NCBI RefSeq assembly: GCF_014773365.1 | Contig: NZ_JACWUN010000003.1 | Coordinates: 186,001 to 250,000 of the forward strand | Length of the DNA: 64,000 nucleotides | Origin: Pelovirga terrestris | Lineage (GTDB): Bacteria > Desulfobacterota > Desulfuromonadia > Desulfuromonadales > Geopsychrobacteraceae | Direction: 5' to 3' | Shown: in pieces, positions 1 through 64,000 of the stretch | How the letters are laid out: every line of letters begins with the position of its first letter | Numbering within the stretch: the stretch's first letter is position 1 | Translations under genes and position numbers: made by a program | The notes under the pieces: generated by a model | What the model saw: the letters and a program-made list of their open reading frames with translations, nothing else | Database searches by the model: none | Told to the model about the DNA's origin: nothing

Positions 1-142
1 CCATCTGCGGCGTTGCTGTGATCGTCTCCCCGCTTCGACGTACGCAAGTACGCCTCATTGCTCGACAATGACGCGCCTTGCATTTGCCGCTTTTTGCTTA
101 TCCATCTTATTTAGTACTTTCTCCGAAAGTATCAAGACTAAA

Positions 143-169
143 CCCGGCACCGGGCGAAAGGACCTTTCG
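143..169 (+). promoter_or_regulatory. Tandem hairpins over the symporter ribosome-binding site
   Basis: Two adjacent inverted repeats lie immediately before the symporter start codon: CCCGG-CA-CCGGG (143-154) and CGAAAGG-A-CCTTTCG (155-169). The Shine-Dalgarno-like AAAGGA sits inside the second stem, so folding of the mRNA leader could hide it. The loops are very short, especially in the second repeat, so the hairpin may be weak; a protein operator is the other reading. Positions 1-142 hold no gene that I can support. Confidence 0.3.
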
Positions 170-171
170 TC

Positions 172-2001
172 ATGAGCATACTGGCCTGGACCTGGGCTCT
201 GGTTTCCGTCACCCTGCTTTTGTACATTGCCATCGCCCTTTATGCCCGCAGCACATCCACCAGCGATTTCTATACCGCTGATCGATCGCTGCACCCGATC
301 ATGAATGGCATGGCAACCGGTGCGGACTGGATGTCGGCCGCCTCCTTTCTCTCCATGGCCGGACTCATCTCCTTTATGGGGCGCGACGGCTCCATGTATC
401 TGATGGGCTGGACCGGCGGCTATGTGCTGCTGGCGATGCTGATCGCGCCCTATTTGCGTAAGTATGGGCGCTATACGGTTCCTGAATTTATCGGTGATCG
501 CTACTATTCCCTGTTTGCAAAAATCCTTGCAGTACTCTGTGCCATCCTCATCTCCTTTACCTATATCGCCGGACAGATGCGTGGGGTGGGTATCGTCTTT
601 TCACGCTTTTTAGAAGTACCGATCAATACCGGTGTGGTCATCGGCATGTTCGTGGTTTTTTTCTATGCCGTCATCGGCGGGATGAAAGGCATCACCTACA
701 CCCAGGTTGCCCAGTATTGCATCCTGATCATTGCTTACATGATTCCCGCCATCTTTATCTCGATCATGATGACCGGCAATCCGGTCCCTTTCTTCGGGAT
801 CGGCAGCACCATCAGTGCCGATGGGGCGGCAATTCTAGGTGATGCCGGCGCCCAGGGCCGCCACCTGCTGGCGGTATTGAATGATCTGCATACTGATCTC
901 GGGTTTGCCGAGTACACCTCCGGCATCCGACCCAAAATTGATGTCCTGTGCGTGGTGATTGCCCTGATGCTTGGCACGGCAGGGTTGCCCCACGTTATCA
1001 TCCGCTTCTTTACCGTTCCGCGAATCCGCGACGCCCGCTCTTCAGCGGGGTGGGCACTGATTTTTATCGTTCTGTTGTATGCCAGTGCACCAGCGGTGGC
1101 AATTTTTGCCCGCACCAACTTCATCGGCAGTATCCACAATGTCCACTACAGCGACGCGCCTGCCTGGTTTAAAAGCGCTGAGTTAAACGGACTGGTTGCC
1201 TGGGTCGACAAGAACGGCGATGGTCGCATGCAATATGGGCCCGGCGATGCGATCGTCGGCAAGCCCAAGCAGATCGGCCATCTGGGGGCCTTTGGTCAGC
1301 AGACCGTCAAAAATTCAAGAACCGCTAACAGCAACGAAGTGTATATTGATCGCGACATTATCGTTCTGGCTAACCCGGAGATAGCTCAGCTACCTAACTG
1401 GGTGGTTGCATTGGTCGCTGCCGGTGCCCTCGCGGCTGCCATGTCGACAGCGGCCGGACTGCTGCTGGTCATTGCCTCAGCCATTTCCCACGACCTGATC
1501 AAGGGGGTCCTGATGCCAAGCATCTCTGAAAAGGGGGAGTTGTTGTGGGCTCGCTGTGGTGCTGCCGGAGCGGTTGTTGTCGCCGGACTGTTCGGCATTT
1601 TCCCCTTAGGTTTTGTCGCTCAGGTCGTCGCCTTCGCCTTTGGCCTTTCTGCCTCGACCTTTTTTCCGGTTATTCTGATGGGGATTTTCAGCAAGCGGGT
1701 CAATGTTTACGGAGCAGTAAGCGGCATGCTGGGAGGAGTATTGTTTACCGCCGCCTATATCGGCTTTTTTACCCTATTCTATCCAGAGTTGAACTCAGCG
1801 GATTATTGGTTATTCGGCATCTCGCCCGAAGGGATTGGTGCGATCGGCATGCTGATCAACTTTACCCTGCTGGTTATTGTCTCACGTTTCACCGCGCCGC
1901 CGCCGCTGGAGGTCCAGCATCAGGTTGAGAATCTGCGCTATCCGGTTGACCGCGATCGCGGTGAAACGAAAATCGCCAGCAAGACCCGACGCGCCTACTA
2001 A
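172..2001 (+). CDS. Sodium:solute symporter, ActP-like (VC_2705 family)
   Basis: Predicted 609-residue inner-membrane sodium/solute symporter of the SSS superfamily. It most resembles the acetate-permease-like VC_2705 family and probably imports acetate or a related short-chain monocarboxylate. The N-terminal region shows the family signature around residues 35-75 (TADRSLHPIMNG, then ATGADWMSAASFLSMAG), followed by about a dozen hydrophobic segments. A soluble loop near residues 344-360 carries an EF-hand-like DKNGDGRMQYGPGD stretch, unusual for a permease. The ATG at 172 is preceded by AAAGGA. The gene stands alone and converges on tpx, separated by a strong bidirectional terminator. Substrate is inferred from family resemblance only. 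Acetate is the main electron donor in many Desulfuromonadia, which fits. Confidence 0.85.
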   Translation: MSILAWTWALVSVTLLLYIAIALYARSTSTSDFYTADRSLHPIMNGMATGADWMSAASFLSMAGLISFMGRDGSMYLMGWTGGYVLLAMLIAPYLRKYGRYTVPEFIGDRYYSLFAKILAVLCAILISFTYIAGQMRGVGIVFSRFLEVPINTGVVIGMFVVFFYAVIGGMKGITYTQVAQYCILIIAYMIPAIFISIMMTGNPVPFFGIGSTISADGAAILGDAGAQGRHLLAVLNDLHTDLGFAEYTSGIRPKIDVLCVVIALMLGTAGLPHVIIRFFTVPRIRDARSSAGWALIFIVLLYASAPAVAIFARTNFIGSIHNVHYSDAPAWFKSAELNGLVAWVDKNGDGRMQYGPGDAIVGKPKQIGHLGAFGQQTVKNSRTANSNEVYIDRDIIVLANPEIAQLPNWVVALVAAGALAAAMSTAAGLLLVIASAISHDLIKGVLMPSISEKGELLWARCGAAGAVVVAGLFGIFPLGFVAQVVAFAFGLSASTFFPVILMGIFSKRVNVYGAVSGMLGGVLFTAAYIGFFTLFYPELNSADYWLFGISPEGIGAIGMLINFTLLVIVSRFTAPPPLEVQHQVENLRYPVDRDRGETKIASKTRRAY

Positions 2002-2074
2002 TAATTTAATGGATAGAGATACAGGAACCCTGGGATACCCGGTTTGTATGAATTTCTGAAGGCCTCTGCGATAT

Positions 2075-2113
2075 AAAATACCCCTGAGAACCATTGTTCA
2101 TCAGGGGTATTTT
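2075..2113. terminator. Bidirectional terminator between symporter and tpx
   Basis: Perfect 13-bp inverted repeat AAAATACCCCTGA / TCAGGGGTATTTT (2075-2087 and 2101-2113) with a 13-base loop. The A/T ends give a U-tract on both strands, as expected between two convergent genes. Confidence 0.85.
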
Positions 2114-2139
2114 ACCAACAACAATGCATTTAGACAAAA

Positions 2140-2664
2140 CTACAGTAGGTTCTTCACCGCATTCAGAGCAGCATTATAATCAGGCTCGGCGGTCACTTCA
2201 GGCACCAACTCAACGTAAGCAACCTGGTCATCGGCATCGATAACGAAAACGGCGCGTGCCAGCAACTTGAGATCTTTGAGCAGAACGCCGTAATTCAACC
2301 CGAATGAACGCTCCTGATAATCGGAAAGGGTCTTGACCTTGTCGATACCGGCATTGCCACACCAGCGCTTCTGCGCGAAGGGCAGATCAACGCTGATGGT
2401 ATAAACAACGACAGCATCAGGCAATGCCTCAGTATCCTGATTGAACTTGCGGGTCATGGCGTCACACACCGGGGTATCAAGGGATGGCACCACGGTGATC
2501 AGGCGGATCTTCCCCGCATCGGTAGCCAATGTTACCGGCTGCAGGCCGTTATCAACAACATGAAAGTCAGGAGCAGCATCACCCACCTTGATTTTCGGTC
2601 CCAGCAGGGTGGCAGGATTTCCCTTGAACTCTACGGCCCCGTCACGTTCCAGATCTATACTCAT
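2140..2664 (-). CDS. tpx: Thiol peroxidase (2-Cys peroxiredoxin, Tpx)
   Basis: Thioredoxin-fold peroxidase of 174 residues that reduces hydrogen and lipid hydroperoxides using thioredoxin. The peroxidatic cysteine lies in PSLDTPVCDAMTRKF (Cys67 from the chosen start) and the resolving cysteine in KRWCGNAGID (Cys102), the arrangement expected for Tpx. Length matches the family (about 165-175). Two ATG codons stand in tandem. The second, at 2664, is seven bases from AAGGAG and was chosen; 2667 is the alternative. The gene lies directly downstream of a universal stress protein on the same strand with a gap of about a dozen bases, so the two probably form an oxidative/general stress operon in a mainly anaerobic cell. 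Confidence 0.93.
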   Translation of the reverse strand: MSIDLERDGAVEFKGNPATLLGPKIKVGDAAPDFHVVDNGLQPVTLATDAGKIRLITVVPSLDTPVCDAMTRKFNQDTEALPDAVVVYTISVDLPFAQKRWCGNAGIDKVKTLSDYQERSFGLNYGVLLKDLKLLARAVFVIDADDQVAYVELVPEVTAEPDYNAALNAVKNLL

Positions 2665-2676
2665 CATTTTTCTCCT

Positions 2677-3186
2677 TCATTTCTTTTTTGTTGGTTTGAG
2701 GGCGTTTGGCGGCACAATCATCACCGGTCGGTGAGACTTGCGCAGAATTTTTTCTGCGACACTGCCAAGAAAAGCGTACTCCAGACGTCCTTTACTGTGG
2801 CTTCCGATAACAATCAAATCAGCATCAATACTGTCAGCCATGGTCAGAATCATCGGCACCGGCTCGCCGTGATGGACTTCGACCTTGGGTGGATGGGCAA
2901 CTTCTTCCTCCAAATATTCGGCTTCTTCAAGAATCAGTTCATGAAGCTGCTTGCGGGTCTGCGCAGCCAGTTCCGCCTCGTTTTCCTTGTTGAATTTTGC
3001 CAGTTTGTCAGCCCCCATTGCCAGGGACACCATGTTCATCACCGAGGCGTCAACGGTGGGCATAACGTGTAGGACATATATCTGGGCGTGGAACTTACAA
3101 CCGAGCTCGAGGGCATAACGGATGACCCGGGCCGAATCTTTGCCCAGATCACGGGCTACCAGGATGTTCTTCATTCTGACTTCCAT
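2677..3186 (-). CDS. Universal stress protein, UspA family
   Basis: Single-domain Usp of 169 residues. It opens with the typical beta strand (KNILVARDLG) and ends with the nucleotide-binding region GSHSKGRLEYAFLGSVAEKIL followed by RPVMIVP. In the usual G-2x-G-9x-G(S/T) pattern the second glycine is serine here, so ATP binding is likely but not certain. The reading frame is open further upstream, but AGGAGG stands eight bases before the ATG at 3186, which fixes the start. It is cotranscribed with tpx downstream. The physiological role of such proteins is generally stress endurance; no specific partner can be read from the sequence. Confidence 0.88.
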   Translation of the reverse strand: MEVRMKNILVARDLGKDSARVIRYALELGCKFHAQIYVLHVMPTVDASVMNMVSLAMGADKLAKFNKENEAELAAQTRKQLHELILEEAEYLEEEVAHPPKVEVHHGEPVPMILTMADSIDADLIVIGSHSKGRLEYAFLGSVAEKILRKSHRPVMIVPPNALKPTKKK

Positions 3187-3261
3187 CGATATATCCTCCT
3201 GAGGGCTTTCGGGTAAACTGCTCATATCAACCATCTCAATTATAGCGCAAAAAAAGCTGCC

Positions 3262-5844
3262 TCAACCAGAAGCCAACTGTTGTTTTTTCCGCCTCCGGAA
3301 TTGAAGGATTACCACCCCGGCCAAAGCTCCAAGAATGGGAATATACAGTAACTCCTTGGGAGGGCGATCAGTCGGCACCTGAAAATTGAGGATTTCCTGG
3401 TCAAAATCGATTCCTGCGCGCGCAGCCGGACTGGCAAAAGCCACCATATCAACAAAAATCCGCCCGTCAATTTCGATGGTTTCTATTCCCAGAGCAGCCA
3501 GACGTTCGGCGCCGGTCGTCTCATTGCCGACAGTCAGCATAATTGCTTTGGTATATTCGCGTCCACTCAGGCGTTCACCCTTAAGGGTCAGGCGCAAGGC
3601 CTCACCCGACTCCATGTCACCGATCCAGACGGCTAATTCCGACGGCGGTTCTTCCATTAACGGTGGATATAACCGGTCCCAAATAATCCCGGGACGAAAC
3701 AAGCCGATAGCAATCAGCAGCAGCAACGCCGATTCCCATTTGCGATTACGAGTCAGCATGTACCCCTGGGTGCCCGCCGCAAAACATAGCATAGCTATCA
3801 ATGCCGTTATAATGACAATGATCAGATGAAACCAGCCGGTCAGCCCGATCAGCAGTAACTGGTTGTTGAAAATAAACATGAAGGGGAGAATGGCCGTCCG
3901 CATGTCATAGGTAAACCCCTGAATACCGGTACGGATCGGATCGCCGCCAGAGATCCCGGCAGCAGCGAAGGCCGCCAGACCCACAGGCGGTGTATCATCG
4001 GCAAGGATTCCAAAATAAAAAACAAACAGATGCACAGCGATCAGCGGAACAATCAACCCGTTTTGGGCCCCCAGCTCAACAACAACCGGAGCCATCAGGG
4101 TCGAGACAACAATATAGTTAGCAGTGGTCGGCAGTCCCATTCCCAGCAGCAGGCTGATAATCGCAGTAAACAACAGCACCAGCATGAGACTGCCACCAGA
4201 GATAAACTCAACAAACTCGGTCATGACCAGACCGATCCCGGTCAAGGTCACAGTACCAACAACAATCCCCGCTGCTGCCGTCGCCACACCGATACCGATC
4301 ATATTGCGGGCACCGGCCACCAAGCCGTTGATCAAATCAGTTGCACCGGTAAAGACTGAATAATTCTCACCTTTGGCTTTGCGGAAATAGCCCTTTAGAG
4401 GACGCTGGGTCAATAAAATAAAAATCATCAACATCGTGGCCCAATAGGCCGACAATGCCGGCGACAGACGTTCCACAACCAGGCACCACATAAGAACGAC
4501 AATCGGCAATAAAAAGTAATAACCAGCTTGCGCGGTTTCTTTTAGAGGTGGCAGCTCCTTGATTTCTGTCGTCAATTCCAGATCCGGCACTTTGCAGGCA
4601 AACCACAGCAACAGCAGATACGCAACGAGCAGAATCGCAATGACGATATAAAAAGCACCATCTCCGGCAACGATCTTTATCCAGCCAAGGCCATAATAGG
4701 TGACAACAGTAATGACCAGCAGCAGCACAATCGCCGTAGCAAAGGTAAAAATCTTACGCATGAACGAGGTTACTATCGGACGTTTCATCCCCTCGAGCCC
4801 CATCTTGCAGGCTTCAATATGAACAATGTAGAACAGCGCGATATACGAAATTACCGCCGGTAAAAACGCATGCTTGATAACCTCGATGTAGCTGATACCG
4901 ACATACTCCACCATCAGGAAGGCTGCCGCACCCATAACCGGTGGCATCAACTGACCGTTGGTAGAACAAGCCACCTCAATCGCACCAGCCTTTTCTGCCC
5001 TGAAACCGACCTTTTTCATTAAGGGAATGGTAAAGGTGCCGGTGGTAACGACATTCGCAATGGAAGAACCGGAACACATGCCGGTCAAACCGGAAGCGAC
5101 AACCGCTGCCTTGGCCGGCCCTCCGCGAAAATGGCCAAGGGCGGCAAAGGAGGTACGGATAAAATAATTGCCCGCACCGGCTTTTTCGAGCAGGGCACCA
5201 AAGAGCACGAACATGAACACCATCCCGGCGGACACACCAAGGGCAACCCCGAACACCCCTTCGGTTCCTAACCAGTAATGAGACATCCCTTTGGCAAAGC
5301 TGGCACCTTTATGGGCAATGATGTCGGGCATATATTGCCCACCAAAGGTATAAATAACAAAAATAGTGCCAACAACCATCAAGGGCGGTCCCAAGGCCCG
5401 CCGCGTCGCTTCGAGCATCAGCACCATGCCGATGATTGCCACCACCAGATCCATCGTTGTCGGACTACCCGGCCGAATGGACAGTTCCGCATTGAACAGA
5501 TACAGATAGCCGGCACAAAAAGCTGCAATCAGGGCGATGATCCAGTCCTGCACAGGAATATACTTTGATGGTGAACTTTTTAGAGTGGGGAACGCGGTAT
5601 AGGCCAGAAACATGGCAAATGCCAGGTGAATAGAGCGCGCCTGGGTATCATTGAGAACAAAAACATTAAAAAGGTAGGGCAGTGGTGAGGCGTACCAAAG
5701 CTGAAACAGAGACCAGAACAGCGGAACAAAAAAAAGAATTTTTTTAGGCACTGCCCCGGTCGGGTTACGCGCCCCCCCTTCCGTTTCGGCCATTACCTTT
5801 TTGAGTTTATCGTTGAGAGTACTGGTCGCTAACGTGTCACTCAT
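3262..5844 (-). CDS. TRAP-TAXI transporter fused permease (DctQM + DUF3394)
   Basis: Integral membrane protein of 860 residues combining the small (DctQ-like) and large (DctM-like) subunits of a TRAP transporter. The pattern is about four N-terminal membrane segments, then the DctM domain with conserved stretches such as GLTGMCSGSSIANVV and GMGLPTTANYIVV. A soluble C-terminal DUF3394 region ends in a last hydrophobic segment and basic tail. Such fused permeases work with a TAXI-type periplasmic binding protein, which is the next gene upstream. Substrate cannot be read; related systems take C4-dicarboxylates, glutamate or other organic acids by sodium symport. ATG at 5844 lies seven bases from AAGGGG; ATG at 5850 is too close to it. 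A terminator and a repeat element separate it from the receptor gene, so receptor and permease levels may be set separately. Confidence 0.9.
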   Translation of the reverse strand: MSDTLATSTLNDKLKKVMAETEGGARNPTGAVPKKILFFVPLFWSLFQLWYASPLPYLFNVFVLNDTQARSIHLAFAMFLAYTAFPTLKSSPSKYIPVQDWIIALIAAFCAGYLYLFNAELSIRPGSPTTMDLVVAIIGMVLMLEATRRALGPPLMVVGTIFVIYTFGGQYMPDIIAHKGASFAKGMSHYWLGTEGVFGVALGVSAGMVFMFVLFGALLEKAGAGNYFIRTSFAALGHFRGGPAKAAVVASGLTGMCSGSSIANVVTTGTFTIPLMKKVGFRAEKAGAIEVACSTNGQLMPPVMGAAAFLMVEYVGISYIEVIKHAFLPAVISYIALFYIVHIEACKMGLEGMKRPIVTSFMRKIFTFATAIVLLLVITVVTYYGLGWIKIVAGDGAFYIVIAILLVAYLLLLWFACKVPDLELTTEIKELPPLKETAQAGYYFLLPIVVLMWCLVVERLSPALSAYWATMLMIFILLTQRPLKGYFRKAKGENYSVFTGATDLINGLVAGARNMIGIGVATAAAGIVVGTVTLTGIGLVMTEFVEFISGGSLMLVLLFTAIISLLLGMGLPTTANYIVVSTLMAPVVVELGAQNGLIVPLIAVHLFVFYFGILADDTPPVGLAAFAAAGISGGDPIRTGIQGFTYDMRTAILPFMFIFNNQLLLIGLTGWFHLIIVIITALIAMLCFAAGTQGYMLTRNRKWESALLLLIAIGLFRPGIIWDRLYPPLMEEPPSELAVWIGDMESGEALRLTLKGERLSGREYTKAIMLTVGNETTGAERLAALGIETIEIDGRIFVDMVAFASPAARAGIDFDQEILNFQVPTDRPPKELLYIPILGALAGVVILQFRRRKKQQLASG

Positions 5845-5915
5845 GATCATGCCCCTTCATTCGAACAAGCACCGGATACGTATCCATCAACGCATTCAAA
5901 TTGATTAACCTAGAG

Positions 5916-6050
5916 CAACTGTTCAGCACGATCCTTGCACCGGGTCGAGCAGCCTGTGGCAAGGGTTTTTGGTCACCATGGACGGCGACAAAAAGCGGTC
6001 ATGGATGACGAAAAGCGCCCCTTGATCCTGGCCTGGTGCTGAACAGATAC
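5916..6050 (+). repeat. Dispersed structured repeat, copy A
   Basis: About 135 bp with inverted ends: ACTGTTCAGCACGATCCTTG at the left, TGGTGCTGAACAGATA at the right. The interior contains TGTGGCAAGGGTTTTTGG and GACGGCGACAAAAAGCGGTC, shared almost word for word with copies at 12024, 27355 and 56034. In this copy the central stem (GTCGCC.../GGCGAC in the others) is weakened by GGTCACC. It lies between the TRAP permease and its receptor gene. Boundaries are judged by eye from the four copies. Confidence 0.8.
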
Positions 6051-6105
6051 AAATTAGATAGATGGTCCCGGGCTTTCTGCCGGTTTTGAGCAGGCCGCAA
6101 CGGAA

Positions 6106-6133
6106 AAAATGCACCGCCGAAGCGGTGCATTTT
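6106..6133 (-). terminator. Terminator after the TAXI receptor gene
   Basis: Perfect stem AAAATGCACCGC / GCGGTGCATTTT with a four-base loop (TTCG on the minus strand), followed on that strand by a run of T. It lies 12 bases past the stop of the binding-protein gene and before the permease, so it should reduce or stop transcription into the permease. Confidence 0.85.
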
Positions 6134-6144
6134 GTGGGTGTTTA

Positions 6145-7113
6145 TTAAAGTAGACCAGCCTCTTTGTAGTATTTAATAGCGCCAGGATGCAATGGGGCAG
6201 AGAGACCATCCTTGACCATCTCTTCTTTTTTCAGATTTTCAAAAGCTGGGTGCAGACGCTTGAAATCGTCAAAATTATCGAACACGGCCTTAACAACATG
6301 ATAAATCACATCTTCAGGAACCTTGGTGGAAGAAACAAAGTTCGCACCGACACCAAAGGTTGTCGTAGTCTCGCTATTGCCGCGATACATTCCACCCGGG
6401 ATCGATGCGGCACGATAATAATCGCGCTCGGCAACCAGCTTGTCGATTTCAGGGCCGGTTACGTTAACCAGTACCGAGTCACAAGCAGTCGTTGCTTCCT
6501 GAATCGAACCGTTCGGGTGGCCAACGACGTAAACAATGGCGTCAATACGATTATCACACATGGCAGCAGACTGCTCGGCAGGACGCAACTCAGAAGCCAG
6601 ACGGAAGTCACTAACGGTCCAACCAAGAGCGTCAAGAACAACCTCGGTGGTGCTACGTTGACCGGAACCGGGGTTACCAATATTCACGCGCTTGCCCTTA
6701 AGATCCTTGAAGTTGCGCACACCGGAATCAGCACGGGCAACAACAGTGTAAGGCTCGGGATGAATGGCAAATAAAGAACGCAGGTCTTTATTGGGGCCGG
6801 CAGCTTCAAAGGTGCTGGTACCGTGATAGGCATGATATTCCCAGTCAGACTGGACAACGCCGAGGTCCAGATCACCGGCGGCAATGGTGTTCAGGTTATA
6901 AATTGATCCACCGGTACTTTCAACCGTGCAACGGATACCGTGATCTTTACGATCCTTGTTGACCAGCCGGCAGATCGCACCGCCAGTGGGATAGTAGACA
7001 CCCGTGACGCCACCGGTACCAATGGTGACAAACTGGTTGGCGACCGCTTCGGGGACAGGAGTCATCCCGATAGCTACGGTCAGGGCGAGGGCATACATAA
7101 ACAGCTTTTTCAT
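6145..7113 (-). CDS. TAXI-family TRAP solute-binding protein
   Basis: Periplasmic receptor of 322 residues that captures the substrate for the downstream fused TRAP permease. The N-terminus is a clear signal peptide ([16 protein letters not shown], cleavage expected after the AVA near residue 26). The mature part begins with [19 protein letters not shown], the hallmark of the TAXI family, and continues with a type-II periplasmic-binding fold ([20 protein letters not shown] around the middle). The start at 7113 is fixed by AGGAGG nine bases upstream and by the signal peptide; a longer upstream frame exists but would bury it. A promoter and an early terminator-like hairpin precede the gene, suggesting attenuation. 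Substrate not determined. Confidence 0.92.
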
Positions 7114-7144
7114 GGTTTTCAGCCTCCTAGATCTATGATTGATG

Positions 7145-7167
7145 AAAAAAGCCCACCCGATGTGGGC
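7145..7167 (-). terminator. Terminator/attenuator in the TAXI gene leader
   Basis: On the minus strand GCCCAC-ATCGG-GTGGGC is followed by six T residues, a short intrinsic terminator. It ends only about 20 bases before the AGGAGG of the TAXI gene, leaving no room for another promoter downstream. It could end transcripts from asnS, or act as an attenuator for the TAXI gene. Confidence 0.55.
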
Positions 7168-7189
7168 GAAAATATAGATCGAAAGCGCC

Positions 7190-7217
7190 ACTATAACACA
7201 ATGACCGGCACTGACAG
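7190..7217 (-). promoter_or_regulatory. Candidate sigma-70 promoter for the TAXI gene
   Basis: On the minus strand CTGTCA (7212-7217) and TATAGT (7190-7195) are 16 bases apart, matching -35 and -10 boxes. The predicted start near 7183 puts the terminator-like hairpin within the first 40 bases of the transcript. The rest of the gap to asnS (7218-7403) shows no gene or clear signal. Confidence 0.4.
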
Positions 7218-7403
7218 GACATTTGTTGCTTAAAACAGTCTGGTGAGGTGGGGACCGGGCGCATCAGGCAGACACAAAAGTCCTCAAGCAGCAAGCAGTG
7301 CCGGAATTATAACCATTAGAAGGACAATAATCAAGGCGTTCAGACAAGTGCACAACGCTTGCACAATAGCCGGAAGTCGGCCCGGCACCCGCCTGACTGA
7401 GAG

Positions 7404-8798
7404 CTAAAAACGCGCATGACCTGGAGTGCGTGGGAAGGGAATAACGTCACGAATGTTTTCCATGCCGGTCAGATACATGAGCAAACGCTCAAAGCCGAGA
7501 CCGAAACCGGCATGGGGACAACTTCCCCAGCGCCGGATATCCAGATACCAATCCAGGCTGGCGGGTTCAATTCCGTGCGCGATCATGCGCTGTTCCAGCA
7601 CCTCCAGGCGCTCTTCACGCTGACTGCCGCCGATGATTTCACCGACCCGCGGCACCAGCAGATCCATGGCGGCAACGGTTTTGTTGTCATCATTGCGGCG
7701 CATGTAAAAGGCCTTGATCTGCTGCGGGTAGTCGGTAACAAAAATCGGCCCGGCAAACACCTCTTCGGTCAGATAACGCTCATGTTCCGACTGCAGGTCC
7801 TGTCCCCAGGCCACCGGAAACTCAAAGGCTCGACCCGACTGCTCCAGCAGTCTGATCGCCTCACTATAGCTCACTCGGTGAAACTGCCCCCCGACAAGCT
7901 GTTCGAGGCGATCAATCAGCCCCGGCGCAATACGCTCGTTAAAAAAAGCCAGGTCATCACGGCAATGCTCCAGAGCGTAGGTAACCAGATAGCGGAAGAA
8001 CGCTTCGGCCACCTCACAGTTCCGCTCCAGGTCGGCAAAGGCCATCTCCGGTTCAATCATCCAGAATTCACTGGCATGACGACTGGTATTGGAATTCTCA
8101 GCCCGGAAGGTTGGGCCAAAGGTATAGATATCGGCGAAAGCCATGGCGAACAACTCACCCTGCAGCTGACCACTGACCGTCAACCCGGCCCTGTTGCCGA
8201 AAAAGTCCTGTGCCCAATCGATCCGGCCATCAATCATGGGAGGGGTAGCAGGGTTCAGGGTGGTTACCCGGAACATCTCACCGGCGCCTTCGCAATCATT
8301 GGTAGTAATAATCGGGGTATGGACATACAAAAAACCCCGCTCCTGAAAAAACTGGTGCACAGCAAACGCCAGGGCACTACGCATGCGAAAGACCGCACCA
8401 AAGGTATTGGCCCGCGGACGAAGATGGGCGATGCTGCGCAGATATTCAAAGCTGTGGCGTTTTTTCTGTAACGGATAAGCGGCATCGACCCCACCGAGCA
8501 ACTCCAACTGGTCGGCCTGCAGCTCCCATGATTGCTCGGCGGCCGGTGATGGCACCAGATTTCCCTGCACAGCAATGCAGGCCCCGGTGCCCAGTGCGGT
8601 CAGCGCCGGCGCCTCCAGCAGGGAGGCAGCAACAACGATCTGCAGTGAACCCTGGCAGCTGCCATCATTCAGGGCAATAAAAGCAATATCCTTTCCCCGG
8701 CGCACCGACCTGACCCAGCCGCAGACGCGGATCTGCGGTTGTTGCTTTGAACTGTTGAGTAACTCCTTAACTGTGGATCGAGATGTCGACATCTGCAT
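7404..8798 (-). CDS. asnS: Asparagine--tRNA ligase
   Basis: Cytoplasmic class IIb aminoacyl-tRNA synthetase of 464 residues, close to the 466 of E. coli AsnS. It charges tRNA-Asn with asparagine. The N-terminal OB-fold anticodon-binding domain (RVCGWVRSVRRGKDIAFIAL) is followed by the catalytic core. Motif 2 region FRAENSNTSRHASEFWMIEPE and motif 3 GFGLGFERLLMYLTGMENIRD are visible, and the substrate-pocket pattern fits AsnS rather than AspRS. ATG at 8798 follows AAAGGA by five bases; a longer frame upstream lacks a ribosome-binding site. No neighbouring gene suggests cotranscription with a pathway. Confidence 0.95.
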   Translation of the reverse strand: MQMSTSRSTVKELLNSSKQQPQIRVCGWVRSVRRGKDIAFIALNDGSCQGSLQIVVAASLLEAPALTALGTGACIAVQGNLVPSPAAEQSWELQADQLELLGGVDAAYPLQKKRHSFEYLRSIAHLRPRANTFGAVFRMRSALAFAVHQFFQERGFLYVHTPIITTNDCEGAGEMFRVTTLNPATPPMIDGRIDWAQDFFGNRAGLTVSGQLQGELFAMAFADIYTFGPTFRAENSNTSRHASEFWMIEPEMAFADLERNCEVAEAFFRYLVTYALEHCRDDLAFFNERIAPGLIDRLEQLVGGQFHRVSYSEAIRLLEQSGRAFEFPVAWGQDLQSEHERYLTEEVFAGPIFVTDYPQQIKAFYMRRNDDNKTVAAMDLLVPRVGEIIGGSQREERLEVLEQRMIAHGIEPASLDWYLDIRRWGSCPHAGFGLGFERLLMYLTGMENIRDVIPFPRTPGHARF

Positions 8799-8851
8799 AC
8801 CAGTCCTTTGGTTCAGTACCACCAGCGAACGACGTGAACGACCAGCGGTCG

Positions 8852-9268
8852 TTAATCAACAAAGCGTCCGCCACGCGACTCGATAAAAGATCCATATCTT
8901 TTATCCACCTTCACTATATGCTCAAGCAGCCAGGTACGCAAAAAATTCAGCAATTCTCGGGCGGCGCTCTCATCCATGGCAGCATGGTCGGTTTTTCGTT
9001 TTTCTACTGCAGCAACAAGACGTTGATGCTCCTGCTGATGTTCCTCGAAGCCGGAGAACTGATATTCCTGCATCAGCCTTTCTTCGTGAGCAAAATGCTC
9101 CAGCACATAGACATCCAACATCGCAACGACATCGGCATACACTTCATTCCCCCGTTTGTCGCGCACCGCCTCAAACAGGACATTGATCTGCTTAACCAGC
9201 TCTTGATGTTCTTTGTCCAGCACCACGATACCGGTTTCATATACCTGTTTCCACTTGATTATCGCCAT
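8852..9268 (-). CDS. Bacteriohemerythrin
   Basis: Single-domain hemerythrin of 138 residues that should bind O2 at a di-iron centre. All seven ligands of the family are present: His21, His58, Glu62, His77, His81, His117 and Asp122 (patterns DKEHQ, HFAHEE, HQQEH, HIVKVD). ATG at 9268 is seven bases after AGAGG; the GTG at 9274 is too close to the site. It begins 22 bases after a large sensor kinase on the same strand, so the two are probably cotranscribed. Proposed roles of such proteins in microaerophiles and anaerobes are O2 scavenging, O2 delivery or O2 sensing; the kinase neighbour makes a link to signalling worth testing. Confidence 0.93.
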   Translation of the reverse strand: MAIIKWKQVYETGIVVLDKEHQELVKQINVLFEAVRDKRGNEVYADVVAMLDVYVLEHFAHEERLMQEYQFSGFEEHQQEHQRLVAAVEKRKTDHAAMDESAARELLNFLRTWLLEHIVKVDKRYGSFIESRGGRFVD

Positions 9269-9290
9269 CTTCACCCTCTGCTAATGCCTG

Positions 9291-11972
9291 CTAGTTTTCA
9301 TTAAGCGTCGGCAGGCAAACCTCGAAACTGCTGCCGCTACCTGACTCCGACGATACCGACATAAAACCCCGATGATTCTGGGTAATAATATGATACGCAA
9401 TCGATAAACCCAGGCCCACCCCCCGACCTACTTCCTGCGTGCTATAAAAAGGATCAAACACCCGGCGACACACCTCAGGGGACATCCCTGTGCCGTTATC
9501 TCTGACTTCGAGGCAAACATAACTGCCTTTAGCTTCAAGTCGCAGGGTAATCTGCGGATCAGCATCAACATTCACCAGCGCTTGCGCGGCATTTTTCAAC
9601 AAAATCAGGATCACCTGTTGAATCTGCCCGGCATCACAGACCACCTCCGGGATAGAATGATAATTACGAACAATGGCGATGCGTTGAAATTTCAGCTGGC
9701 GGCGCATGTCATAGTCGCTGACCGCCAGATCCAGGGTTCGTTCGACCAGATCATCCAGAGCATGGCGCGAGAAATCACTGCCCGATGAGCGGCTGAAGGT
9801 CTGAATATTTTCAACGATTTTTGCTGCCCGGGTACCGGCTTCGGCAATCGAACCAAACATGATGTCACACTTCTTCTCGTGTAGATAGGCAGCAATGGCC
9901 TTCATCGAGGTGCCTAGCTGTTCAGCTGTTTCACAGTTTTTACTGAATTCCGGGGACAAACGTCGCTGAAGAACCTGCACTGTCTGTAAAATCACCGCCA
10001 GTGGATTATTCAGCTCGTGGGCAAAGCCGGCCGCTAGTCCGGCAACGGATTCTATCTTTTCTTTCTGAATCAGGATCTGTTCCAACGCTACCTGTTCCGT
10101 CACATCATCCATATGAATGACCGCGCCACCGTCCTGGGAACTGGGCAGAGGATAAATCAGGATATTATAGTGCCGCTTCGCTTTGCTCCGGTCCTGCCCA
10201 TACCCTTCAACCTGTTGCAGGCGAACCGGTTTCTGGCTGGCCAATGCAGTCTGTAACGCGGTCAGGATGGTTTTGTATTTAATCAGCTGGAGGGCATCCT
10301 TCAGGGCGATTCCTCTAGCGTGGGAAGAGCTCAATCGGCATTCCTGCTCCGCCCGCCGATTCCAGAGCGTTATCTTCAGCTCCGCATCCACCGCGATCAG
10401 AATGGACGGCATGGAATCAATGATGCGCTGAAGAAAGTTTTTCAACTGGTTCAAACTTTCTTCAGTGGTCTTACGCAGGGAAATATCCTGCATGGTTCCT
10501 TCGATAAACAGGGGTTCCTTGTTATCACTGTAGACCAGATGATTATTGAGCGCCATCCAGAAGAACTGGCCATCTTTACGCTTTGCCGGCACTTCAAAAT
10601 CTTTGCTGGCGCCATGGTCATATAGCAGGCGGAGCAACCGCCGACGATCTTGCGGATTGACGTACAACTGGTTTTCAAGATCATCATAATAAGCAAGAGC
10701 TTCCGCCTCTGTGGTGTGTCCCAGCATCGCCACCGCAGCCGGATTCAGGGCCAGGAACCGACCATCAAGACTGGCGCGGTAGATCCCTTCGGTAGCGTTG
10801 GTGAAAATTTCGCGGTAGCGGCTCTCTGAGTCCCGCACGGAAACGAAGCTCTTTTCAAGGCTGCCCAACATATCGTTGAACACCGACTCGATCTGATCCC
10901 ATTCGTCGGAACGTTCCAACCGCATAGGGGTCGAGCGATCGCCCTCCTGAAAGGCCCGCAAGCGCTCCCCTACCTGCCCCATCGGCTGTTGCACGTGACG
11001 GATAAACAACCAGCGATGACTGCCCAGAACAGCTCCTATCAGGACAAAACAGACGGCCAGCGCACCGGCAAAAACCTGACGCAAGGTAGTGCTGATCTCC
11101 TGTCTGGCTGTTCTGACGGCGCCACTGGCTTGCAGATCGAGATCCTGCATCGCAGCCGTGATCCGCTCGGTCAGGAGGTTAAGACGCTGCCCCTGTTCGC
11201 TCAGCAGGGCAATGTCACGCTGATGTTGATGGAGCAGATAAGCCATATGGTCAATCCGCCCAAGCAACTCACGTCCGAACAGATTGGCGGGAAAGTCTCT
11301 GGCGGAAAACTTACCGGCAATGGCCTTAATCGGTTCAAGTTGGGCAAGGATGGCGCGCTGATCCAAGGGCAGGAAAATCTGCTCGTAGGTGCGATCAACC
11401 GACAAAAACATCGTCAAAACTTGCTGAAAACCAACCCGTAACTGGCGCAGCTCGACGAAGGTCTTCATCACCGTATCATCAACAGATCCTGCCATGATCT
11501 GCCGCATAAGCCCTTCGCTGTTGAATATCAGCAGGTCATCCAGCCCTTCTTCCTGCCACCGCCGTTGTAAAAAGGTATAGTTTATCCAGTAAGCGCGATG
11601 AAGAAAATGTTGATATTCTTCCTGCAGCTGATAGAGCAGATGGCGCTGCTCATGATCCCTGACCTGTCCGGCCAGCTGTTCAATGAACGCTTCCAACGCT
11701 CGACCTTCAGTCGCAACCAGGTCCCGATTCCCGTAAAAAGTAGCACGGAACACCCCCAGACGCGCTACCAGCACACCAAAATCAGAACGATTCTGTGAAT
11801 TATCGAGGGCCTGCTCAAAACGATTCCCGATCAGTTGGTCAACATTGTCCTGCAGGCGTGCCAACAGCAGGAAGACAACGACCGTTGTCAGCAGAAAAAT
11901 CAGCAGAGAGAAAATCGAAAGGATCCTAAGACGTGAATTAATAGAGGTGAATTTGCTGTGAACAACCACCAT
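9291..11972 (-). CDS. Membrane sensor histidine kinase with two PAS domains
   Basis: Protein of 893 residues. A first membrane segment (residues ~18-38) and a second (~300-320) bracket a ~260-residue, largely helical periplasmic region with no named domain that I can recognise. A HAMP linker and two PAS domains follow (the second starts near IIDSMPSILIAVDAELKITLWN). Then come a HisKA domain with the phospho-accepting His in AGFAHELNNPLAVI and an HATPase domain with DNGTGM and GVGLGLSIAYHI. There is no receiver domain, so a separate response regulator must exist; none is adjacent. The bacteriohemerythrin gene follows directly. The Shine-Dalgarno is weak. Signal unknown. Confidence 0.9.
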   Translation of the reverse strand: MVVVHSKFTSINSRLRILSIFSLLIFLLTTVVVFLLLARLQDNVDQLIGNRFEQALDNSQNRSDFGVLVARLGVFRATFYGNRDLVATEGRALEAFIEQLAGQVRDHEQRHLLYQLQEEYQHFLHRAYWINYTFLQRRWQEEGLDDLLIFNSEGLMRQIMAGSVDDTVMKTFVELRQLRVGFQQVLTMFLSVDRTYEQIFLPLDQRAILAQLEPIKAIAGKFSARDFPANLFGRELLGRIDHMAYLLHQHQRDIALLSEQGQRLNLLTERITAAMQDLDLQASGAVRTARQEISTTLRQVFAGALAVCFVLIGAVLGSHRWLFIRHVQQPMGQVGERLRAFQEGDRSTPMRLERSDEWDQIESVFNDMLGSLEKSFVSVRDSESRYREIFTNATEGIYRASLDGRFLALNPAAVAMLGHTTEAEALAYYDDLENQLYVNPQDRRRLLRLLYDHGASKDFEVPAKRKDGQFFWMALNNHLVYSDNKEPLFIEGTMQDISLRKTTEESLNQLKNFLQRIIDSMPSILIAVDAELKITLWNRRAEQECRLSSSHARGIALKDALQLIKYKTILTALQTALASQKPVRLQQVEGYGQDRSKAKRHYNILIYPLPSSQDGGAVIHMDDVTEQVALEQILIQKEKIESVAGLAAGFAHELNNPLAVILQTVQVLQRRLSPEFSKNCETAEQLGTSMKAIAAYLHEKKCDIMFGSIAEAGTRAAKIVENIQTFSRSSGSDFSRHALDDLVERTLDLAVSDYDMRRQLKFQRIAIVRNYHSIPEVVCDAGQIQQVILILLKNAAQALVNVDADPQITLRLEAKGSYVCLEVRDNGTGMSPEVCRRVFDPFYSTQEVGRGVGLGLSIAYHIITQNHRGFMSVSSESGSGSSFEVCLPTLNEN

Positions 11973-12023
11973 AAGAAACCTGTCGTCTTAATACCTAAAA
12001 AAGATAAAAGAAGAAAAAAGCAC

Positions 12024-12167
12024 GTAACTGTTCCGCACCGGATCTTCGGATCCTATGTCGAGGGACGCTGTTCGTCATCCATGTCCGCTTTTTGTCGCCG
12101 TCCCTGGCGACAAACACCCTTGCCACAGGAGCCCTGACCTTGCACAAGGATCGTGCTGAATAGTTAA
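12024..12167 (-). repeat. Dispersed structured repeat, copy B (inverted)
   Basis: Reverse-oriented copy of the element at 5916. Ends read GTAACTGTTCCGCACCGG and CGATCCTTG(rev)...GCTGAATAGTTA. The core on the minus strand holds the perfect stem TTTGTCGCC-AGGGAC-GGCGACAAA. It lies between the sensor kinase and prfC, and its two sides run into AT-rich sequence. Reading frames through it are artefacts. Nothing else is seen in the 11973-12310 gap. Confidence 0.8.
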
Positions 12168-12310
12168 GGCACATCGCCAAGCGGAGAAGAGATAATTAGC
12201 ATGCTCAAACGTTATTTACAAGGATCAAGGCATAAAAATAAGCAGCCCGGGACAAATCGCCACACCTGCATCTTCCGCATGCCGGAACTACCGGAATCTC
12301 AAGGTGAAAA

Positions 12311-13891
12311 TTACTTATATTCGCGCGATTTGAGAAACTCGATCCCTTCCCACTGTTCGAGGGTATGCTGTAAACGCCACTCACTGGCGGCCAGATAGGT
12401 CAGCTCCCCTTCGGCATCGATAGCCAGATTGTTCTGGTTTTTCTTCTGGAACTCTTCCAGGCGCTTGCGGTCTTTGGCACGAATCCAGCGAGCGGTGGTA
12501 AAATCGACACCTTCGTAGACCGCGTTAACATTGTATTCGGCTTTCAAACGCTCCATGGTCACGTCAAACTGGAGAACGCCCACAGCACCCAGGATAAACT
12601 CAGCACCATTGACCGGCTTGAACACCTGGACGGCACCTTCTTCGGCCAATTGGATCAAGCCCTTTTGCAACTGTTTGGACTTGAGGGGGTCCTTCAGCCG
12701 GACGCGACGAAAGTGCTCCGGCGCGAAGCTGGGTATGCCCGTGAATTTAAGGGGTTCCTTATCGCTGAAGGTGTCACCGATCTTAATCGTGCCATGATTG
12801 TGCAGACCGATGATATCCCCGGGAAAAGCCTCTTCCACATGGGCGCGATCCTGGGCCATAAAAATGGTCGCATTGGCCAGGGAAATATCCTTGCCGATCC
12901 GGTGGTGGCGCACCTTCATGCCACGGCTGAATTTCCCCGAACAGATCCGCAAAAAAGCAATACGGTCGCGGTGAGCCGGATCCATATTCGCCTGGATTTT
13001 AAACACAAACCCGGAAAACTGCTCTTCATCCGGCGCCACCATCCGTTCGGCCGCCGCCCTGATCCCCGGCGGTGGTGCCAGTTCAACAAAGGCATCCAGC
13101 ATCTCCTGCACACCGAAGTTATTGATGGCGCTACCAAAAAACACCGGCGTCTGGTTAGCACGCAGATACTCATCGCGATCAAAGGGGTTGGCCGCGCCCT
13201 GAAGCAATTCAATGTCATCCCGCAATTCCTGCGCCTGGGTACCGAGCAATTGATCAAGTTCGGGACTGTTGATGTCATCAATGCTGATGATGTTGGTCTT
13301 GCGGCGGTCTTCGCCGGGGCGAAACAGGTGCAACTCGTTGCGGTAGAGGTTATAGACCCCTTTAAAGCGCTTCCCCATGCCGATCGGCCATGACAATGGC
13401 GCACATTCGATCTGCAGCTTTTCCTCGATATCAGCGAGGAGATCAAGGGGGAATTGCCCCTCGCGGTCGAGCTTGTTGATGAAGGTCAGCACCGGGGTAT
13501 TACGCATCCGGCACACTTCCATCAGTTTTTCGGTCTGGGGCTCGACCCCTTTGGCACTGTCGATGACCATCAGGGCACTGTCCACCGCGGTGAGAACCCG
13601 ATAGGTATCCTCGGAAAAATCCTGGTGACCGGGGGTATCAAGAAGGTTGATCTCAAAATCACGATAGTCAAACTTCATCACCGAAGAAGAAACAGAAATC
13701 CCCCGCTCCTTTTCAATATTCATCCAGTCACTGGTGGCGTGACGATCCGACTTGCGCGCCTTGACGGTTCCGGCCATCTGGATGGCGCCACCAAACAATA
13801 ACAGCTTTTCGGTCAGGGTGGTTTTACCGGCATCCGGGTGACTGATAATACCGAAGGTGCGGCGTTTGGCTATTTCCTGCTGCAAAGTCAT
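12311..13891 (-). CDS. prfC: Peptide chain release factor 3
   Basis: Translational GTPase RF3, 526 residues (E. coli 529), which removes RF1/RF2 from the ribosome after peptide release. G1 motif HPDAGKTTL (residues ~18-26), G3 [12 protein letters not shown] and G4 NKLDRE are all present, followed by the domain II barrel and the RF3-specific C-terminal domain. ATG at 13891 has ACGGAGA eight bases upstream. The gene is flanked by noncoding DNA and appears monocistronic. Confidence 0.96.
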
Positions 13892-14100
13892 CTGTAATTT
13901 CTCCGTTTAAGCAATTAATTACCTTGGTTGCTCACTTCACTCAAGTTATTGATTCGGAATGATAAAGCATTCACCACTGAGGCGCTGAGAAATTCATAAA
14001 AATCTGATGTTCTCTGTGACTCTGGCGAGCGCAGCGAACGGGTGGTGAATAGCTTTTGCCCTCACTGGGGACAAGGGCATAAGCTGGTTTTTACGTCCTG
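13892..14100. other. Intergenic region with repeat-like sequence
   Basis: No gene seen. The stretch 14009-14047 (TTCTCTGTGACTCTGGCGAG, then GCGCAGCGAACGGGTGG) looks like a common intergenic repeat of this bacterial group, judged from memory. It has no second copy in the window, so the label is tentative. Confidence 0.3.
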
Positions 14101-15027
14101 TTACTTCGTGATGTTAATTTTGCGCCAGCGCTTGTGCAGCCAGAACCATTGGCCGGGATCGCGGCGGATGGCCTGTTCGATGATGTTCGTCAGATACTGG
14201 GTATTTTCAGCCAGTGCGGCCTCACCGTCACCCTCAAGCAGTAGCGGGGGATCGATCCAGACGTCATAGCGATTATCCGGCCGGCGCAGACAAAAGGTCG
14301 GCACAATCGGGATCCTGTATTTCATCGCCATATTGGTGATGGCGGTCGTTACGTACGCTTTACGACCAAAAAAATCGACCGGCACCGAACCCGGTGGCGA
14401 TATATGCTGATCGAGCAACAAACCTATAGCGCGTCCCGATTGCAACGACTTGAGGATCTGCCGGGCACCCTTGCGACTGCTGATAATATCGGCACCGAAG
14501 TGGGTGCGAATCCGTTGAAAGTAAGCGTCCGTCAGACGATTTTTTAACGGTTTGGCGATAGTATCAAGCGGCACGCCCAGGGCCGGGAACACGTAGTTTC
14601 CCGCCTCCCAAAAACCAAGGTGACCGGTCAGCAGAATAACGCCGCGTCCCAGGTCCTGAGCTTCGCGCAGATGCTCAACGCCACGGATCTCGAAATATTC
14701 CTCGGGCGTATCGACAGCAAACAGATCAAGGCGTAGCGAATCGACCGCGGACATCCCCAGCTGTTCAAAGTTGCGCTTTACCAGCGCCGTAATTTGCTGC
14801 GGGGACCAGTCTGGAAAAGCCTGGTGCACATTATCTTCCGCCAACTTGCGGCGCGCCGCCAAAAACCAGCGACTTAAACTGCCGAGCCGGCGGCCAAAAC
14901 GCAATGCCGCCTGGCGCGGCAACGCACGGATCAGCGGCGCAACAGCCAGCAGAGCCGCGTATTCAAGCCGATGTCTGAACAGAACAGGTTTCAGGTTCTT
15001 TGCAGGTTTTGCCATTTTTATAGCCAT
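14101..15027 (-). CDS. Lipid A biosynthesis acyltransferase, LpxL/HtrB-like
   Basis: Inner-membrane acyltransferase of 308 residues of the LpxL/LpxM family, expected to add a secondary acyl chain to the lipid A precursor. The catalytic HX4(D/E) motif appears as HLGFWEAGN near residue 137. [16 protein letters not shown] and the C-terminal WFWLHKRWR are further family landmarks. Basic and hydrophobic residues at the N-terminus fit membrane association. No good Shine-Dalgarno is seen at either candidate ATG (15027 or 15015); the first is used. It is transcribed away from upp, so a divergent promoter region is expected at 15028-15219. Confidence 0.88.
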
Positions 15028-15219
15028 TTCGATAACATGCCGACCGGTGACTATAGCCTATCTTTACTCGCAGAAGAAAGCCTCTTGTCAGCAAAAAGCA
15101 CCTCTGTTTCTCAGCCCATCGACCAACTGACTCGACAGACACTGAAATTCTTGACCGATCAGGTCGATCCTTTTATGCTGTGCGGCGGTAATTCCCGCCC
15201 TCTTTCAAGGAGCAATGAC

Positions 15220-15846
15220 ATGGCCGTCCATGAAGTCAACCATCCTCTGGTTAAACACAAACTCGGACTGATGCGCCAGCACGACATCAGCACCAAGGAT
15301 TTTCGCGAACTCGCCTCCGAGGTTGCCCGACTGCTGACCTACGAGGCGACCAAAGATCTGGAAACCGAAGATGAAACCATTGCCGGCTGGAATGGCCCGG
15401 TGACGGTACAGCGGATCAAAGGGAAAAAAATCACCGTGGTGCCGATTCTACGCGCCGGCCTGGGGATGATGGACGGAGTGCTGGATCTGATTCCCAGTGC
15501 CAGGGTCAGCGTTGTCGGACTTTATCGCGACGAAGAAACCCTGCAGCCGGTGACCTATTTTGAAAAGTTGACCAGTTCGATGGAGGATCGTACCGCACTG
15601 ATTCTCGACCCGATGCTGGCCACCGGCGGTTCTCTGGTCGCCTGCGTTGACATGCTCAAAAAAGCCGGTTGCACCAGTATTCGTGGCCTTTTTCTGGTAG
15701 CGGTTCCGGAAGGAATCGAGCGCGTCAGCAAGGCGCATCCCGATGTCGACATCTATATCGCCTCCGTCGATGAACGCCTTAACGAAAACGGCTACATTAT
15801 CCCCGGCCTGGGTGATGCCGGGGATAAAATTTTCGGCACCAAGTAA
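15220..15846 (+). CDS. upp: Uracil phosphoribosyltransferase
   Basis: Cytosolic type I phosphoribosyltransferase of 208 residues, the same length as E. coli Upp. It converts uracil plus PRPP to UMP in pyrimidine salvage. The PRPP-binding loop is seen as [15 protein letters not shown] (residues ~127-141), and PILRAGLGM and the C-terminal [16 protein letters not shown] are typical uracil-binding elements. An open frame extends upstream, but AAGGAG at 15207-15212 fixes the ATG at 15220. The uracil permease follows 27 bases later, giving an uptake-and-salvage operon. Confidence 0.97.
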
Positions 15847-15873
15847 CCACTTTCATCCGCTTCAGGAGACCCA

Positions 15874-17193
15874 ATGAAAAAAGTCCACGCCCCTACTGAC
15901 TACCACTTTCGCCTGCAGGATGGTCTGCTGGGTGCCCAGATGCTGTTTGTTGCTTTCGGCGCCCTGGTACTGGTTCCGCTGCTGACCGGGCTCGATGCCA
16001 ATGTCGCCCTGTTTACCGCCGGAGTCGGCACCCTGGTGTTCCAGATCATCACTCGGGGCAAGGTTCCGGTATTCCTGGCTTCCAGCTTTGCCTTTATTGC
16101 TCCGATTATTTACGGGGTTGGCCAATGGGGAATTGCCGGAACCATGTGCGGTCTGCTGGCCGCCGGTGGGCTCTATATCGTTTTGAGCATCCTCGTGCGC
16201 ATTTTCGGTAGCGGCATTCTCCACCGGTTCCTGCCGCCGATTGTGGTCGGGCCGGTCATTATGGTCATCGGCCTGGTCCTTGCTCCGGTAGCCATTCATA
16301 TGGCCTCGGGGCGGACCGGCGACGGGTCCGCCTGGCTGGTTCCTGAAACCACGGCTTACATCATTGCCGGCATTGCCCTGACGGTGACGGTGCTGGTGTC
16401 ACTACTGGGGCACGGCATGTTCCGCCTGATCCCCATTCTCTGCGGTATTATCGCCGGCTATGGTGCTTCCCTGCTGTTTGATCTAAGCGGCCTGACTGCG
16501 ACACTGCATGCCTCTTTTGATCCCGGTGATCTCCCCAACTGGACGGGCCCAGCGCTGATCTCCATGCAGAAGGCGATCGAAGCGCCCTGGCTGGCCATCC
16601 CCAATTTCACCATGCCGGTGTGGAATCTGGAAGCCATCCTCTTCATCGTCCCCATCGCCCTGGCGCCGGCCATTGAGCATTTCGGTGATGTCATGGCAAT
16701 CGGCGGTATCACCGGCAAAGATTATGTCCGGGACCCCGGTATCCAGAACACCCTGCTCGGTGACGGCGTTGCCACCAGCGTTGCCGCACTGCTCGGTGGC
16801 CCACCCAACACCACCTACTCCGAAGTTTCCGGCGCCGTTGCCCTGACCCGTTCCTTTAATCCGGCCATCATGACCTGGGCAGCTATTGCGGCTATCATTC
16901 TGGCTTTTGTCGGCAAGCTCGGTGGCCTGTTAAGCACCATCCCGGTTCCCGTCATGGGCGGTATCATGGTTCTATTGTTCGGTGCCATCGCCGTTATCGG
17001 CATCGGCACGCTGGTCCGAGCCGGCACCGATCTGATGCAACCCCGCAACATGGCCATTGTTGCGATTATCCTGGTCTTCGGCATCGGTGGCATGACCTTC
17101 GACCTGGCCATCGTCAAACTCGGCGGCATCGGTTTGGCCGGTATTATTGGCGTCGTGCTCAACCTGATTCTGCCTTACAGCGTCCACGATTAA
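15874..17193 (+). CDS. uraA: Uracil permease (NCS2 family)
   Basis: Inner-membrane nucleobase transporter of 439 residues with about 14 membrane segments. Family motifs include VALAPAIEHFGDV-type sequence (here IALAPAIEHFGDVMAIGG, with the substrate-contacting Glu and His) and GGPPNTTYSEVSGAVALT. It is expected to import uracil with protons for Upp, its partner just upstream. AGGAGA lies a few bases before the ATG. A terminator follows. Confidence 0.95.
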   Translation: MKKVHAPTDYHFRLQDGLLGAQMLFVAFGALVLVPLLTGLDANVALFTAGVGTLVFQIITRGKVPVFLASSFAFIAPIIYGVGQWGIAGTMCGLLAAGGLYIVLSILVRIFGSGILHRFLPPIVVGPVIMVIGLVLAPVAIHMASGRTGDGSAWLVPETTAYIIAGIALTVTVLVSLLGHGMFRLIPILCGIIAGYGASLLFDLSGLTATLHASFDPGDLPNWTGPALISMQKAIEAPWLAIPNFTMPVWNLEAILFIVPIALAPAIEHFGDVMAIGGITGKDYVRDPGIQNTLLGDGVATSVAALLGGPPNTTYSEVSGAVALTRSFNPAIMTWAAIAAIILAFVGKLGGLLSTIPVPVMGGIMVLLFGAIAVIGIGTLVRAGTDLMQPRNMAIVAIILVFGIGGMTFDLAIVKLGGIGLAGIIGVVLNLILPYSVHD

Positions 17194-17204
17194 CCCCCAT
17201 CACG

Positions 17205-17240
17205 ACAAAGCGGCTCCTTACCCACAGGAACCGCTTTGTT
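17205..17240 (+). terminator. Terminator of upp-uraA
   Basis: Stem ACAAAGCGGCTCC / GGAACCGCTTTGT (17205-17217 and 17227-17239) with a single mismatch. It is 12 bases after the uraA stop and precedes the distal end of the CRISPR array. The 17241-17371 stretch shows no gene or further repeat. Confidence 0.75.
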
Positions 17241-17371
17241 CTAGGACAGGGAACGACGGCCATTTTTCTGCCCATCGCTACCAATGAAAATCTCCGATCC
17301 GCTCCGGCTGATAAAAAATCTCTTCAATACGCTGGTAACAATATTCTTTGAGCACTGTCAACCATCTTTTC

Positions 17372-17537
17372 GTTTCAATCCACGCCCCCGCGCGGGGGGC
17401 GACGCCGACCGATACCATGTCCTTTATCATCTGTTTTTGTTTCAATCCACGCCCCCGCGCGGGGGGCGACCTCTTGCTGGGCAAAAAAAGGGACCTCACT
17501 GAGGTGTTTCAATCCACGCCCCCGCGCGGGGGGCGAC
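17372..17537 (-). CRISPR. Type I-C CRISPR array, 3 repeats and 2 spacers
   Basis: Three identical 32-bp repeats at 17372-17403, 17439-17470 and 17506-17537 are separated by two 35-bp spacers. On the minus strand the repeat starts GTCGCCCCCCGCGCGGGG and ends GCGTGGATTGAAAC, the classic type I-C (Cascade/Dvulg) form with a strong GC stem. Orientation is therefore minus, downstream of cas2, with the leader at the high-coordinate side. The array is unusually short. All repeats are perfect, including the distal one, so there is no sign of old decayed units. Spacer origin is unknown. Confidence 0.97.
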
Positions 17538-17709
17538 CGCATGCTGCTAAGAGCATGATTCTACTTTGTTTTTTTCTTCTTTTTCGCGCACCTGTTTTCT
17601 TTGTCGCAAATGCACGTCAATTTTTTCCATTGGTCAGACTTTCTATTTGTTTTTCAAAGACCTGCGTCCGCGCGAACCTGCCGGGAAATCACCCACAGCT
17701 TGGGGTTCG
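17538..17709 (-). promoter_or_regulatory. CRISPR leader
   Basis: A 172-bp noncoding interval between cas2 and the first repeat. The half next to the array is AT-rich with long A/T runs (17565-17590, 17615-17660), as expected for a leader carrying the array promoter and the integration signal. Confidence 0.7.
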
Positions 17710-18000
17710 CTACAGAATCAATGGCCCTTCCTGATCGACCCCTTCCTTGGCACCAACATGCTCAACCCGCTTTCTCCAGTTTGCCCCGAGAAAATAGAAC
17801 CTCAGGCTATCCTGATGATGATCGATGACGTCAATCAGTTGTTGGCGCATCTTCGTCCACTGTCCCGGATCGACAATGCATTCAAAAACCGAGTATTGAA
17901 CCCGCTGACCATGATTCTGACAAATTCTTGCCACCCGGCGCAGTCTCCTCGCTCCCGATTTTTCCATGGTCGACACGTCGTAACTTACCAGCACCATCAT
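17710..18000 (-). CDS. cas2: CRISPR-associated endonuclease Cas2
   Basis: Ferredoxin-fold adaptation protein of 96 residues that forms the integrase complex with Cas1. The first strand MMVLVSYDVST carries the conserved aspartate (Asp8), followed by RLRRVARICQNHGQRVQYSVFEC, typical of the family. It begins 3 bases after the cas1 stop and is the last gene before the leader. The protein appears intact. Confidence 0.96.
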   Translation of the reverse strand: MMVLVSYDVSTMEKSGARRLRRVARICQNHGQRVQYSVFECIVDPGQWTKMRQQLIDVIDHHQDSLRFYFLGANWRKRVEHVGAKEGVDQEGPLIL

Positions 18001-18003
18001 GAT

Positions 18004-19035
18004 TCATCTCCACAGAAACGGGGGATACTCATCGAGATCGCCACGTAAAAAACGACTGAGCAATTGGGCTTGGGCAATAACCAGCATTCCGACCGGAACT
18101 TTCTCTTGTAAAAAGGGGTGCTCAATCTCTTCCTGTTTACGTTTCTGGTAGGCGACCAACACCTCCTTTCGAGTTTCGTCCGACATTTTCACTGCGCCGG
18201 ATTCGGTTAGGGTAAAACCCTTCTTTTTCACTTGTCCGAGATTGATCAGTGACAACACCAAACGATCCGCCAGCATGGGACGAAACTCTTCCATTAGGTC
18301 CAGAGCCAGGCTTAAGCGCCCCGGTCGATCCCGATGCAAAAAGCCGACTGCGGGGTCAAGCCCGACACTTTCCAGAGCAGATCGTGCATCGTGATAGAGC
18401 AGTGAATAAACAAACGACAGCAAGCAATTGACAGGGTCGAGAGGGGGCCTGCGATTGCGCCCGGAAAAAACGAAATCATTCTTATTCGTAACGATCAGGT
18501 GATTAAACTGATCAAAATAATCCCTTGCAGTTCGGCCTTCGAGACCACGAACACTATCCAGATCACCCTCCTGCAATAAGCGCTCGGCGTAGCGGGAAAA
18601 ACTTTTTACTGTCTGTTCAATCCCGGAATTCCCAATTTTATCGCCATGATCACGCAAGGCTCGATGAATACTGGTTCGGGAATTGATCACTTTGCCGAAA
18701 ACAAACATCCGGGCAAGTTGCGCGGAGTGTTTGTCGCAGTCCGCCCGACGATACTGTTCCCGCCGCAGCAACACATTGCCCGAAACCGACCCCTGAACCC
18801 GTGCCAGAAAGCGACCGTATTCGGTCATGAAGCTGACGGAAACATGATTCTCGGCACAATGCCCGAGCAGAAAAGGACTGCACAGCACATTACCGAAACA
18901 CACAATCGAACCCAGAGTGTGGATCGGCAGGCGCAGTCGGGTTTCACGCTCAACATTAACGACGACGGTTTCCCCTTCTTTATTGAGATAAGCACCCTGG
19001 GTGGTGACGTAAAGGGTATTGAGCATTTTTCTCAT
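18004..19035 (-). CDS. cas1: CRISPR-associated integrase Cas1 (type I-C)
   Basis: Spacer integrase of 343 residues, the normal length for subtype I-C. Likely metal ligands are Glu166 (GLEGRTARDYF), His234 (FLHRDRPGR) and Asp246 (SLALDLMEEFRP). The ATG at 19035 overlaps the cas4 stop (ATGA), which fixes the start although the frame is open further up. The sequence shows no lesion, so the adaptation module seems functional although the effector genes have been lost. Confidence 0.97.
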   Translation of the reverse strand: MRKMLNTLYVTTQGAYLNKEGETVVVNVERETRLRLPIHTLGSIVCFGNVLCSPFLLGHCAENHVSVSFMTEYGRFLARVQGSVSGNVLLRREQYRRADCDKHSAQLARMFVFGKVINSRTSIHRALRDHGDKIGNSGIEQTVKSFSRYAERLLQEGDLDSVRGLEGRTARDYFDQFNHLIVTNKNDFVFSGRNRRPPLDPVNCLLSFVYSLLYHDARSALESVGLDPAVGFLHRDRPGRLSLALDLMEEFRPMLADRLVLSLINLGQVKKKGFTLTESGAVKMSDETRKEVLVAYQKRKQEEIEHPFLQEKVPVGMLVIAQAQLLSRFLRGDLDEYPPFLWR

Positions 19036-19655
19036 GGCAGCCCCTCCAGAGCGCGGGCAAGATAGTCCGTAACGGATTGATGTCCCTGACAACTTTTCGG
19101 CATGCAGAGTTGCAACAGTGAACATTGCTCACATTTCTGTGAATAGATCGCCTTTGGCGTTATCCCACCGGCAATTAGCTGGTGTGTGTTCTGAATTGTT
19201 GCGCTGGTCAGGCCTCTGAGGTTCTTGTCGAGCGCGATCTCCTTGCGCCGGCGTTTCTGCCCGTAGTAGAGGGCACCCTGGGGGATTTCAACCTTCAGCA
19301 TTTCCTCCAGACAGAGGGCCTGGGCACAGAGTTGCACTTCGTCGCACGAGTCGGCTTTGGGGCGACCGCGTTTATACTCCACTGGCAGCACACTGCCGTT
19401 ATCATGAAACTCAACCACATCTGCTTGCCCGCTCAAACCGTAATGGGCAGAGCAGATCGACAGGGTACGTACAACCCGCAGTGATCCTGTTCGTTCGCTT
19501 TTTCCGCTATCGGCACGTTCATGCAGAACCCTGCCCTCGGCAGTGTAGCGATTTTCCGCCCACAGCTGCTCAATGTGGATCAGGGCGCACTGGCGCGGAC
19601 AGAACAGGTAGTGCTGAAGGGCGGAAATCATGATGTAGTCGGATTCTGCGTACAT
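19032..19655 (-). CDS. cas4: CRISPR-associated Cas4 exonuclease
   Basis: RecB-like nuclease with an iron-sulfur cluster, 207 residues, that trims prespacers and checks PAMs before integration. Cysteines are in CPRQC (19-23) and in the C-terminal cluster Cys175, Cys178, Cys184, Cys189. Nuclease residues Asp79 (GQADVVE), Glu93 and Lys95 (PVEYKRG) are in place. It starts one base after the stop of the inserted four-helix-bundle gene and has no clear Shine-Dalgarno of its own, so its translation may now depend on that gene. Confidence 0.95.
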   Translation of the reverse strand: MYAESDYIMISALQHYLFCPRQCALIHIEQLWAENRYTAEGRVLHERADSGKSERTGSLRVVRTLSICSAHYGLSGQADVVEFHDNGSVLPVEYKRGRPKADSCDEVQLCAQALCLEEMLKVEIPQGALYYGQKRRRKEIALDKNLRGLTSATIQNTHQLIAGGITPKAIYSQKCEQCSLLQLCMPKSCQGHQSVTDYLARALEGLP

Positions 19656-19656
19656 A

Positions 19657-20145
19657 TCAGTCTTTACGTAATTGTTTTTGATAATCTCTGTTCAACTGTT
19701 CCATCAGCTCCTGTGCCTCCGCCTGCCGACGGTAAGTGTTTTTCGATTTTTCCGTTAGATGACGAGTGCCTTTGATGTCCGTTTCCTGTAACGAAAAGGC
19801 CCAACCACCGAGCTGACGCGAAATGCTCCGCGCCAGCGATTTCAGATCTGAAATTTGAGATCTCAGATGATTAAACGCCGCCATGCGTTCAATCACATGG
19901 CAGATTGATCGCACTTCACCAGCGGAACCTTTGGCGTAATACAAAAACTGGATCAGCTCCGGGGTTGTGCCGCGTTCGAATCCTTCCGCTATGTTGTTCG
20001 ACACCGACAGAGAGGCCCGCTGAATCTGGTTGGCAATGTCACCCCGTCCGCGAAAAGCGGAATTTTCCGTCACCTCAAAAACCTTTACGGTCAAGTCCAC
20101 TCCGGACTTCCAAACCGGTACATCCTCAAAATTTTCGTATTTCAT
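19657..20145 (-). CDS. Four-helix-bundle protein, S23/IVP family
   Basis: All-helical protein of 162 residues resembling the proteins encoded by 23S rRNA intervening sequences (S23/IVP, related to Avd of diversity-generating retroelements). Signatures are YENFEDVPVWKSGVDL at the start, then FRGRGDIANQIQRASLSVSNN and IAEGFERGTTPELIQFLYYA. The function of free-standing members is unknown. The C-terminal part is longer and more charged than usual. It has replaced the usual cas7-cas4 junction, and its upstream DNA is packed with palindromes. Its own coding DNA near 19838-19862 repeats the same TTTCAGATCTGAAATTTGAG theme, so gene and flanks form one repeat-rich unit. ATG at 20145 follows GAGGGG. 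Confidence 0.85.
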   Translation of the reverse strand: MKYENFEDVPVWKSGVDLTVKVFEVTENSAFRGRGDIANQIQRASLSVSNNIAEGFERGTTPELIQFLYYAKGSAGEVRSICHVIERMAAFNHLRSQISDLKSLARSISRQLGGWAFSLQETDIKGTRHLTEKSKNTYRRQAEAQELMEQLNRDYQKQLRKD

Positions 20146-20160
20146 CTTTCCCCTCTCGCC

Positions 20161-20261
20161 GTTGTGCATAGCGCTGCACAACGGCTATTTCAAATTTGAA
20201 ATTTCAGATCTCAGAACATTGACAGCAGCCTCTGTGAAATATGCAATCTGAGATCTGAAAT
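20161..20261. repeat. Palindrome cluster upstream of the S23-like gene
   Basis: Two perfect inverted repeats. GTTGTGCA / TGCACAAC is at 20161-20168 and 20175-20182. ATTTCAGATCTCAG / CTGAGATCTGAAAT is at 20201-20214 and 20248-20261. TTTCAAATTTGAAATTTC between them is itself partly palindromic. Related sequence recurs inside the adjacent gene. Similar motifs accompany many S23-family genes, from memory, and suggest a small inserted unit. Confidence 0.75.
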
Positions 20262-20285
20262 CGCCTGTCGCATGTGCGACAGGCG
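20262..20285 (-). terminator. GC-rich hairpin after the cas7 remnant
   Basis: Perfect inverted repeat CGCCTGTCGCA / TGCGACAGGCG with a two-base centre, immediately after the cas7 remnant stop. It lacks a clear T-run, so it may be a processing or stability hairpin, or part of the repeat cluster beside it, rather than a true terminator. Confidence 0.5.
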
Positions 20286-20430
20286 TTACAGTTTCTCGAT
20301 TATCTCAACCCCCGCCGGGGCCGTGCCGACCGTCACGTCATAATCCTTGAACGACCGCGCTGGACCTTCGGTGCGGTTGTTGCGTTTGATGTCGATCAGG
20401 TCGAAGAGTTTGTGCGCGGGGGCGTTGCCG
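20286..20430 (-). pseudogene. cas7: cas7 (csd2, type I-C) 3' remnant
   Basis: Only the last ~43 codons remain, reading GNAPAHKLFDLIDIKRNN and ending in PAGVEIIEKL, which resemble the C-terminus of the type I-C backbone protein Cas7 (Csd2). The 5' end is fused out of frame to the broken cas3 near 20430. The remnant has no start of its own. Type I-C order is cas3-cas5-cas8c-cas7-cas4-cas1-cas2, so a single deletion from within cas3 to the end of cas7 explains the structure. Confidence 0.8.
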
Positions 20431-21211
20431 CAGCGTGATCCAAAGCAAAAATCAAAGAAGAAAGAGTTTTGCCGCCACCGGTTGGAACCGTCAGGGAAAA
20501 AATCTGCGGTGGTAAATCTGCCTTGATGCGGCATTGTGTCAGGATTTCGTGACGATACTGATTGACCGATGTTGGTGCTGCTCCCTTAACAAGATCGACA
20601 AGGTGATCATCCAATTTCTTTTTCAGTTCTGACATCTGGCCCGAGATTACAACTGGTCTGTCAGCATTTTTCTCAGGATCACAGAAAGCCTCGGTATCAA
20701 GAAAATCGGCATCAACTAAGCAGGAAAAAATCATCCGGGCAAAAAAAGTCAGGCTGAAACCGACAGGGTCTTTACTGTTTAACCGAAATGGTGGCAAAAG
20801 ATCCCTCTTATTATCGACAACTGGGATCAACTCGGCATCCTCTGGAACCTTGCCGTATTTGAGGCGGTAGTGAAGCTCCCTTTCCTGCAAACCACCATCC
20901 GGCAAACCACCATGGTGTCCGGCAATTATGTAGGAGATTAGCAGCCCGAGACGCCCTCCAAACTCCTGCGCCAATCTTGCCCCGAATGTCGAATGATCGA
21001 CCCGCTCAGGACTTCCTTCCAAACGTCGCTGGAACGCTGCAGTCGCTTTTCCGGCATCGTGCAACAGACCAGCCATCCGCCCCCACTCCCCAGCGTCAAA
21101 GACAGAAGCAAACTCCTCCGCCAATTCCGCCACTCCCAACAGATGCTCTTCCAGCCCCTGCCAGTCCGACTTATCCGGATTATGCCCGGAATGCGCATAA
21201 TATTTTTCCAC
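20396..21211 (-). pseudogene. cas3: cas3 5' half: HD nuclease domain, truncated
   Basis: Frame of 271 residues against roughly 730-800 for an intact type I-C Cas3. The HD nuclease domain is complete: His7, the HD pair at 51-52 (LLHDAGK), DHSTFGA and AGHHGG. The helicase then begins with Walker A PTGGGKT (residues ~243-249) and reaches SSLIFALDHA before native sequence ends. The last dozen residues are out-of-frame cas7 DNA. All later helicase motifs are missing, so DNA unwinding and interference are impossible, though the HD domain might still fold. GTG at 21211 follows GAGGAG by six bases; ATG further up has no site. Confidence 0.9.
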
Positions 21212-21297
21212 CACTCTCTCCTCTGCCCCTCGCCCAACCACCCTACCCCACCCGAGTGTCAATCAAAGTCACACCTCTTAACAAAAACGACAAAAAA

Positions 21298-21339
21298 ACC
21301 GCAACGCACCGGCTTTTGTTTCAGCCGGTGCGTTGCGGT
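21298..21339 (-). terminator. Strong terminator between dcu transporter and cas3
   Basis: Perfect 17-bp stem ACCGCAACGCACCGGCT / AGCCGGTGCGTTGCGGT with an eight-base loop. On the minus strand it is followed by a run of T (21291-21298). It should end transcription from the dicarboxylate transporter before the cas operon. Confidence 0.88.
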
Positions 21340-21437
21340 TATGGTTGTGGTTCTGTGTGTTCATGCCGCCCCCCTTCGCCAAGAGGGATGTTAACTTTTC
21401 GCGGGGGCATAGGCAAGCATAGCTTTATTAAACGGCA

Positions 21438-21470
21438 CCGCCCCTTGCATCATATAGACGCAAAGGGCGG
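21438..21470 (-). terminator. Hairpin just after the dcu transporter gene
   Basis: Stem CCGCCCCTTGC / GCAAAGGGCGG with one mismatch, 27 bases past the transporter stop. There is no T-run, so it is more likely an mRNA 3'-end stabiliser or a weak terminator upstream of the strong one at 21298. Confidence 0.4.
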
Positions 21471-21496
21471 CAATAGCACTCTGAGCAGTTTTCCCT

Positions 21497-22825
21497 TCAG
21501 CCAATCACGACCATAGCAATAAGATAACCGACGATACAGGCGGTGGGGACGGCGATCAGGCCGGGCACCATGAAGCTGTGGTTGAAGTACCATTTGCCGA
21601 TTTTTGTGGTTCCGGAACTGTCGAAGTTGACGGTAGCGATATCCGACGGATAGTTGGGGATGAAGAAGTAACCGTAGGATGATGGCATAATCGCGATCAG
21701 CAGGGCCGGCGGCAGGCCCAGGGACAGACCGACGGGGAGCATCATCCGGCAGGTTGCGGCCTGGCTGTTAACTACGACAGAAACGATGAACATGGCAAAG
21801 GCGAAGGTCCAGGGGTGGTTGGTGACAATTTCAGTGATACCGCCCTGAAAGCTGGGCAGGGCAAACTTGAAGTAGGTGTCACTCATCCAGGCGATACCAA
21901 AGATGGCGATGGCGGCAACCATACCGGATTTAAATACCACCCCCTCGGGAATCAGCGATGCTTTGGTTTTGGTAACGATCAGAATCAGACCACCGAAAGC
22001 CAGCATCATCATCTGAATGATAACGGCCATACCGATCGGTTTATCTCCCACATTGAGAGTACGCAACTCGGGAACCATGGCGACGACAACAATGGAGGCC
22101 AGGGCCAAAAGAAAGATCAACACCGCAGTGCGCGCCGAGGTCGGCAGGGTTTCACCGAGGGTTGTCGCGGTGGTTTCTTCAATCCGCTTTTTCCACAAGG
22201 GATCTTGCAGACGACGCTGATATTCAGGGTCTTTCTCCAGATCCACACCACGACGCATACTGTAAAGAGACATGAGCAGTACTCCGGCCAGGGTGCCCGG
22301 TACCGTGACCATGAGAATCGACAGCAGGGTCAGGTTGGGAACCAGATCGGTCATCTGCGACAGGTAGTAAACAACAGCGGCTGAAATCGGGCTGGCGGTA
22401 ATGCCCATTTGTGATGCGACCGAGGCTGACGCCATGGGGCGTTCCGGGCGGATGCCATTTTTCAGGGCAACGTCGCCGATGATCGGCATGATGGTATAAA
22501 CGGCATGGCCGGTACCGAGCATGAAGGTCATGGTGTAGGTAACCAACGGACCCAGGATGGTCACCATTTTCGGTTTGGAACGCAGCAACCGCTCGGCGAT
22601 CTGCAGCATGTATTTGAGACCTCCGGCCGCTTCCAGAATGGCGGCACAGGTGACCACGGCAATAATGATCAGCATAACGGTAATCGGTGGACTGGTGGGT
22701 GGCATTTTAAAGATAAAAACCTGAATGCACAGACCGATGCCGGAAACGACGCCGAGACCGACACCGCCATAGCGGCTGCCGACATAGAGAATCAGCAGCA
22801 AGAAAAAAAACTGGATATACAACAT
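21497..22825 (-). CDS. Anaerobic C4-dicarboxylate transporter, DcuA/DcuB family
   Basis: Inner-membrane carrier of 442 residues with about 11-12 hydrophobic segments. The sequence AAGGLKYMLQIAERLLRSKPK and GPLVTYTMTFMLGTGHAVYTIMPII is characteristic of DcuA/DcuB, which exchange fumarate, malate or aspartate for succinate during fumarate respiration. DcuA and DcuB cannot be separated by eye. AAGGAG lies six bases before the ATG. A DcuSR-like two-component pair is encoded directly upstream on the same strand. With the palindrome at 22936 this implies dicarboxylate-controlled expression. Confidence 0.92.
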   Translation of the reverse strand: MLYIQFFFLLLILYVGSRYGGVGLGVVSGIGLCIQVFIFKMPPTSPPITVMLIIIAVVTCAAILEAAGGLKYMLQIAERLLRSKPKMVTILGPLVTYTMTFMLGTGHAVYTIMPIIGDVALKNGIRPERPMASASVASQMGITASPISAAVVYYLSQMTDLVPNLTLLSILMVTVPGTLAGVLLMSLYSMRRGVDLEKDPEYQRRLQDPLWKKRIEETTATTLGETLPTSARTAVLIFLLALASIVVVAMVPELRTLNVGDKPIGMAVIIQMMMLAFGGLILIVTKTKASLIPEGVVFKSGMVAAIAIFGIAWMSDTYFKFALPSFQGGITEIVTNHPWTFAFAMFIVSVVVNSQAATCRMMLPVGLSLGLPPALLIAIMPSSYGYFFIPNYPSDIATVNFDSSGTTKIGKWYFNHSFMVPGLIAVPTACIVGYLIAMVVIG

Positions 22826-22935
22826 GGCAGACTCCTTGAGGAAACAGGTGAACAGTAAGCCGGGAGCAGAAACCCCGGGACCTTGTTGTCACCAGACTAG
22901 GAGTCGTTGATCAAACTGTAAATATTGTGGAATTA

Positions 22936-22953
22936 AAAAGAATTTATTCTTTT
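22936..22953 (-). promoter_or_regulatory. Palindromic candidate operator of the dcu transporter
   Basis: AAAAGAAT-N2-ATTCTTTT is a perfect 8-bp inverted repeat in AT-rich DNA, about 110 bases before the transporter start. The size and place suit a binding site for the neighbouring CitB/DcuR-type regulator. No experimental consensus was applied. Confidence 0.4.
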
Positions 22954-23001
22954 GCGGGGATTATGATGATTGTGTTCACGACCAAAATAACAGGTGCCCG
23001 T

Positions 23002-23700
23002 TTAGCGATTGCGCACATAGCGCCGTTCCGGGCGACCGACAACACCGTAGAGCAGGTCGGCAGTTAAATACCCTTCCGTGGTTAAATATTCCAGATAACG
23101 GCGCGCGGTGGAGCGACTGGCACCGATGGTCTTACCGACATCTTCGGCACTCAAATCAACTACCCGTGGATCAGCAAAAGCCTGCCGCACCTTGTTCAGG
23201 GTTAAGGGGTCGATCCCTTTGGGCACCGGCATGGAACCTGCGTCCGCCGTCACCGGAATCTGCGCATGCAGGAACCGATCAATATCTTTTTGCTCCAGGG
23301 AGGACCCACTGTGGGAGGCCAGATGAAGGGTACGGAAATTCCGCAGCGACTCCTGAAACCGCGGAAAAAATACCGGCTTGACAATATAGTCGAACACGCC
23401 GCCGCGCAGGGCATTTTGCAGGGTGGCCATTTCGCGCGCGGCGGTAATCAGAATCACATCGCAGGGCTGATCACCGGCACGGATATGGCGCAACAGATCC
23501 ATGCCGTTGCCTTCAGGGAAGAACAGATCGAGCAGCACCAGATCGGGCTGCAGCACCTCAATCATCTCCAGCGCATCGTCAATCCGCACGGCGATACCGA
23601 CAACCTCGAACCCCTCCAGCTTAGCGACAAAACGCTGATGCAGATCGGCAATGCGCAGATCATCCTCCACCACCAAAACTCTGATTTTTTCTGCGGTCAT
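23002..23700 (-). CDS. Response regulator, CitB/DcuR type
   Basis: Protein of 232 residues. An N-terminal receiver (VLVVEDDLRIADLHQRF, phospho-acceptor Asp in PDLVLLDLFFPEGNG, Lys in YIVKPVFFP) is joined to a C-terminal DNA-binding region with a helix-turn-helix like CitB/DcuR (VGKTIGASRSTARRYLEYL). It should be phosphorylated by the sensor encoded just upstream, with which it overlaps by four bases (ATGA), and should activate the dicarboxylate transporter gene that follows. Confidence 0.9.
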   Translation of the reverse strand: MTAEKIRVLVVEDDLRIADLHQRFVAKLEGFEVVGIAVRIDDALEMIEVLQPDLVLLDLFFPEGNGMDLLRHIRAGDQPCDVILITAAREMATLQNALRGGVFDYIVKPVFFPRFQESLRNFRTLHLASHSGSSLEQKDIDRFLHAQIPVTADAGSMPVPKGIDPLTLNKVRQAFADPRVVDLSAEDVGKTIGASRSTARRYLEYLTTEGYLTADLLYGVVGRPERRYVRNR

Positions 23701-25316
23701 CCGTTGGCCCTTTGCTGTTTGGGAATCATCACGGTAAATAAAGCTCCACCAAGCTCCCCCTGGCCGTAGGTAATTTCCCCTTGCAGTCGGGTAACCGCAT
23801 GCTTGACCAGAGGCAGTCCGGTGCCGCGCCCCGTCCCTTGTTTGGTTGTCACGCCCAGATCAAACAGATTCTCAGCAATGGCAGGAGCAACGCCTACGCC
23901 GGAATCTTCCACTTCAATCACCAGGTCGGGTCCCAGATCGGTCAGATACAATCGAACCAGCATCGTCTCGCCTCGCTCGCGCACCGCTTCAAAGGCATTG
24001 TTCAGCAGATTTCCAAGGATGGTTACCAGCGCGTCACGATCCAGATGGGAGGGCAGATCAACGAAGGAATTCTGCGGATCAAATTCCATCGTGATCTTCA
24101 GCTCGCAGGCGCGGTTGTATTTACCCAGGATCAATCCGGCAATCACCGGATCAGGAACCGCCTCAGCCAGGGTGCGCACCAGTTCCTGATAGCCGCTGGA
24201 CTCGTTAATCACCAGATCAAGGGCTTCCTGATAGGCTTCGAGCTGGAGCAATCCGGCGATGGTGTGCATCTTGTTGGAATACTCATGGGTCTGGGTGCGC
24301 AGCAGTTCGGAATACTCCTGGACGTGGGTGAGTTCCCGGGTCAAACGGTCGAGTTCATCCTTGGGGCGGAAGCTCACCACCATGCCACCATCCACATGCT
24401 GCAGTGGAACAATGTTGACCAGCATCACCCGTCCGGCCAGGAGCATCTCCTGATCGAGCACTGGTTTTCCGTCCGCAAGAGCTTGCGCCAGATCGGGGCA
24501 GGGACAGACTTCGGCCAGAGGCCCCCCGCGCAGATCATCCATATCGCTACGCTCAAGGTATTTCAGTGCGGCGGCATTGACAAAGGTCAGATATCCACGC
24601 CCGTCCACCGCGATAATCCCTTCACGTACCGCTCCGATAATCGCACTGCGCTCCTTGAACAGGGCTCCGATCTCATGGACTTCAAGGCCCATGATGGCTG
24701 CCTTCAGGCCACGGGCAATGAGGGTTGCACCAAAGACACCAAACAGCAGGACAATCGCAACATAACCGATAATTTCATTGCGTTGTGACCGGATCTGATC
24801 ATTGATCTGACTGGTCAGATAACCCACCGCGACAAAACCGATTACGCCCCCATCACCATTTAGGACCGGGACAATTCCTCGTAAGGACGGGCCAAGGGTG
24901 CCGACCGCTGCGGAAACGTACGATCGTCCTTCGCTCAGGGCCGGGCCAAGATCTCCCCCAACAAAAGCCCTGCCAATCCGATCCGGCTCCGGGTGGGACA
25001 GACGAATTCCCTCGCGGTCACCAACGACGACATATTCCGCTCCGGTAACGGCGCGCAGCTTCTCGGCAAAAAGCTGAACAGATGCCACATCCCGGTTTTT
25101 TATCCCCGCTATAACCACCGGGTTTATCGCCACCGACTGGGCAATGTTCAGTGCTTTGCGTCCGAGTTGTTCGCGCAGGGTGCGCTCGGAAAAATCGGAA
25201 AACAAGGCTCCGATCAAACTGACCAGCATCATCAGCAGAATCGTCACGAGCAAGCTGAGCTTGACCTGCAGGCGCCGGGGCAAAAGGCGATCAATTAACT
25301 GGAACAGTGCATCCAT
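23697..25316 (-). CDS. Sensor histidine kinase, CitA/DcuS type
   Basis: Protein of 539 residues. Between two membrane segments lies a PDC/Cache sensor with the citrate/dicarboxylate-binding pattern GIRLSHPEPDRIGRAF, GGDLGPALSEGRSY and GTLGPSLRGIVPV. A cytoplasmic PAS domain (EGIIAVDGRGYLTFVN) follows, then the DcuS-type kinase H-box with the phospho-His in THEYSNKMHTIAGLLQLE, and HATPase motifs DSGVGV and GTGRGTGLPLV. It likely senses C4-dicarboxylates or citrate outside the cell. ATG at 25316 gives a normal N-terminus; the longer TTG start would overlap the HAD gene. It follows the HAD gene by 31 bases. Confidence 0.9.
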   Translation of the reverse strand: MDALFQLIDRLLPRRLQVKLSLLVTILLMMLVSLIGALFSDFSERTLREQLGRKALNIAQSVAINPVVIAGIKNRDVASVQLFAEKLRAVTGAEYVVVGDREGIRLSHPEPDRIGRAFVGGDLGPALSEGRSYVSAAVGTLGPSLRGIVPVLNGDGGVIGFVAVGYLTSQINDQIRSQRNEIIGYVAIVLLFGVFGATLIARGLKAAIMGLEVHEIGALFKERSAIIGAVREGIIAVDGRGYLTFVNAAALKYLERSDMDDLRGGPLAEVCPCPDLAQALADGKPVLDQEMLLAGRVMLVNIVPLQHVDGGMVVSFRPKDELDRLTRELTHVQEYSELLRTQTHEYSNKMHTIAGLLQLEAYQEALDLVINESSGYQELVRTLAEAVPDPVIAGLILGKYNRACELKITMEFDPQNSFVDLPSHLDRDALVTILGNLLNNAFEAVRERGETMLVRLYLTDLGPDLVIEVEDSGVGVAPAIAENLFDLGVTTKQGTGRGTGLPLVKHAVTRLQGEITYGQGELGGALFTVMIPKQQRANG

Positions 25317-25347
25317 CCGGTGTTTCCGCCCTGTTGGCAACAACTGA

Positions 25348-25965
25348 TTAGTTCGCAAAACCAGTCAACTTGTACAAGCAGTCTCTGGTAGCCGCCGGAT
25401 CACGATGGACAAAACCCTGCCATCCACAAGCGATGGCACCCTGGATATTTTCTTGTTTGTCATCAATAAACAAGGTGTATGCGGGCTCAAGGGCAAAGCG
25501 CTGTTGTGCAGCGTGGTAAATGGTGGCGGCGGGCTTCATGGCGCCGACCTCAAAAGAGGCCAGGCGGTCGTGACAATAGGTATCAAGTGCGTAGGTTGCT
25601 GACAGAAAATCCCAGTGGAGCTTGCCAATATTGGAGAGCAGATACACCGGATAATGGTTTTTAAGCTCAGCCGCTAATTCAAGCATTTCAGGTATCGGAG
25701 CAAAGAGACCGTTCCAGGCTTGCATCAATTGTTCTTGAGCCAGGGGCCGGGCGAGCAGGCCATTCATCCCGGCGAGAAAATCGTCACAGGCTAAATAGCC
25801 GTGTTCGTAGTCATGCAATCCGGCCTGCAGCAAAAAATCTTCCACCCTGGCCGCTTGCAGGCCGTGTTCACGTAACAGGGCAAAGAAATCGACATAGCTG
25901 TAATCAATCAGCACCTTGCCCAGATCGAAGACAATATAGTTGACTGGTACCGCTCCTTTCATCAT
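25348..25965 (-). CDS. HAD-superfamily hydrolase (subfamily IA, YihX-like)
   Basis: Cytosolic hydrolase of 205 residues, likely a small-molecule phosphatase. Motif I is FDLGKVLIDYS; the second aspartate of DxD is glycine, as in the YihX-like branch. Motif II is LSNIG, and motif IV is TLFIDDKQENIQGAIACGWQGF. The ATG at 25965 overlaps the stop of the DUF1015 gene (ATGA), so the two are translationally coupled; the frame is open further upstream but would overlap more. Substrate unknown. Confidence 0.85.
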   Translation of the reverse strand: MMKGAVPVNYIVFDLGKVLIDYSYVDFFALLREHGLQAARVEDFLLQAGLHDYEHGYLACDDFLAGMNGLLARPLAQEQLMQAWNGLFAPIPEMLELAAELKNHYPVYLLSNIGKLHWDFLSATYALDTYCHDRLASFEVGAMKPAATIYHAAQQRFALEPAYTLFIDDKQENIQGAIACGWQGFVHRDPAATRDCLYKLTGFAN

Positions 25966-27305
25966 GCTTTTTCCGCTCTGATCCGTCGACATTCAAAATA
26001 AAAGCGCTTTTCGTCGGCCTCGCCCATAGAGAAGGTTTTGCGCGGCAGGGCGCCGTCAAGCACAATGGTCCGGAACAAGTCATGTTTGGAGATGGAAGGC
26101 AGATAGAATCCGGCGTTGTGCTCTTTGCTGCCGAGTTCGGCCACTTCATGATCTCCATGAATATAGTCAATGCGAACCTGCGGGTTAGTACTTAAATATT
26201 CGTCAAGGAAAGCCTGCAAAGAAGCAACCTCAAGGGTGTACTCCGGATCAGCGATATCGCAGGCAAAATAGTGACTCTCCACAACCATCACAAAAGTGTG
26301 CTCCCCCTGAATTTCATCGAGGCAGGCTTTGGCTCCTTTCAAATCACTGCAGGAGGAGATGGTCAGAGGCGTGCCGCGCTGGGCAAAAAAAGTCTCCATC
26401 TGTTGCTTGAGTCCCTCACCATCAACATCAAATAATACCCGGTGAATTGCTTCGAATTCCAACCCCGGATCATGCACATTGACCAGTTCCACCAGGGCAA
26501 AGCGTGCCGGATGATCCATCACCAACTGCGGATCACCAGCCTCTTGTTTGAGCTTTTCCCAGATTGCCTTGGCGGTGGCGAACGAATGATTGCCGTCCCC
26601 CATGGCATAGAGCATGACCTCCCCTTCGACATTATAGCGGGTTCGATAGGATGGCGGATCGGCGAGTTTTTCCAGCGCGGCAACAACCTGGTCAAGCAAT
26701 TCCGGTTGATCAACGCGATACCCCTTCAGCTGCCCACCCTGGCACAGCAGCTCGATATCATAAACCTTCTCCAGCTTCTCCTCGAACAACGGCTCGATCA
26801 CCGTGCACTGCGGGTCATCGATCAAGACCATGATGTGGGGCAGTTCAATCGGTGCATTTTCCCGTACCCGGATACGTGGCGGCAGCCGTTCAACAATGGT
26901 TCCTTCGGTAGCACGAATCAGACTCTTAGAACCTGGGCGATAATCATAACGCTCCAGATCAAGGGCTACCATCAGACCCTTGCGTGAGGGCACGGCAGAA
27001 GTACGGCGATCCACCAGGATCAAACCCGGCGGCTGTTCTTCCAGAACCCCTTGCGCCAGATAGCTTTCCATGGTGCGGTTGATCGCCTGGATGCGCTCCT
27101 CAACGTCCGCATCTTCAAGGTAGACTTCCGGCAGGGTCAACCGTAAGGTCGAGGGCGCCAGGCCAACCTGCTCGTCCAGATGCCGCCAGTAGTCACGGTC
27201 GGAGGTATACTGATCGCAGGCAATCACCGCCCAGCGCTGCATGTCGACCCCTTTTTTCGGTAGCAGAATTTTTGGCACCTGCAAGCCGATATGTTCATAA
27301 ATCAT
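25962..27305 (-). CDS. DUF1015 family protein
   Basis: Protein of 447 residues matching the DUF1015 family, which is widespread in bacteria, often near serine or phosphate metabolism genes, and has no settled function. Recognisable stretches are RWAVIACDQYTSDRDYW near the N-terminus, ALDLERYDYRPGSKSLIRATEGT, and YAMGDGNHSFATAKA in the centre with the conserved DGNH. ATG at 27305 follows GGAAAGGAAT. It is upstream of, and overlaps, the HAD hydrolase, which suggests the two act on related phosphorylated metabolites (inference). Confidence 0.85.
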   Translation of the reverse strand: MIYEHIGLQVPKILLPKKGVDMQRWAVIACDQYTSDRDYWRHLDEQVGLAPSTLRLTLPEVYLEDADVEERIQAINRTMESYLAQGVLEEQPPGLILVDRRTSAVPSRKGLMVALDLERYDYRPGSKSLIRATEGTIVERLPPRIRVRENAPIELPHIMVLIDDPQCTVIEPLFEEKLEKVYDIELLCQGGQLKGYRVDQPELLDQVVAALEKLADPPSYRTRYNVEGEVMLYAMGDGNHSFATAKAIWEKLKQEAGDPQLVMDHPARFALVELVNVHDPGLEFEAIHRVLFDVDGEGLKQQMETFFAQRGTPLTISSCSDLKGAKACLDEIQGEHTFVMVVESHYFACDIADPEYTLEVASLQAFLDEYLSTNPQVRIDYIHGDHEVAELGSKEHNAGFYLPSISKHDLFRTIVLDGALPRKTFSMGEADEKRFYFECRRIRAEKA

Positions 27306-27354
27306 GATTCGATTCCTTTCCTTCCAACATGATTGAATGATAGGTAGAGCCATT

Positions 27355-27508
27355 GTAACTAGTTACTACCGTCCTTGCGCAGGATCGAGGTTCCTGTGGC
27401 AAGGGTGTTAGTCGCCAGGGACGGCGACAACAAGCGGTCATGGATGACCCGGCGGGAAACAATCGCGTCCCTTGACATAGAATCCCCGAGCCGGTGCTGA
27501 ACATATAC
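27355..27508 (+). repeat. Dispersed structured repeat, copy C
   Basis: Same element as at 5916. It contains TCCTTGCGCAGGATCGAGG, CCTGTGGCAAGGGTG, the central stem GTCGCC-AGGGAC-GGCGAC, GGGAAACAATCGCGTCCC and the right end CCGGTGCTGAACATATAC. The left end is degenerate (GTAACTAGTTACTACCG). It lies between the DUF1015 gene and the cobalamin promoter. Reading frames through it share peptide sequence with other copies only because the DNA is repeated. Confidence 0.8.
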
Positions 27509-27571
27509 GAACAATCTAACATTTTTACATATTTCAACCACCCTTGAAAACACCTACCGGAGGATTAATTC

Positions 27572-27601
27572 TTGACATCTTCCCGCTTCAGTCCCTATAA
27601 C
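27572..27601 (+). promoter_or_regulatory. Sigma-70 promoter of the cobalamin operon
   Basis: TTGACA (27572-27577) and TATAAC (27596-27601) are 18 bases apart, predicting a start near 27608, ten bases before the riboswitch. This is one of the best promoter matches in the window. Confidence 0.65.
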
Positions 27602-27617
27602 GATCCACAATCGAACG

Positions 27618-27815
27618 TTTCGCCGGTGCCGCAAGGCTTGTTACTCTACCCTGGGTAGGACAACAACGGGAAGTGAGGTGTAAATCCTCCACGGACCCGC
27701 CGCTGTAAGCGAGTTAGATCTTGGACAACAAAGCCACTGGTTTTTTCAACTGGGAAGGCCGTCCGGGGCACCGGCAATCAGCCGGTAACTTGCAAGTCAG
27801 AAGACCTGCCGTCGA
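27618..27815 (+). ncRNA. Cobalamin (AdoCbl) riboswitch
   Basis: Class I cobalamin riboswitch. The conserved core is plain: CCGGTGCCGCAAGGC at the 5' side, GGGAAGTGAGGTGTAAATCC, CCACGGACCCGCCGCTGTAA, AAGCCACTGG with TGGGAAGG, and the B12 box-like AAGTCAGAAGACCTGCC at the 3' side. It controls the cobalt transport and cobalamin synthesis operon that follows. Ligand binding should favour the terminator at 27875. Boundaries are approximate. Confidence 0.95.
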
Positions 27816-27874
27816 AACATCCACTTTAATCTCCCCGGGACAGGGAGCGTGGGCAAGCGCGGCTTTAAATTCGG

Positions 27875-27910
27875 AAACCCGCCCCTGTCTTTGCAGGTGG
27901 CGGGTTTTTT
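27875..27910 (+). terminator. Riboswitch expression-platform terminator
   Basis: AAACCCGCCCCTG pairs with CAGGTGGCGGGTTTTTT across a six-base loop, with a bulge, giving a terminator with a T-run 45 bases before cbiM. It is the likely off-state structure of the riboswitch. Confidence 0.85.
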
Positions 27911-27954
27911 ATTGCGCCTCTTGCGTTTCCAAAATGGGAAACAGGAGAGAAAAA

Positions 27955-28632
27955 ATGCACATCATGGAAGGGTTTCTCCCGGCTGGTCACGCAATCGGCT
28001 GGATCCTGGTGTCGGCTCCCGTTGTTGCCTACGGCGTCTATTCCCTTGGTAAAAAAGTCAAAAAACATCCGGAGTATCGTATGCTCCTCGGCGTTGCAGC
28101 GGCCTTTACCTTTATTCTTTCGGCGCTCAAAATTCCATCGGTTAGCGGGAGCAGCTCCCACCCAACCGGAACGGGATTCGGCGCTCTGTTGTTCGGTCCC
28201 ACGGCAATGGCACCGATTGGACTCGTGGTTCTGCTTTTTCAAGCGCTCTTACTGGCCCATGGTGGCATCACAACGCTGGGTGCCAACGTTTTTTCCATGG
28301 CAATTGTCGGGCCCTTTGTTGCCTACGGTGTATTCCGGCTGGCGCGCATGGTCCGTTTACCCTTTGGACTGGCCATATTTCTTGCTACCTGCAGTGCTAA
28401 CCTGATGACCTATCTCACGACGTCGGCGCAACTGGCACTGGCGTTTCCCGATCCGGCGGGCGGCTTCGTGGCTTCTTTCGTCAAGTTTGCTGCCATTTTC
28501 GCTTTCACGCAGCTGCCACTGGCCATCATCGAAGGGTTGCTGTCGGTGTTGATATTTAATGCGCTGGCACGCTTTAACCCACAGGAACTGCGGCAGATGA
28601 ACCTGCTGCAAGCGCCCGAGGCACAACCATGA
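27955..28632 (+). CDS. cbiM: Cobalt ECF transporter S component CbiM
   Basis: Substrate-binding membrane subunit of the cobalt energy-coupling-factor transporter, 225 residues. It begins MHIMEGFLP, in which the N-terminal His and Met residues bind Co(II), and continues with about six or seven hydrophobic segments and the motif [25 protein letters not shown] precedes the ATG. First gene after the riboswitch. It forms an operon with cbiN, cbiQ and cbiO through four-base overlaps, supplying cobalt to the corrin pathway downstream. Confidence 0.96.
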
Positions 28633-28946
28633 AAAAGCACCAGAACCTGCTGTTAATACTGGCAGTCATTCTGCTGGCGCTAGTGCCGCTAGGGGTGGTG
28701 CAAACGGATGAGGAGGAGACATTCACCGGTGCAGACGGCGAGGCCATGGTGGTCATTAACCAAATTGCGCCGGACTACGAGCCCTGGTTCAGCCCGTTCT
28801 GGGAGCCCCCCAGCGCAGAGGTCGAATCCCTTCTGTTTGCCTTACAGGCCGCTCTTGGCGGCGGCTTCATCGGTTACTATCTGGGCGTCTCCATCACCCG
28901 CGTGCGGATGCGTCGTGCATGGCAGCAAGGGCAGCCATGCGCATAG
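28629..28946 (+). CDS. cbiN: Cobalt transport protein CbiN
   Basis: Small membrane protein of 105 residues with an N-terminal membrane segment ([17 protein letters not shown]), a short periplasmic loop with [20 protein letters not shown], and a second membrane segment near residues 68-88. It assists CbiM in cobalt uptake. The ATG overlaps the cbiM stop. Confidence 0.93.
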
Positions 28947-29683
28947 AGCGCTTCAGTCACCAGAGTGCCTGGCGACATGTTGCGCCGAGTGCCAAGGGGA
29001 TTTTTACCCTGAGCGGTTTGTGCGCGGCCTTTCTGGCTGCCAGCGTGGCGGCTGCCGCCGGCGTAGCGCTGACGTTTGCGTTCCTGACGCTGGCCGTGGC
29101 GCGGATTGCATGGCGCTCTTATCTGCTCATTCTCGCTCCGGCGCTGTTTTTTCTGGTATTAAGTGCATTTTCCATCGCCCTGTCCATCACCTGGGGGGAG
29201 TCATGGCGTGATGTTTCCTTGTCTTTTCCGGCGGAGCAGCTCAAGCAGGCGACGCTGGTGTGCACCCGCTCCCTCGCCTGCCTTTGCTCCTTGCTGTTTC
29301 TGCCGTTGACCACCCCGTTAGGGGATTTGATGGCACTGTTGCGGCGCTTGCGTACCCCTGAGTTGCTGATCGATATCATGGTGCTGGGTTATCGTTCGCT
29401 TTTTGTTTTCGCGCAAGTCGTCAGCGCTACCCGTACGGCGCAAATAGCGCGCCTGGGATATATCAACACCCAGCGCGCCCTGCGCTCCCTGGGAATACTG
29501 ATCGCCCATACCACCCTGCACCTCTGGCAACGGGCGGAACAGTTACATGCCGCTGCTCAAGCACGATCAGGCGAGGGCCCTCTGCGTTTTGCCGATCAGA
29601 CTTTTCCCCATGCCGGGCGCGACGGCCTGATTGCCCTGCTGGCGGGAGCGAGCCTGAATATCGTCGTGGTGATCGCTGGATGA
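28937..29683 (+). CDS. cbiQ: Cobalt ECF transporter T component CbiQ
   Basis: Coupling membrane subunit of 248 residues with several hydrophobic segments and a basic cytoplasmic region containing ALRSLGILIAHTTLHLWQRA and AAAQARSGEGPLRF, the region that contacts the ATPase. ATG at 28937 follows AAGGG and overlaps the end of cbiN by ten bases; ATG at 28919 is an alternative. Its stop overlaps the start of cbiO. Confidence 0.9.
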   Translation: MRIERFSHQSAWRHVAPSAKGIFTLSGLCAAFLAASVAAAAGVALTFAFLTLAVARIAWRSYLLILAPALFFLVLSAFSIALSITWGESWRDVSLSFPAEQLKQATLVCTRSLACLCSLLFLPLTTPLGDLMALLRRLRTPELLIDIMVLGYRSLFVFAQVVSATRTAQIARLGYINTQRALRSLGILIAHTTLHLWQRAEQLHAAAQARSGEGPLRFADQTFPHAGRDGLIALLAGASLNIVVVIAG

Positions 29684-30510
29684 CAGGCGCTATTCTCGAA
29701 TTTCAGGCGGTACACTACCGCTACCCGGACGGCAGCAAAGGCCTTGATGATTGCACCTTGATGATTGCAGAAGGGGAGCGGACCGCCATCCTGGGGGCTA
29801 ACGGTGCCGGCAAAACCACCTTATTGCTACATACCAACGGTCTGCTGCGGCCCCAGCAGGGAGAGGTGCGCTATGATGATCGGCTCCTGAGCTACCGCCG
29901 CGCTGAACTCATCCGCCTGCGTACCGATATTGGCATGGTGTTCCAGAATCCTGACAGTCAGCTTTTTTCTGCCAGTGTGCGCGAAGATGTTGCTTTCGGG
30001 CCCCTTAACCTGGGGCTGTCAGCAGATGAAGTCGGGCACCGGGTTGACCGGGCGCTGGCGGCCGTTCACCTGAACGATTGCGCCCACAAACCGGTGCAGC
30101 ACCTCAGCTTCGGGCAGAAAAAACGGGTCTGTCTGGCCGGCGTGCTGGCCATGCATCCCCGCGTGCTGATTCTGGATGAACCGATGGCCGGACTCGACCC
30201 TGCCATGCAACGTGAATTTCTGAGCCTGCTCGACGAACTCCACGCGAGCGGATTGAGCGTTTTACTGGCGACCCATGATCTCGATTTTGCCTATCAGTGG
30301 AGTGATACGATGGTCATTATGGACGCCGGCAAGTGCGTGGCGCGCATTGCGACTGACACCCTGTCGGCGCAGCAGGAGGTGCTTACCCGCTTCGGACTCG
30401 GGATTCCCCAGGTGATGCAGGTGTGGAATGCGCTGGGCTCTGCCGAGGATACCCCTCCCCGCAGTGTCGAGGACCTGTGTCGTTATATTGTTGACAACGG
30501 ATACAAATAA
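29680..30510 (+). CDS. cbiO: Cobalt ECF transporter ATPase CbiO
   Basis: Cytoplasmic ABC ATPase of 276 residues that powers cobalt uptake. Walker A GANGAGKTT (near residue 39), Q-loop VFQNPDSQLF, signature LSFGQKKRV, Walker B RVLILDEPMAGLDP and H-loop LATHDLDF are all intact. The ATG overlaps the cbiQ stop. It completes the cbiMNQO transporter and is 13 bases from cobT. Confidence 0.96.
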   Translation: MTGAILEFQAVHYRYPDGSKGLDDCTLMIAEGERTAILGANGAGKTTLLLHTNGLLRPQQGEVRYDDRLLSYRRAELIRLRTDIGMVFQNPDSQLFSASVREDVAFGPLNLGLSADEVGHRVDRALAAVHLNDCAHKPVQHLSFGQKKRVCLAGVLAMHPRVLILDEPMAGLDPAMQREFLSLLDELHASGLSVLLATHDLDFAYQWSDTMVIMDAGKCVARIATDTLSAQQEVLTRFGLGIPQVMQVWNALGSAEDTPPRSVEDLCRYIVDNGYK

Positions 30511-30523
30511 TAAAGGAGCCGTG

Positions 30524-31588
30524 ATGTTAAAGACCATCATTGAGACCATAGAACCCGTCAGCGCCGCAATCCGTACCGCCGCCCAGACGCACATCGACAG
30601 TCTGGTCAAGCCTCCCGGCAGTCTGGGAAAACTGGAAGAAATTGCTGTGCAGGTGGCCGCCATCAGCGGCACCATCACCCCTGCGCCCCGTAAAAAATGC
30701 ACGATCGTCATGGCCGCCGATCACGGGGTTGTCGCAGAGGGGATTGCCTGCGCCCCCCAGGAAGTGACCGCTATCCAGTCCATCAATATGCTCAAGAACA
30801 TCACCGGTATCTGCGTCATCAGCGCCGCTAACGGCGCCGACCTGCGCGTGGTCGATATCGGCATTAAGCCGACCATCTCTCATCCTGGCCTGATCGAACG
30901 CAAAATTCGTCCCGGCACCGCCAATTTCGCCAAGGAACCCGCCATGGAGCGCCGCGAAGCGGAGCAGGCCCTGCTGGTCGGTATCGAGATGGTCAAAAGT
31001 CTGGTCGCCGAAGGCTATAATCTGATCGGTACCGGCGAAATGGGAATCGGCAACACCAGTTGCAGCAGCGCCGTCTACATGGCCTTTACCGGCGCCCATG
31101 CTGATGTCGCCGTCGGCAAGGGTGGCGGCATCAGTGACGAAGCCCTGGCGCGCAAAAAACAGGTGATCAGCGCAGCCCTGGCACTCCACCAGCCCGATCC
31201 GAACGATCCGCTGGACGTCCTGGCCAAAGTTGGCGGTCTGGACGTGGCGGGCATGGCCGGTTGCTTTCTGGGTGCCGCTCATTGCAAAGTACCGGTGGTC
31301 ATCGACGGCTTTATTTCTGCCGCCGCCGCGCTGGTAGCCTATCGCCTCAACCCGCTGGTCAAGGAGTACATGATCCCTTCTCACCTGTCGGCGGAACCCG
31401 GCTACGTTCATATCATGCGCGAGCTCGGCCTGGAACCGATGCTGCATCTGAACATGCGTCTGGGTGAAGGCAGCGGTTGCCCGCTGGCCTTCGGCATTAT
31501 CGATGCTGCACTGGGCATGTTAACCGATATGGCAACCTTCGACGAAGCCATGATCAACGGCGACTATCTGGTGGACATACGATCATGA
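30524..31588 (+). CDS. cobT: Nicotinate-nucleotide:DMB phosphoribosyltransferase CobT
   Basis: Makes alpha-ribazole phosphate from 5,6-dimethylbenzimidazole and nicotinate mononucleotide for the lower ligand of cobalamin. The protein has 354 residues, as usual. Landmarks are LVKPPGSLGKLE, MAADHGVVAEG, IGTGEMGIGNTSCSSAV and the catalytic Glu315 in LGEGSGCPLAF. AAAGGAG precedes the ATG at 30524. Its partner for the base, BluB, is encoded at the far end of the same cluster. Confidence 0.96.
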   Translation: MLKTIIETIEPVSAAIRTAAQTHIDSLVKPPGSLGKLEEIAVQVAAISGTITPAPRKKCTIVMAADHGVVAEGIACAPQEVTAIQSINMLKNITGICVISAANGADLRVVDIGIKPTISHPGLIERKIRPGTANFAKEPAMERREAEQALLVGIEMVKSLVAEGYNLIGTGEMGIGNTSCSSAVYMAFTGAHADVAVGKGGGISDEALARKKQVISAALALHQPDPNDPLDVLAKVGGLDVAGMAGCFLGAAHCKVPVVIDGFISAAAALVAYRLNPLVKEYMIPSHLSAEPGYVHIMRELGLEPMLHLNMRLGEGSGCPLAFGIIDAALGMLTDMATFDEAMINGDYLVDIRS

Positions 31589-32481
31589 AGCAGTGCGAAC
31601 AGGAGACTCTTACAGCCATCGTCCTGGCAGCCTTCGGTACCACCTATCCGGCAACCCTGGAACCGATTCTGGCCATGCTGCACGATGTCAAAGAGCGTTA
31701 TCCCGACGTTCCTGTCCGCCTGGCTTTCACATCCAACATCATTCGGCGCAAATGGCATGAGCGGGCTGGAGACGCAAACTACCGCCGTGTACATCCGGCC
31801 ATTCCCAAACAAATTTATACCGTCAAGAACGTGCTGGGCGCCATGGCCGACCTGCAGAATGAGGGCTATCGGCGGATCGTCGTCCAGCCGGCACTGATCG
31901 TTGACGGCGAGGAGTACCGTGACCTGGCTGCGTACGTCGAAGCTCTGGGCGCGATCAGAACCAGCAAACCGCAATGGCAGCCCTTCGAAAAAGTCGCCCT
32001 CGGCAAACCCCTGCTGGGCGCTTTTGATCATCGCGAGCAGCTCAATGGCCTGGTGCGGGCGCTGAAGCCCGATATCGATGCGGCACGGGCCGTTGATGCC
32101 ACCCTGGTCTACATGGGTCACGGTAATGAGCACATGGCCCAGGGCGCCTATTACGAACTGGAAATCCTGCTGCGGCGTGCATATGGCATGCCCGTCTGCA
32201 TCGGCCTGGTGGAAGGGCTGCCCGACGTTGAAACCGTGCGGGAAAAACTGGCCGCCGCCGAAACCCGCAAGGTGCTGTTAAAGCCGCTGATGTACGTAGC
32301 CGGGGATCATGCCCGCAATGACATGGCCGGGGACGAGGAGGACTCGTGGCTGACCCTGCTTGAGAAGGATGGCTATCAGGTTACCCCTGTCTTCGAAGGT
32401 CTCGGACAGAACCCTGCCGTACGGGCGATTTTTCTGGAGTTACTAAAACAAGCCGCACAGCAAGCGGCCATCGATTTGTGA
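31585..32481 (+). CDS. cbiK: Anaerobic sirohydrochlorin cobaltochelatase CbiK
   Basis: Class II chelatase of 298 residues that inserts cobalt into sirohydrochlorin, the committed step of the early-cobalt (anaerobic) route. Metal-binding His179 lies in VYMGHGNEHMAQG and His242 in YVAGDHARNDMAGDEEDSW, both hallmarks of CbiK. No signal peptide is visible, so it should be cytosolic, unlike the periplasmic CbiK of some sulfate reducers. The ATG overlaps the cobT stop (ATGA). Confidence 0.95.
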   Translation: MKQCEQETLTAIVLAAFGTTYPATLEPILAMLHDVKERYPDVPVRLAFTSNIIRRKWHERAGDANYRRVHPAIPKQIYTVKNVLGAMADLQNEGYRRIVVQPALIVDGEEYRDLAAYVEALGAIRTSKPQWQPFEKVALGKPLLGAFDHREQLNGLVRALKPDIDAARAVDATLVYMGHGNEHMAQGAYYELEILLRRAYGMPVCIGLVEGLPDVETVREKLAAAETRKVLLKPLMYVAGDHARNDMAGDEEDSWLTLLEKDGYQVTPVFEGLGQNPAVRAIFLELLKQAAQQAAIDL

Positions 32482-32487
32482 GATAAG

Positions 32488-33207
32488 ATGAGCGAACTTA
32501 TTATCGTCGGCGCCGGTTTGGGCGCACAATCCATCACCCTTGCAGGGATCGAAGCGATCCGCCGGGCCGAAGTCGTCCTCTACGACCGCTTGATTCATCC
32601 CGCCATCTGCGCGCAGATCAGCTGTGAAGCCTTGGACGTCGGCAAGCGCCCCTACGACGCTCATTGCCGGACCCAGGTCCAGATCAATGCGTTAATTATC
32701 GAGCAACTGCAACGGGGCAAGCGCGTCGTCCGCCTCAAAGGGGGTGACACCTCGGTCTTTGCCCGCACCGTGGAGGAAGTAGAAGCCGCCCGCTCCGTCG
32801 GTGCCCGCGTCACCCTCATCCCGGGTGTTACCTCGGCCTCATCCCTGGTCGCCAGGGTCCAGGGTGCCCTGACCGATCGCCGCTCTGCGGCAGGAGTGGT
32901 CTTTATCACCGGTCACACCAAGGTGGATAACCTGGAAACCAGCTACCGCTGGGACGCCCTGGTAAACCTCGGCTTTACCATCGTCATCTACATGGGAGTC
33001 AGAAACATGCCGGTCATTCGAAATCAGTTGCTCAAGCATGGCATGGCAGCCACCACGCCGGTGCTGATCGGTCAGAGTCTGGAAACCGAGCAGGAGCGGA
33101 TTTTTTCCACCACCCTGGACGAGGTATTGTCCTGTATCGCCGACCGGCAGATCAGTCACCCTGCCACCATCATTATCGGTGAAGTCGCGAAGCTCGCGGA
33201 GGTTTAG
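32488..33207 (+). CDS. cobA: Uroporphyrinogen-III C-methyltransferase-like (divergent CobA)
   Basis: SAM-dependent tetrapyrrole methylase of 239 residues, by similarity the enzyme that methylates uroporphyrinogen III at C2 and C7 to give precorrin-2. Overall sequence (VVLYDRLIHP, RVVRLKGGD, LIPGVTSASS) fits the family. Two of its best motifs are altered: the first glycine-rich turn reads VGAGLGAQSIT instead of the usual GxGPGDPxLLT, and the RLKGGDPFVFGRG motif reads RLKGGDTSVFARTV. It may be a specialised or weakened paralogue with a regular enzyme elsewhere. It lies 6 bases after cbiK and abuts cobO. Confidence 0.8.
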   Translation: MSELIIVGAGLGAQSITLAGIEAIRRAEVVLYDRLIHPAICAQISCEALDVGKRPYDAHCRTQVQINALIIEQLQRGKRVVRLKGGDTSVFARTVEEVEAARSVGARVTLIPGVTSASSLVARVQGALTDRRSAAGVVFITGHTKVDNLETSYRWDALVNLGFTIVIYMGVRNMPVIRNQLLKHGMAATTPVLIGQSLETEQERIFSTTLDEVLSCIADRQISHPATIIIGEVAKLAEV

Positions 33208-33729
33208 ATGCCTGCCCAAGGTTATGTGCAGATTTACACCGGCAACGGCAAAGGCAAGACTACGGCAGCGCTAGGACTGGCGGTACGCTGCGCCGGAGCC
33301 GGAGGGAAAGTCTTCTTTTGTCAGTTCTTGAAAAAGGGGGATTCGTCGGAATGGACCGCCCTGCAGCACTTGCAGGAGCGCATCATCCACCGCGCCTTCG
33401 GCACCGGGGAATTCATCCGCAGCACGCCTTCAGCTGAAGATCGGCAGCTTGCAAAGTGCGGCATAGCGGAGGCACAAGCGGCATTGGCATCCGGCGCCTA
33501 CGACCTGATCGTGCTGGATGAACTGCTCGGCCTCCTGGCCAAAGGACTGGTCAACATTGACGAGATATTTGATCTGCTGCACTTGCGCCCGCCGCGCACC
33601 GAACTGCTGCTGACTGGTCGCAACGCCCCGGCTGAACTGGTGGAGAAAGCCGACCTGGTGACGGAAATGTGCGAGATAAAGCACTATTATCAGCAGGGCG
33701 TCGCCGCGCGAACAGGAATAGAGAAATAG
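33208..33729 (+). CDS. cobO: Corrinoid adenosyltransferase CobO/BtuR
   Basis: Cytosolic enzyme of 173 residues that transfers adenosyl from ATP to Co(I) corrinoids. The P-loop is YTGNGKGKTTAALGLA (residues ~10-25), and the C-terminal half carries DLIVLDELLGLLAKGL and ELLLTGRNAPAELVEKADLV, typical of the family. GGAGG is five bases before the ATG, which follows the cobA stop without a gap. Confidence 0.95.
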   Translation: MPAQGYVQIYTGNGKGKTTAALGLAVRCAGAGGKVFFCQFLKKGDSSEWTALQHLQERIIHRAFGTGEFIRSTPSAEDRQLAKCGIAEAQAALASGAYDLIVLDELLGLLAKGLVNIDEIFDLLHLRPPRTELLLTGRNAPAELVEKADLVTEMCEIKHYYQQGVAARTGIEK

Positions 33730-33730
33730 G

Positions 33731-33765
33731 GGGTGGGGTTTCTCCACCCTGGAACGCGCGGTTCC
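33731..33765 (+). promoter_or_regulatory. Paired hairpins between cobO and cobU
   Basis: GGGTGG-N7-CCACCC (33731-33749) and GGAAC-N5-GTTCC (33751-33765) stand side by side in the only sizeable gap of the run cobT-cbiB. They may be a processing or mRNA-stability site; no T-run follows, so not a standard terminator. Confidence 0.35.
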
Positions 33766-33781
33766 CACAAGGAGCACGAAA

Positions 33782-34303
33782 ATGTCATACACAACCCTGA
33801 TCACCGGCGGCGTCGGCAGCGGCAAAACCCATCATGCCCTTGGCCTGGCGGCTCCAGCGTTGCGCAAGGCATATATCGCCACCGCACCGACCAACCTTGA
33901 TCCGGAAATGGATCGCAAAATCCGTGTCCACCAGGGAGAACGGGATGCCTCCTACACCACCATTGAGGAACAGCTGCAGCTCGCCGACGCCTATCAGCGC
34001 GCCCTGGAGCTTCCCTGCGACACCATCCTCATCGATTGCCTGACCCTCTGGGCGAGCAACCTGGTTTTCACCGCAACAGCAGAAAATGAGCCCCTGGATG
34101 AATTTCTGGCGCTGCTTGGCACCTCGACGCGGCGTACCATCATCGTCACCAACGAAGTCTCCCTGGGGGTGATTCCGGCCGATCCCATGACCCGCCGCTA
34201 CTGCTCCCTGCTGGCACGCATCAACCGCTGCGTCGCTGCGCTGGCCGATGAAGTATTGTTGCTGGTCAGCGGTATTGCCGTCCCCGTCAAGGCACAGCGA
34301 TGA
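33782..34303 (+). CDS. cobU: Adenosylcobinamide kinase / guanylyltransferase CobU
   Basis: Bifunctional enzyme of 173 residues that phosphorylates adenosylcobinamide and attaches GMP. The P-loop TGGVGSGKTHHA is at residues ~8-19; the guanylylated His region (RKIRVHQGERDASYTTIEE), LIDCLTLWASNL and TNEVSLGVIPADPMTRRY are all characteristic. AAGGAG precedes the ATG. Overlaps cobS by four bases. Confidence 0.95.
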   Translation: MSYTTLITGGVGSGKTHHALGLAAPALRKAYIATAPTNLDPEMDRKIRVHQGERDASYTTIEEQLQLADAYQRALELPCDTILIDCLTLWASNLVFTATAENEPLDEFLALLGTSTRRTIIVTNEVSLGVIPADPMTRRYCSLLARINRCVAALADEVLLLVSGIAVPVKAQR

Positions 34304-35004
34304 AGGGCTTTCTCAGCGCTCTGAACTTTCTCACCATTATCCGCCTGGGCTCCGCACCCTTCGACGGCGCCAGGGCAACCGCCGCCTTTGCCTGGGTCGG
34401 GCTGCTGATCGGTGCCGGGCTGGCGTTGCTGCACTGGCTCACCCCGGTTACCATCGCGCCTTTTGTCCTGGTGCTCTATCTGGTGGTGATCAGCGGCGCT
34501 CTGCATCTGGACGGTCTGTGCGACAGTGCCGACGCCCTCTTCTCCCACCGCGACCGTGAAAAAAAACTGGCTATCATGAAGGATGTCCACGCGGGCACCA
34601 TGGGGGTGGTGGCGATTGTCCTCGTACTTGGTGCCAAAGGGGTAGCTTTTGCCCATCTCAGCAATATGGCCCTGCTGGTGCTGATTCCGGCACTGTCGCG
34701 CTTCGCCATGGCCGTTGCCATGCACCGCCTGCCCTACGCCCGCCAGGACGGGCTGGCCAAACCATTCTTCACCGGTGAACGCTCCGGGCTGATCGTCCCC
34801 GGCCTGATCTTGCCGGCGCTGGCCTTTTTTGCGCTCCCCTTCGGGCTGTTTATCGGCATTCTTGGTGTCTATCTGGCGTTTCTTGCCCTGATCCTGTGGT
34901 GGTATCGGCGGATGATCGGCGGCGTCACCGGTGACATGCTCGGCGCCCTCTGCGAAGTGTGCGAGGCAGTATTGTTGCTGGCGGCGGTTGTGCTTGGAGG
35001 GTAA
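34300..35004 (+). CDS. cobS: Cobalamin synthase CobS (AdoCbi-GDP ribazoletransferase)
   Basis: Membrane enzyme of 234 residues that joins adenosylcobinamide-GDP to alpha-ribazole (phosphate) in the last assembly step. It has several hydrophobic segments and the conserved acidic motif GALHLDGLCDSADALFS with RDREKKLAIMKDVHAGTMG after it. The ATG overlaps the cobU stop. Confidence 0.94.
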   Translation: MKGFLSALNFLTIIRLGSAPFDGARATAAFAWVGLLIGAGLALLHWLTPVTIAPFVLVLYLVVISGALHLDGLCDSADALFSHRDREKKLAIMKDVHAGTMGVVAIVLVLGAKGVAFAHLSNMALLVLIPALSRFAMAVAMHRLPYARQDGLAKPFFTGERSGLIVPGLILPALAFFALPFGLFIGILGVYLAFLALILWWYRRMIGGVTGDMLGALCEVCEAVLLLAAVVLGG

Positions 35005-35005
35005 A

Positions 35006-36043
35006 TTGATCGTGCACCAGCAACATCACGGCGGCAACATCTACCGGGCAGCGGCCATACTGGGTTGCCGCCCCGATGCCATTCGCGATTACAGCTCGAA
35101 TGTCGCCGACAGCCAGCCGGCAGTTGTCAAAGACCTTGATCTTCCGCGTCTGCTTGGCCGCCTGCCGGAACCCCACAGCCACACCCTGCGGGCGGCCCTG
35201 GCTGCTCACTACCAAATTGCGCCTGAAAACATCTGTGTTAGCGCCGGCACCAGCGAGGCCATCGAACGGCTCTGCGCTCTTTTTGCCGGCAAGCGGGTCA
35301 CTATTTTTACGCCGACCTACAGTGACTACCAGCACTTTGCCCACGCCGCTGCTCTTGACATCACATCGGTTGTCGCGCCCGCGCCCGATTATGCCTTTAC
35401 CCTGGACGATATGTGCATCGACAGCGAACTCTGTTTTCTGTGCCAACCCAACAACCCCACCGGCACGAGCGTGGCGCGCACCGACCTTGTCGCGCTGATC
35501 GCCCGGCATCCCGCCACCCTGTTTGTCGTCGACGAATCCTATCTGCCATTTCACCTTGAGGAAGAATCCCTCAGTTTGACAACCCAGCTCAGCGCAAATT
35601 TGCTGGTGTTGCGCTCCTTCTCCAAGATTCACGGCCTGCCGGGGCTGCGACTGGGGTTCACCCTGAGCGGCAACCGGGAATTAACGGCGGAGCTGGAGCA
35701 GCGCTGCTCCCCCTGGAACGTCAACTGTCCGGCTCAGGAGCTCGGACTGCGGCTGATCGATATCGACAACCGGCCGATGGCACAACGCATTGCCGCCCAG
35801 CGACGACAGCTGCTCAGTGAGCTGGACAGCTTCCCCTGGCTGCAGACCCTGCCGTCAACGGTAAATTTCATCCTCTGCCGGCTGCAGGGACGACGGGCAG
35901 CGGAACTATTCGAGCATTGCCTGGCGCGCCGGGTGTTGATCCGTGACTGCGGCAACTTCGAAGGACTTGTCGGCGAGCACATCCGCTTCAGCATAAAAAA
36001 CGATATGACACCGCTGCTGACCGCCTTTCGGGAACTGGCATGA
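35006..36043 (+). CDS. cobD: PLP-dependent aminotransferase-like decarboxylase, CobD type
   Basis: Fold-type I PLP protein of 345 residues related to threonine-phosphate decarboxylase CobD and histidinol-phosphate aminotransferase. CobD makes aminopropanol phosphate for the nucleotide loop. The N-terminus HQQHHGGNIYRAA and DYSSNVADSQP fits CobD (HGGN, D[FY]S-N). The PLP-binding lysine is in LRSFSKIHGLPGLRLGF, with CQPNNPTGT and VVDESYLPF also present. The best start is TTG at 35006, five bases from GGAGG, just after the cobS stop; GTG at 35012 is possible. Position between cobS and cbiB supports the role. Confidence 0.88.
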   Translation: MIVHQQHHGGNIYRAAAILGCRPDAIRDYSSNVADSQPAVVKDLDLPRLLGRLPEPHSHTLRAALAAHYQIAPENICVSAGTSEAIERLCALFAGKRVTIFTPTYSDYQHFAHAAALDITSVVAPAPDYAFTLDDMCIDSELCFLCQPNNPTGTSVARTDLVALIARHPATLFVVDESYLPFHLEEESLSLTTQLSANLLVLRSFSKIHGLPGLRLGFTLSGNRELTAELEQRCSPWNVNCPAQELGLRLIDIDNRPMAQRIAAQRRQLLSELDSFPWLQTLPSTVNFILCRLQGRRAAELFEHCLARRVLIRDCGNFEGLVGEHIRFSIKNDMTPLLTAFRELA

Positions 36044-37014
36044 CAACCTTCATCGCCCTCAACCTGTTGTGCGTGTTTGTCGCCCTGCTGCTTGATCATG
36101 TCATTGGCGATCCGCGTACCTCCTGGCACCCGGTCTGCCTGCTGGGACGTCTGAACCGCCGGCTGGAACACCGGCTATATCCCCTTGGCTTCAGCGGCGG
36201 CGCGCTGCTGACATTACTGTCGACAACGGTCGCCGTCGCCACGACCCTGATTCTACTGTGGGCGGCAATCCGCATCCATGTTGCCCTCTATCTTGTTGTC
36301 AATACGCTGATTATCTTTTTTGCTGTCAGTGCCCGCTCCATGGTGCAACATGCCCTGGCGGTTCACGCCCCGCTGGTTACCGGTGACCTTGAGGGTGCCC
36401 GCCGGGCGCTGGCCATGATCGTCAGCCGCGATACCGCCGGCATGGATCAGGCAATGGTGATTCGCTCCACCGTCGAATCAGTAGCGGAAAACTTTACCGA
36501 CGGCGTGTTGTCGCCGGTTGTGTTTGCCGCACTAGGCGGCGCGGCCGGGGCGATGCTGTTCAAGGCCGTCAGCACGCTGGATTCAATGGTCGGCTATCGC
36601 AATGTGCGCTACGAGCAGTTCGGCAAATTTGCCGCCCGTGCCGATGATGTCCTCAACTTCATTCCGGCGCGACTGGCTCTGGTGCTGATTCCTGCCGCGG
36701 CGTTCGGCAGTCGCCTGAACCCGGGCAATGCCTGGCGTATCGGTCGCCGTTTCCGCCTGGCCCACGCCAGTCCCAATTCAGCCCATAGCATGGCCGCCTT
36801 TGCCGGCGCCCTTGACACCAGCCTCGGCGGCGCAGCGACCTATTTCGGCATCCGCAAGGAGAAGCCCTGTATCGGTGACGGAGCCCGGATCGACGAAACG
36901 GCACTGATCACCGACGCCACCGGACTGTTCACCAGAACAACCGCTCTGCTGGCTCTGTGCGCCGCAATCCTGTACCTCACCCTGCTCATTGTAATGAGGT
37001 ACCCATGCGCATAG
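36040..37014 (+). CDS. cbiB: Adenosylcobinamide-phosphate synthase CbiB
   Basis: Membrane enzyme of 324 residues that attaches the aminopropanol arm to adenosylcobyric acid. Typical sequence: LLLDHVIGDPRTSWHPVCLLG at the start, RSTVESVAENFTDGVLSPVVFAALGG in the middle, YRNVRYEQFGKFAARADDVLNFIPAR and SPNSAHSMAAFAGAL. The ATG overlaps the cobD stop, and its own end overlaps cbiR by ten bases. Confidence 0.96.
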   Translation: MTTFIALNLLCVFVALLLDHVIGDPRTSWHPVCLLGRLNRRLEHRLYPLGFSGGALLTLLSTTVAVATTLILLWAAIRIHVALYLVVNTLIIFFAVSARSMVQHALAVHAPLVTGDLEGARRALAMIVSRDTAGMDQAMVIRSTVESVAENFTDGVLSPVVFAALGGAAGAMLFKAVSTLDSMVGYRNVRYEQFGKFAARADDVLNFIPARLALVLIPAAAFGSRLNPGNAWRIGRRFRLAHASPNSAHSMAAFAGALDTSLGGAATYFGIRKEKPCIGDGARIDETALITDATGLFTRTTALLALCAAILYLTLLIVMRYPCA

Positions 37015-37673
37015 CGGCCCCTTCCTTTATTATTCCGGCAGAACGTCTGGCGAATGTGCAATATGTGCGTGGCCTGGTGGAGGAAATCGAGCTGCTCTAT
37101 TTTTGCAGCCGGCAGCCGGAAGACTTGCCCGACGAGCAGGAAGTGACCCAACTGGCGCTGGAGCCGCTGCGCTATAACGTCCACCTGCCTTACGACCGCG
37201 ACCTGACCCTGGTGGCATCATGGTCGACGCTGCAAACCTTCGTCGATCGGTTGCGACCGCTTGGAGCGCAGACACATACCCTCCACCTGCAACCACAGCG
37301 CGAATTTTTTCGTCAGCTGGAGACTTTTGCCGCCTCAAATGCAGGGATCATCAGTGTCGAAAACAGTGGTGACGACGCCCAACTGTTTGACCAGGCGGCA
37401 GCCTTACCCGTCGATTTTTGTGTCGATGTCGGTCACATGATTCATTTTAGGCAGGATGTGGAGGCGGTTCTGTCCAGGCACCGGGAGCAGATCACCCTGC
37501 TCCATCTGCACGGCAGCGACGGCCGGCGCGACCATCGCAGTCTCAAATGGATCGACCCGGGCCTGCTGCGGACCATCAAACAATTTGCTCTGGAAAAAGA
37601 GCTGACCATCTGTCTGGAGATTTTTCAGGAAGCGGGACTACGCGAATCAATCGCTCTGTTGCGCGACCTCTGA
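37005..37673 (+). CDS. cbiR: Cobamide remodeling phosphodiesterase CbiR
   Basis: TIM-barrel protein of 222 residues of the sugar-phosphate isomerase/epimerase (AP endonuclease 2-like) superfamily. Sequence and position match CbiR, which cleaves the nucleotide loop of cobamides so that the lower ligand can be exchanged. Acidic and histidine residues that could hold metals are in VHLPYDRDL, IISVENSGDD, VDFCVDVGHMIHF and LLHLHGSDGRRDHRSL. ATG at 37005 overlaps the end of cbiB. With cobT and bluB nearby it would let the cell convert scavenged cobamides to its own form. The family call is from recognition, not a search. Confidence 0.8.
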   Translation: MRIAAPSFIIPAERLANVQYVRGLVEEIELLYFCSRQPEDLPDEQEVTQLALEPLRYNVHLPYDRDLTLVASWSTLQTFVDRLRPLGAQTHTLHLQPQREFFRQLETFAASNAGIISVENSGDDAQLFDQAAALPVDFCVDVGHMIHFRQDVEAVLSRHREQITLLHLHGSDGRRDHRSLKWIDPGLLRTIKQFALEKELTICLEIFQEAGLRESIALLRDL

Positions 37674-37689
37674 TGGGGGAAACAGGGCG

Positions 37690-38397
37690 TCACCCCTCTT
37701 TCGGCTTTCCCTGGACAATGGCGGTGGACAGATAACCGGCAGCTTCCGGCGGCACCTGGGTCAGCAGGTCGTACACCTGCTCGTCGCGCAGGCTGATACG
37801 CTGAAACAACCAGGCCTGCGCCAGGTCGGCCTGACGCACGAACGCACACAGGGCGGGGAGTCGCTTATGCACCTTCATCAGCACAACCGAGGTGAAGCGC
37901 TCAAGCAAGGCGGAGAGTTCAGCCACTGATTCAGGCATTTCGATGACACAGAAGGAGCCATCCTTTTCGCACAGGGGCAAGCTCCGGGCGTTGGCGGCCG
38001 CCGAAAAGGCCGAAATTCCCGGCACCATCTGCGTGACGATCCCCTGCTCCAGCAGCTTGTCACGCAGATAGTTAAAGGTGCTGTAAACCGGGGTATCACC
38101 AATGGTCACGTAGCAGATGCGCTTTCCTTCATTGGCCCAGCGAGCCATTTCACCCGCCAGTGCGCTGTAGCGGATATCCAGATCAGCCCTGTTGCCGGTC
38201 ATGGGAAAGTGATACATATGGATTTTTTCGGCGGGAACATAGTGGGCGACGATATCGGCGGCGATACTGCGCCCGGTCACATCGGACTGGGGCACGACCA
38301 CGAGATCGGCCTGTTGCATGGCACGTACGGCTTTCATGGTGACCAGTTCCGGGTCACCGGGACCCAGACCGACACCGCAGATCATTGTTGACGTCAT
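37690..38397 (-). CDS. cbiL: Cobalt-precorrin-2 C20-methyltransferase CbiL
   Basis: SAM-dependent methylase of 235 residues that methylates C20 of cobalt-factor/precorrin-2, the step after CbiK. Conserved sequences are VGLGPGDPELVTMKAVRAM, TGRSIAADIV, ITIGD-type ICYVTIGDTPVYSTFNYL, and VPGISAFSAAANA. GAGG lies eight or nine bases before the ATG at 38397. It is the only gene of this half of the cluster on the minus strand, squeezed between cbiR and cbiP, with 13 bases between its start and that of cbiP. It therefore needs its own promoter inside cbiP, which points to a local inversion or insertion. Confidence 0.93.
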   Translation of the reverse strand: MTSTMICGVGLGPGDPELVTMKAVRAMQQADLVVVPQSDVTGRSIAADIVAHYVPAEKIHMYHFPMTGNRADLDIRYSALAGEMARWANEGKRICYVTIGDTPVYSTFNYLRDKLLEQGIVTQMVPGISAFSAAANARSLPLCEKDGSFCVIEMPESVAELSALLERFTSVVLMKVHKRLPALCAFVRQADLAQAWLFQRISLRDEQVYDLLTQVPPEAAGYLSTAIVQGKPKEG

Positions 38398-38410
38398 TGG
38401 CTAGCACCTC

Positions 38411-39898
38411 ATGTCAATAGGAGTGAAAAAGGTTTTGCAGAATACCCCAAACAAACGCAAAGTGCCATCTATCATGTTTCAGGGCACCGGATCGGGCGTG
38501 GGCAAGAGTCTGATCACGGCCGGCTTCTGCCGTCTACTGCAGCAACGCGGGGTGCGGGTGGCGCCCTTTAAGTCTCAGAACATGGCCCTGAATGCCGGGG
38601 TGACCGCCGATGGGCTGGAGATGGGGCGTGCCCAGATTCTTCAGGCTGAGGCAGCGTGCCTGGCGCCCGACGTGCGCATGAATCCGATCCTCCTCAAACC
38701 CCAGGGGCAATCCCGCTCGCAACTGGTGCGCCTGGGGCGCGTGACGGGAACATACAGTGCCCGCGAATATTACACCCTCTCCAGTGAAAATCTTGCTATC
38801 GCCAGCGCTGCCTACGATTCCCTGAGCAGCGAATATGACTTCATGGTTCTGGAGGGAGCGGGGAGCCCGGCGGAAATCAATCTGCAGGGCACCGATATCG
38901 TCAACATGCGGATGGCACAATACGCCGGGTCACGGGTATTTGTGGTGGGGGACATCGATCGGGGCGGTGTTTTTGCCTGGCTCAAGGGCACCTACGACCT
39001 GGTGCCCGACGCTGCCAGATCGCTGATCCACGGTTTTCTCATCAACAAGTTCCGGGGCGATGTCAGCCTGCTGCAACCGGGAATCGAGATGTTTGCCGAC
39101 CTGGTGCCGGTGCCGATACAGGGAGTGATCCCCTGGCTGCGCCTGAGCCTGGAAGAAGAGGATTCTCAGGATCTGGCGTCGGACACCGACAAGGGGGATG
39201 CCTCGTTGCGCGTTGGGGTGGTGCGACTGCCCCATATCAGCAACTTCTCCGACTTTGCCCCCTTAAAAGCCATGACGCAGGTACGCCTTACCTATCTGCA
39301 CCATCCGGCGGAACTGGCGGAGTGCGATCTGATTATCCTGCCCGGCAGCAAGCACAGCCTCCACGATCTGGATTTCCTGCAGCGCTCAGGGTTTGCTACT
39401 TCCTTGCAGGCGCTGGCAGGACGCGTCCCCATCATGGGCATCTGCGGTGGTTTGCAGATGCTGGGTGAGCGTCTGGAAGATCCCCATGGCGTTGAGGGGG
39501 AACCGGGAGCCGCCGAGGGACTCGGACTGCTCCCCCTCACTACCGTCATGGGGAATGGGAAAACGCTGCGTAAAGGGGTGTGGTGCGGCGCAGGGCAGTG
39601 GAGTGGACAGATGATCAGCGGCTACGAAATGCATGTCGGCCGCACATCGGTCGGCTCCGGCGTCGAGCAGCTGAGCGTTGACAACCTGTGCCTGTGGGAT
39701 CGCCGCAAGAGAGTTTTTGGAACCTATCTCCACGGTTTTTTTGAAACGACAACCAACCTGGCGGCGCTGGGAAAACTTCTTCATCTGCCCCTGCAAGCCG
39801 TAGACTACCGGATAGAAAAAGAACGACAATTGGATCTGCTGGCCAAAACCCTGGAAGAACACTGCGACATTGACGCCATGTTGGAAGGACTGCTGTGA
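38411..39898 (+). CDS. cbiP: Cobyric acid synthase CbiP/CobQ
   Basis: Glutamine-dependent amidotransferase of 495 residues that amidates side chains b, d, e and g of adenosylcobyrinic acid a,c-diamide. The N-terminal ATPase-like domain has FQGTGSGVGKSLITAGFCR and PFKSQNMALNAGVT; the glutaminase domain has the nucleophile Cys in VPIMGICGGLQMLGE and a late His in GTYLHGFFE. The ATG at 38411 has no clear Shine-Dalgarno; an in-frame TTG eight codons on, after AGGAG/AAAAAGG, is an alternative. It overlaps the next gene by four bases. Confidence 0.95.
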   Translation: MSIGVKKVLQNTPNKRKVPSIMFQGTGSGVGKSLITAGFCRLLQQRGVRVAPFKSQNMALNAGVTADGLEMGRAQILQAEAACLAPDVRMNPILLKPQGQSRSQLVRLGRVTGTYSAREYYTLSSENLAIASAAYDSLSSEYDFMVLEGAGSPAEINLQGTDIVNMRMAQYAGSRVFVVGDIDRGGVFAWLKGTYDLVPDAARSLIHGFLINKFRGDVSLLQPGIEMFADLVPVPIQGVIPWLRLSLEEEDSQDLASDTDKGDASLRVGVVRLPHISNFSDFAPLKAMTQVRLTYLHHPAELAECDLIILPGSKHSLHDLDFLQRSGFATSLQALAGRVPIMGICGGLQMLGERLEDPHGVEGEPGAAEGLGLLPLTTVMGNGKTLRKGVWCGAGQWSGQMISGYEMHVGRTSVGSGVEQLSVDNLCLWDRRKRVFGTYLHGFFETTTNLAALGKLLHLPLQAVDYRIEKERQLDLLAKTLEEHCDIDAMLEGLL

Positions 39899-40368
39899 AA
39901 CTCGTCTACTATCCCTTTTTGATCCATATCAGCGGCAAACGGCTGCTCTTTGTCGGCGGCGGCAAGGTGGCCGCCCGCAAGATCGGTGCCCTGCTGCCCA
40001 TGGAGCCAGCTATCCGGGTGATCGCCCCGCGCATCGACGACGAGCTACGCGCCCTGGCCGCCGCCGGAACCATTGAAACCATTGAGCGCGAAGCCCGTGA
40101 GGATGATCTCAATCACTGCGATTATGCTTTTTTGTGTACCGACAAGCGCGAGCGCAACGCTGCCTTGGCGGCGTGGGCCAAAGAACTGCGCGTGCCGGTC
40201 AATGTGGCCGACGACCCTTGGCTGTGCGACTTCCACCTGCCCGCCGTGCATATGGACGAAGACGCCGGGCTGGTGATCTCCGTCTCCACCCAGGGGAAAA
40301 GTCCCTCCCTGGCGCGACGACTGCGAGATCGTATCGGCGAACTCCTGGACAAAGGGGGTTTGCCGTGA
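39895..40368 (+). CDS. Precorrin-2 dehydrogenase (CysG N-terminal/Met8p type)
   Basis: Protein of 157 residues equal to the N-terminal domain of siroheme synthase. It should oxidise precorrin-2 to sirohydrochlorin with NAD, giving the substrate of CbiK and of siroheme formation. The NAD-binding turn is LLFVGGGKVAARKIGALL (residues ~17-34); DDPWLCDFHLPAV and STQGKSPSLARRLRD are also conserved. It starts with GTG overlapping the cbiP stop (GTGA) and overlaps cbiA in the same way, so the three are translationally coupled. Confidence 0.92.
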   Translation: MKLVYYPFLIHISGKRLLFVGGGKVAARKIGALLPMEPAIRVIAPRIDDELRALAAAGTIETIEREAREDDLNHCDYAFLCTDKRERNAALAAWAKELRVPVNVADDPWLCDFHLPAVHMDEDAGLVISVSTQGKSPSLARRLRDRIGELLDKGGLP

Positions 40369-41675
40369 AAGGTGTGTTGATTGGAGCCGAGCGCAGCGGC
40401 TCCGGCAAAACCACCATCACTACCGGCATTGCCCGCGCCCTGAGCCGTCAGGGACTGCGGGTGGCGCCCTTCAAGTGCGGCCCCGATTACATCGACAGCC
40501 GCCATCTGGCTCGGGCCGCCGGCAACCCGGTGGAAAATCTGGATTCCGTCCTGCTCGGCGATGCGACTCTGGGTCAGATCTTCGCCCGGAGTTGCCAAGG
40601 TTGTGACATGGCTCTGGTGGAAGGAGTGATGGGCCTTTTTGACGGCATTGAACCACGCCGTTTTGGTGGCAGCTCCTATGACGTGGCCGTGCAACTGGGG
40701 CTACCCGTGGTGGCAGTACTGAACGCTGCCTCCTGTTCCTACACCATCGCCGCCCTGCTGCGGGGGTTACAGAGCCTTTGCCGATCCACGCCTCTGGAGG
40801 GAGTCATCATCAATCAGCTGGCGTCAAGCAACCATGAACGGCTGATCCGCAGCGCTCTGGAGCAGCATACCGACATCCCACTACTTGGCTGCGTACCCCG
40901 TCAGGCACAGCCCCTGGCACCCACCCGGCACCTGGGGATCGCCACGTCGGCCGAAATGGATGAAAGCTACTATGAAGCCTGCGCTGACCTGGTAGAGCAA
41001 CATATCGACCTGACGGCGCTGGCTGCCATCGACCTGACCATCCCCCCGGCAAGCCGGTGCGAAGAAACCATGCCGGAAAGGTCACGCATCTGCGCTGTAG
41101 CGCGTGACCAGGCCTTCAGCTTTTACTACGAGGCCAACCTGCGAGAGATAGAGCGCCGCGGGTACGCTTTGCGTTTCTTTTCCCCCTTGGCCGGGGAAAC
41201 CGTTCCCGACGCCGACTTTATCTACATCGGCGGCGGCTACCCCGAACTGTACGCCGAAGCCCTATCCACCCGCCAGGAACTACACCAGTGGCTGCGCCGC
41301 CACAGCGCCGCCGGACGTCCCCTGCTGGCGGAATGCGGCGGCATGATGCTGTTGACACAAGGCATTGTTGACGGTGAAGGCCGACACCACCCGATGACCG
41401 GAATTTTTGACGCTCGCTGCCATATGACCGGCAAACGACAAGCTCTGGGATATGTTCAGATCCAGGAGCCAGCCGCCCTGACCGGGCTGGTAGGACACGA
41501 ATTTCGCTACTCCACCCTGGAGGACGTCAATGAGCCCTACGTCTTTTCCCTGGAGAAAGTGACCAATGGCGCGCGCAGCCACGACGGCTTCAGCAAGGGA
41601 AAAACCCTGGCGGGCTATGTACACTTTCACTTTTTATCCCAACCCTCGCTGCTGGACTGGTTGCTGGAGCGATAA
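40365..41675 (+). CDS. cbiA: Cobyrinate a,c-diamide synthase CbiA
   Basis: Glutamine amidotransferase of 436 residues that amidates the a and c side chains of cobyrinic acid. The P-loop is GAERSGSGKTTITTGIARAL at the N-terminus, followed by PFKCGPDYIDSRHL; the glutaminase nucleophile Cys is in PLLAECGGMMLL and the C-terminal His in GYVHFHFLS. The start is GTG at 40365 overlapping the upstream stop, with AAAGGGGG before it; the frame is open for a further 77 codons upstream but that region is the preceding gene. Confidence 0.95.
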   Translation: MKGVLIGAERSGSGKTTITTGIARALSRQGLRVAPFKCGPDYIDSRHLARAAGNPVENLDSVLLGDATLGQIFARSCQGCDMALVEGVMGLFDGIEPRRFGGSSYDVAVQLGLPVVAVLNAASCSYTIAALLRGLQSLCRSTPLEGVIINQLASSNHERLIRSALEQHTDIPLLGCVPRQAQPLAPTRHLGIATSAEMDESYYEACADLVEQHIDLTALAAIDLTIPPASRCEETMPERSRICAVARDQAFSFYYEANLREIERRGYALRFFSPLAGETVPDADFIYIGGGYPELYAEALSTRQELHQWLRRHSAAGRPLLAECGGMMLLTQGIVDGEGRHHPMTGIFDARCHMTGKRQALGYVQIQEPAALTGLVGHEFRYSTLEDVNEPYVFSLEKVTNGARSHDGFSKGKTLAGYVHFHFLSQPSLLDWLLER

Positions 41676-41692
41676 ATATTGGCAGATAATGC

Positions 41693-41844
41693 GTAACTGT
41701 TCAGCATCTTGAGAAACAACTCAGCAATGAGCCTGCAATTGGTATGTTTGAACGCTGCGGAAATTTGTTTGAGCGAAGCGAGTTCATTTTCGCAAGTGAA
41801 AATATGCCAATTGATAGGCTCTCGCTACGAAGCTGAATAGTTAC
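41693..41844. repeat. Second-type palindromic element sharing the same ends
   Basis: A 152-bp element between cbiA and cbiC. Ends are GTAACTGTTCAG and CTGAATAGTTAC (11 of 12 bases match as an inverted repeat), the same end sequence as copy B of the dispersed repeat. The inside is different. GAGCCTGCAATTGG pairs with CCAATTGATAGGCTC, and the centre GAGCGAAGCGAGTTC forms a further hairpin. One copy in the window. Confidence 0.7.
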
Positions 41845-41886
41845 GATAATCGCATCCACCAAAAAACATAGAACATGGAGCATGCA

Positions 41887-42516
41887 ATGGACAAAGGCCT
41901 ACAGATAGAGCAAGACAGTTTCGCCATCATCGACTCTGCAACCGACCTCAGCCGCTTTAACAGCGCTGAGCAAGTCATCGCCCGCAAACTGATTCACACC
42001 ACCGGCGATACGGAATTCGCCGAGTTGACCTGCATCCTGTCCGGCGCTATAGAGGCTGGTGTCGCGGCCCTGCGTCGTGGTGCACCCATCATCTGTGATG
42101 TGGAAATGGTGCGGGTCGGGATTACCCGCCGCTACCTGCAGAGCTATGGCAATCAGGTGCACTGCTTCATCAGCCAGCCGGACGTGCTGACCCGCGCCGC
42201 TGCCGACAACCTGACCCGCGCCGAAACCGCCATGCTCTACGCCGCCGAACGCTACCCCGACGCCATCTTCGCCATCGGCAACGCCCCCACCGCGCTCTTG
42301 AAACTGCTGGAACTCACCGCCACCGGCAGAATGCAGCCCGCCTTTGTTGCCGGACTGCCGGTGGGGTTCGTCAAGGCCGAAGAATCCAAGGATCTGCTGC
42401 GCCAAACCACTATCCCCCACGTCACCAATCGCGGTCCCAAGGGCGGCAGTCCCTGCGCCGCCACAGTGATCAACGGGCTGCTGGTGGTGCTGAATGATCT
42501 CTTGTCAGCTGAATAA
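41887..42516 (+). CDS. cbiC: Cobalt-precorrin-8 methylmutase CbiC
   Basis: Moves the methyl group from C11 to C12 to give cobyrinic acid; 209 residues. The catalytic His is in IARKLIHTTGDTEFA, and IICDVEMVRVGITRR, AIGNAPTALLKLLE and TNRGPKGGSPCAATVINGL are family landmarks. ATG at 41887 follows GGAG by six bases; the ATG at 41875 has no site. The palindromic element at 41693 separates it from cbiA, so it may have weaker coupling to the upstream operon. Confidence 0.95.
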   Translation: MDKGLQIEQDSFAIIDSATDLSRFNSAEQVIARKLIHTTGDTEFAELTCILSGAIEAGVAALRRGAPIICDVEMVRVGITRRYLQSYGNQVHCFISQPDVLTRAAADNLTRAETAMLYAAERYPDAIFAIGNAPTALLKLLELTATGRMQPAFVAGLPVGFVKAEESKDLLRQTTIPHVTNRGPKGGSPCAATVINGLLVVLNDLLSAE

Positions 42517-42579
42517 TCCCGGCATATCCACCATTCCCCATTAACCACCAGCAAATCTGACTTCAGGAATGAATCGATC

Positions 42580-43287
42580 ATGGATAAAATCAAATCCCAT
42601 CTGCAAGCCGAAGACGTATTTTCTGCCAAAGAAAAAAAAGGCCTGTTCAAGGCGATTTTCAGCCGCAGGGATGTGCGCGGTCAATTCAAACCGGATGACG
42701 TACCTGATGAGGTATTGGGCCGGATTCTGAACGCCGCCCATCATGCTCCGTCGGTGGGCTTCATGCAGCCGTGGAATTTTGTCGTCATCAAAGATCCCGA
42801 CATCAAACAGTCGGTATACAATGACTTCGCGCAAGCGAACCGCGAAGCGGCAGAGATGTTTGAACCGCTTCGCCGCAGTGCCTATCAGGGATTCAAGTTG
42901 GAAGGTATTCGTGAAGCGCCGATCAATATCTGCGTTACCTGTGATCGTGAGCGCACTGGGCCGGTGGTAATCGGTCGCACGCATGTGGAAACGATGGATC
43001 TCTACAGCTGCGTCTGTGCCGTCCAGAATCTGTGGCTGGCGGCGCGGGCTGAAAATATCGGTGTCGGCTGGGTCAGCATCCTGCATGAGCAACGCCTCAA
43101 GGAGATCCTGGATATCCCGGCAAGGATCGTCCCCGTCGCCTATTTATGCCTTGGCTATACCGATTTCTTTTTTAACAAACCCGAACTGGAAGCAGCCGGT
43201 TGGCAACCCCGCCTGCCGCTGGAACAGCTTGTTTTTACTGATCGCTGGGGACAGTCTATCGATCCGGCAGGGGGAGGATTTGCTTGA
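42580..43287 (+). CDS. bluB: 5,6-dimethylbenzimidazole synthase BluB
   Basis: Nitroreductase-fold flavoenzyme of 235 residues that breaks down reduced FMN with O2 to give DMB. Characteristic sequence: RDVRGQFKPDDVPDEVLGRIL, NAAHHAPSVGFMQPWNFVVI, SVCAVQNLWLAARAENIGVGW-type sequence and ILHEQRLKEILDIPA. The reaction needs oxygen, although the rest of the pathway here is the anaerobic one. Last gene of the plus-strand run. Strong link with CobT, which activates the product. Confidence 0.92.
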   Translation: MDKIKSHLQAEDVFSAKEKKGLFKAIFSRRDVRGQFKPDDVPDEVLGRILNAAHHAPSVGFMQPWNFVVIKDPDIKQSVYNDFAQANREAAEMFEPLRRSAYQGFKLEGIREAPINICVTCDRERTGPVVIGRTHVETMDLYSCVCAVQNLWLAARAENIGVGWVSILHEQRLKEILDIPARIVPVAYLCLGYTDFFFNKPELEAAGWQPRLPLEQLVFTDRWGQSIDPAGGGFA

Positions 43288-43359
43288 CGCGGCAAAGGGA
43301 GGGGCATAGGTTGTGATTTGTTTAACGATATTGTTATCAGTTATCAGGGCGAGATTCCT

Positions 43360-44925
43360 TTGAAACTGAAGAATTCGATCACCGTGCGAATGACAATCGC
43401 CACAGCGGCTCTTCTTGTGGCGGTGCTCGCAGTTGTCAATGTGTGGCGCGATACCGGCGTGGTGGCACGATGGCAAGCGGAACTGCAATCCAAATCGGCG
43501 TTGACGGCCAACCTTGTCCTCCGCAGTTTCGAAGCGGTCGATCCGGACAAGTTCCCGGTTCACCAGGACTACCTGGCGCGGAATCTTGTCGAGCTTCCAG
43601 ATATCCATGACATTCTGGTCGTCGCAGCCAACGGGCGGGTCGCTTTTTCTCATCACCCGGAGGAGATCGGAAAGCTCTTCGACCCGACGACTGAGCAGGT
43701 ATGCGGAGGTTGCCACACGGCGGGTGGAATCCACTCTGAAAGCCGAGAGTACACATCGAGGAATGGTCAGCCGATTTATCACGAGGGCTTTCCGATCACG
43801 AACGGGAGCGCATGCCGACGTTGCCACGATTCGCGCCAGGAGATCCTTGGGATGCTGCTCATGTCCCTCGAACTCACCCCCTTCTATGCTGAACTCACTC
43901 GCCGGCATATCTCCTTCGTCTGGTTGGCGGTGGCAGTGGTGCTCGCTTCTCTTTTGTCCTTCTGGGGGCTCTTCCGAGTGCTGGTTCGCCAGCCGCTGGC
44001 GCGCCTCGAGTCGGACATCCGGAGTCTGGAAGGGGGCGACTTCCAACATCTTCACGGGCCGCGGGGGGAAAACGAGATTGCGATCCTTCACGCCTCATTC
44101 ATCACTATGGCCGGTCGGCTGCGCGAAGCCCGTGCAGAACTCGAAAATCGGGTACGTGAGGGAACGCAAAGGATCGATTCCCTGAGTGGTGAACTCGACC
44201 TGGTCTACTCGAATCTCATGCATTTGGAACACCTCTCGGCCATGGGGACCGTCTCGGTCGAAATCGCGCACGAGATTCGGACGCCCTTGAACGCCATGGC
44301 CTTGCACCTGCAGCTGCTGGGGCGCAGTCTACAGCGCGGTGGCGGTGATGACGAAGAGATTGGCGAACTGTTCGGCGACATGAACCGGGAGGTGCAGCGG
44401 ATCGTGGAGACGCTGAATCAATTTATGGCGCGCGTTCGGCGACCCATGCCAAAGCCGGATCCCGAGCCGCTCGGACCGGTCGTCGAATCTGCGATTTTTC
44501 TGATGGGGGCCGAAGCCAGGCACGCGGGGGTGGTAATCGAGAAGCAAATCGCGCCAGAGGTTCGTTTGCTTCCCGCCCACGCAAACCACATCCGCCAGAT
44601 CCTGACCAATCTCGTAAGTAACGCCGTGAAGGTCACTCCGCACGGAGGTCGTGTGCGCGTCCGGGCCTTTCTTGACTCGGAACGGGTCCGGATTGCCGTC
44701 GAGGACTCCGGACCCGGTGTTCCGCAGGCGATGCGCCAACGGATACGGGAACCATTTTTTACGACGCACCCGGATGGCACTGGTATGGGGCTTGCAATTG
44801 TGGAACACATTCTTCAGGACTGCGGTGGTTCTCTCGATGTTGGGGATGCGCAAGATCTGGGCGGTGCGGCCTTCATTGTTACCCTCCGGGATTGCGCCCC
44901 GGCAGCGGGTTGCGATACGGCTTAG
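43360..44925 (+). CDS. Sensor histidine kinase with two periplasmic c-type haem motifs
   Basis: Protein of about 521 residues. Membrane segments at ~10-27 and ~186-207 enclose a periplasmic sensor containing CGGCH (Cys115) and CRRCH (Cys152), so two covalently bound haems are expected. A HAMP linker, HisKA (phospho-His in EIAHEIRTPLNAM) and HATPase (DSGPGVP, GTGMGLAIVEHI) follow. No receiver is fused; the sigma-54 regulator that follows is the obvious partner. A redox, O2 or NO signal read through the haems is inferred. The best start is TTG at 43360, six bases from AGGGCGAG; the frame opens at 43318. The DNA looks richer in G+C and in CTC/TCG codons than its neighbours (impression, not measured). 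Confidence 0.9.
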   Translation: MKLKNSITVRMTIATAALLVAVLAVVNVWRDTGVVARWQAELQSKSALTANLVLRSFEAVDPDKFPVHQDYLARNLVELPDIHDILVVAANGRVAFSHHPEEIGKLFDPTTEQVCGGCHTAGGIHSESREYTSRNGQPIYHEGFPITNGSACRRCHDSRQEILGMLLMSLELTPFYAELTRRHISFVWLAVAVVLASLLSFWGLFRVLVRQPLARLESDIRSLEGGDFQHLHGPRGENEIAILHASFITMAGRLREARAELENRVREGTQRIDSLSGELDLVYSNLMHLEHLSAMGTVSVEIAHEIRTPLNAMALHLQLLGRSLQRGGGDDEEIGELFGDMNREVQRIVETLNQFMARVRRPMPKPDPEPLGPVVESAIFLMGAEARHAGVVIEKQIAPEVRLLPAHANHIRQILTNLVSNAVKVTPHGGRVRVRAFLDSERVRIAVEDSGPGVPQAMRQRIREPFFTTHPDGTGMGLAIVEHILQDCGGSLDVGDAQDLGGAAFIVTLRDCAPAAGCDTA

Positions 44926-44956
44926 GTATCAGGTTTTATCTATGGAGGATTCAAAA

Positions 44957-46297
44957 ATGGCCGGTGTTCGAGGGCGAGTTCTCTTTGTTGATGACGATGC
45001 TTCAACGCGCAAGGCGATGACGCGCGGACTTCGTCAGGACGGCTTCGAGGTGACGACAGCCGCATCCGCTGAGGAGGCCCTCACCCTGACGCTGGGTGCA
45101 CCGCTTGACGTGCTGGTGACCGATGTTCTCATGGGGGGCATGAGCGGCATCGGCCTTCTTCGCAAGGTGCGCCAGATCCGTCCGGGGCTCCCGGTTGTCG
45201 TCATCACAGGATACGGGAGCGTCAATGTCGCGGTCGAGGCCATGCGTGAAGGGGCGGCAGACTATTTTGCGAAGCCCGTTAGTTTCGACCATCTCGCTCG
45301 CACTCTCGATCGAGTCATCGGCAACTGTCGCCGACACGGCGAGATCGTTTCCCCGGTCCCGCCGGCAGAATCGCCCCTTATCGGCCAGTCGGACCCGATC
45401 CGCAAAGTTCTGCAGCGCGTCGCGGTAGTGGCCGGCACGGACGCGACGGTTCTGGTTCGAGGGGAGTCCGGAACCGGCAAGGAACTCGTTTCACGGCAAC
45501 TTCACCGCGCCAGCCGGCGCCGAACCGGTCCCCTCGTCATCGTCAACTGCGCTGCAATCACTGAGTCGCTCGCGGAAAGCGAGCTTTTCGGGCACGAGAA
45601 GGGGGCCTTCACCGGCGCGGTACGCCCTCGTGCCGGCAAAATAGAGCAGGCGAACGGCGGCACCCTGTTTCTCGATGAGATCGGCGACCTCTCGCCGATT
45701 ATCCAGACCAAGATCCTGCGCGTACTGCAGGACCAGATAGTAGAACGGGTCGGCGGGTCGACCTCTCTCAAGGTGGATGTGCGACTTGTGGCGGCGACAA
45801 ACCGCGACCTCGAGCGGATGATCCAGGAGGGAGGATTCCGCGAGGACCTGTATTACCGCCTTAAGGTCGTCACCATCGACATCCCCCCTCTCCGGGACAG
45901 GATCGACGACATTTCGCCTCTCGTGAACCACTTCCTGGAGGAGCTTGCGCATCGTTATGAACTTCCGGCAGCTCCGGCACTCGGCAGAGGGGTTATGGAT
46001 GCGCTGCGCGCCCATCCCTGGCCCGGCAATGTCCGTGAACTCCGCAACCTGATCGAGGAACTGGTGATCACCGGTGCCGGCGAGCGAATCCTGCTGGTGG
46101 ACCTGCCCCACCATGTGCGCGGACCTAGCGTCCCCAGCAGCGATGAGCCGTTGCTCGACGGTACTCACGGACTCGACGAGATCGAGCGGGCCGCGATCCA
46201 GCGAACACTGACCCGAACCGGCGGCAACAAGACAGAGACGGCACGCATCCTCGGAATCGGGCTCAAAACCCTCTACCGCAAGCTCGGAGCAGAGTAG
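44957..46297 (+). CDS. Sigma-54-dependent response regulator (NtrC family)
   Basis: Protein of 446 residues: receiver domain (VLFVDDDASTRKAM, Asp in DVLVTDVLMGG, Lys in YFAKPVSFD), AAA+ domain with Walker A GESGTGKE, the sigma-54 contact loop EKGAFTGAV and Walker B GGTLFLDEIGDLS, and a C-terminal Fis-type helix-turn-helix (NKTETARILGIGLKTLYRKL). GGAGG stands eight bases before the ATG at 44957. It should be phosphorylated by the haem kinase just upstream and activate sigma-54 promoters. One such promoter lies in the next intergenic region, before the multihaem cytochrome. Confidence 0.95.
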   Translation: MAGVRGRVLFVDDDASTRKAMTRGLRQDGFEVTTAASAEEALTLTLGAPLDVLVTDVLMGGMSGIGLLRKVRQIRPGLPVVVITGYGSVNVAVEAMREGAADYFAKPVSFDHLARTLDRVIGNCRRHGEIVSPVPPAESPLIGQSDPIRKVLQRVAVVAGTDATVLVRGESGTGKELVSRQLHRASRRRTGPLVIVNCAAITESLAESELFGHEKGAFTGAVRPRAGKIEQANGGTLFLDEIGDLSPIIQTKILRVLQDQIVERVGGSTSLKVDVRLVAATNRDLERMIQEGGFREDLYYRLKVVTIDIPPLRDRIDDISPLVNHFLEELAHRYELPAAPALGRGVMDALRAHPWPGNVRELRNLIEELVITGAGERILLVDLPHHVRGPSVPSSDEPLLDGTHGLDEIERAAIQRTLTRTGGNKTETARILGIGLKTLYRKLGAE

Positions 46298-46342
46298 AAC
46301 CGCCCACTTTACTGACGTTTTCCCATCTGAACCTCAAATTTT

Positions 46343-46378
46343 TGTCAAAATGACATAGCTAATTGTCCAGATCAGACA
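46343..46378 (+). promoter_or_regulatory. Candidate enhancer sites for the sigma-54 regulator
   Basis: Two short palindromes share half-sites: TGTCA-AAA-TGACA (46343-46355) and TGTC-N7-GACA (46364-46378). They lie about 205-240 bases upstream of the sigma-54 promoter at 46583, a normal distance for upstream activating sequences of NtrC-type proteins. The rest of the 46298-46731 gap carries no gene that I can support. Confidence 0.45.
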
Positions 46379-46582
46379 TTTTTTCTCAGAACGACAGGGT
46401 ATCCGCGCTGCTTCTTCCGATGAAACGTCAAAACAGCCCTTCACCCAATTACGTAGTGTCCTCAATTTCAATCTCCCGGCCGCTTCTCCTTAGGTAGAAC
46501 CCCCCGCACAAAGTCTGTCCCGTTCCCGGTTGAATAGGGCTGATCGGCACGCAAGATCGAAGAGTCACGTCACAGAAAAGGA

Positions 46583-46598
46583 CGGCACGGCTCTTGCT
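46583..46598 (+). promoter_or_regulatory. Sigma-54 promoter of the hexahaem cytochrome gene
   Basis: CGGCACGGCTCTTGCT matches the -24/-12 consensus (TGGCACG-N4-TTGCW), with GG at 46584-46585 and GC at 46596-46597 in exact spacing. A transcription start near 46609 would leave a leader of about 120 bases before the cytochrome ATG. Confidence 0.75.
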
Positions 46599-46731
46599 GT
46601 AACCTTAATCCGACTACACGGTTCCTGAATGAACCTGACCAGGGACTGCACAACAAGTCAAAGAGATACGACCCCGGAGCTTAATCCGACCGAAAGCAGA
46701 GACATTCGGCCACAACCGAGAAGGAGGTTTT

Positions 46732-48204
46732 ATGCAGGTTTTTTACAAAAAATGGAGATCGTTGCCGGCACTGGCCGTAGCGCTGACTCTGGCAGGAGGG
46801 CTGCTCGCTTGCGGTTCTTCGCGCTTGTTCACTCCGGTCGCTACGCCAGATCCGGTAGCTCCTGTTCTTGCGGCCTATGTGGGTGCCGATACCTGCCAGG
46901 CATGTCACCCCGAAGCCTACGCTGGATGGCGGGAAACCCTGCATCCTGAGGCATTTAATGGCTTTAACGATCTGTACAGTTTCGGCCTCAAGACAAATGA
47001 CCTGTTTGGTCTCTGGATTGAACGGTTCGGCGACACCCCAGGCAATCCGGTTTGCTATGATAAAAACGAGGATACCGGGATATCCGGGACCAAAGACTTC
47101 TCTTTGAGCGACGGTACGAAGCTCACGGATGTTGACGGTGTTTATGTCAAGTACGAGGAAGGAAAGTTCCTCGCCCGTTTCCTCAACGAAAGTGGAACGG
47201 CAGTTCACACAACGGATGTGATGGTTTTCGGCCACGGCAAAACGAACCGGCAGACCTATGTCGTAAATGTCGGTGACGGGTCAGGCAACCGCCTTCTCAA
47301 GTGGCATTTCAGAAAAGACCGTGCCAATGAAAAAAATCCGCTGGGAAGGTGGATAGACCGCAATGACGACCGCATCTGGCAGAATAACTGCGTCGGCTGC
47401 CACGCTACCGGCTATGACATCGAGAAGTGGGAAGCCGACTCGAGCCTGACAGCCGGCGAGATTATTGCCGACATCGGTGTCGGCTGTGAATCGTGCCACG
47501 GACCAGGCAGTGATCATATTGCAAACCCGCTGGTGAGCAATATCGTCAATCCCGATGACCTCACCAAGACGCAGCAATTCGACGTATGCGCCCAGTGCCA
47601 TACCCGCACGACTACCCATAAAGATTTTGATCCGGAATACCGGTGGGGGGACGCCCTGGGCTTCCGTCCCGGTGACAAGGTGGAAGATTTCGTGGAGACA
47701 ATCGTCCCGACATGGGGTAAAGCGTGGAGGAGGGTTTCCGCAGACGGCAAGGGGCGTGGAGACCATCAGATGACCTTTGATCTGAAGCTCGGACCCAAAG
47801 CCGATTGGTCCTGCACACAGTGTCACAGTCTTCACAGCGTAAACGGCGAAGGGCTCATGCTCAAAGAGTCGCTGGTGGATACCTGTGTTACCTGCCACAG
47901 CGACTATGACACCCCGCAGAAAATTTCCGCCGTCATGGACGGCACCCGCGGATGGGATGGAGACGACGCCGGATTTGCAGGGAAAAAGAATCAGCACACC
48001 TTCCGTCTGGACGCCGAAGGGCGGGTGATTGGTTTGCCTGAATCCGAGTGGCCGGCGGAAAACAAGTGGCCCTGGCAGGTAGCAGAGACGGGTGTGAATA
48101 AAACTGACAAGATGTTCGCAAAATCTCCGAAAACAACTGATGATACTAAAGTTATCGCAAAAAATTTAAAGGAGAACGAAGGTGCTGCAGGCTCAAATAA
48201 ATAA
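46732..48204 (+). CDS. Six-haem c-type cytochrome lipoprotein
   Basis: Exported cytochrome of 490 residues. A signal peptide ending in the lipobox LLAC makes Cys27 the likely lipidated residue, so the protein is anchored in the outer (or inner) membrane facing the periplasm or outside. Six CXXCH motifs are at Cys55 (CQACH), Cys220 (CVGCH), Cys252 (CESCH), Cys286 (CAQCH), Cys361 (CTQCH) and Cys385 (CVTCH). The arrangement resembles large multihaem cytochromes of metal-reducing Desulfuromonadia. The insert between hemes 1 and 2 has no name that I know. AAGGAGG lies four bases before the ATG. A sigma-54 promoter precedes it. Role: extracytoplasmic electron transfer, partner unknown. Confidence 0.9.
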   Translation: MQVFYKKWRSLPALAVALTLAGGLLACGSSRLFTPVATPDPVAPVLAAYVGADTCQACHPEAYAGWRETLHPEAFNGFNDLYSFGLKTNDLFGLWIERFGDTPGNPVCYDKNEDTGISGTKDFSLSDGTKLTDVDGVYVKYEEGKFLARFLNESGTAVHTTDVMVFGHGKTNRQTYVVNVGDGSGNRLLKWHFRKDRANEKNPLGRWIDRNDDRIWQNNCVGCHATGYDIEKWEADSSLTAGEIIADIGVGCESCHGPGSDHIANPLVSNIVNPDDLTKTQQFDVCAQCHTRTTTHKDFDPEYRWGDALGFRPGDKVEDFVETIVPTWGKAWRRVSADGKGRGDHQMTFDLKLGPKADWSCTQCHSLHSVNGEGLMLKESLVDTCVTCHSDYDTPQKISAVMDGTRGWDGDDAGFAGKKNQHTFRLDAEGRVIGLPESEWPAENKWPWQVAETGVNKTDKMFAKSPKTTDDTKVIAKNLKENEGAAGSNK

Positions 48205-48295
48205 ATGCTTGGGCTGCCATGCAAAATTCAGGGACTGGGCAAACACTCCCCATACAGTTAAGCCTTACGGCGAAGGAGTGCCTAAGGAATTGTGA
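48182..48295 (+). CDS. Micro-ORF with a single CXXCH motif
   Basis: A 37-codon frame starting with GTG at 48182, overlapping the end of the cytochrome gene in another frame. AAAGGAG stands seven bases before it. The peptide carries one haem-binding motif, CLGCHAKFRDW, then HTVKPYGEGVPKEL. It has no export signal, so alone it could not receive haem c. It could instead be the original C-terminus of the cytochrome, cut off by a frameshift between 48170 and 48204, or joined by ribosomal frameshifting. Confidence 0.4.
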   Translation: MLQAQINKCLGCHAKFRDWANTPHTVKPYGEGVPKEL

Positions 48296-48353
48296 CGTTC
48301 AGACGAAAAATGGCCGTGGGAGAAGACAGGAGTTTGACCTTCGCCTGAACATA

Positions 48354-48401
48354 CCGGGGGTATAATATCAATTTTGACATTGATTGGTATTATGCCCCCG
48401 G
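48354..48401 (+). terminator. Terminator-like hairpin after the cytochrome gene
   Basis: CCGGGGGTATAATATCAAT pairs, imperfectly, with ATTGATTGGTATTATGCCCCCGG. The stem is long but the T-run is weak. It marks the end of the haem-sensor module. Confidence 0.6.
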
Positions 48402-48539
48402 ATTTCTACGCTTTCTTTGGGCCTGACGGGATAGGACCAGGCCAACCCACCGATATCAGGTCACGACCTTTCCTGCACATTCCGAGCATCTGCTGAAAAC
48501 CTGTTACTCTAATTTTTTGCACAACTGGCATTGCTATGT

Positions 48540-48746
48540 TTACCTTCCCCTACCCCCAGACCAACCTCCACCACCGGGGGCACCACATCCTCCCGGCCTA
48601 TCAATACCTCTCGGGACAGCTGGTCTCTCCATCCTTTCCAGCCTTTCAAGCTGGTCCGGACGTTCCATTCTTTCTGGTTTCCCAGCAGGAATCTCGCCTT
48701 TGGCCTTGACACATTTCACCACCAGCGGTTTGTGTTTGCGTAGCAT
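48540..48746 (-). CDS. Hypothetical short protein or gene remnant
   Basis: A 68-codon frame with an unusual composition: MLRKHKPLVVKCVKAKGEIP, then PERMERPDQLERLERMERP with repeated ERMERP units, then a Gly-rich tail. The frame is open for about 20 codons upstream (LGDQNAANRFGTDKKVAE) without a start or Shine-Dalgarno, so this may be the 3' end of a lost gene. I do not recognise a family. The surrounding 48404-48838 stretch has nothing else that I can support. Confidence 0.25.
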   Translation of the reverse strand: MLRKHKPLVVKCVKAKGEIPAGKPERMERPDQLERLERMERPAVPRGIDRPGGCGAPGGGGWSGGRGR

Positions 48747-48838
48747 TTCGGCAACTTTTTTATCGGTTCCAAATCGGTTTGCAGCGTTCTGGTCGCCCAG
48801 TTATCTGATCCTGGGGACATGCTTAAATGGTTGACCCC

Positions 48839-49525
48839 CTACCCGATCACCACCAGCTCGATCCCCAACTCTCGACAGGCCTGCCGCTTCTGTTCAAAGC
48901 CACTTCCCTCGCCGCTGTTCTTGGTCACCAGGCCGTCGATGCGGTACTCGCGACAGAGGGCCAGGTTGAACGCCGTGGAAAACGGCCCTTGCAGGGCGAT
49001 GATGCGCGAGCGAGGAAATCCGGCGGCGACGCATTTGGCGATGGAGTCTTCAAAGGGGAGGACGCGGGCATAGCCGCGGGTGGCGAGGTGGGCGAAGCGG
49101 TCAATGCTGTTGCTGCCGGTAGTGAAGAGGATGCGTTGATGGGGGGAACTCAGCAGGTAGGCGGCGGCTTCATCGGCGCTGGTGCAGGTCACGATTCCCG
49201 GTTCTACTTGGAGTTCGGCGACCGGGCGTACCCGGTCTTCGCAGACGATCGCACACTCTTCGGCAACCCGGCGGGCGATGGCGCTGATTTCCCTGGCGTG
49301 AGGGTGGGTGGTGTCGATGATCCGGGTGATGCCCTGTTCAGCGATAAAGCGTGTCAAACTCTCCAAACTGAAACGGGTGTGGATGACCCGTCCCGGATAG
49401 CGGACGCCGAATTCCCGCAGACCGTAGTCGGTGGCGACACTGATGATCAGGGGCTGCTCTTCCGCTTCGTCCAGTTCAGCGACCACCTGATGGGTGGTGG
49501 AGGTGCCGCCCAATACGAGGATCAT
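48839..49525 (-). CDS. cbiJ: Cobalt-precorrin-6A reductase CbiJ
   Basis: NAD(P)H-dependent reductase of 228 residues that reduces the macrocycle of (cobalt-)precorrin-6A. MILVLGGTSTTHQVVAEL is the nucleotide-binding start, and IDTTHPHAREISAIA, LFTTGSNSI and the C-terminal LVTKNSGEGSGFEQKRQA are the family landmarks. It is the last gene of the minus-strand corrin operon, overlapping cbiH by four bases. Confidence 0.95.
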   Translation of the reverse strand: MILVLGGTSTTHQVVAELDEAEEQPLIISVATDYGLREFGVRYPGRVIHTRFSLESLTRFIAEQGITRIIDTTHPHAREISAIARRVAEECAIVCEDRVRPVAELQVEPGIVTCTSADEAAAYLLSSPHQRILFTTGSNSIDRFAHLATRGYARVLPFEDSIAKCVAAGFPRSRIIALQGPFSTAFNLALCREYRIDGLVTKNSGEGSGFEQKRQACRELGIELVVIG

Positions 49526-50268
49526 TCACGTTCTCCGTATTTGGCAGTGTAACCGCGCGGCGTGACCAGCTTGCCGTTTTTAAGGATGGTGCGGGTACTG
49601 CCGACCATAACCAGGGTGCTCATGTCGATGTTTTCCAGATCAAGCTGACTTAAGTAGCCGGTCCAGGTGTGTTCCCCCTCCCGGTAACAGTGGCGCACGA
49701 AACCACAGGCGAGGTCACCGCGCTCCGCCATGAAGCGCTGCACCGTGTGGGCGAGCTGGCTGGTACGCTTTTTACTGCGCGGGTTGTAGATGGCGCAGAC
49801 GAAGTCACCGCTGTTGACCGCCTCAATGCGCTTCCGGATCAGTTCCCAGGGGGTAAGCAGGTCGGACATGGAGATGATGGCCAGATCGTCGGCGATGGGG
49901 GCCCCGAGGCGCGCCGAGGCGGCCATGGCGGCGGTAATGCCGGGGATCACTTCGATGGCATCGGGGGCGTGGGCCAACTCGAAAACCAGCGAGGCCAGGG
50001 AGTACAGCGACGCATCACCGCCACAAACCAGAGCAACGCGCTGCCCCTGCTCCATGGCAGCCAGGGCCTTCTCCACCCGCTCCTTCTCACCGGTCATGCC
50101 GTTGCTGAAGACCTGAGCGGTAGCGGGGATCAGATGCTCTATCTGTTCCAGATAGGGTTTATAACCACAGACGTAGTCGGCGCTTGAGATGGCGTGACCG
50201 GCGGCGGGAGCCATGTAGGCCTCTGATCCGGGGCCGGTTCCAACCACAAACAGAATTCCATCAGGCAT
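49522..50268 (-). CDS. cbiH: Cobalt-precorrin-3 C17-methyltransferase CbiH/CobJ
   Basis: SAM-dependent methylase and ring-contraction enzyme of 248 residues. Conserved stretches: LFVVGTGPGSEAYMAPAAG, ADYVCGYKPYLEQI, VALVCGGDASLYSLASLVFE, VIPGITAAMAASARLGAPI and IYNPRSKKRTSQL. The open frame extends 80 codons upstream, but the ATG at 50268, overlapping the cbiG stop by eight bases, gives the family's normal N-terminus. Confidence 0.95.
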   Translation of the reverse strand: MPDGILFVVGTGPGSEAYMAPAAGHAISSADYVCGYKPYLEQIEHLIPATAQVFSNGMTGEKERVEKALAAMEQGQRVALVCGGDASLYSLASLVFELAHAPDAIEVIPGITAAMAASARLGAPIADDLAIISMSDLLTPWELIRKRIEAVNSGDFVCAIYNPRSKKRTSQLAHTVQRFMAERGDLACGFVRHCYREGEHTWTGYLSQLDLENIDMSTLVMVGSTRTILKNGKLVTPRGYTAKYGERE

Positions 50269-51052
50269 GAATGAGTCCTTCCCGGGCGATGGCGATGGTG
50301 ACAGAATCGATAACGGTGCGCGGCAACAACAGGCGCGGGTTGACGGCTGCCAGCAGGGCCGAGGGCTCGGCCACACCGGGAATCCCCAGATGGCGCATGG
50401 GACCGTCGTGAACAGTAAAATGATAGAGGGAGTTCTCATAGGCGCTGCGGGGCAGAAAGCGCAGATAAAGCCCCAGATCCACGATCGCATCCAGCAGACC
50501 CGCTTCATCCTGCTTGAGCCAGGCCGAAGTTACCAGCCGCAGTTGATCAGTCGTAATCCCCGCCTGTTCACAGCCACAACGGATAGCGTGCAGAATCGCC
50601 GCTTTGTGGGTGCCGCGACGGCAGCCGATCCCCAGCACATGGCAGCGGTTGGCCTCGGTAGCGGTGGTGATGACCGGGGTTGCACCGGTGATAGACGCCA
50701 CAGCGTGGGCAAGATGGTTGGCACCCCCTTCGTGACCGGAAAGGGTACTGATGGCGAAGCGTCCCACCTCGTCACAGGTGACCACGGCAGGGTCCTGGTA
50801 TTTGGACTGCAGGTGGGGGGCGATCATACGGGTGACGATCCCCTGGGCCATGACCGCGACAATCCCGCGCTTGCTGCCGCCCATCAACAGGGCGAACTGG
50901 TCGGCGAGGGAATCGTAGGGGCCGGCATCATATGCCGTGGCCATTCTTCGAGGTAGATGGAGACGACCGCCCAGTCCGGCGCTGATTTCCGCCGCCAGCC
51001 GCGCCCCGGCCCCGGTGACAGCGATGACTGCAACTTCAGGGGCGGGTGCCAT
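50261..51052 (-). CDS. cbiG: Cobalt-precorrin-5A hydrolase CbiG
   Basis: Opens the lactone ring of cobalt-precorrin-5A and releases acetaldehyde, a step specific to the anaerobic pathway. At 263 residues it is shorter than Salmonella CbiG (351). The N-terminal region (VAVMAQGIVTRMIAPHL, VVTCDEVGRFAISTLSGHEGGAN) and C-terminal region (VLGIGCRRGTHKAAI) are joined directly, so the middle domain seems absent. The start at 51052 has a weak ribosome-binding site and overlaps cbiF by 17 bases. Confidence 0.92.
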   Translation of the reverse strand: MAPAPEVAVIAVTGAGARLAAEISAGLGGRLHLPRRMATAYDAGPYDSLADQFALLMGGSKRGIVAVMAQGIVTRMIAPHLQSKYQDPAVVTCDEVGRFAISTLSGHEGGANHLAHAVASITGATPVITTATEANRCHVLGIGCRRGTHKAAILHAIRCGCEQAGITTDQLRLVTSAWLKQDEAGLLDAIVDLGLYLRFLPRSAYENSLYHFTVHDGPMRHLGIPGVAEPSALLAAVNPRLLLPRTVIDSVTIAIAREGLIHA

Positions 51053-51803
51053 GGCTGAAATCCCGGTCATAGAGTTTTGAATAAGCGCCGATGGCACCCA
51101 AAGGCTTGCCGATAATCACCACTGCATGCTTGTTGACACCGCTCTCGGCAATCTGCCCGGCCATATCCGCCAGGGTGCCGCGCCGCATCAGCTCATCGGG
51201 CCAGCTGGCGCGATAGACCATGGCTACGGGAGTTTGCGGGCTCCAGCCCTGGTCGAGAAACTGCCGGGCAATCTCGCCGAAGCGATTCACCGAAAGGTAG
51301 AAACAGAAGGTGCCGCCATGGCAGGCCAGGCGCGCCACCTCTTCATCCTCGGGCACCGGCGTGCGCCCGGCAATCCGGCTGATAACCAGGGTCTGGGACT
51401 GTTCCGGCGCGGTCAACTCGGTGCGCAGGGCGGCGGCCGCCGCGAACACCGCCGTGACACCGGGAATGACCGAATAGGCAATATCCCGTTGATCGAGCTC
51501 GGCCATCTGCTCCTGAATGGCACCGTAAAGGGAGGGATCGCCGGTATGCAGACGCGCCACGCTGTGACCCTCGCCGGTGGCCGCGACCATGACGGCAATA
51601 ATCTGCTCCAGATTCATGGAGGCGGAGTTGTGAATAGCAGCACCGGCAATGCAGTGATCAAGGATTTCCGGAGCCACCAGACTGCCGGCGTAGATAACCG
51701 TCCGGCAGCGCTTGATGGCGTTGATTCCTTTAAGGGTGATCAGCTCCGGATCGCCGGGTCCGGCGCCGATAAAATAGACCTGAGGACGCTGACTGTTATC
51801 CAT
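51036..51803 (-). CDS. cbiF: Cobalt-precorrin-4 C11-methyltransferase CbiF/CobM
   Basis: SAM-dependent methylase of 255 residues. YFIGAGPGDPELITLKG, VIYAGSLVAPEILDHC, RLHTGDPSLYGAIQEQM and VIPGVTAVFAAAAALRTELT match CbiF closely. ATG at 51803 overlaps the cbiE stop by eight bases; the TTG three bases earlier is less likely. Confidence 0.96.
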   Translation of the reverse strand: MDNSQRPQVYFIGAGPGDPELITLKGINAIKRCRTVIYAGSLVAPEILDHCIAGAAIHNSASMNLEQIIAVMVAATGEGHSVARLHTGDPSLYGAIQEQMAELDQRDIAYSVIPGVTAVFAAAAALRTELTAPEQSQTLVISRIAGRTPVPEDEEVARLACHGGTFCFYLSVNRFGEIARQFLDQGWSPQTPVAMVYRASWPDELMRRGTLADMAGQIAESGVNKHAVVIIGKPLGAIGAYSKLYDRDFSHGTRP

Positions 51804-52428
51804 CAAATTGACCTTCCTTCTCTTTTTTTATTCCCACCACACAACTCAAGGGACCTTCAGGGATGACCGTTTTCCTGGTTACGGGGACGATCATTTGATT
51901 ATCAAGGCTGAGGTTACTCATGACCCAGAGGTCAAAGTGCTCAAGAAGTAGACTGTAGCGCTCCAGAATCGTGCGGGGATGGTGGCTGTGATCGCAGAGC
52001 AGCAAAAAACGTGCGCTTGCCATGATAGCCGCAATGTCCAGCTCCTGCCGTCCGTGAGCAGAAAAGAATCGGGCCTCCTGCCAGGGTTCGGCAATAGCGG
52101 CAAAAGCGGCCTGAACGACGCTGACGCCGGGAATAACCGTCACTGATTCCCGTCCAAAGGCCTGCACAACGGCGCGGCTGAGGCTGTAGAACCCGGCATC
52201 ACCGCTGACCAGCACACCGATGCATTGGTCCGGATGGTTACGGATATACGCGATCGTCCCGCTGACCAGCGGCACCGGTTCATGACAGGGGATCGTCAGC
52301 CCCCCGGTCAGGCGCGGCGCGCCAACGGCCAGGTCGATGGTTTCCAACGCCTGACAGGCGCGTACCGTCAGCAACTCGGGGCTACCGGGACCCATGGAGA
52401 TGATAAAAATGCGGGGTTGTTGATTCAC
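51796..52428 (-). CDS. cbiE: Cobalt-precorrin-7 C5-methyltransferase CbiE
   Basis: Methylase subunit of 210 residues acting on C5 of the ring. FIISMGPGSPELLTVRACQAL, GVLVSGDAGFYSLSRAVVQAF and VIPGVSVVQAAFA are typical. In many bacteria CbiE is fused to or followed by CbiT, the C15-methylating decarboxylase; here neither fusion nor a cbiT gene is present. The ATG overlaps the cbiD stop. Confidence 0.92.
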   Translation of the reverse strand: MNQQPRIFIISMGPGSPELLTVRACQALETIDLAVGAPRLTGGLTIPCHEPVPLVSGTIAYIRNHPDQCIGVLVSGDAGFYSLSRAVVQAFGRESVTVIPGVSVVQAAFAAIAEPWQEARFFSAHGRQELDIAAIMASARFLLLCDHSHHPRTILERYSLLLEHFDLWVMSNLSLDNQMIVPVTRKTVIPEGPLSCVVGIKKEKEGQFDG

Positions 52429-53426
52429 AGATCACCTGAATTTGCTGTGGGATAACTTGCCAAAAGTATTCCCGCCATATCAAACAGCAACACCTCCACC
52501 CGCGCAAAACCGAAATCCCTCTGCACCCGTTCGGCAATGCGCTGCGCCACCGGAGCAAAAGATGCCGGATAGCGCTGACAAATTTCCTCGACGGTGTTGA
52601 AGGTCCCGGTCAGCTCCAGCATAGCGGCGACAAAACCCTGCGCCTGGGGGGAGGCGTTGGAGTGGGTGTTATAGCAGCCCATGGCTAATTTAGCCAGCTT
52701 GCCGGGATGCCCGGCGAGGGTCAGTTTTTCTACCTGTCGCCGGCGCAGATAAGCCAGGGCCTCGGCAAAAGCGTTGCTCACCAGCACGGCACTGGTGCCG
52801 GGGTGCAACGCCTGCAAATACTTTTCACCGATCTTGCCGGGCACCAGGGTGATGGGATGGCCCTCAGCCAGTTGTACGTCAATTTCACAGCGGATGGTGT
52901 CCACCAGCGCCTGAACGCTCATGGGTTCAACGATTCCGGTGGTACCGATGATGGATATTCCCCCCTCAATACCCAGACGCGCATTGAAGGTCCGCGCCGC
53001 CAGCCGCTTGCCGTCCGGCACCCAGAGAGTCACGACAGCGCCGCGAGCCGCACCGATCTCCGCCCGCACATTGGCTTCGATCATGGCGCGGGGGACCGGA
53101 TTGATAGCGGCCTGCCCGACGGGAATCTGCAAACCGGGGCGCGTGACCACACCAACCCCTTCGCCGCCGACGATATGGATAGCGGTATCGTCCTCACGCA
53201 ACGCCACCCGGGCCCATATCGCTGCGCCGTGGGTGACATCGGGATCGTCACCGGCGTCCTTGATGACCATGGCACCATGGGACCGGCAGACAACAGGGAC
53301 ACTCAGCCTCCCTCCGTCAGGGAGCATGACGTCGACATCATCGCCGTTCAGCTGATGAATGATGAACCGGGCATGGGCTCTGGCAGCGGCCGCTGCAGCG
53401 GTTCCGGTGGTAAATCCTTTTCGCAT
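52425..53426 (-). CDS. cbiD: Cobalt-precorrin-5B C1-methyltransferase CbiD
   Basis: Methylates C1 of the ring in the anaerobic pathway; 333 residues. The N-terminal MRKGFTTGTAAAAAARAHA is the family hallmark, followed by KDAGDDPDVTHGA, GGEGVGVVTRPGLQIPVG and INPVPRAMI, and SIIGTTGIVEPMS. It is the first gene of the minus-strand operon cbiDEFGHJ. No riboswitch is visible upstream, in contrast with the plus-strand half. Confidence 0.96.
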   Translation of the reverse strand: MRKGFTTGTAAAAAARAHARFIIHQLNGDDVDVMLPDGGRLSVPVVCRSHGAMVIKDAGDDPDVTHGAAIWARVALREDDTAIHIVGGEGVGVVTRPGLQIPVGQAAINPVPRAMIEANVRAEIGAARGAVVTLWVPDGKRLAARTFNARLGIEGGISIIGTTGIVEPMSVQALVDTIRCEIDVQLAEGHPITLVPGKIGEKYLQALHPGTSAVLVSNAFAEALAYLRRRQVEKLTLAGHPGKLAKLAMGCYNTHSNASPQAQGFVAAMLELTGTFNTVEEICQRYPASFAPVAQRIAERVQRDFGFARVEVLLFDMAGILLASYPTANSGDL

Positions 53427-53764
53427 GGGGAGCGATGGTGTGCTGAATAAACATGCCTGTCAAGACTTTTGCACCGAGATAGTTCAGAATGTAACTTTAT
53501 TTGGCAACAGCTTCGCTGAACAGACCATAGTTCAAGATATCTGCGTCATTTTAACCAACTGGTGGGGAGGGAAACCTGAGCTGTCTGGATCTGGCACTGG
53601 AAGCGCAAACATTGGGCAAACCCGTCTACCTGATTGATCCGCAGCAAAAAAATAACTTTACCGACGGGCGCTGCTGGCGCAAAATTGAGCAGTTGCTGCA
53701 ACAGGGGTCTGTCTCTTTACGCAACGAGGATCATTTGTTCGAGCATCTGCAGGTTGGGACATAG
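53425..53764 (+). pseudogene. Frameshifted gene with Rossmann-like C-terminus
   Basis: Two overlapping frames seem to belong to one broken gene. The first (ATG 53425) reads DFCTEIVQNVTLFGNSFAEQ and then TIVQDICVILTNWWGG. The second, open from 53555 and lacking a start, reads TGGEGNLSCLDLALEAQTLG, then KPVYLIDPQQ, and stops at 53764. Joined at GGTGGGGAGGG near 53565, they give a strand, glycine-rich turn, helix pattern like DprA/SLOG-type nucleotide-binding proteins. I do not recognise the exact family. It starts inside the first codon of cbiD on the other strand. Confidence 0.5.
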
Positions 53765-53819
53765 TTTTTGATTATAAATAAAGGTCGCTGCTGAAAAAAC
53801 CATTAAGGGAGATCATCTC

Positions 53820-54788
53820 ATGCCCACCACTGACCGCTGCCGCATCCTGATCGCCGATGCCGACCTGATGGGTGTAGCCAGCCTGATCGGAACCTTGAAG
53901 GATCGTTATCATGTCGTTACCGCCAACTCCAGCGATCAGCTGTTAACACTGCTCCATCAGCAGTCCATTGATCTGCTGCTGCTGGACACCAGCCTGCCGG
54001 GGGAAGAACCCTTCCAGCTCTGCGAGAAACTTCGGCAGGAGGATAAAACCACTCACCTCCCGATCATCTTTGTTGCACCCCAAGCCTCACCCCAACAGGA
54101 AGAGAAGGCCTTTGAGTGCGGAGCCTCCGATTACATTGCTCGTCCCTATACCGCCCCTTCGGTCAAAGCGCGGGTCAAAAATCAGTTAAAGCTCAGCGCC
54201 GCCCTGGCTGAACTCAAGCGTCTCAACACCCTGGCGCTGGATGCCAACCCCAACACCGGTCTGCCGGGCAACAACAGCATTCATCAGGAGCTGGAACGGC
54301 TGCTGAACAGCAATGAAGAATACTGCGTTATCTATGCCGACCTTGATCATTTCAAACCCTATAATGATGTCTACGGCTTCGCCCGTGGCGACGAGATGAT
54401 CATTTTTACCGCAAACGTAATCCGCGTTGCCCTCCACGCTGCCGGTTGCGGCCATGCCTTTCTTGGCCATATCGGCGGTGATGATTTCATGTTTACCCTG
54501 CCCTCGAGTGTTGCGGCGCGGGTCACTGATGATATTTTACGGCGCATCGATCTGGAAATCCCTGAATTTTATTCCCCCGATGATCGTCAACGCGGTCACA
54601 TCCTGGCGGCTAACCGTGAAGGAGTTGAACAGCTTTTTCCTCTAGCCAATTTAAGTTTGGGGGGTATTGATCTGGCGGTGCGACGCTTTAACAGTGTCCT
54701 GGAAATGATCGACGCCTGCACCGAGATGAAAAAGCTGGCCAAACAGAGCTCATCCAGCAGCGTTCAGATTTGTCGCCGGCGAGGGTAA
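53820..54788 (+). CDS. Receiver-GGDEF response regulator
   Basis: Protein of 322 residues. A receiver domain (ILIADADLMGVASL, acceptor Asp in DLLLLDTSLPGEE) is joined to a GGDEF domain that begins NPNTGLPGNNSIHQELERLL, with YADLDHFKPYNDVYGFARGD and the active-site loop GGDDF. Asp replaces Glu in the fourth position of GGDEF, a change known in some active and some inactive cyclases, so c-di-GMP synthesis is possible but not assured. No kinase is adjacent. The upstream leader has AAGGGAG. Confidence 0.88.
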   Translation: MPTTDRCRILIADADLMGVASLIGTLKDRYHVVTANSSDQLLTLLHQQSIDLLLLDTSLPGEEPFQLCEKLRQEDKTTHLPIIFVAPQASPQQEEKAFECGASDYIARPYTAPSVKARVKNQLKLSAALAELKRLNTLALDANPNTGLPGNNSIHQELERLLNSNEEYCVIYADLDHFKPYNDVYGFARGDEMIIFTANVIRVALHAAGCGHAFLGHIGGDDFMFTLPSSVAARVTDDILRRIDLEIPEFYSPDDRQRGHILAANREGVEQLFPLANLSLGGIDLAVRRFNSVLEMIDACTEMKKLAKQSSSSSVQICRRRG

Positions 54789-54805
54789 GGGGGATGAATA
54801 TTCCT

Positions 54806-55402
54806 TCAGAAGTGTTCGGGATAACGAAACGACAGATTATAACGTCCCAAAAAGTTCTGCAGCAGGCGGTAGGTGATCCCCCACAGGGGGCGATTGCTCC
54901 ACTCGGGCAATTCAATGACCGGATGGCGACGCCCGGCGCCGCGATAGTGAAACTGGTGCAGGCGATTGCGCGCCGGATCAAGCAAGGTGCGAAACGGTAC
55001 CCAGAATAGGTCGACCACCTCACCGTTGAGGCGAAAAGCAGGTTCGTTGTCAAGCTGATAGACAAAGCAGGCAATGTGAATTGACAAATAAGCCCCGGCC
55101 AGATCATCACTGCGACCAAGGTACTGGTATGGGGCAAGCTCCAGCCCGATCTCCTCGAGGGTTTCCCGTTCGGCTGCGGCCTGTGGACCGGGATCTGTCG
55201 GATCAACGCCGCCCCCCGGAAAAGCCAGATCCCCCGACCAGGGATCGAGTTCATGCTCGGCGCGCCGGATAAACAGAACTTGCGTTTCTCCGGCCTGCTC
55301 ACGCAGCAGCATGGCCACTGCCGCCCGGCGGAAATCCTGCTGCGTCAACAGTTGTGGCTGATGTTGAGTCAGACCGGTTCTGATCTGTTGCAGGTCAATC
55401 AT
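54806..55402 (-). CDS. Nudix CoA pyrophosphatase, NudL-like
   Basis: Hydrolase of 198 residues likely to cleave CoA or acyl-CoA to phosphopantetheine and 3',5'-ADP. The Nudix box is GGGVDPTDPGPQAAAERETL followed by EEIGLEL, with a two- to three-residue extension in the variable part. The upstream FIRRAEHELDPWSGDLAFPG is the CoA-pyrophosphatase (UPF0035) signature. It follows efpL by five bases on the same strand. Confidence 0.9.
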   Translation of the reverse strand: MIDLQQIRTGLTQHQPQLLTQQDFRRAAVAMLLREQAGETQVLFIRRAEHELDPWSGDLAFPGGGVDPTDPGPQAAAERETLEEIGLELAPYQYLGRSDDLAGAYLSIHIACFVYQLDNEPAFRLNGEVVDLFWVPFRTLLDPARNRLHQFHYRGAGRRHPVIELPEWSNRPLWGITYRLLQNFLGRYNLSFRYPEHF

Positions 55403-55407
55403 GGCGA

Positions 55408-55971
55408 CTAAGCCCGGGAAACGAAGCGGCGCTCCCGGGTATCAACCTTGATTTTTTCCCCACTCTCAAGGTAGCCCGGCACCTGCACACTGATGCCGGT
55501 TTCAAGCACGGCCTCTTTGGTTTGAGCAGTGGCAGTAGCGTTACGAATCGCCGGCGCGGTTTCGGTCACGGTCAATTCCACCACCTGCGGCAGATCAATA
55601 GTGACAACCTGATCGTTATAGACGCCGAGGGTGACTTCGGCTCCTTCAAGCAAGTAACCGCGAATATCCTCATAGATATCGCCGCCCAGCTCATACTGTT
55701 CGAAACTTTCATTGTCCATAAACACGCCATGATCATCGGCAGCGTATAAAAACTGCCCCTTACGACGGGAAAAATCGGCCTCGTCGAAACGGTCGCCTGA
55801 TTTGAATGAACCAGTCAACACCTGGCCGGTCAGCAGGTTGCGATATTTGGTTTTGACCAGGGTGTTGCCACCACGCGCTGTCGGCGACTGGAAACTAACA
55901 TCCACCACCAGACAGGGAGCGGCATCATGCTGAAAAATGACACCACGACGAAAATCACTTGCTTCGATCAT
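55408..55971 (-). CDS. efpL: EF-P-like translation factor EfpL (YeiP)
   Basis: Three-barrel translation factor of 187 residues that helps ribosomes at polyproline and related stalls. It is the YeiP/EfpL paralogue rather than EF-P: the loop reaching the peptidyl-transferase centre reads FQSPTARGGNTLVKTK (Arg33 near the tip), as in YeiP, instead of the PGKG loop of standard EF-P. The C-terminus (ATATAQTKEAVLETGISVQV, VPGYLESGEKIKVDTRERR) also fits. ATG at 55971 has AAGGAG, spaced slightly long (11 bases). It precedes the Nudix gene. Confidence 0.92.
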   Translation of the reverse strand: MIEASDFRRGVIFQHDAAPCLVVDVSFQSPTARGGNTLVKTKYRNLLTGQVLTGSFKSGDRFDEADFSRRKGQFLYAADDHGVFMDNESFEQYELGGDIYEDIRGYLLEGAEVTLGVYNDQVVTIDLPQVVELTVTETAPAIRNATATAQTKEAVLETGISVQVPGYLESGEKIKVDTRERRFVSRA

Positions 55972-56033
55972 AAATTGGGATACTCCTTGGAATGACATTA
56001 CGACGGACAAAAAATATACTTTTATTATTGTAT

Positions 56034-56179
56034 CTGGTCAGCTCTATCCTTGCGCAGGGCCTTTGGATCCTGTGGCAAGGGTTTTTGTCGCCATGGACGG
56101 CGACAAAAAGCGGTCATGGATGACCCAACGGGAAACAATCGCGTCCCTTGACATAGGATTCAAAGGCCAGGTGCTGAAC
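56034..56179 (+). repeat. Dispersed structured repeat, copy D
   Basis: The cleanest copy of the element: CTATCCTTGCGCAGGGCC, ATCCTGTGGCAAGGG, the perfect stem TTTGTCGCC-ATGGAC-GGCGACAAA, AGCGGTCATGGATGACC, GGGAAACAATCGCGTCCC and the right end CAGGTGCTGAACC. The left end is degenerate. Located between efpL and the thioesterase gene. No gene is seen in 55972-56235. Confidence 0.8.
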
Positions 56180-56235
56180 CACTACCCTTCCTCAACCTCC
56201 GACAGCAGCGATTCGCTCTTGCGATAGGCGGTTCC

Positions 56236-56601
56236 CTAAAACTGAGCGATCAATTGCCCCTGCTCATCATGAATATCAACCTGGTACACCCCGAGTCGCC
56301 GATTGCAGGAAACCTCCCGTGCCGTAGCGACAAGGGTTCCAGCAAGAGCGGCGTTAATAAACGCCATGCTGGTATTGATTGCCAGGGCCAGCTGTCCGCG
56401 GCTGTTCACCGCCACCGCAAAAACAAAATCGGCCAGGGCAAACAGAGCACCACCATGAACGGTGTTGGCACCGTTAAAGTGAAATGGCCGGATCACCATC
56501 TTCGCGGTGGCAAAACCGGGCTTTACTTCGAGGAGTTCGAAACCACAATGCCTGGCAAAATGATCGTTGGCGCGAAAAAAATCAAGATATTCCTGCACCA
56601 T
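56236..56601 (-). CDS. Hotdog-fold thioesterase (PaaI-like)
   Basis: Acyl-CoA thioesterase of the PaaI/4HBT group, 121 residues. The catalytic region reads GANTVHGGALFALADFVFAVA, with the conserved VHGG, and the last strands read VATAREVSCNRRLGVYQVDI. The ATG at 56601 overlaps the stop of the zinc-ribbon gene (TGATG), which supports it as the start over the GTG at 56610. Substrate not predictable. Confidence 0.88.
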   Translation of the reverse strand: MVQEYLDFFRANDHFARHCGFELLEVKPGFATAKMVIRPFHFNGANTVHGGALFALADFVFAVAVNSRGQLALAINTSMAFINAALAGTLVATAREVSCNRRLGVYQVDIHDEQGQLIAQF

Positions 56602-56789
56602 CACCCCCACAAATTGTCGGAAAACTTTTTTGCCATGGGGCGCGGGTTATGCAGATGCTCTGCCTCATTGGCTTTGGCACCGCATTTACCACAGACGACC
56701 GTCGGTTTATTTGAGCGGCGATCGATCTCTTCCATCAGACCTTTGGCCTTGAGTTCACACATTTTTAATTGAGCCAATCCATCTTCCAT
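56601..56789 (-). CDS. Small zinc-ribbon protein, hypothetical
   Basis: Protein of 62 residues: an N-terminal amphipathic helix (MEDGLAQLKMCELKAKGLME) followed by CGKCGAKANEAEHLHNPRP, which could bind a metal through the Cys pair and His residues. CAGGAG lies seven bases before the ATG at 56789; a longer frame exists without a site. It is coupled to the thioesterase. Function unknown. Confidence 0.65.
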   Translation of the reverse strand: MEDGLAQLKMCELKAKGLMEEIDRRSNKPTVVCGKCGAKANEAEHLHNPRPMAKKFSDNLWG

Positions 56790-56887
56790 AAAAAGCTCCT
56801 GTTGAGGTTTTGTCATTTAAGATGAGAATCATAGCTGCATTGGGGGCTTGAGCGCAAATCGAGGCGGCGGCACGGCGTGAAGTAAAA

Positions 56888-57382
56888 CTAAGCGGGTGGT
56901 TTATTGCGCGGTACCTTGCGAAAAACTCCATCGCTGCCGCGGCAATATTGAGGTTTTTCTTTTTCCAGAGCACGGTGATAGAAAAAATTAAACGAGGGGG
57001 TTTTATTCGGCTTGGCAACTACCGGACGAACTGGTGTTGGTGCCACCGGAACCGCGTCCGGAGTAAAGATCGCATCAAGCAGCGAAGTGACAAAGCGGCT
57101 GAACTTTTGCGCCGGATCAAGGCTCGACGCTGGTTTAACCGCAGGGGCAGCGGCTTGACGCTGGTTGCGGTTGGCCCGTTCTTCATCGTAACGCACCCGC
57201 CGCGGCGGATCGGAAAGAATCCGATAGGCGTTGTTGATCTGACGGAAGAGTTCAGCTGCCGCTTCCGAGCCGCGATTGGTATCAGGGTGACAACGCTTGG
57301 CCAGACTGCGGTAGGCACTTCTGATTCGCTGCTGATCCGCGTCAGGCGGAATCCCCAGTAATTTGTAATAGTCTAATGCCAT
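56888..57382 (-). CDS. J-domain protein
   Basis: DnaJ-domain cochaperone of 164 residues. The N-terminal J domain (MALDYYKLLGIPPDADQQRI through ILSDPPRRVRYD) has the essential HPD at residues 32-34. It lacks the Gly/Phe, zinc-finger and C-terminal domains of DnaJ; the rest is an Ala/Pro-rich linker and a short basic tail. It probably recruits DnaK to a specific client. ATG at 57382 follows AGGG; an extra 16 codons upstream are possible. Confidence 0.88.
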   Translation of the reverse strand: MALDYYKLLGIPPDADQQRIRSAYRSLAKRCHPDTNRGSEAAAELFRQINNAYRILSDPPRRVRYDEERANRNQRQAAAPAVKPASSLDPAQKFSRFVTSLLDAIFTPDAVPVAPTPVRPVVAKPNKTPSFNFFYHRALEKEKPQYCRGSDGVFRKVPRNKPPA

Positions 57383-57481
57383 AACAATGCCCTGAGCTCT
57401 GCCCAATGAACCATACAAACCGACAAGCAAGGGTCAAAACCCGGTCGTCCTTGTACTTGTCGGCTGCATCGCGCAAAAACT

Positions 57482-58051
57482 TTAACCGGCAGCAAAGCTC
57501 ACGGCGACATCCTGACGGTGTTCGGGATCAATAATCCAGAGAGTGCGCGGTTGAAACTTGAACATGTTGGCAACCACCAGATCGGGAAATTGCCCGAGCC
57601 GGGTGTTGTAGATGGTTACCGAGGCATTGTAGAGTTCGCGCCGGTCGGCGATCTGATCTTCGATTTCAGTGATCCGATAGCTGAGTTGACGAAAACCGGC
57701 ATCGGCTTTGAGATCAGGATAACGCTCCACCACCATGAACAAGGATTTCAGGGTATCGCTAAGCATATTCTGGGCTTGCAACTGCTGCTCGTCGGTGCGT
57801 GCCGAATTGACCATGGAGCGCGCCTTGACCACCGCTTCAAGGGTTCGCTGCTCGTGCTGCATATAGCCTTCACAGACCTTGATCAACTTGGGCAATTCAT
57901 CGTAGCGCTGCTTTAACAGCACGTCGATATTGCTCCAATCCTGGCTGATGGTGTTTTTCAGGGCAATAAAGCCATTGTAGATGATGATGGTGTAAACAAT
58001 CACCGCGGCCAGCAGCAGCAACAACACCCCCAAGATGATCCAACCGGTCAT
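57482..58051 (-). CDS. LemA family protein
   Basis: Membrane-anchored helical protein of 189 residues. An N-terminal segment (WIILGVLLLLLAAVIVYTII) is followed by the LemA body: YNGFIALKNTISQDWSNIDV, LLKQRYDELPKLIKVCEGYM and the C-terminal FQPRTLW. The function of LemA proteins is unclear. It is directly downstream of a GIDE-domain membrane protein on the same strand, an association I know from other genomes. Confidence 0.92.
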   Translation of the reverse strand: MTGWIILGVLLLLLAAVIVYTIIIYNGFIALKNTISQDWSNIDVLLKQRYDELPKLIKVCEGYMQHEQRTLEAVVKARSMVNSARTDEQQLQAQNMLSDTLKSLFMVVERYPDLKADAGFRQLSYRITEIEDQIADRRELYNASVTIYNTRLGQFPDLVVANMFKFQPRTLWIIDPEHRQDVAVSFAAG

Positions 58052-58084
58052 AATCAGGCTCCTTTTTTATGGAAGAGAAAACGG

Positions 58085-60121
58085 CTAGTTTAAATAATCA
58101 AGCAGTAAATAGATGGCCGCTCCCAGCAGCATGGTGCTTAACAATAACAAAGCAATGGCCGTGTTGCGATATTTTCCAGTCAAATGGGTCTCGCAGTGGG
58201 TTTCAGCGATAATCAGCGGCCGCCCGGGCTGGCGCCCGATGACGATATGATCTTCCTGGCGGCGGCGCTGTTGACTGTGCTGGAGCAACCGCTGATGGTA
58301 GATCTCTTCTTCCATCTGGGCCCGCGCCGCATCCCATTCATCAACACAGATTTTTCCGTCACCGTCAAGATCAAACTGCTTTAAACGCGATGGATCCTGT
58401 TTGAGATCACGGAGCGATTTCTGCACCTCTTCACGCAAAGATTCGCCTTCTGCCGGCTTGTTAGATGCGAAACCGAGAACATAGAGCGGGGTCCCTTCAA
58501 CAATAATTTCTTCTTGCCATTTTTCCGTCTGATCGGAATCAAAACGGGTCAGGCCGACCTGACCGGGGAAACCTTCCTGCCGGGTTCCGGCACGTACCCG
58601 ACCACCGGCAGGATTGATTTCGATGCGACCGGTGCCATCTTCAAGAAAAAAACAAGCGCTATCGCTGGAGGCGACACTGATCGCCTGCCACCGGTTATTT
58701 TTGTCCTTGCGATATCGGGTCAGGCGATAGTACACACAGGGGGTATGCGACATGGGGGCCACCAGGGCGTACTTGCGCCGGGCGTTCCCCTTGACCTCTA
58801 CCATTCCCATGGCAACGGAGCGGATCCGGCTGGTGGGGGTATTCTCGATCTTGCGTTTGATGCGCAGATGGTAAAATCCATAAGCAAAAGACAAAACAGC
58901 CAGAACAAAGGGCACCGCACCGGAAGCAATACTGTGGTAAGCGATCTGGTCAATCAGATCACTGCGATCAGCCAGTAACAGCAGGAAGAAGACAATAAAA
59001 CCACCAGCAACCAAGATCAGTGTCCAGGTACGTTGTGCGGTCCAGGCCGCGGGGGAATTTGGCGGAGGCGCCGGCAACATCGGGATCGTTGACCGCCGCG
59101 CAAAGTTCTGCCGGTTGTTCGATCCGGCCTTGTCAGGATCACCCGTAGCGGCGGTAAATTCATCCCTCAATTCATCCATCAGGGGATGCGCCCCCAGCGT
59201 TGCTTCCCGGTCTATTTCTCCGCTGGCCATTAGTGGGGCCATTAGTAGGGTTCCCAACCCGCCTGGTCCTACACTCTGATGCAGGTTGCCGCCGGTCTGG
59301 CGCGGCAGTGAACCATGGCGCCACAGATCAGCCATCAACCAGCCATAGCGGGTCATGCCATTGAGGTTCTGGCGCAGGGCATCCTGATCATTTTTATCCG
59401 CGCGGCGCAACTGACAACCGGGCAACAGGGCCACCCCGAGATCGACATGGAGTTGAAAAGCGGCGGATTGTTCCTCCATCAATGTAAGCAACGCTTCAAG
59501 ATTTTTGCGACTGCTCAAGGTGGCGGCTTCGCCCAGTCCCTGGGGGTTGAAACGCCCGGGGAAGACCCGCACCGCTGCAGTTATTTTTTTGTTTTTGTCG
59601 AGGCGATAGAAATCAAGAACAGGTTGTCCCTGGAGAATCATGCTGAACAGTTGCTGCGGGCCTTCAGCTTGCATCGCCTCACGTCCGCGGTAGGCGTTGC
59701 CGGCCAGCATACGTGCCATGAGCTTGTCCGCCAGCCCCCCAGAGACATCAGCCAGCACCGCCAGCACATTTGTACCTTGAGCAAACTCGACCTTTTCATC
59801 CCGGCAGGCGAACACCACCCCGCTGCTGCAGGTTTCGAGTCCATAGATTCGTCGGGGGGCAAAAGCAGGCGGCACCGGGTCTATCAGCCAATGAACATGA
59901 CCTGCTTCGGCCAAAGATGCCGAGATCTGTTCCAGCTCATTGCGCGCCCCCTGGGCCAGCTGGGCCAGGCTGCGGCCTAGCAGCCGCTGACGACTCTGAA
60001 ACAGGTCAAGCTGGTGGCGCTCGAACAGCAGGCGCAGAAAATCCTCAAACCGCTCCGGCGGCTGAGGATATTGCTGGACAATAAGAAGGGAATTTTGGGG
60101 CATACGACCCGACCTGGGCAT
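58085..60121 (-). CDS. Large membrane protein with GIDE domain and EF-hand
   Basis: Protein of 678 residues. The first ~350 residues are soluble and not recognised. Two membrane segments then flank a short loop (TLILVAGGFIVFFLLLLA and FVLAVLSFAYGFYHL). A cytoplasmic GIDE-like domain follows (SVAMGMVEVKGNARR, ACFFLEDGTGRIEINPAGG), then an EF-hand DLDGDGKICVDEWD, and a last membrane segment at the C-terminus. The GIDE domain is otherwise known from eukaryotic MULAN-type ubiquitin ligases, without the RING here. Partner LemA follows 33 bases later. ATG at 60121 is used; 60103 is possible. Confidence 0.75.
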   Translation of the reverse strand: MPRSGRMPQNSLLIVQQYPQPPERFEDFLRLLFERHQLDLFQSRQRLLGRSLAQLAQGARNELEQISASLAEAGHVHWLIDPVPPAFAPRRIYGLETCSSGVVFACRDEKVEFAQGTNVLAVLADVSGGLADKLMARMLAGNAYRGREAMQAEGPQQLFSMILQGQPVLDFYRLDKNKKITAAVRVFPGRFNPQGLGEAATLSSRKNLEALLTLMEEQSAAFQLHVDLGVALLPGCQLRRADKNDQDALRQNLNGMTRYGWLMADLWRHGSLPRQTGGNLHQSVGPGGLGTLLMAPLMASGEIDREATLGAHPLMDELRDEFTAATGDPDKAGSNNRQNFARRSTIPMLPAPPPNSPAAWTAQRTWTLILVAGGFIVFFLLLLADRSDLIDQIAYHSIASGAVPFVLAVLSFAYGFYHLRIKRKIENTPTSRIRSVAMGMVEVKGNARRKYALVAPMSHTPCVYYRLTRYRKDKNNRWQAISVASSDSACFFLEDGTGRIEINPAGGRVRAGTRQEGFPGQVGLTRFDSDQTEKWQEEIIVEGTPLYVLGFASNKPAEGESLREEVQKSLRDLKQDPSRLKQFDLDGDGKICVDEWDAARAQMEEEIYHQRLLQHSQQRRRQEDHIVIGRQPGRPLIIAETHCETHLTGKYRNTAIALLLLSTMLLGAAIYLLLDYLN

Positions 60122-60285
60122 TGGTTAAGTTTTATGAGTATAGTCACATAAATCGTGGCGCGGCAAGCATTAAGTAAACACAATAACCATTTGGCGTTGC
60201 GCCAGACAGATGCTAGTATGCGAAAGTTCACTGATAAATGAAAATCGAAAATCCTGGCATCAGTACTCATATTGAGAGGCCCTGT

Positions 60286-63276
60286 ATGCGTCGTTGGCTT
60301 AAGGGATCTATCGGCAAAAACCTTGCTTTGCTGCTGATCATCGCATTGATTCCCGCCTTCAGCATTCTGCTGTTCAGTGGTGTTGAACAGCGGCAAATCG
60401 CCATTAAGGGGGCTGAAAAAAACGTTCAACTCCTGACCCGCAGTATGGCCCAGACGCAGTTTGATCTGGTCAATACCAGCCGCAGCATCCTTTCCACCCT
60501 GGCGCTACTGCCGGAAATCCAGAACGTTGATCTCGCCGCCGGCGAAAAGATATTTCAATCCTTGATCAAACAGAATCCTGAATTCCAGAATTTTACCCTG
60601 ACCGATTTAAACGGTGAGGTCTTAGCCGCCGCCTTGCCCTTTGAAAACATCAATCTGGCCGATCGCAAACATTTTCGCGAAGCCATTGCCGACAATGATT
60701 TTGCTGTGGGTGAATACATCATCGCCCGAGTTGGCATCATTGAACCCGCCCTGGCATTTGCTTATCCGGTCAGAACTGCCGACGGGGAAGTCCGTGGAGT
60801 ATTAACCGCCGCCGTCAACCTGGCACGTTTTTCCGCACTGCAGGACGTTCCGCAGTTGTCGGAGAAATCCTTTATTGCTGTCACCGATCATCAGGGAATC
60901 CGCCTGTACTATCAACCCAGCCGCCCCGCTACCAACCCGATTGGTCAGCCTATAGCGCAAGAGGCATGGGACAAGTCACGCGCGGCGCGGGAGAATGGGA
61001 TATTCAAAAGTATCGGATCAGATGGTATCCAACGTGTCGTTGCCTTTGAACCGATCAGTCTGAGGCCTGACACGCCCGCCTATGCCTATGTCTGGGCCGG
61101 GATCTCGGAGCAGGAAATTCTCCAATCTGCCAACGCCATTCTGACCCGTAATCTATTGCTGCTGCTGGCGGCCATGATAGCAACCATGATCCTGGCCTGG
61201 CGCATTGGGCGCGCCACCCTGGTCAAACCGATCACAACCCTCGCCAGATTCAGCCGCAACCTGGTTCCAGGAACCCTTCTGGAACGTCCCCGGATTGGGC
61301 TTGTTCCAAAAGAGATCACAACCCTGTCCGATACCCTTTTCGACATGGCAACCAGGATCGAAGTCAATCGTAAAACCTTAAGTGACAGTGAATCGCGCTT
61401 TCGCCTGATCATGGACAGCCTTGATGCCATGGTCTACGTAGCCGACATGCAGACCTACGAAATTCTTTTTATCAACCGCCACGGCAGGAAGATTTTTGGT
61501 GATATCACCGGTCAGATCTGTTGGCAGGCCCTTCAATCCGAGCAATCAGGACCATGCCCTTTTTGCACCAATCATTTATTGATTGACGCACAAGGAAAGC
61601 CAACCGGTATCCACACCTGGGAATTTCATAACACCAGAAACCAGCGTTGGTACTACATCATGGATCGAGCTATCAGTTGGATCGATGGACGGATCGTGCG
61701 CCTGGAGATAGCGACCGATATTACTGACAAAAAAGATAGCGAGCGCGCTCTTGCAGCAGAAAAAGAGCAACTCGCTGTTACCCTTGACAGCATCGGTGAT
61801 GCGGTTATCACCACCGACACCAAGGGTCACGTGGTACGGATGAACCCGATTGCCACAGAACTTACCGGCTGGAACATCAATGAAGCGACCGGTCGGCCCC
61901 TCGCTGAAGTTTTCCATATCATCAATGAGCAAACCGGTGAACTGTGCGAGAGTCCGGTGGAAAAAGTCCTGAGCTCCGGACAGATTGTCGGCCTGGCAAA
62001 TCATACGGCTCTGATATCCCGTGATGGCCAGATGCGCAGCATCGCTGACAGTGGTGCCCCCATCACGACCAACAGCGGCGAAACCATCGGGGTGGTCCTG
62101 GTATTCCGTGATATTACCGACCAATATCGCCTCGAACGTGAACTCGAAAAGGCGCGTAAAATTGAGTCCCTCGGTCTACTCGCCGGGGGTATAGCCCATG
62201 ATTTCAACAACATGCTTTCCGCGATTCTTGGTAATATCGATCTGTCTTTACTGGATTCCAACCTGGCTGAAAAAACCCGTAAACGCCTCGAGGATGCGAC
62301 CAAGGCATCCCTGCGTGCCCGCGACCTGACCAGGCAACTCCTGACGTTCGCCAAGGGGGGGCAACCGATCAGGCAAACCGCCTCGCTGCCTGAGATTATC
62401 AAGGATTCAGCAGAGTTCATTCTCCATGGTGCGGAAGTGTCCTGCTGCTACGATTTCGCCGCTGAACTCCCGCTGGTGGATATCGATACCAATCAGATCA
62501 GCCAGGTGATTCAAAACCTGATCCTTAATGCCGTACAGTCGATGCCTAAAGGTGGGGTTCTTACCCTCTCCTGCGCCGTTGCAGCCGGGGATGAAATAGT
62601 CGACACACCTCTTGATCCCACCAGACCATACGTGCGAGTGACCATCAGCGACCAGGGTGAGGGGATCCCCGCTGACATCATCGACAAGGTCTTTGACCCC
62701 TATTTTTCCACCAAACCCCAGGGCAGCGGCTTGGGGCTATCGATCGTCCACTCGATTATCAGCAAACATGACGGCCATATTCAGGTGGACTCATCACCGG
62801 GGCAAGGAACCACCTTCAGCATGTACCTGCCGGCCTCAGCGAAAAAGCGACAGGAAGTCAACATTCAAGCCGACAAACCTGTGAACAACAGACTACAAGG
62901 CAAAGTGCTGGTGATGGATGATGAGGAATCGGTACGCCATACCATCTGCCTGATGCTCGAGGAATTTGGGTTGGAATCGCTGGCGGCGACCGACGGAGAA
63001 GAGGCCGTTCGTCTGTATCGGGAACATCTGGGCCAAGAACCCCCGATCGGCCTGACCATACTCGACCTCACCGTACCCGGTGGCAAAGGCGGAAAAGAAG
63101 CCGCACAGGAAATTCTCGCCCTTGATGCTGATGCCCGCATTGTGGTGTCAAGCGGCTACTCTCAGGATCCGATTATGGCTAATTATCGAGAACACGGGTT
63201 CTGTGCGGTTCTGGCAAAGCCTTTTGATCTGGATGAACTTGGCAACGTTCTCAACATCGGGTCAACCGCAAGGTAG
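60286..63276 (+). CDS. Hybrid sensor histidine kinase (dCache-HAMP-PAS-PAS-HK-REC)
   Basis: Protein of 996 residues. Membrane segments at ~9-32 and ~285-303 enclose a Cache-type periplasmic sensor (LADRKHFREAIADNDFAVGE). A HAMP linker and two PAS domains follow; the first has a Cys-rich stretch GQICWQAL...GPCPFC that might bind a metal. HisKA has the phospho-His in GGIAHDFNNMLSAILGN; HATPase has DQGEGIP and GSGLGLSIVHSI. A receiver ends the protein (VLVMDDEESVRHT, Asp in LTILDLTVPGG, Lys in VLAKPFDLDE). ATG at 60286 is six bases after GAGAGG. No DNA-binding partner adjoins. Confidence 0.92.
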   Translation: MRRWLKGSIGKNLALLLIIALIPAFSILLFSGVEQRQIAIKGAEKNVQLLTRSMAQTQFDLVNTSRSILSTLALLPEIQNVDLAAGEKIFQSLIKQNPEFQNFTLTDLNGEVLAAALPFENINLADRKHFREAIADNDFAVGEYIIARVGIIEPALAFAYPVRTADGEVRGVLTAAVNLARFSALQDVPQLSEKSFIAVTDHQGIRLYYQPSRPATNPIGQPIAQEAWDKSRAARENGIFKSIGSDGIQRVVAFEPISLRPDTPAYAYVWAGISEQEILQSANAILTRNLLLLLAAMIATMILAWRIGRATLVKPITTLARFSRNLVPGTLLERPRIGLVPKEITTLSDTLFDMATRIEVNRKTLSDSESRFRLIMDSLDAMVYVADMQTYEILFINRHGRKIFGDITGQICWQALQSEQSGPCPFCTNHLLIDAQGKPTGIHTWEFHNTRNQRWYYIMDRAISWIDGRIVRLEIATDITDKKDSERALAAEKEQLAVTLDSIGDAVITTDTKGHVVRMNPIATELTGWNINEATGRPLAEVFHIINEQTGELCESPVEKVLSSGQIVGLANHTALISRDGQMRSIADSGAPITTNSGETIGVVLVFRDITDQYRLERELEKARKIESLGLLAGGIAHDFNNMLSAILGNIDLSLLDSNLAEKTRKRLEDATKASLRARDLTRQLLTFAKGGQPIRQTASLPEIIKDSAEFILHGAEVSCCYDFAAELPLVDIDTNQISQVIQNLILNAVQSMPKGGVLTLSCAVAAGDEIVDTPLDPTRPYVRVTISDQGEGIPADIIDKVFDPYFSTKPQGSGLGLSIVHSIISKHDGHIQVDSSPGQGTTFSMYLPASAKKRQEVNIQADKPVNNRLQGKVLVMDDEESVRHTICLMLEEFGLESLAATDGEEAVRLYREHLGQEPPIGLTILDLTVPGGKGGKEAAQEILALDADARIVVSSGYSQDPIMANYREHGFCAVLAKPFDLDELGNVLNIGSTAR

Positions 63277-63288
63277 CATGCATGTTAC

Positions 63289-64000
63289 TTATTGCTCCCG
63301 GTAATGATCCAGGGAATCAATAAACCGATACAAGGTTGAAAAATACTCCTGCGCGTTGACGAACATGATGTCGTTATGATTACCCTGGGGGAAAATCTTC
63401 AATTCCTTACGCCCAGAAGCCCATTGGTATAAATGTTCAGCGTGGTGAACCCCCACCAGCCCATCATTGCGCGTATGCATCACCAACAGTGGGCCCGGAT
63501 AAGCAGCGATTTTTTGCTGGTGGTTGAGATGGGCATCGACGGCTCGATCAAATTCCGGCAAACTGACTCCCAGTTCCTGTGGATGCACCCGTAACAGCAG
63601 ACGTTCACGCACGTCGGCAATCCCGCTTTCGATTACCAACCCGGCCACACCAGGAAACAGCCGAACCGCCTCAAGGGCAAAGATCGCACCGACACTGCGC
63701 CCGAAGATAAGCAACTGCTCAGGCGGAAGCTGCAAAGCGGCAATAGTTGCCTTGACATCCTCCAGCATTTTACCCAGCTGTGGTTCGCCGGTTGAACTGC
63801 CGTAACCACGGTATTCGGCCAAAAAACAGTTGCACCCAATCTGAGCGATGGCTTCGACAAATCCGTCCAGCCAGTCATCCACAATCTCGCCATTGCCATG
63901 AAAATGGACCAGCGTTTTGGCCTGGGGATCAACTTCATGATAGTAACAGGCGAGCTGTGCCCCTTCGACCTCCACCACAACAGGCTCAGGCAAAAATCCC
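63289..64000 (-). CDS. Alpha/beta hydrolase (partial at the window edge)
   Basis: Cytosolic hydrolase; 234 residues are visible and the frame continues past the end of the window, so the N-terminus is missing. The nucleophile Ser lies in LLIFGRSVGAIFALEA, the acid in MHTRNDGLVGVHHAEH and the His in FPQGNHNDIMF, an order typical of BAAT/ABHD17-like serine hydrolases. HFHGNGEIVDDW gives the oxyanion region. Substrate unknown. Converges on the hybrid kinase with a 12-base gap. Confidence 0.85.
   Translation of the reverse strand, partial: GFLPEPVVVEVEGAQLACYYHEVDPQAKTLVHFHGNGEIVDDWLDGFVEAIAQIGCNCFLAEYRGYGSSTGEPQLGKMLEDVKATIAALQLPPEQLLIFGRSVGAIFALEAVRLFPGVAGLVIESGIADVRERLLLRVHPQELGVSLPEFDRAVDAHLNHQQKIAAYPGPLLVMHTRNDGLVGVHHAEHLYQWASGRKELKIFPQGNHNDIMFVNAQEYFSTLYRFIDSLDHYREQ

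Follow-up and report, generated by a model that had tools for sequence, protein, structure and literature searches.

The window, a stretch of 64,000 nucleotides from Pelovirga terrestris, contains four copies of a structured repeat, which lie where the initial annotation had located them or a few bases off. The copies align along the entire element with a mean column identity of 78%, in agreement with the shared layout described for them, and the nested palindromes quoted earlier are found in the copies. All four are intergenic according to home-made gene calls, as had been stated. The stems are also kept despite differing loops: AGGGAC and ATGGAC are one loop base apart, and GGA is present in both loops of all four copies. 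The window additionally contains an empty target site, whose counterpart is occupied in a relative, Desulfuromonadales bacterium KA08. The strand given for each copy is the one with the GGA loops.

5915-6050, plus strand, element copy 1, with the core at 5956-6029
12024-12167, minus strand, element copy 2, with the core at 12054-12126
27355-27508, plus strand, element copy 3, with the core at 27396-27479 and a cobalamin riboswitch downstream of the copy
53640-53647, no strand, empty target site with a single CGCAGCAA, occupied in KA08 (L042:2656-2801)
56030-56185, plus strand, element copy 4, with the core at 56072-56155 and the loops ATGGAC at 56093-56098 and ATGGAT at 56116-56121

The window copies have decayed ends, and none of the four is flanked by a perfect target duplication; the evidence for target duplication comes from other copies. 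Comparison with KA08 gives a different picture for each copy. The equivalent spacer of copy 1 (in L053) has no core match, that of copy 2 has a copy in reverse orientation (L035:3110-3193), and copy 4 is common to the window and KA08, with an alignment that continues across the copy.

Further genomic copies, for which a search had been suggested, are numerous. In the 3.1-Mb host genome (G000, 47 contigs), a 20-base core pattern with at most three mismatches matches 83 places, versus 3 for a reversed-pattern control, and the 13-base left end with at most one mismatch matches 99 places, versus 4 for its control. BLAST of the same genome gives at least 43 matches, with 40 of 111 candidates scored. 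The core pattern also occurs at 98 places in M55B183 (G002; control, 0), 177 in KA08 (G003, a MAG; control, 1), 98 in G006 (control, 1), and 12 in G001 (control, 3). Across the order, the core is found at E 0.01 in 45 of 136 genomes and 17 of 53 genera. In a phylum-wide sample searched at E 0.001 with strict filters, 5 of 395 genomes match, and all five belong to the order Desulfuromonadales. Plasmid and phage collections contain no match to window copy 2. Several lineages (G024, G015, G114, G076, and G102) have copies whose stems differ greatly in sequence, and in some the GTAAC ends can no longer be recognised, which suggests that the core survives longer than the transposon ends. A common ancestral locus is rejected, since the neighbouring genes differ among seven loci taken from lineages with few copies or without the ends (translations compared by eye).

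The initial annotation had offered a non-autonomous mobile element (MITE or REP-like) and a structured RNA family as possible readings. The ends of 53 aligned copies are sharp, with GTAACTATTCAGC... on the left and ...GGTGCTGAACAGATAC on the right, and form imperfect terminal inverted repeats of the GTAACTATTCAGC type. The element is 136-157 bp long and has no transposase gene. Across several genera, 62 full-length elements have 8-bp flanks that match at 77.6% of positions versus 33.8% in shuffled pairs; the duplication is exact in 23 elements, where 0.02 are expected, and at least seven of the eight bases agree in 36. When duplications of 7 and 9 bp are considered in the same elements, one and no exact case are found, respectively. 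A KA08 copy (L042:2656-2801) is flanked by two CGCAGCAA (TTGCTGCG on the opposite strand), and the window has one CGCAGCAA only at 53640-53647, with both flanks aligned to KA08, which makes it a clean empty site. A REP-like element in the strict sense, that is, without target duplication, is not supported because the 8-bp duplication is present. Thus, based on the sharp end repeats, the 8-bp duplications, the empty site, and the IS66-family insertion sequences of three relatives that share these ends, the MITE reading is supported and the repeats are an IS66-type MITE.

A transposase with the same ends, which had been proposed as something to look for, is found in relatives and not in the host genome. 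A search with PF03050 in 15 genomes gave matches in 9, and 3 of the 13 IS66 loci examined (in G106, G008, and G079) have GTAACTATTC at both ends and one open frame of 482-483 codons each. The locus in G106 (L124) measures 1717 bp and has AATAAAAG on either side, an 8-bp duplication; its protein matches PF03050 and scores 283 bits against NCBIfam NF033517, whose cut-off is 180. The flanks of the G008 locus (L123) agree at 6 of 8 positions, an imperfect duplication, and those of the G079 locus (L125) do not match, so that no duplication is present. Three other loci (L115, L116, and L118) end in GTAAGCG. The element resembles these one-ORF IS66-family members in its GTAACTATTC ends and in the 8-bp duplication seen at L124, but it has no gene, and the likeness is restricted to the ends. 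None of the three matching loci has a core match at E 0.01. The single IS66 match in the host genome (L082) lacks the MITE ends and is rejected as the partner on this ground, and the PF03050 search finds no IS66 in G002, G003, or G006. The matching ends suggest that IS66 elements of this kind could mobilise the MITE. The partner is therefore seen in relatives and not found in the host, whose own copy may have been lost.

The core consists of a stem, CAAGGG/CCCTTG, that bears two hairpins. The compensatory base changes named earlier as a test of these stems are present across relatives in the form of stem-preserving double changes. Alignment A2 contains 32 cores; 96.4% of its cells are paired, and double changes occupy 28 cells versus 6.0 in shuffled alignments. 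A second alignment (A4), which was fitted to the search model, represents each of 31 genomes by its best locus and has six extra rows, of which two are weak false matches; over its 34 distinct rows, 96.9% of cells are paired, with 73 double-change cells versus 16.6. Both loops contain GGA in 31 of 31 genomes from 12 genera, an invariance that is partly conditioned by a search model built from GGA-bearing copies, and the adjacent loop bases are variable. GGANG occurs twice in 59 of 71 rows of a third alignment (A3; loci from KA08, M55B183, and the host genome). In several lineages, the loop of hairpin 1 has five bases and is not the CANGGANG hexaloop. Inside the window’s genus, RNAalifold favours a competing single-hairpin fold in which both loops pair with each other. 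In the minimum fold, 19 of 58 copies from this genus keep the two loops open, versus 60 of 75 from other genera. This alternative fold is rejected, as it has zero double-change cells in the covariation analysis.

Mismatches in the stem arms bear on which strand is structured. Over all copies and up to 23 bases outward, a limit chosen after viewing the data, the GGA strand has 266 G.T and 36 A.C mismatches, a count that covers 22 of 30 genomes because duplicates carried other locus ids. When 29 of the 30 genomes contribute a single element each (L159 was missed by the pattern), the numbers are 51 G.T and 4 A.C, whereas composition predicts 1.41 to 1 (binomial p 2e-8). Outside the 23-base limit, in the end repeats, A.C (88) exceeds G.T (53), and because of this reversed ratio, the asymmetry is assigned to the inner stem rather than the ends of the transposon. 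G.T tolerance is also expected of a folded molecule of single-stranded DNA.

In folding comparisons, the GGA strand is the better-folding one in 127 of 133 elements (mean, -69.5 kcal/mol versus -59.5 kcal/mol for the complement), compared with 62 of 133 for random stretches; the 133 elements used in the wobble and fold tests were picked by a pattern demanding GGA on the chosen strand. For window copies 1 to 4, the fold z-scores are -5.20, -2.16, -1.41, and -6.95 on the GGA strand and -2.97, -2.88, -1.78, and -5.23 on the complementary strand, with both strands about equal and no strand difference in copies 2 and 3. The G.T/A.C asymmetry and the better folding of the GGA strand point to selection on the single-stranded form of this strand, for which RNA is the simplest reading.

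CANGGANG is a form of the CsrA-type hexaloop site. A CsrA/RsmA site is a short hairpin that exposes GGA in its loop, and such sites usually occur in pairs (PMC4333381; PMC4383904). The loops of the element fit this hairpin site, and their sequence makes them candidates for CsrA binding. When 11 loci were compared with Rfam at permissive thresholds, the best match was TwoAYGGAY (RF01731; 39.3 bits, E 0.005, threshold 43), a family predicted to bind CsrA (PMC4333381). RsmZ is a weak match (E 0.22) and has an identical clan label, as TwoAYGGAY and PrrB_RsmZ are both in clan CL00106. With the limit set at E 0.01, TwoAYGGAY matches occur in 10 of the 136 genomes of the order, once above the threshold (G077, 50.9 bits); the other matches listed score 30.8-39.3 bits, so that all listed but one fall below 43. 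The window has no match at the Rfam gathering threshold of 43 bits. Its copy 4 has a sub-threshold match at 56050-56176 (34.6 bits), and the best match in the host genome scores 36.7 bits. The element and TwoAYGGAY share a long basal stem and two hairpins with AYGGAY-type loops; in the element, G and A also occur at the second loop position, and the first loop is five bases long in some cases. A difference is that the module is carried here in many copies by a transposable element. For TwoAYGGAY, the published table gives human gut, gamma-proteobacteria, and Clostridiales. The double changes, the excess of G.T over A.C on one strand, and these mostly sub-threshold matches support the second earlier proposal too, a structured RNA family. 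Neither of the refuting conditions set out in the initial annotation applies, since the genome has additional copies and relatives show substitutions that preserve the stems.

In the host genome, csrA adjoins fliW, and csrA is detected in 67 of the 136 genomes of the order. Over all genomes, it is present in 29 of 45 with at least one core match versus 38 of 91 without (p 0.018), in 16 of 25 with at least 8 matches versus 51 of 111 (p 0.12), and in 11 of 14 with at least 20 versus 56 of 122 (p 0.025). The association is weaker here than among the 84 good-quality genomes, in which the corresponding figures are 23 of 30 versus 26 of 54 (p 0.012), 13 of 15 versus 36 of 69 (p 0.019), and 10 of 10 versus 39 of 74 (p 0.004). 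Both higher cut-offs, 8 and 20, were selected after viewing the counts, and csrA and core matches were tallied by hand, with a ceiling of 36 matches per genome. A csrA hit is absent in 16 of the 45 core-bearing genomes, many of which are incomplete; several copy-rich MAGs, not all of them complete, are among those without a hit (G001, G002, G064, G065, G072, G090, G096, and G099). The association across genomes is modest, and because the statistics ignore kinship, it lends weak support to a CsrA link.

Taken as a whole, the element is an IS66-type MITE with a TwoAYGGAY-like RNA that probably binds CsrA. The more specific mechanism, in which an IS66-family DDE transposase mobilises a type II MITE in trans and the MITE carries a CsrA-type hairpin pair, has, in our judgement, somewhat better than even prospects. 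The transposase would recognise the GTAACTATTCAGC-type ends and generate the 8-bp target duplications. The cargo, not found in the insertion sequence, is a long basal stem on one strand topped by two GGA-loop hairpins. Transcription is assumed to occur as read-through from neighbouring promoters, and each transcribed copy would present a pair of CsrA/RsmA-type hairpins suiting the CsrA dimer. Many copies could jointly titrate CsrA, and single copies could place local transcripts under CsrA control. We infer that the most likely function is that of a dispersed CsrA decoy or a portable CsrA site, at this strength because no sense bias is seen and read-through is assumed; transcription, CsrA binding, and a regulatory effect are all predicted from the DNA. 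More tentatively, a transposable element of the Desulfuromonadales may have acquired a CsrA-binding RNA and multiplied it, in one relative to well above 100 copies.

Genomic placement bears on several alternatives. Outside contig edges, 59 of 61 copies are intergenic, a count based on 70 of 71 matches (the weakest was dropped), 9 without a gene on one side, and a home-made gene caller; the KA08 and M55B183 loci were picked by the core pattern and hence are no random sample. Intergenic terminators or mRNA 3'-end stabilisers would explain this placement and the many copies with stable stems. However, 12 of 59 copies lie between convergent genes, compared with 44 of 242 background gaps, and the terminator reading is rejected because there is no such enrichment. 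No conserved U-run is seen beside the 53 aligned copies, and the kept GGA loops would be left unexplained, making such a role very improbable. A cis-acting mRNA element is likewise rejected for want of a sense bias: between tandem genes, the GGA strand is sense in 11 and antisense in 26 cases in G000 and KA08/M55B183, and sense in 10 and antisense in 13 in G079. The antisense excess in G000 goes with the replication strand. The strand that carries GGA coincides with the G-poor strand, presumably the lagging one, for 24 of 32 copies of G079 and 28 of 36 of G000, in total 52 of 68 (p 1.4e-5), with 32 of 33 G079 matches (the weakest dropped) and 36 of G000 counted.

This strand preference would also be accounted for if the selected structure were single-stranded DNA, for example, replication-strand hairpins or the target of an enzyme acting on such DNA, and G.T is the mildest mismatch in DNA as well. 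We nevertheless regard this as improbable, given that the 8-bp duplications and the DDE-type IS66 partners indicate double-stranded insertion, the loop identity fits an RNA-protein site, and there are near matches to the RNA family RF01731. An ordinary IS66-dependent MITE, with hairpins that serve transposition or fold incidentally and GGA loops that are inherited without any CsrA role, would agree with the mobile signature, the lack of sense-strand enrichment, and the modest csrA association. Stable stem-loops are, moreover, usual in MITE transcripts (PMC10969869). Yet such an origin appears rather unlikely: the stems are rewritten over 31 genomes and 12 genera while GGA is kept and the flanking loop bases vary, copies that lack GTAAC ends still retain the core, the three IS loci have no core match, and the G.T/A.C asymmetry also speaks against it.

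The Chunjie MITE of Geobacter uraniireducens resembles the element as a Geobacter MITE with dozens of mainly intergenic copies (PMC10969869). Compared by description only, it is unlike the element in its length of 178-235 bp, and the accessible part of that description mentions no RNA or CsrA role. The multicopy intergenic families of Geobacter metallireducens, also compared by description only, include many dispersed ones, some predicted RNA elements, and one set with inverted-repeat ends, and may include a relative of the element (PMC2700814). QMITE1 and QMITE2 of Coxiella burnetii are MITEs and a reported source of small RNAs, but the portion of their description at hand mentions no CsrA link. 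The sponge RNAs CsrB, RsmY, and RsmZ have repeated GGA hairpins like those of the element and bind CsrA (PMC4333381; PMC4383904). These are dedicated sRNAs with many sites, whereas the element has two sites and is dispersed, occasionally in tandem. A literature search limited to open-licence papers gave none that links CsrA with MITEs or transposable or repetitive elements.

The function of CsrA in delta-proteobacteria has been called unknown, with three predicted sRNAs cited, in one report (PMC11934962). CsrA antagonist RNAs are not established in these bacteria, and the element provides a testable candidate on mobile DNA. If the proposal is true, a mobile element would supply a dispersed CsrA sponge and portable CsrA sites scattered genome-wide; in the Desulfuromonadales, it would be the equivalent of CsrB-type RNAs that has been missing so far. 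Transposon load would then be tied to a regulator with global effects on biofilm and electron transfer, and the element would show a riboregulator site spreading through transposition.

The basal stems of four copies of the element in G015, another genome of the order Desulfuromonadales, differ widely in sequence within that one genome (loci L108, L189, L195, and L202), and their pairing is kept despite this divergence. Part of the copies carry an 11-base insertion 3′ of hairpin 2 (columns 56-66 of A2, the alignment of element cores) that yields an extra small third helix; window copies 3 and 4 both have it. At loci L029 and L031, the two unlike ends of the element seem to have traded places around the core, an arrangement that an inversion of the core between the inverted arms would produce.

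A cobalamin riboswitch lies directly downstream of copy 3 and is followed by a run of + strand genes:

window 27607-27827, + strand: cobalamin riboswitch (RF00174), 91.8 bits

The GGA strand is the G-poor strand in 52 of 68 copies, counted over the elements of G079, also of the Desulfuromonadales (loci L211-L230), and of P. terrestris (G000; loci L127-L146 and the window). This G-poor strand is presumably the lagging strand.

Two or three elements also stand head-to-tail at three sites:

G003:C13:2782-3242 (MAG KA08): head-to-tail element array
L032:5985-6204: head-to-tail element array
L213:9238-9419: head-to-tail element array

Such arrangements thus present four to six consecutive GGA hairpins, a succession that recalls CsrB-like arrays.
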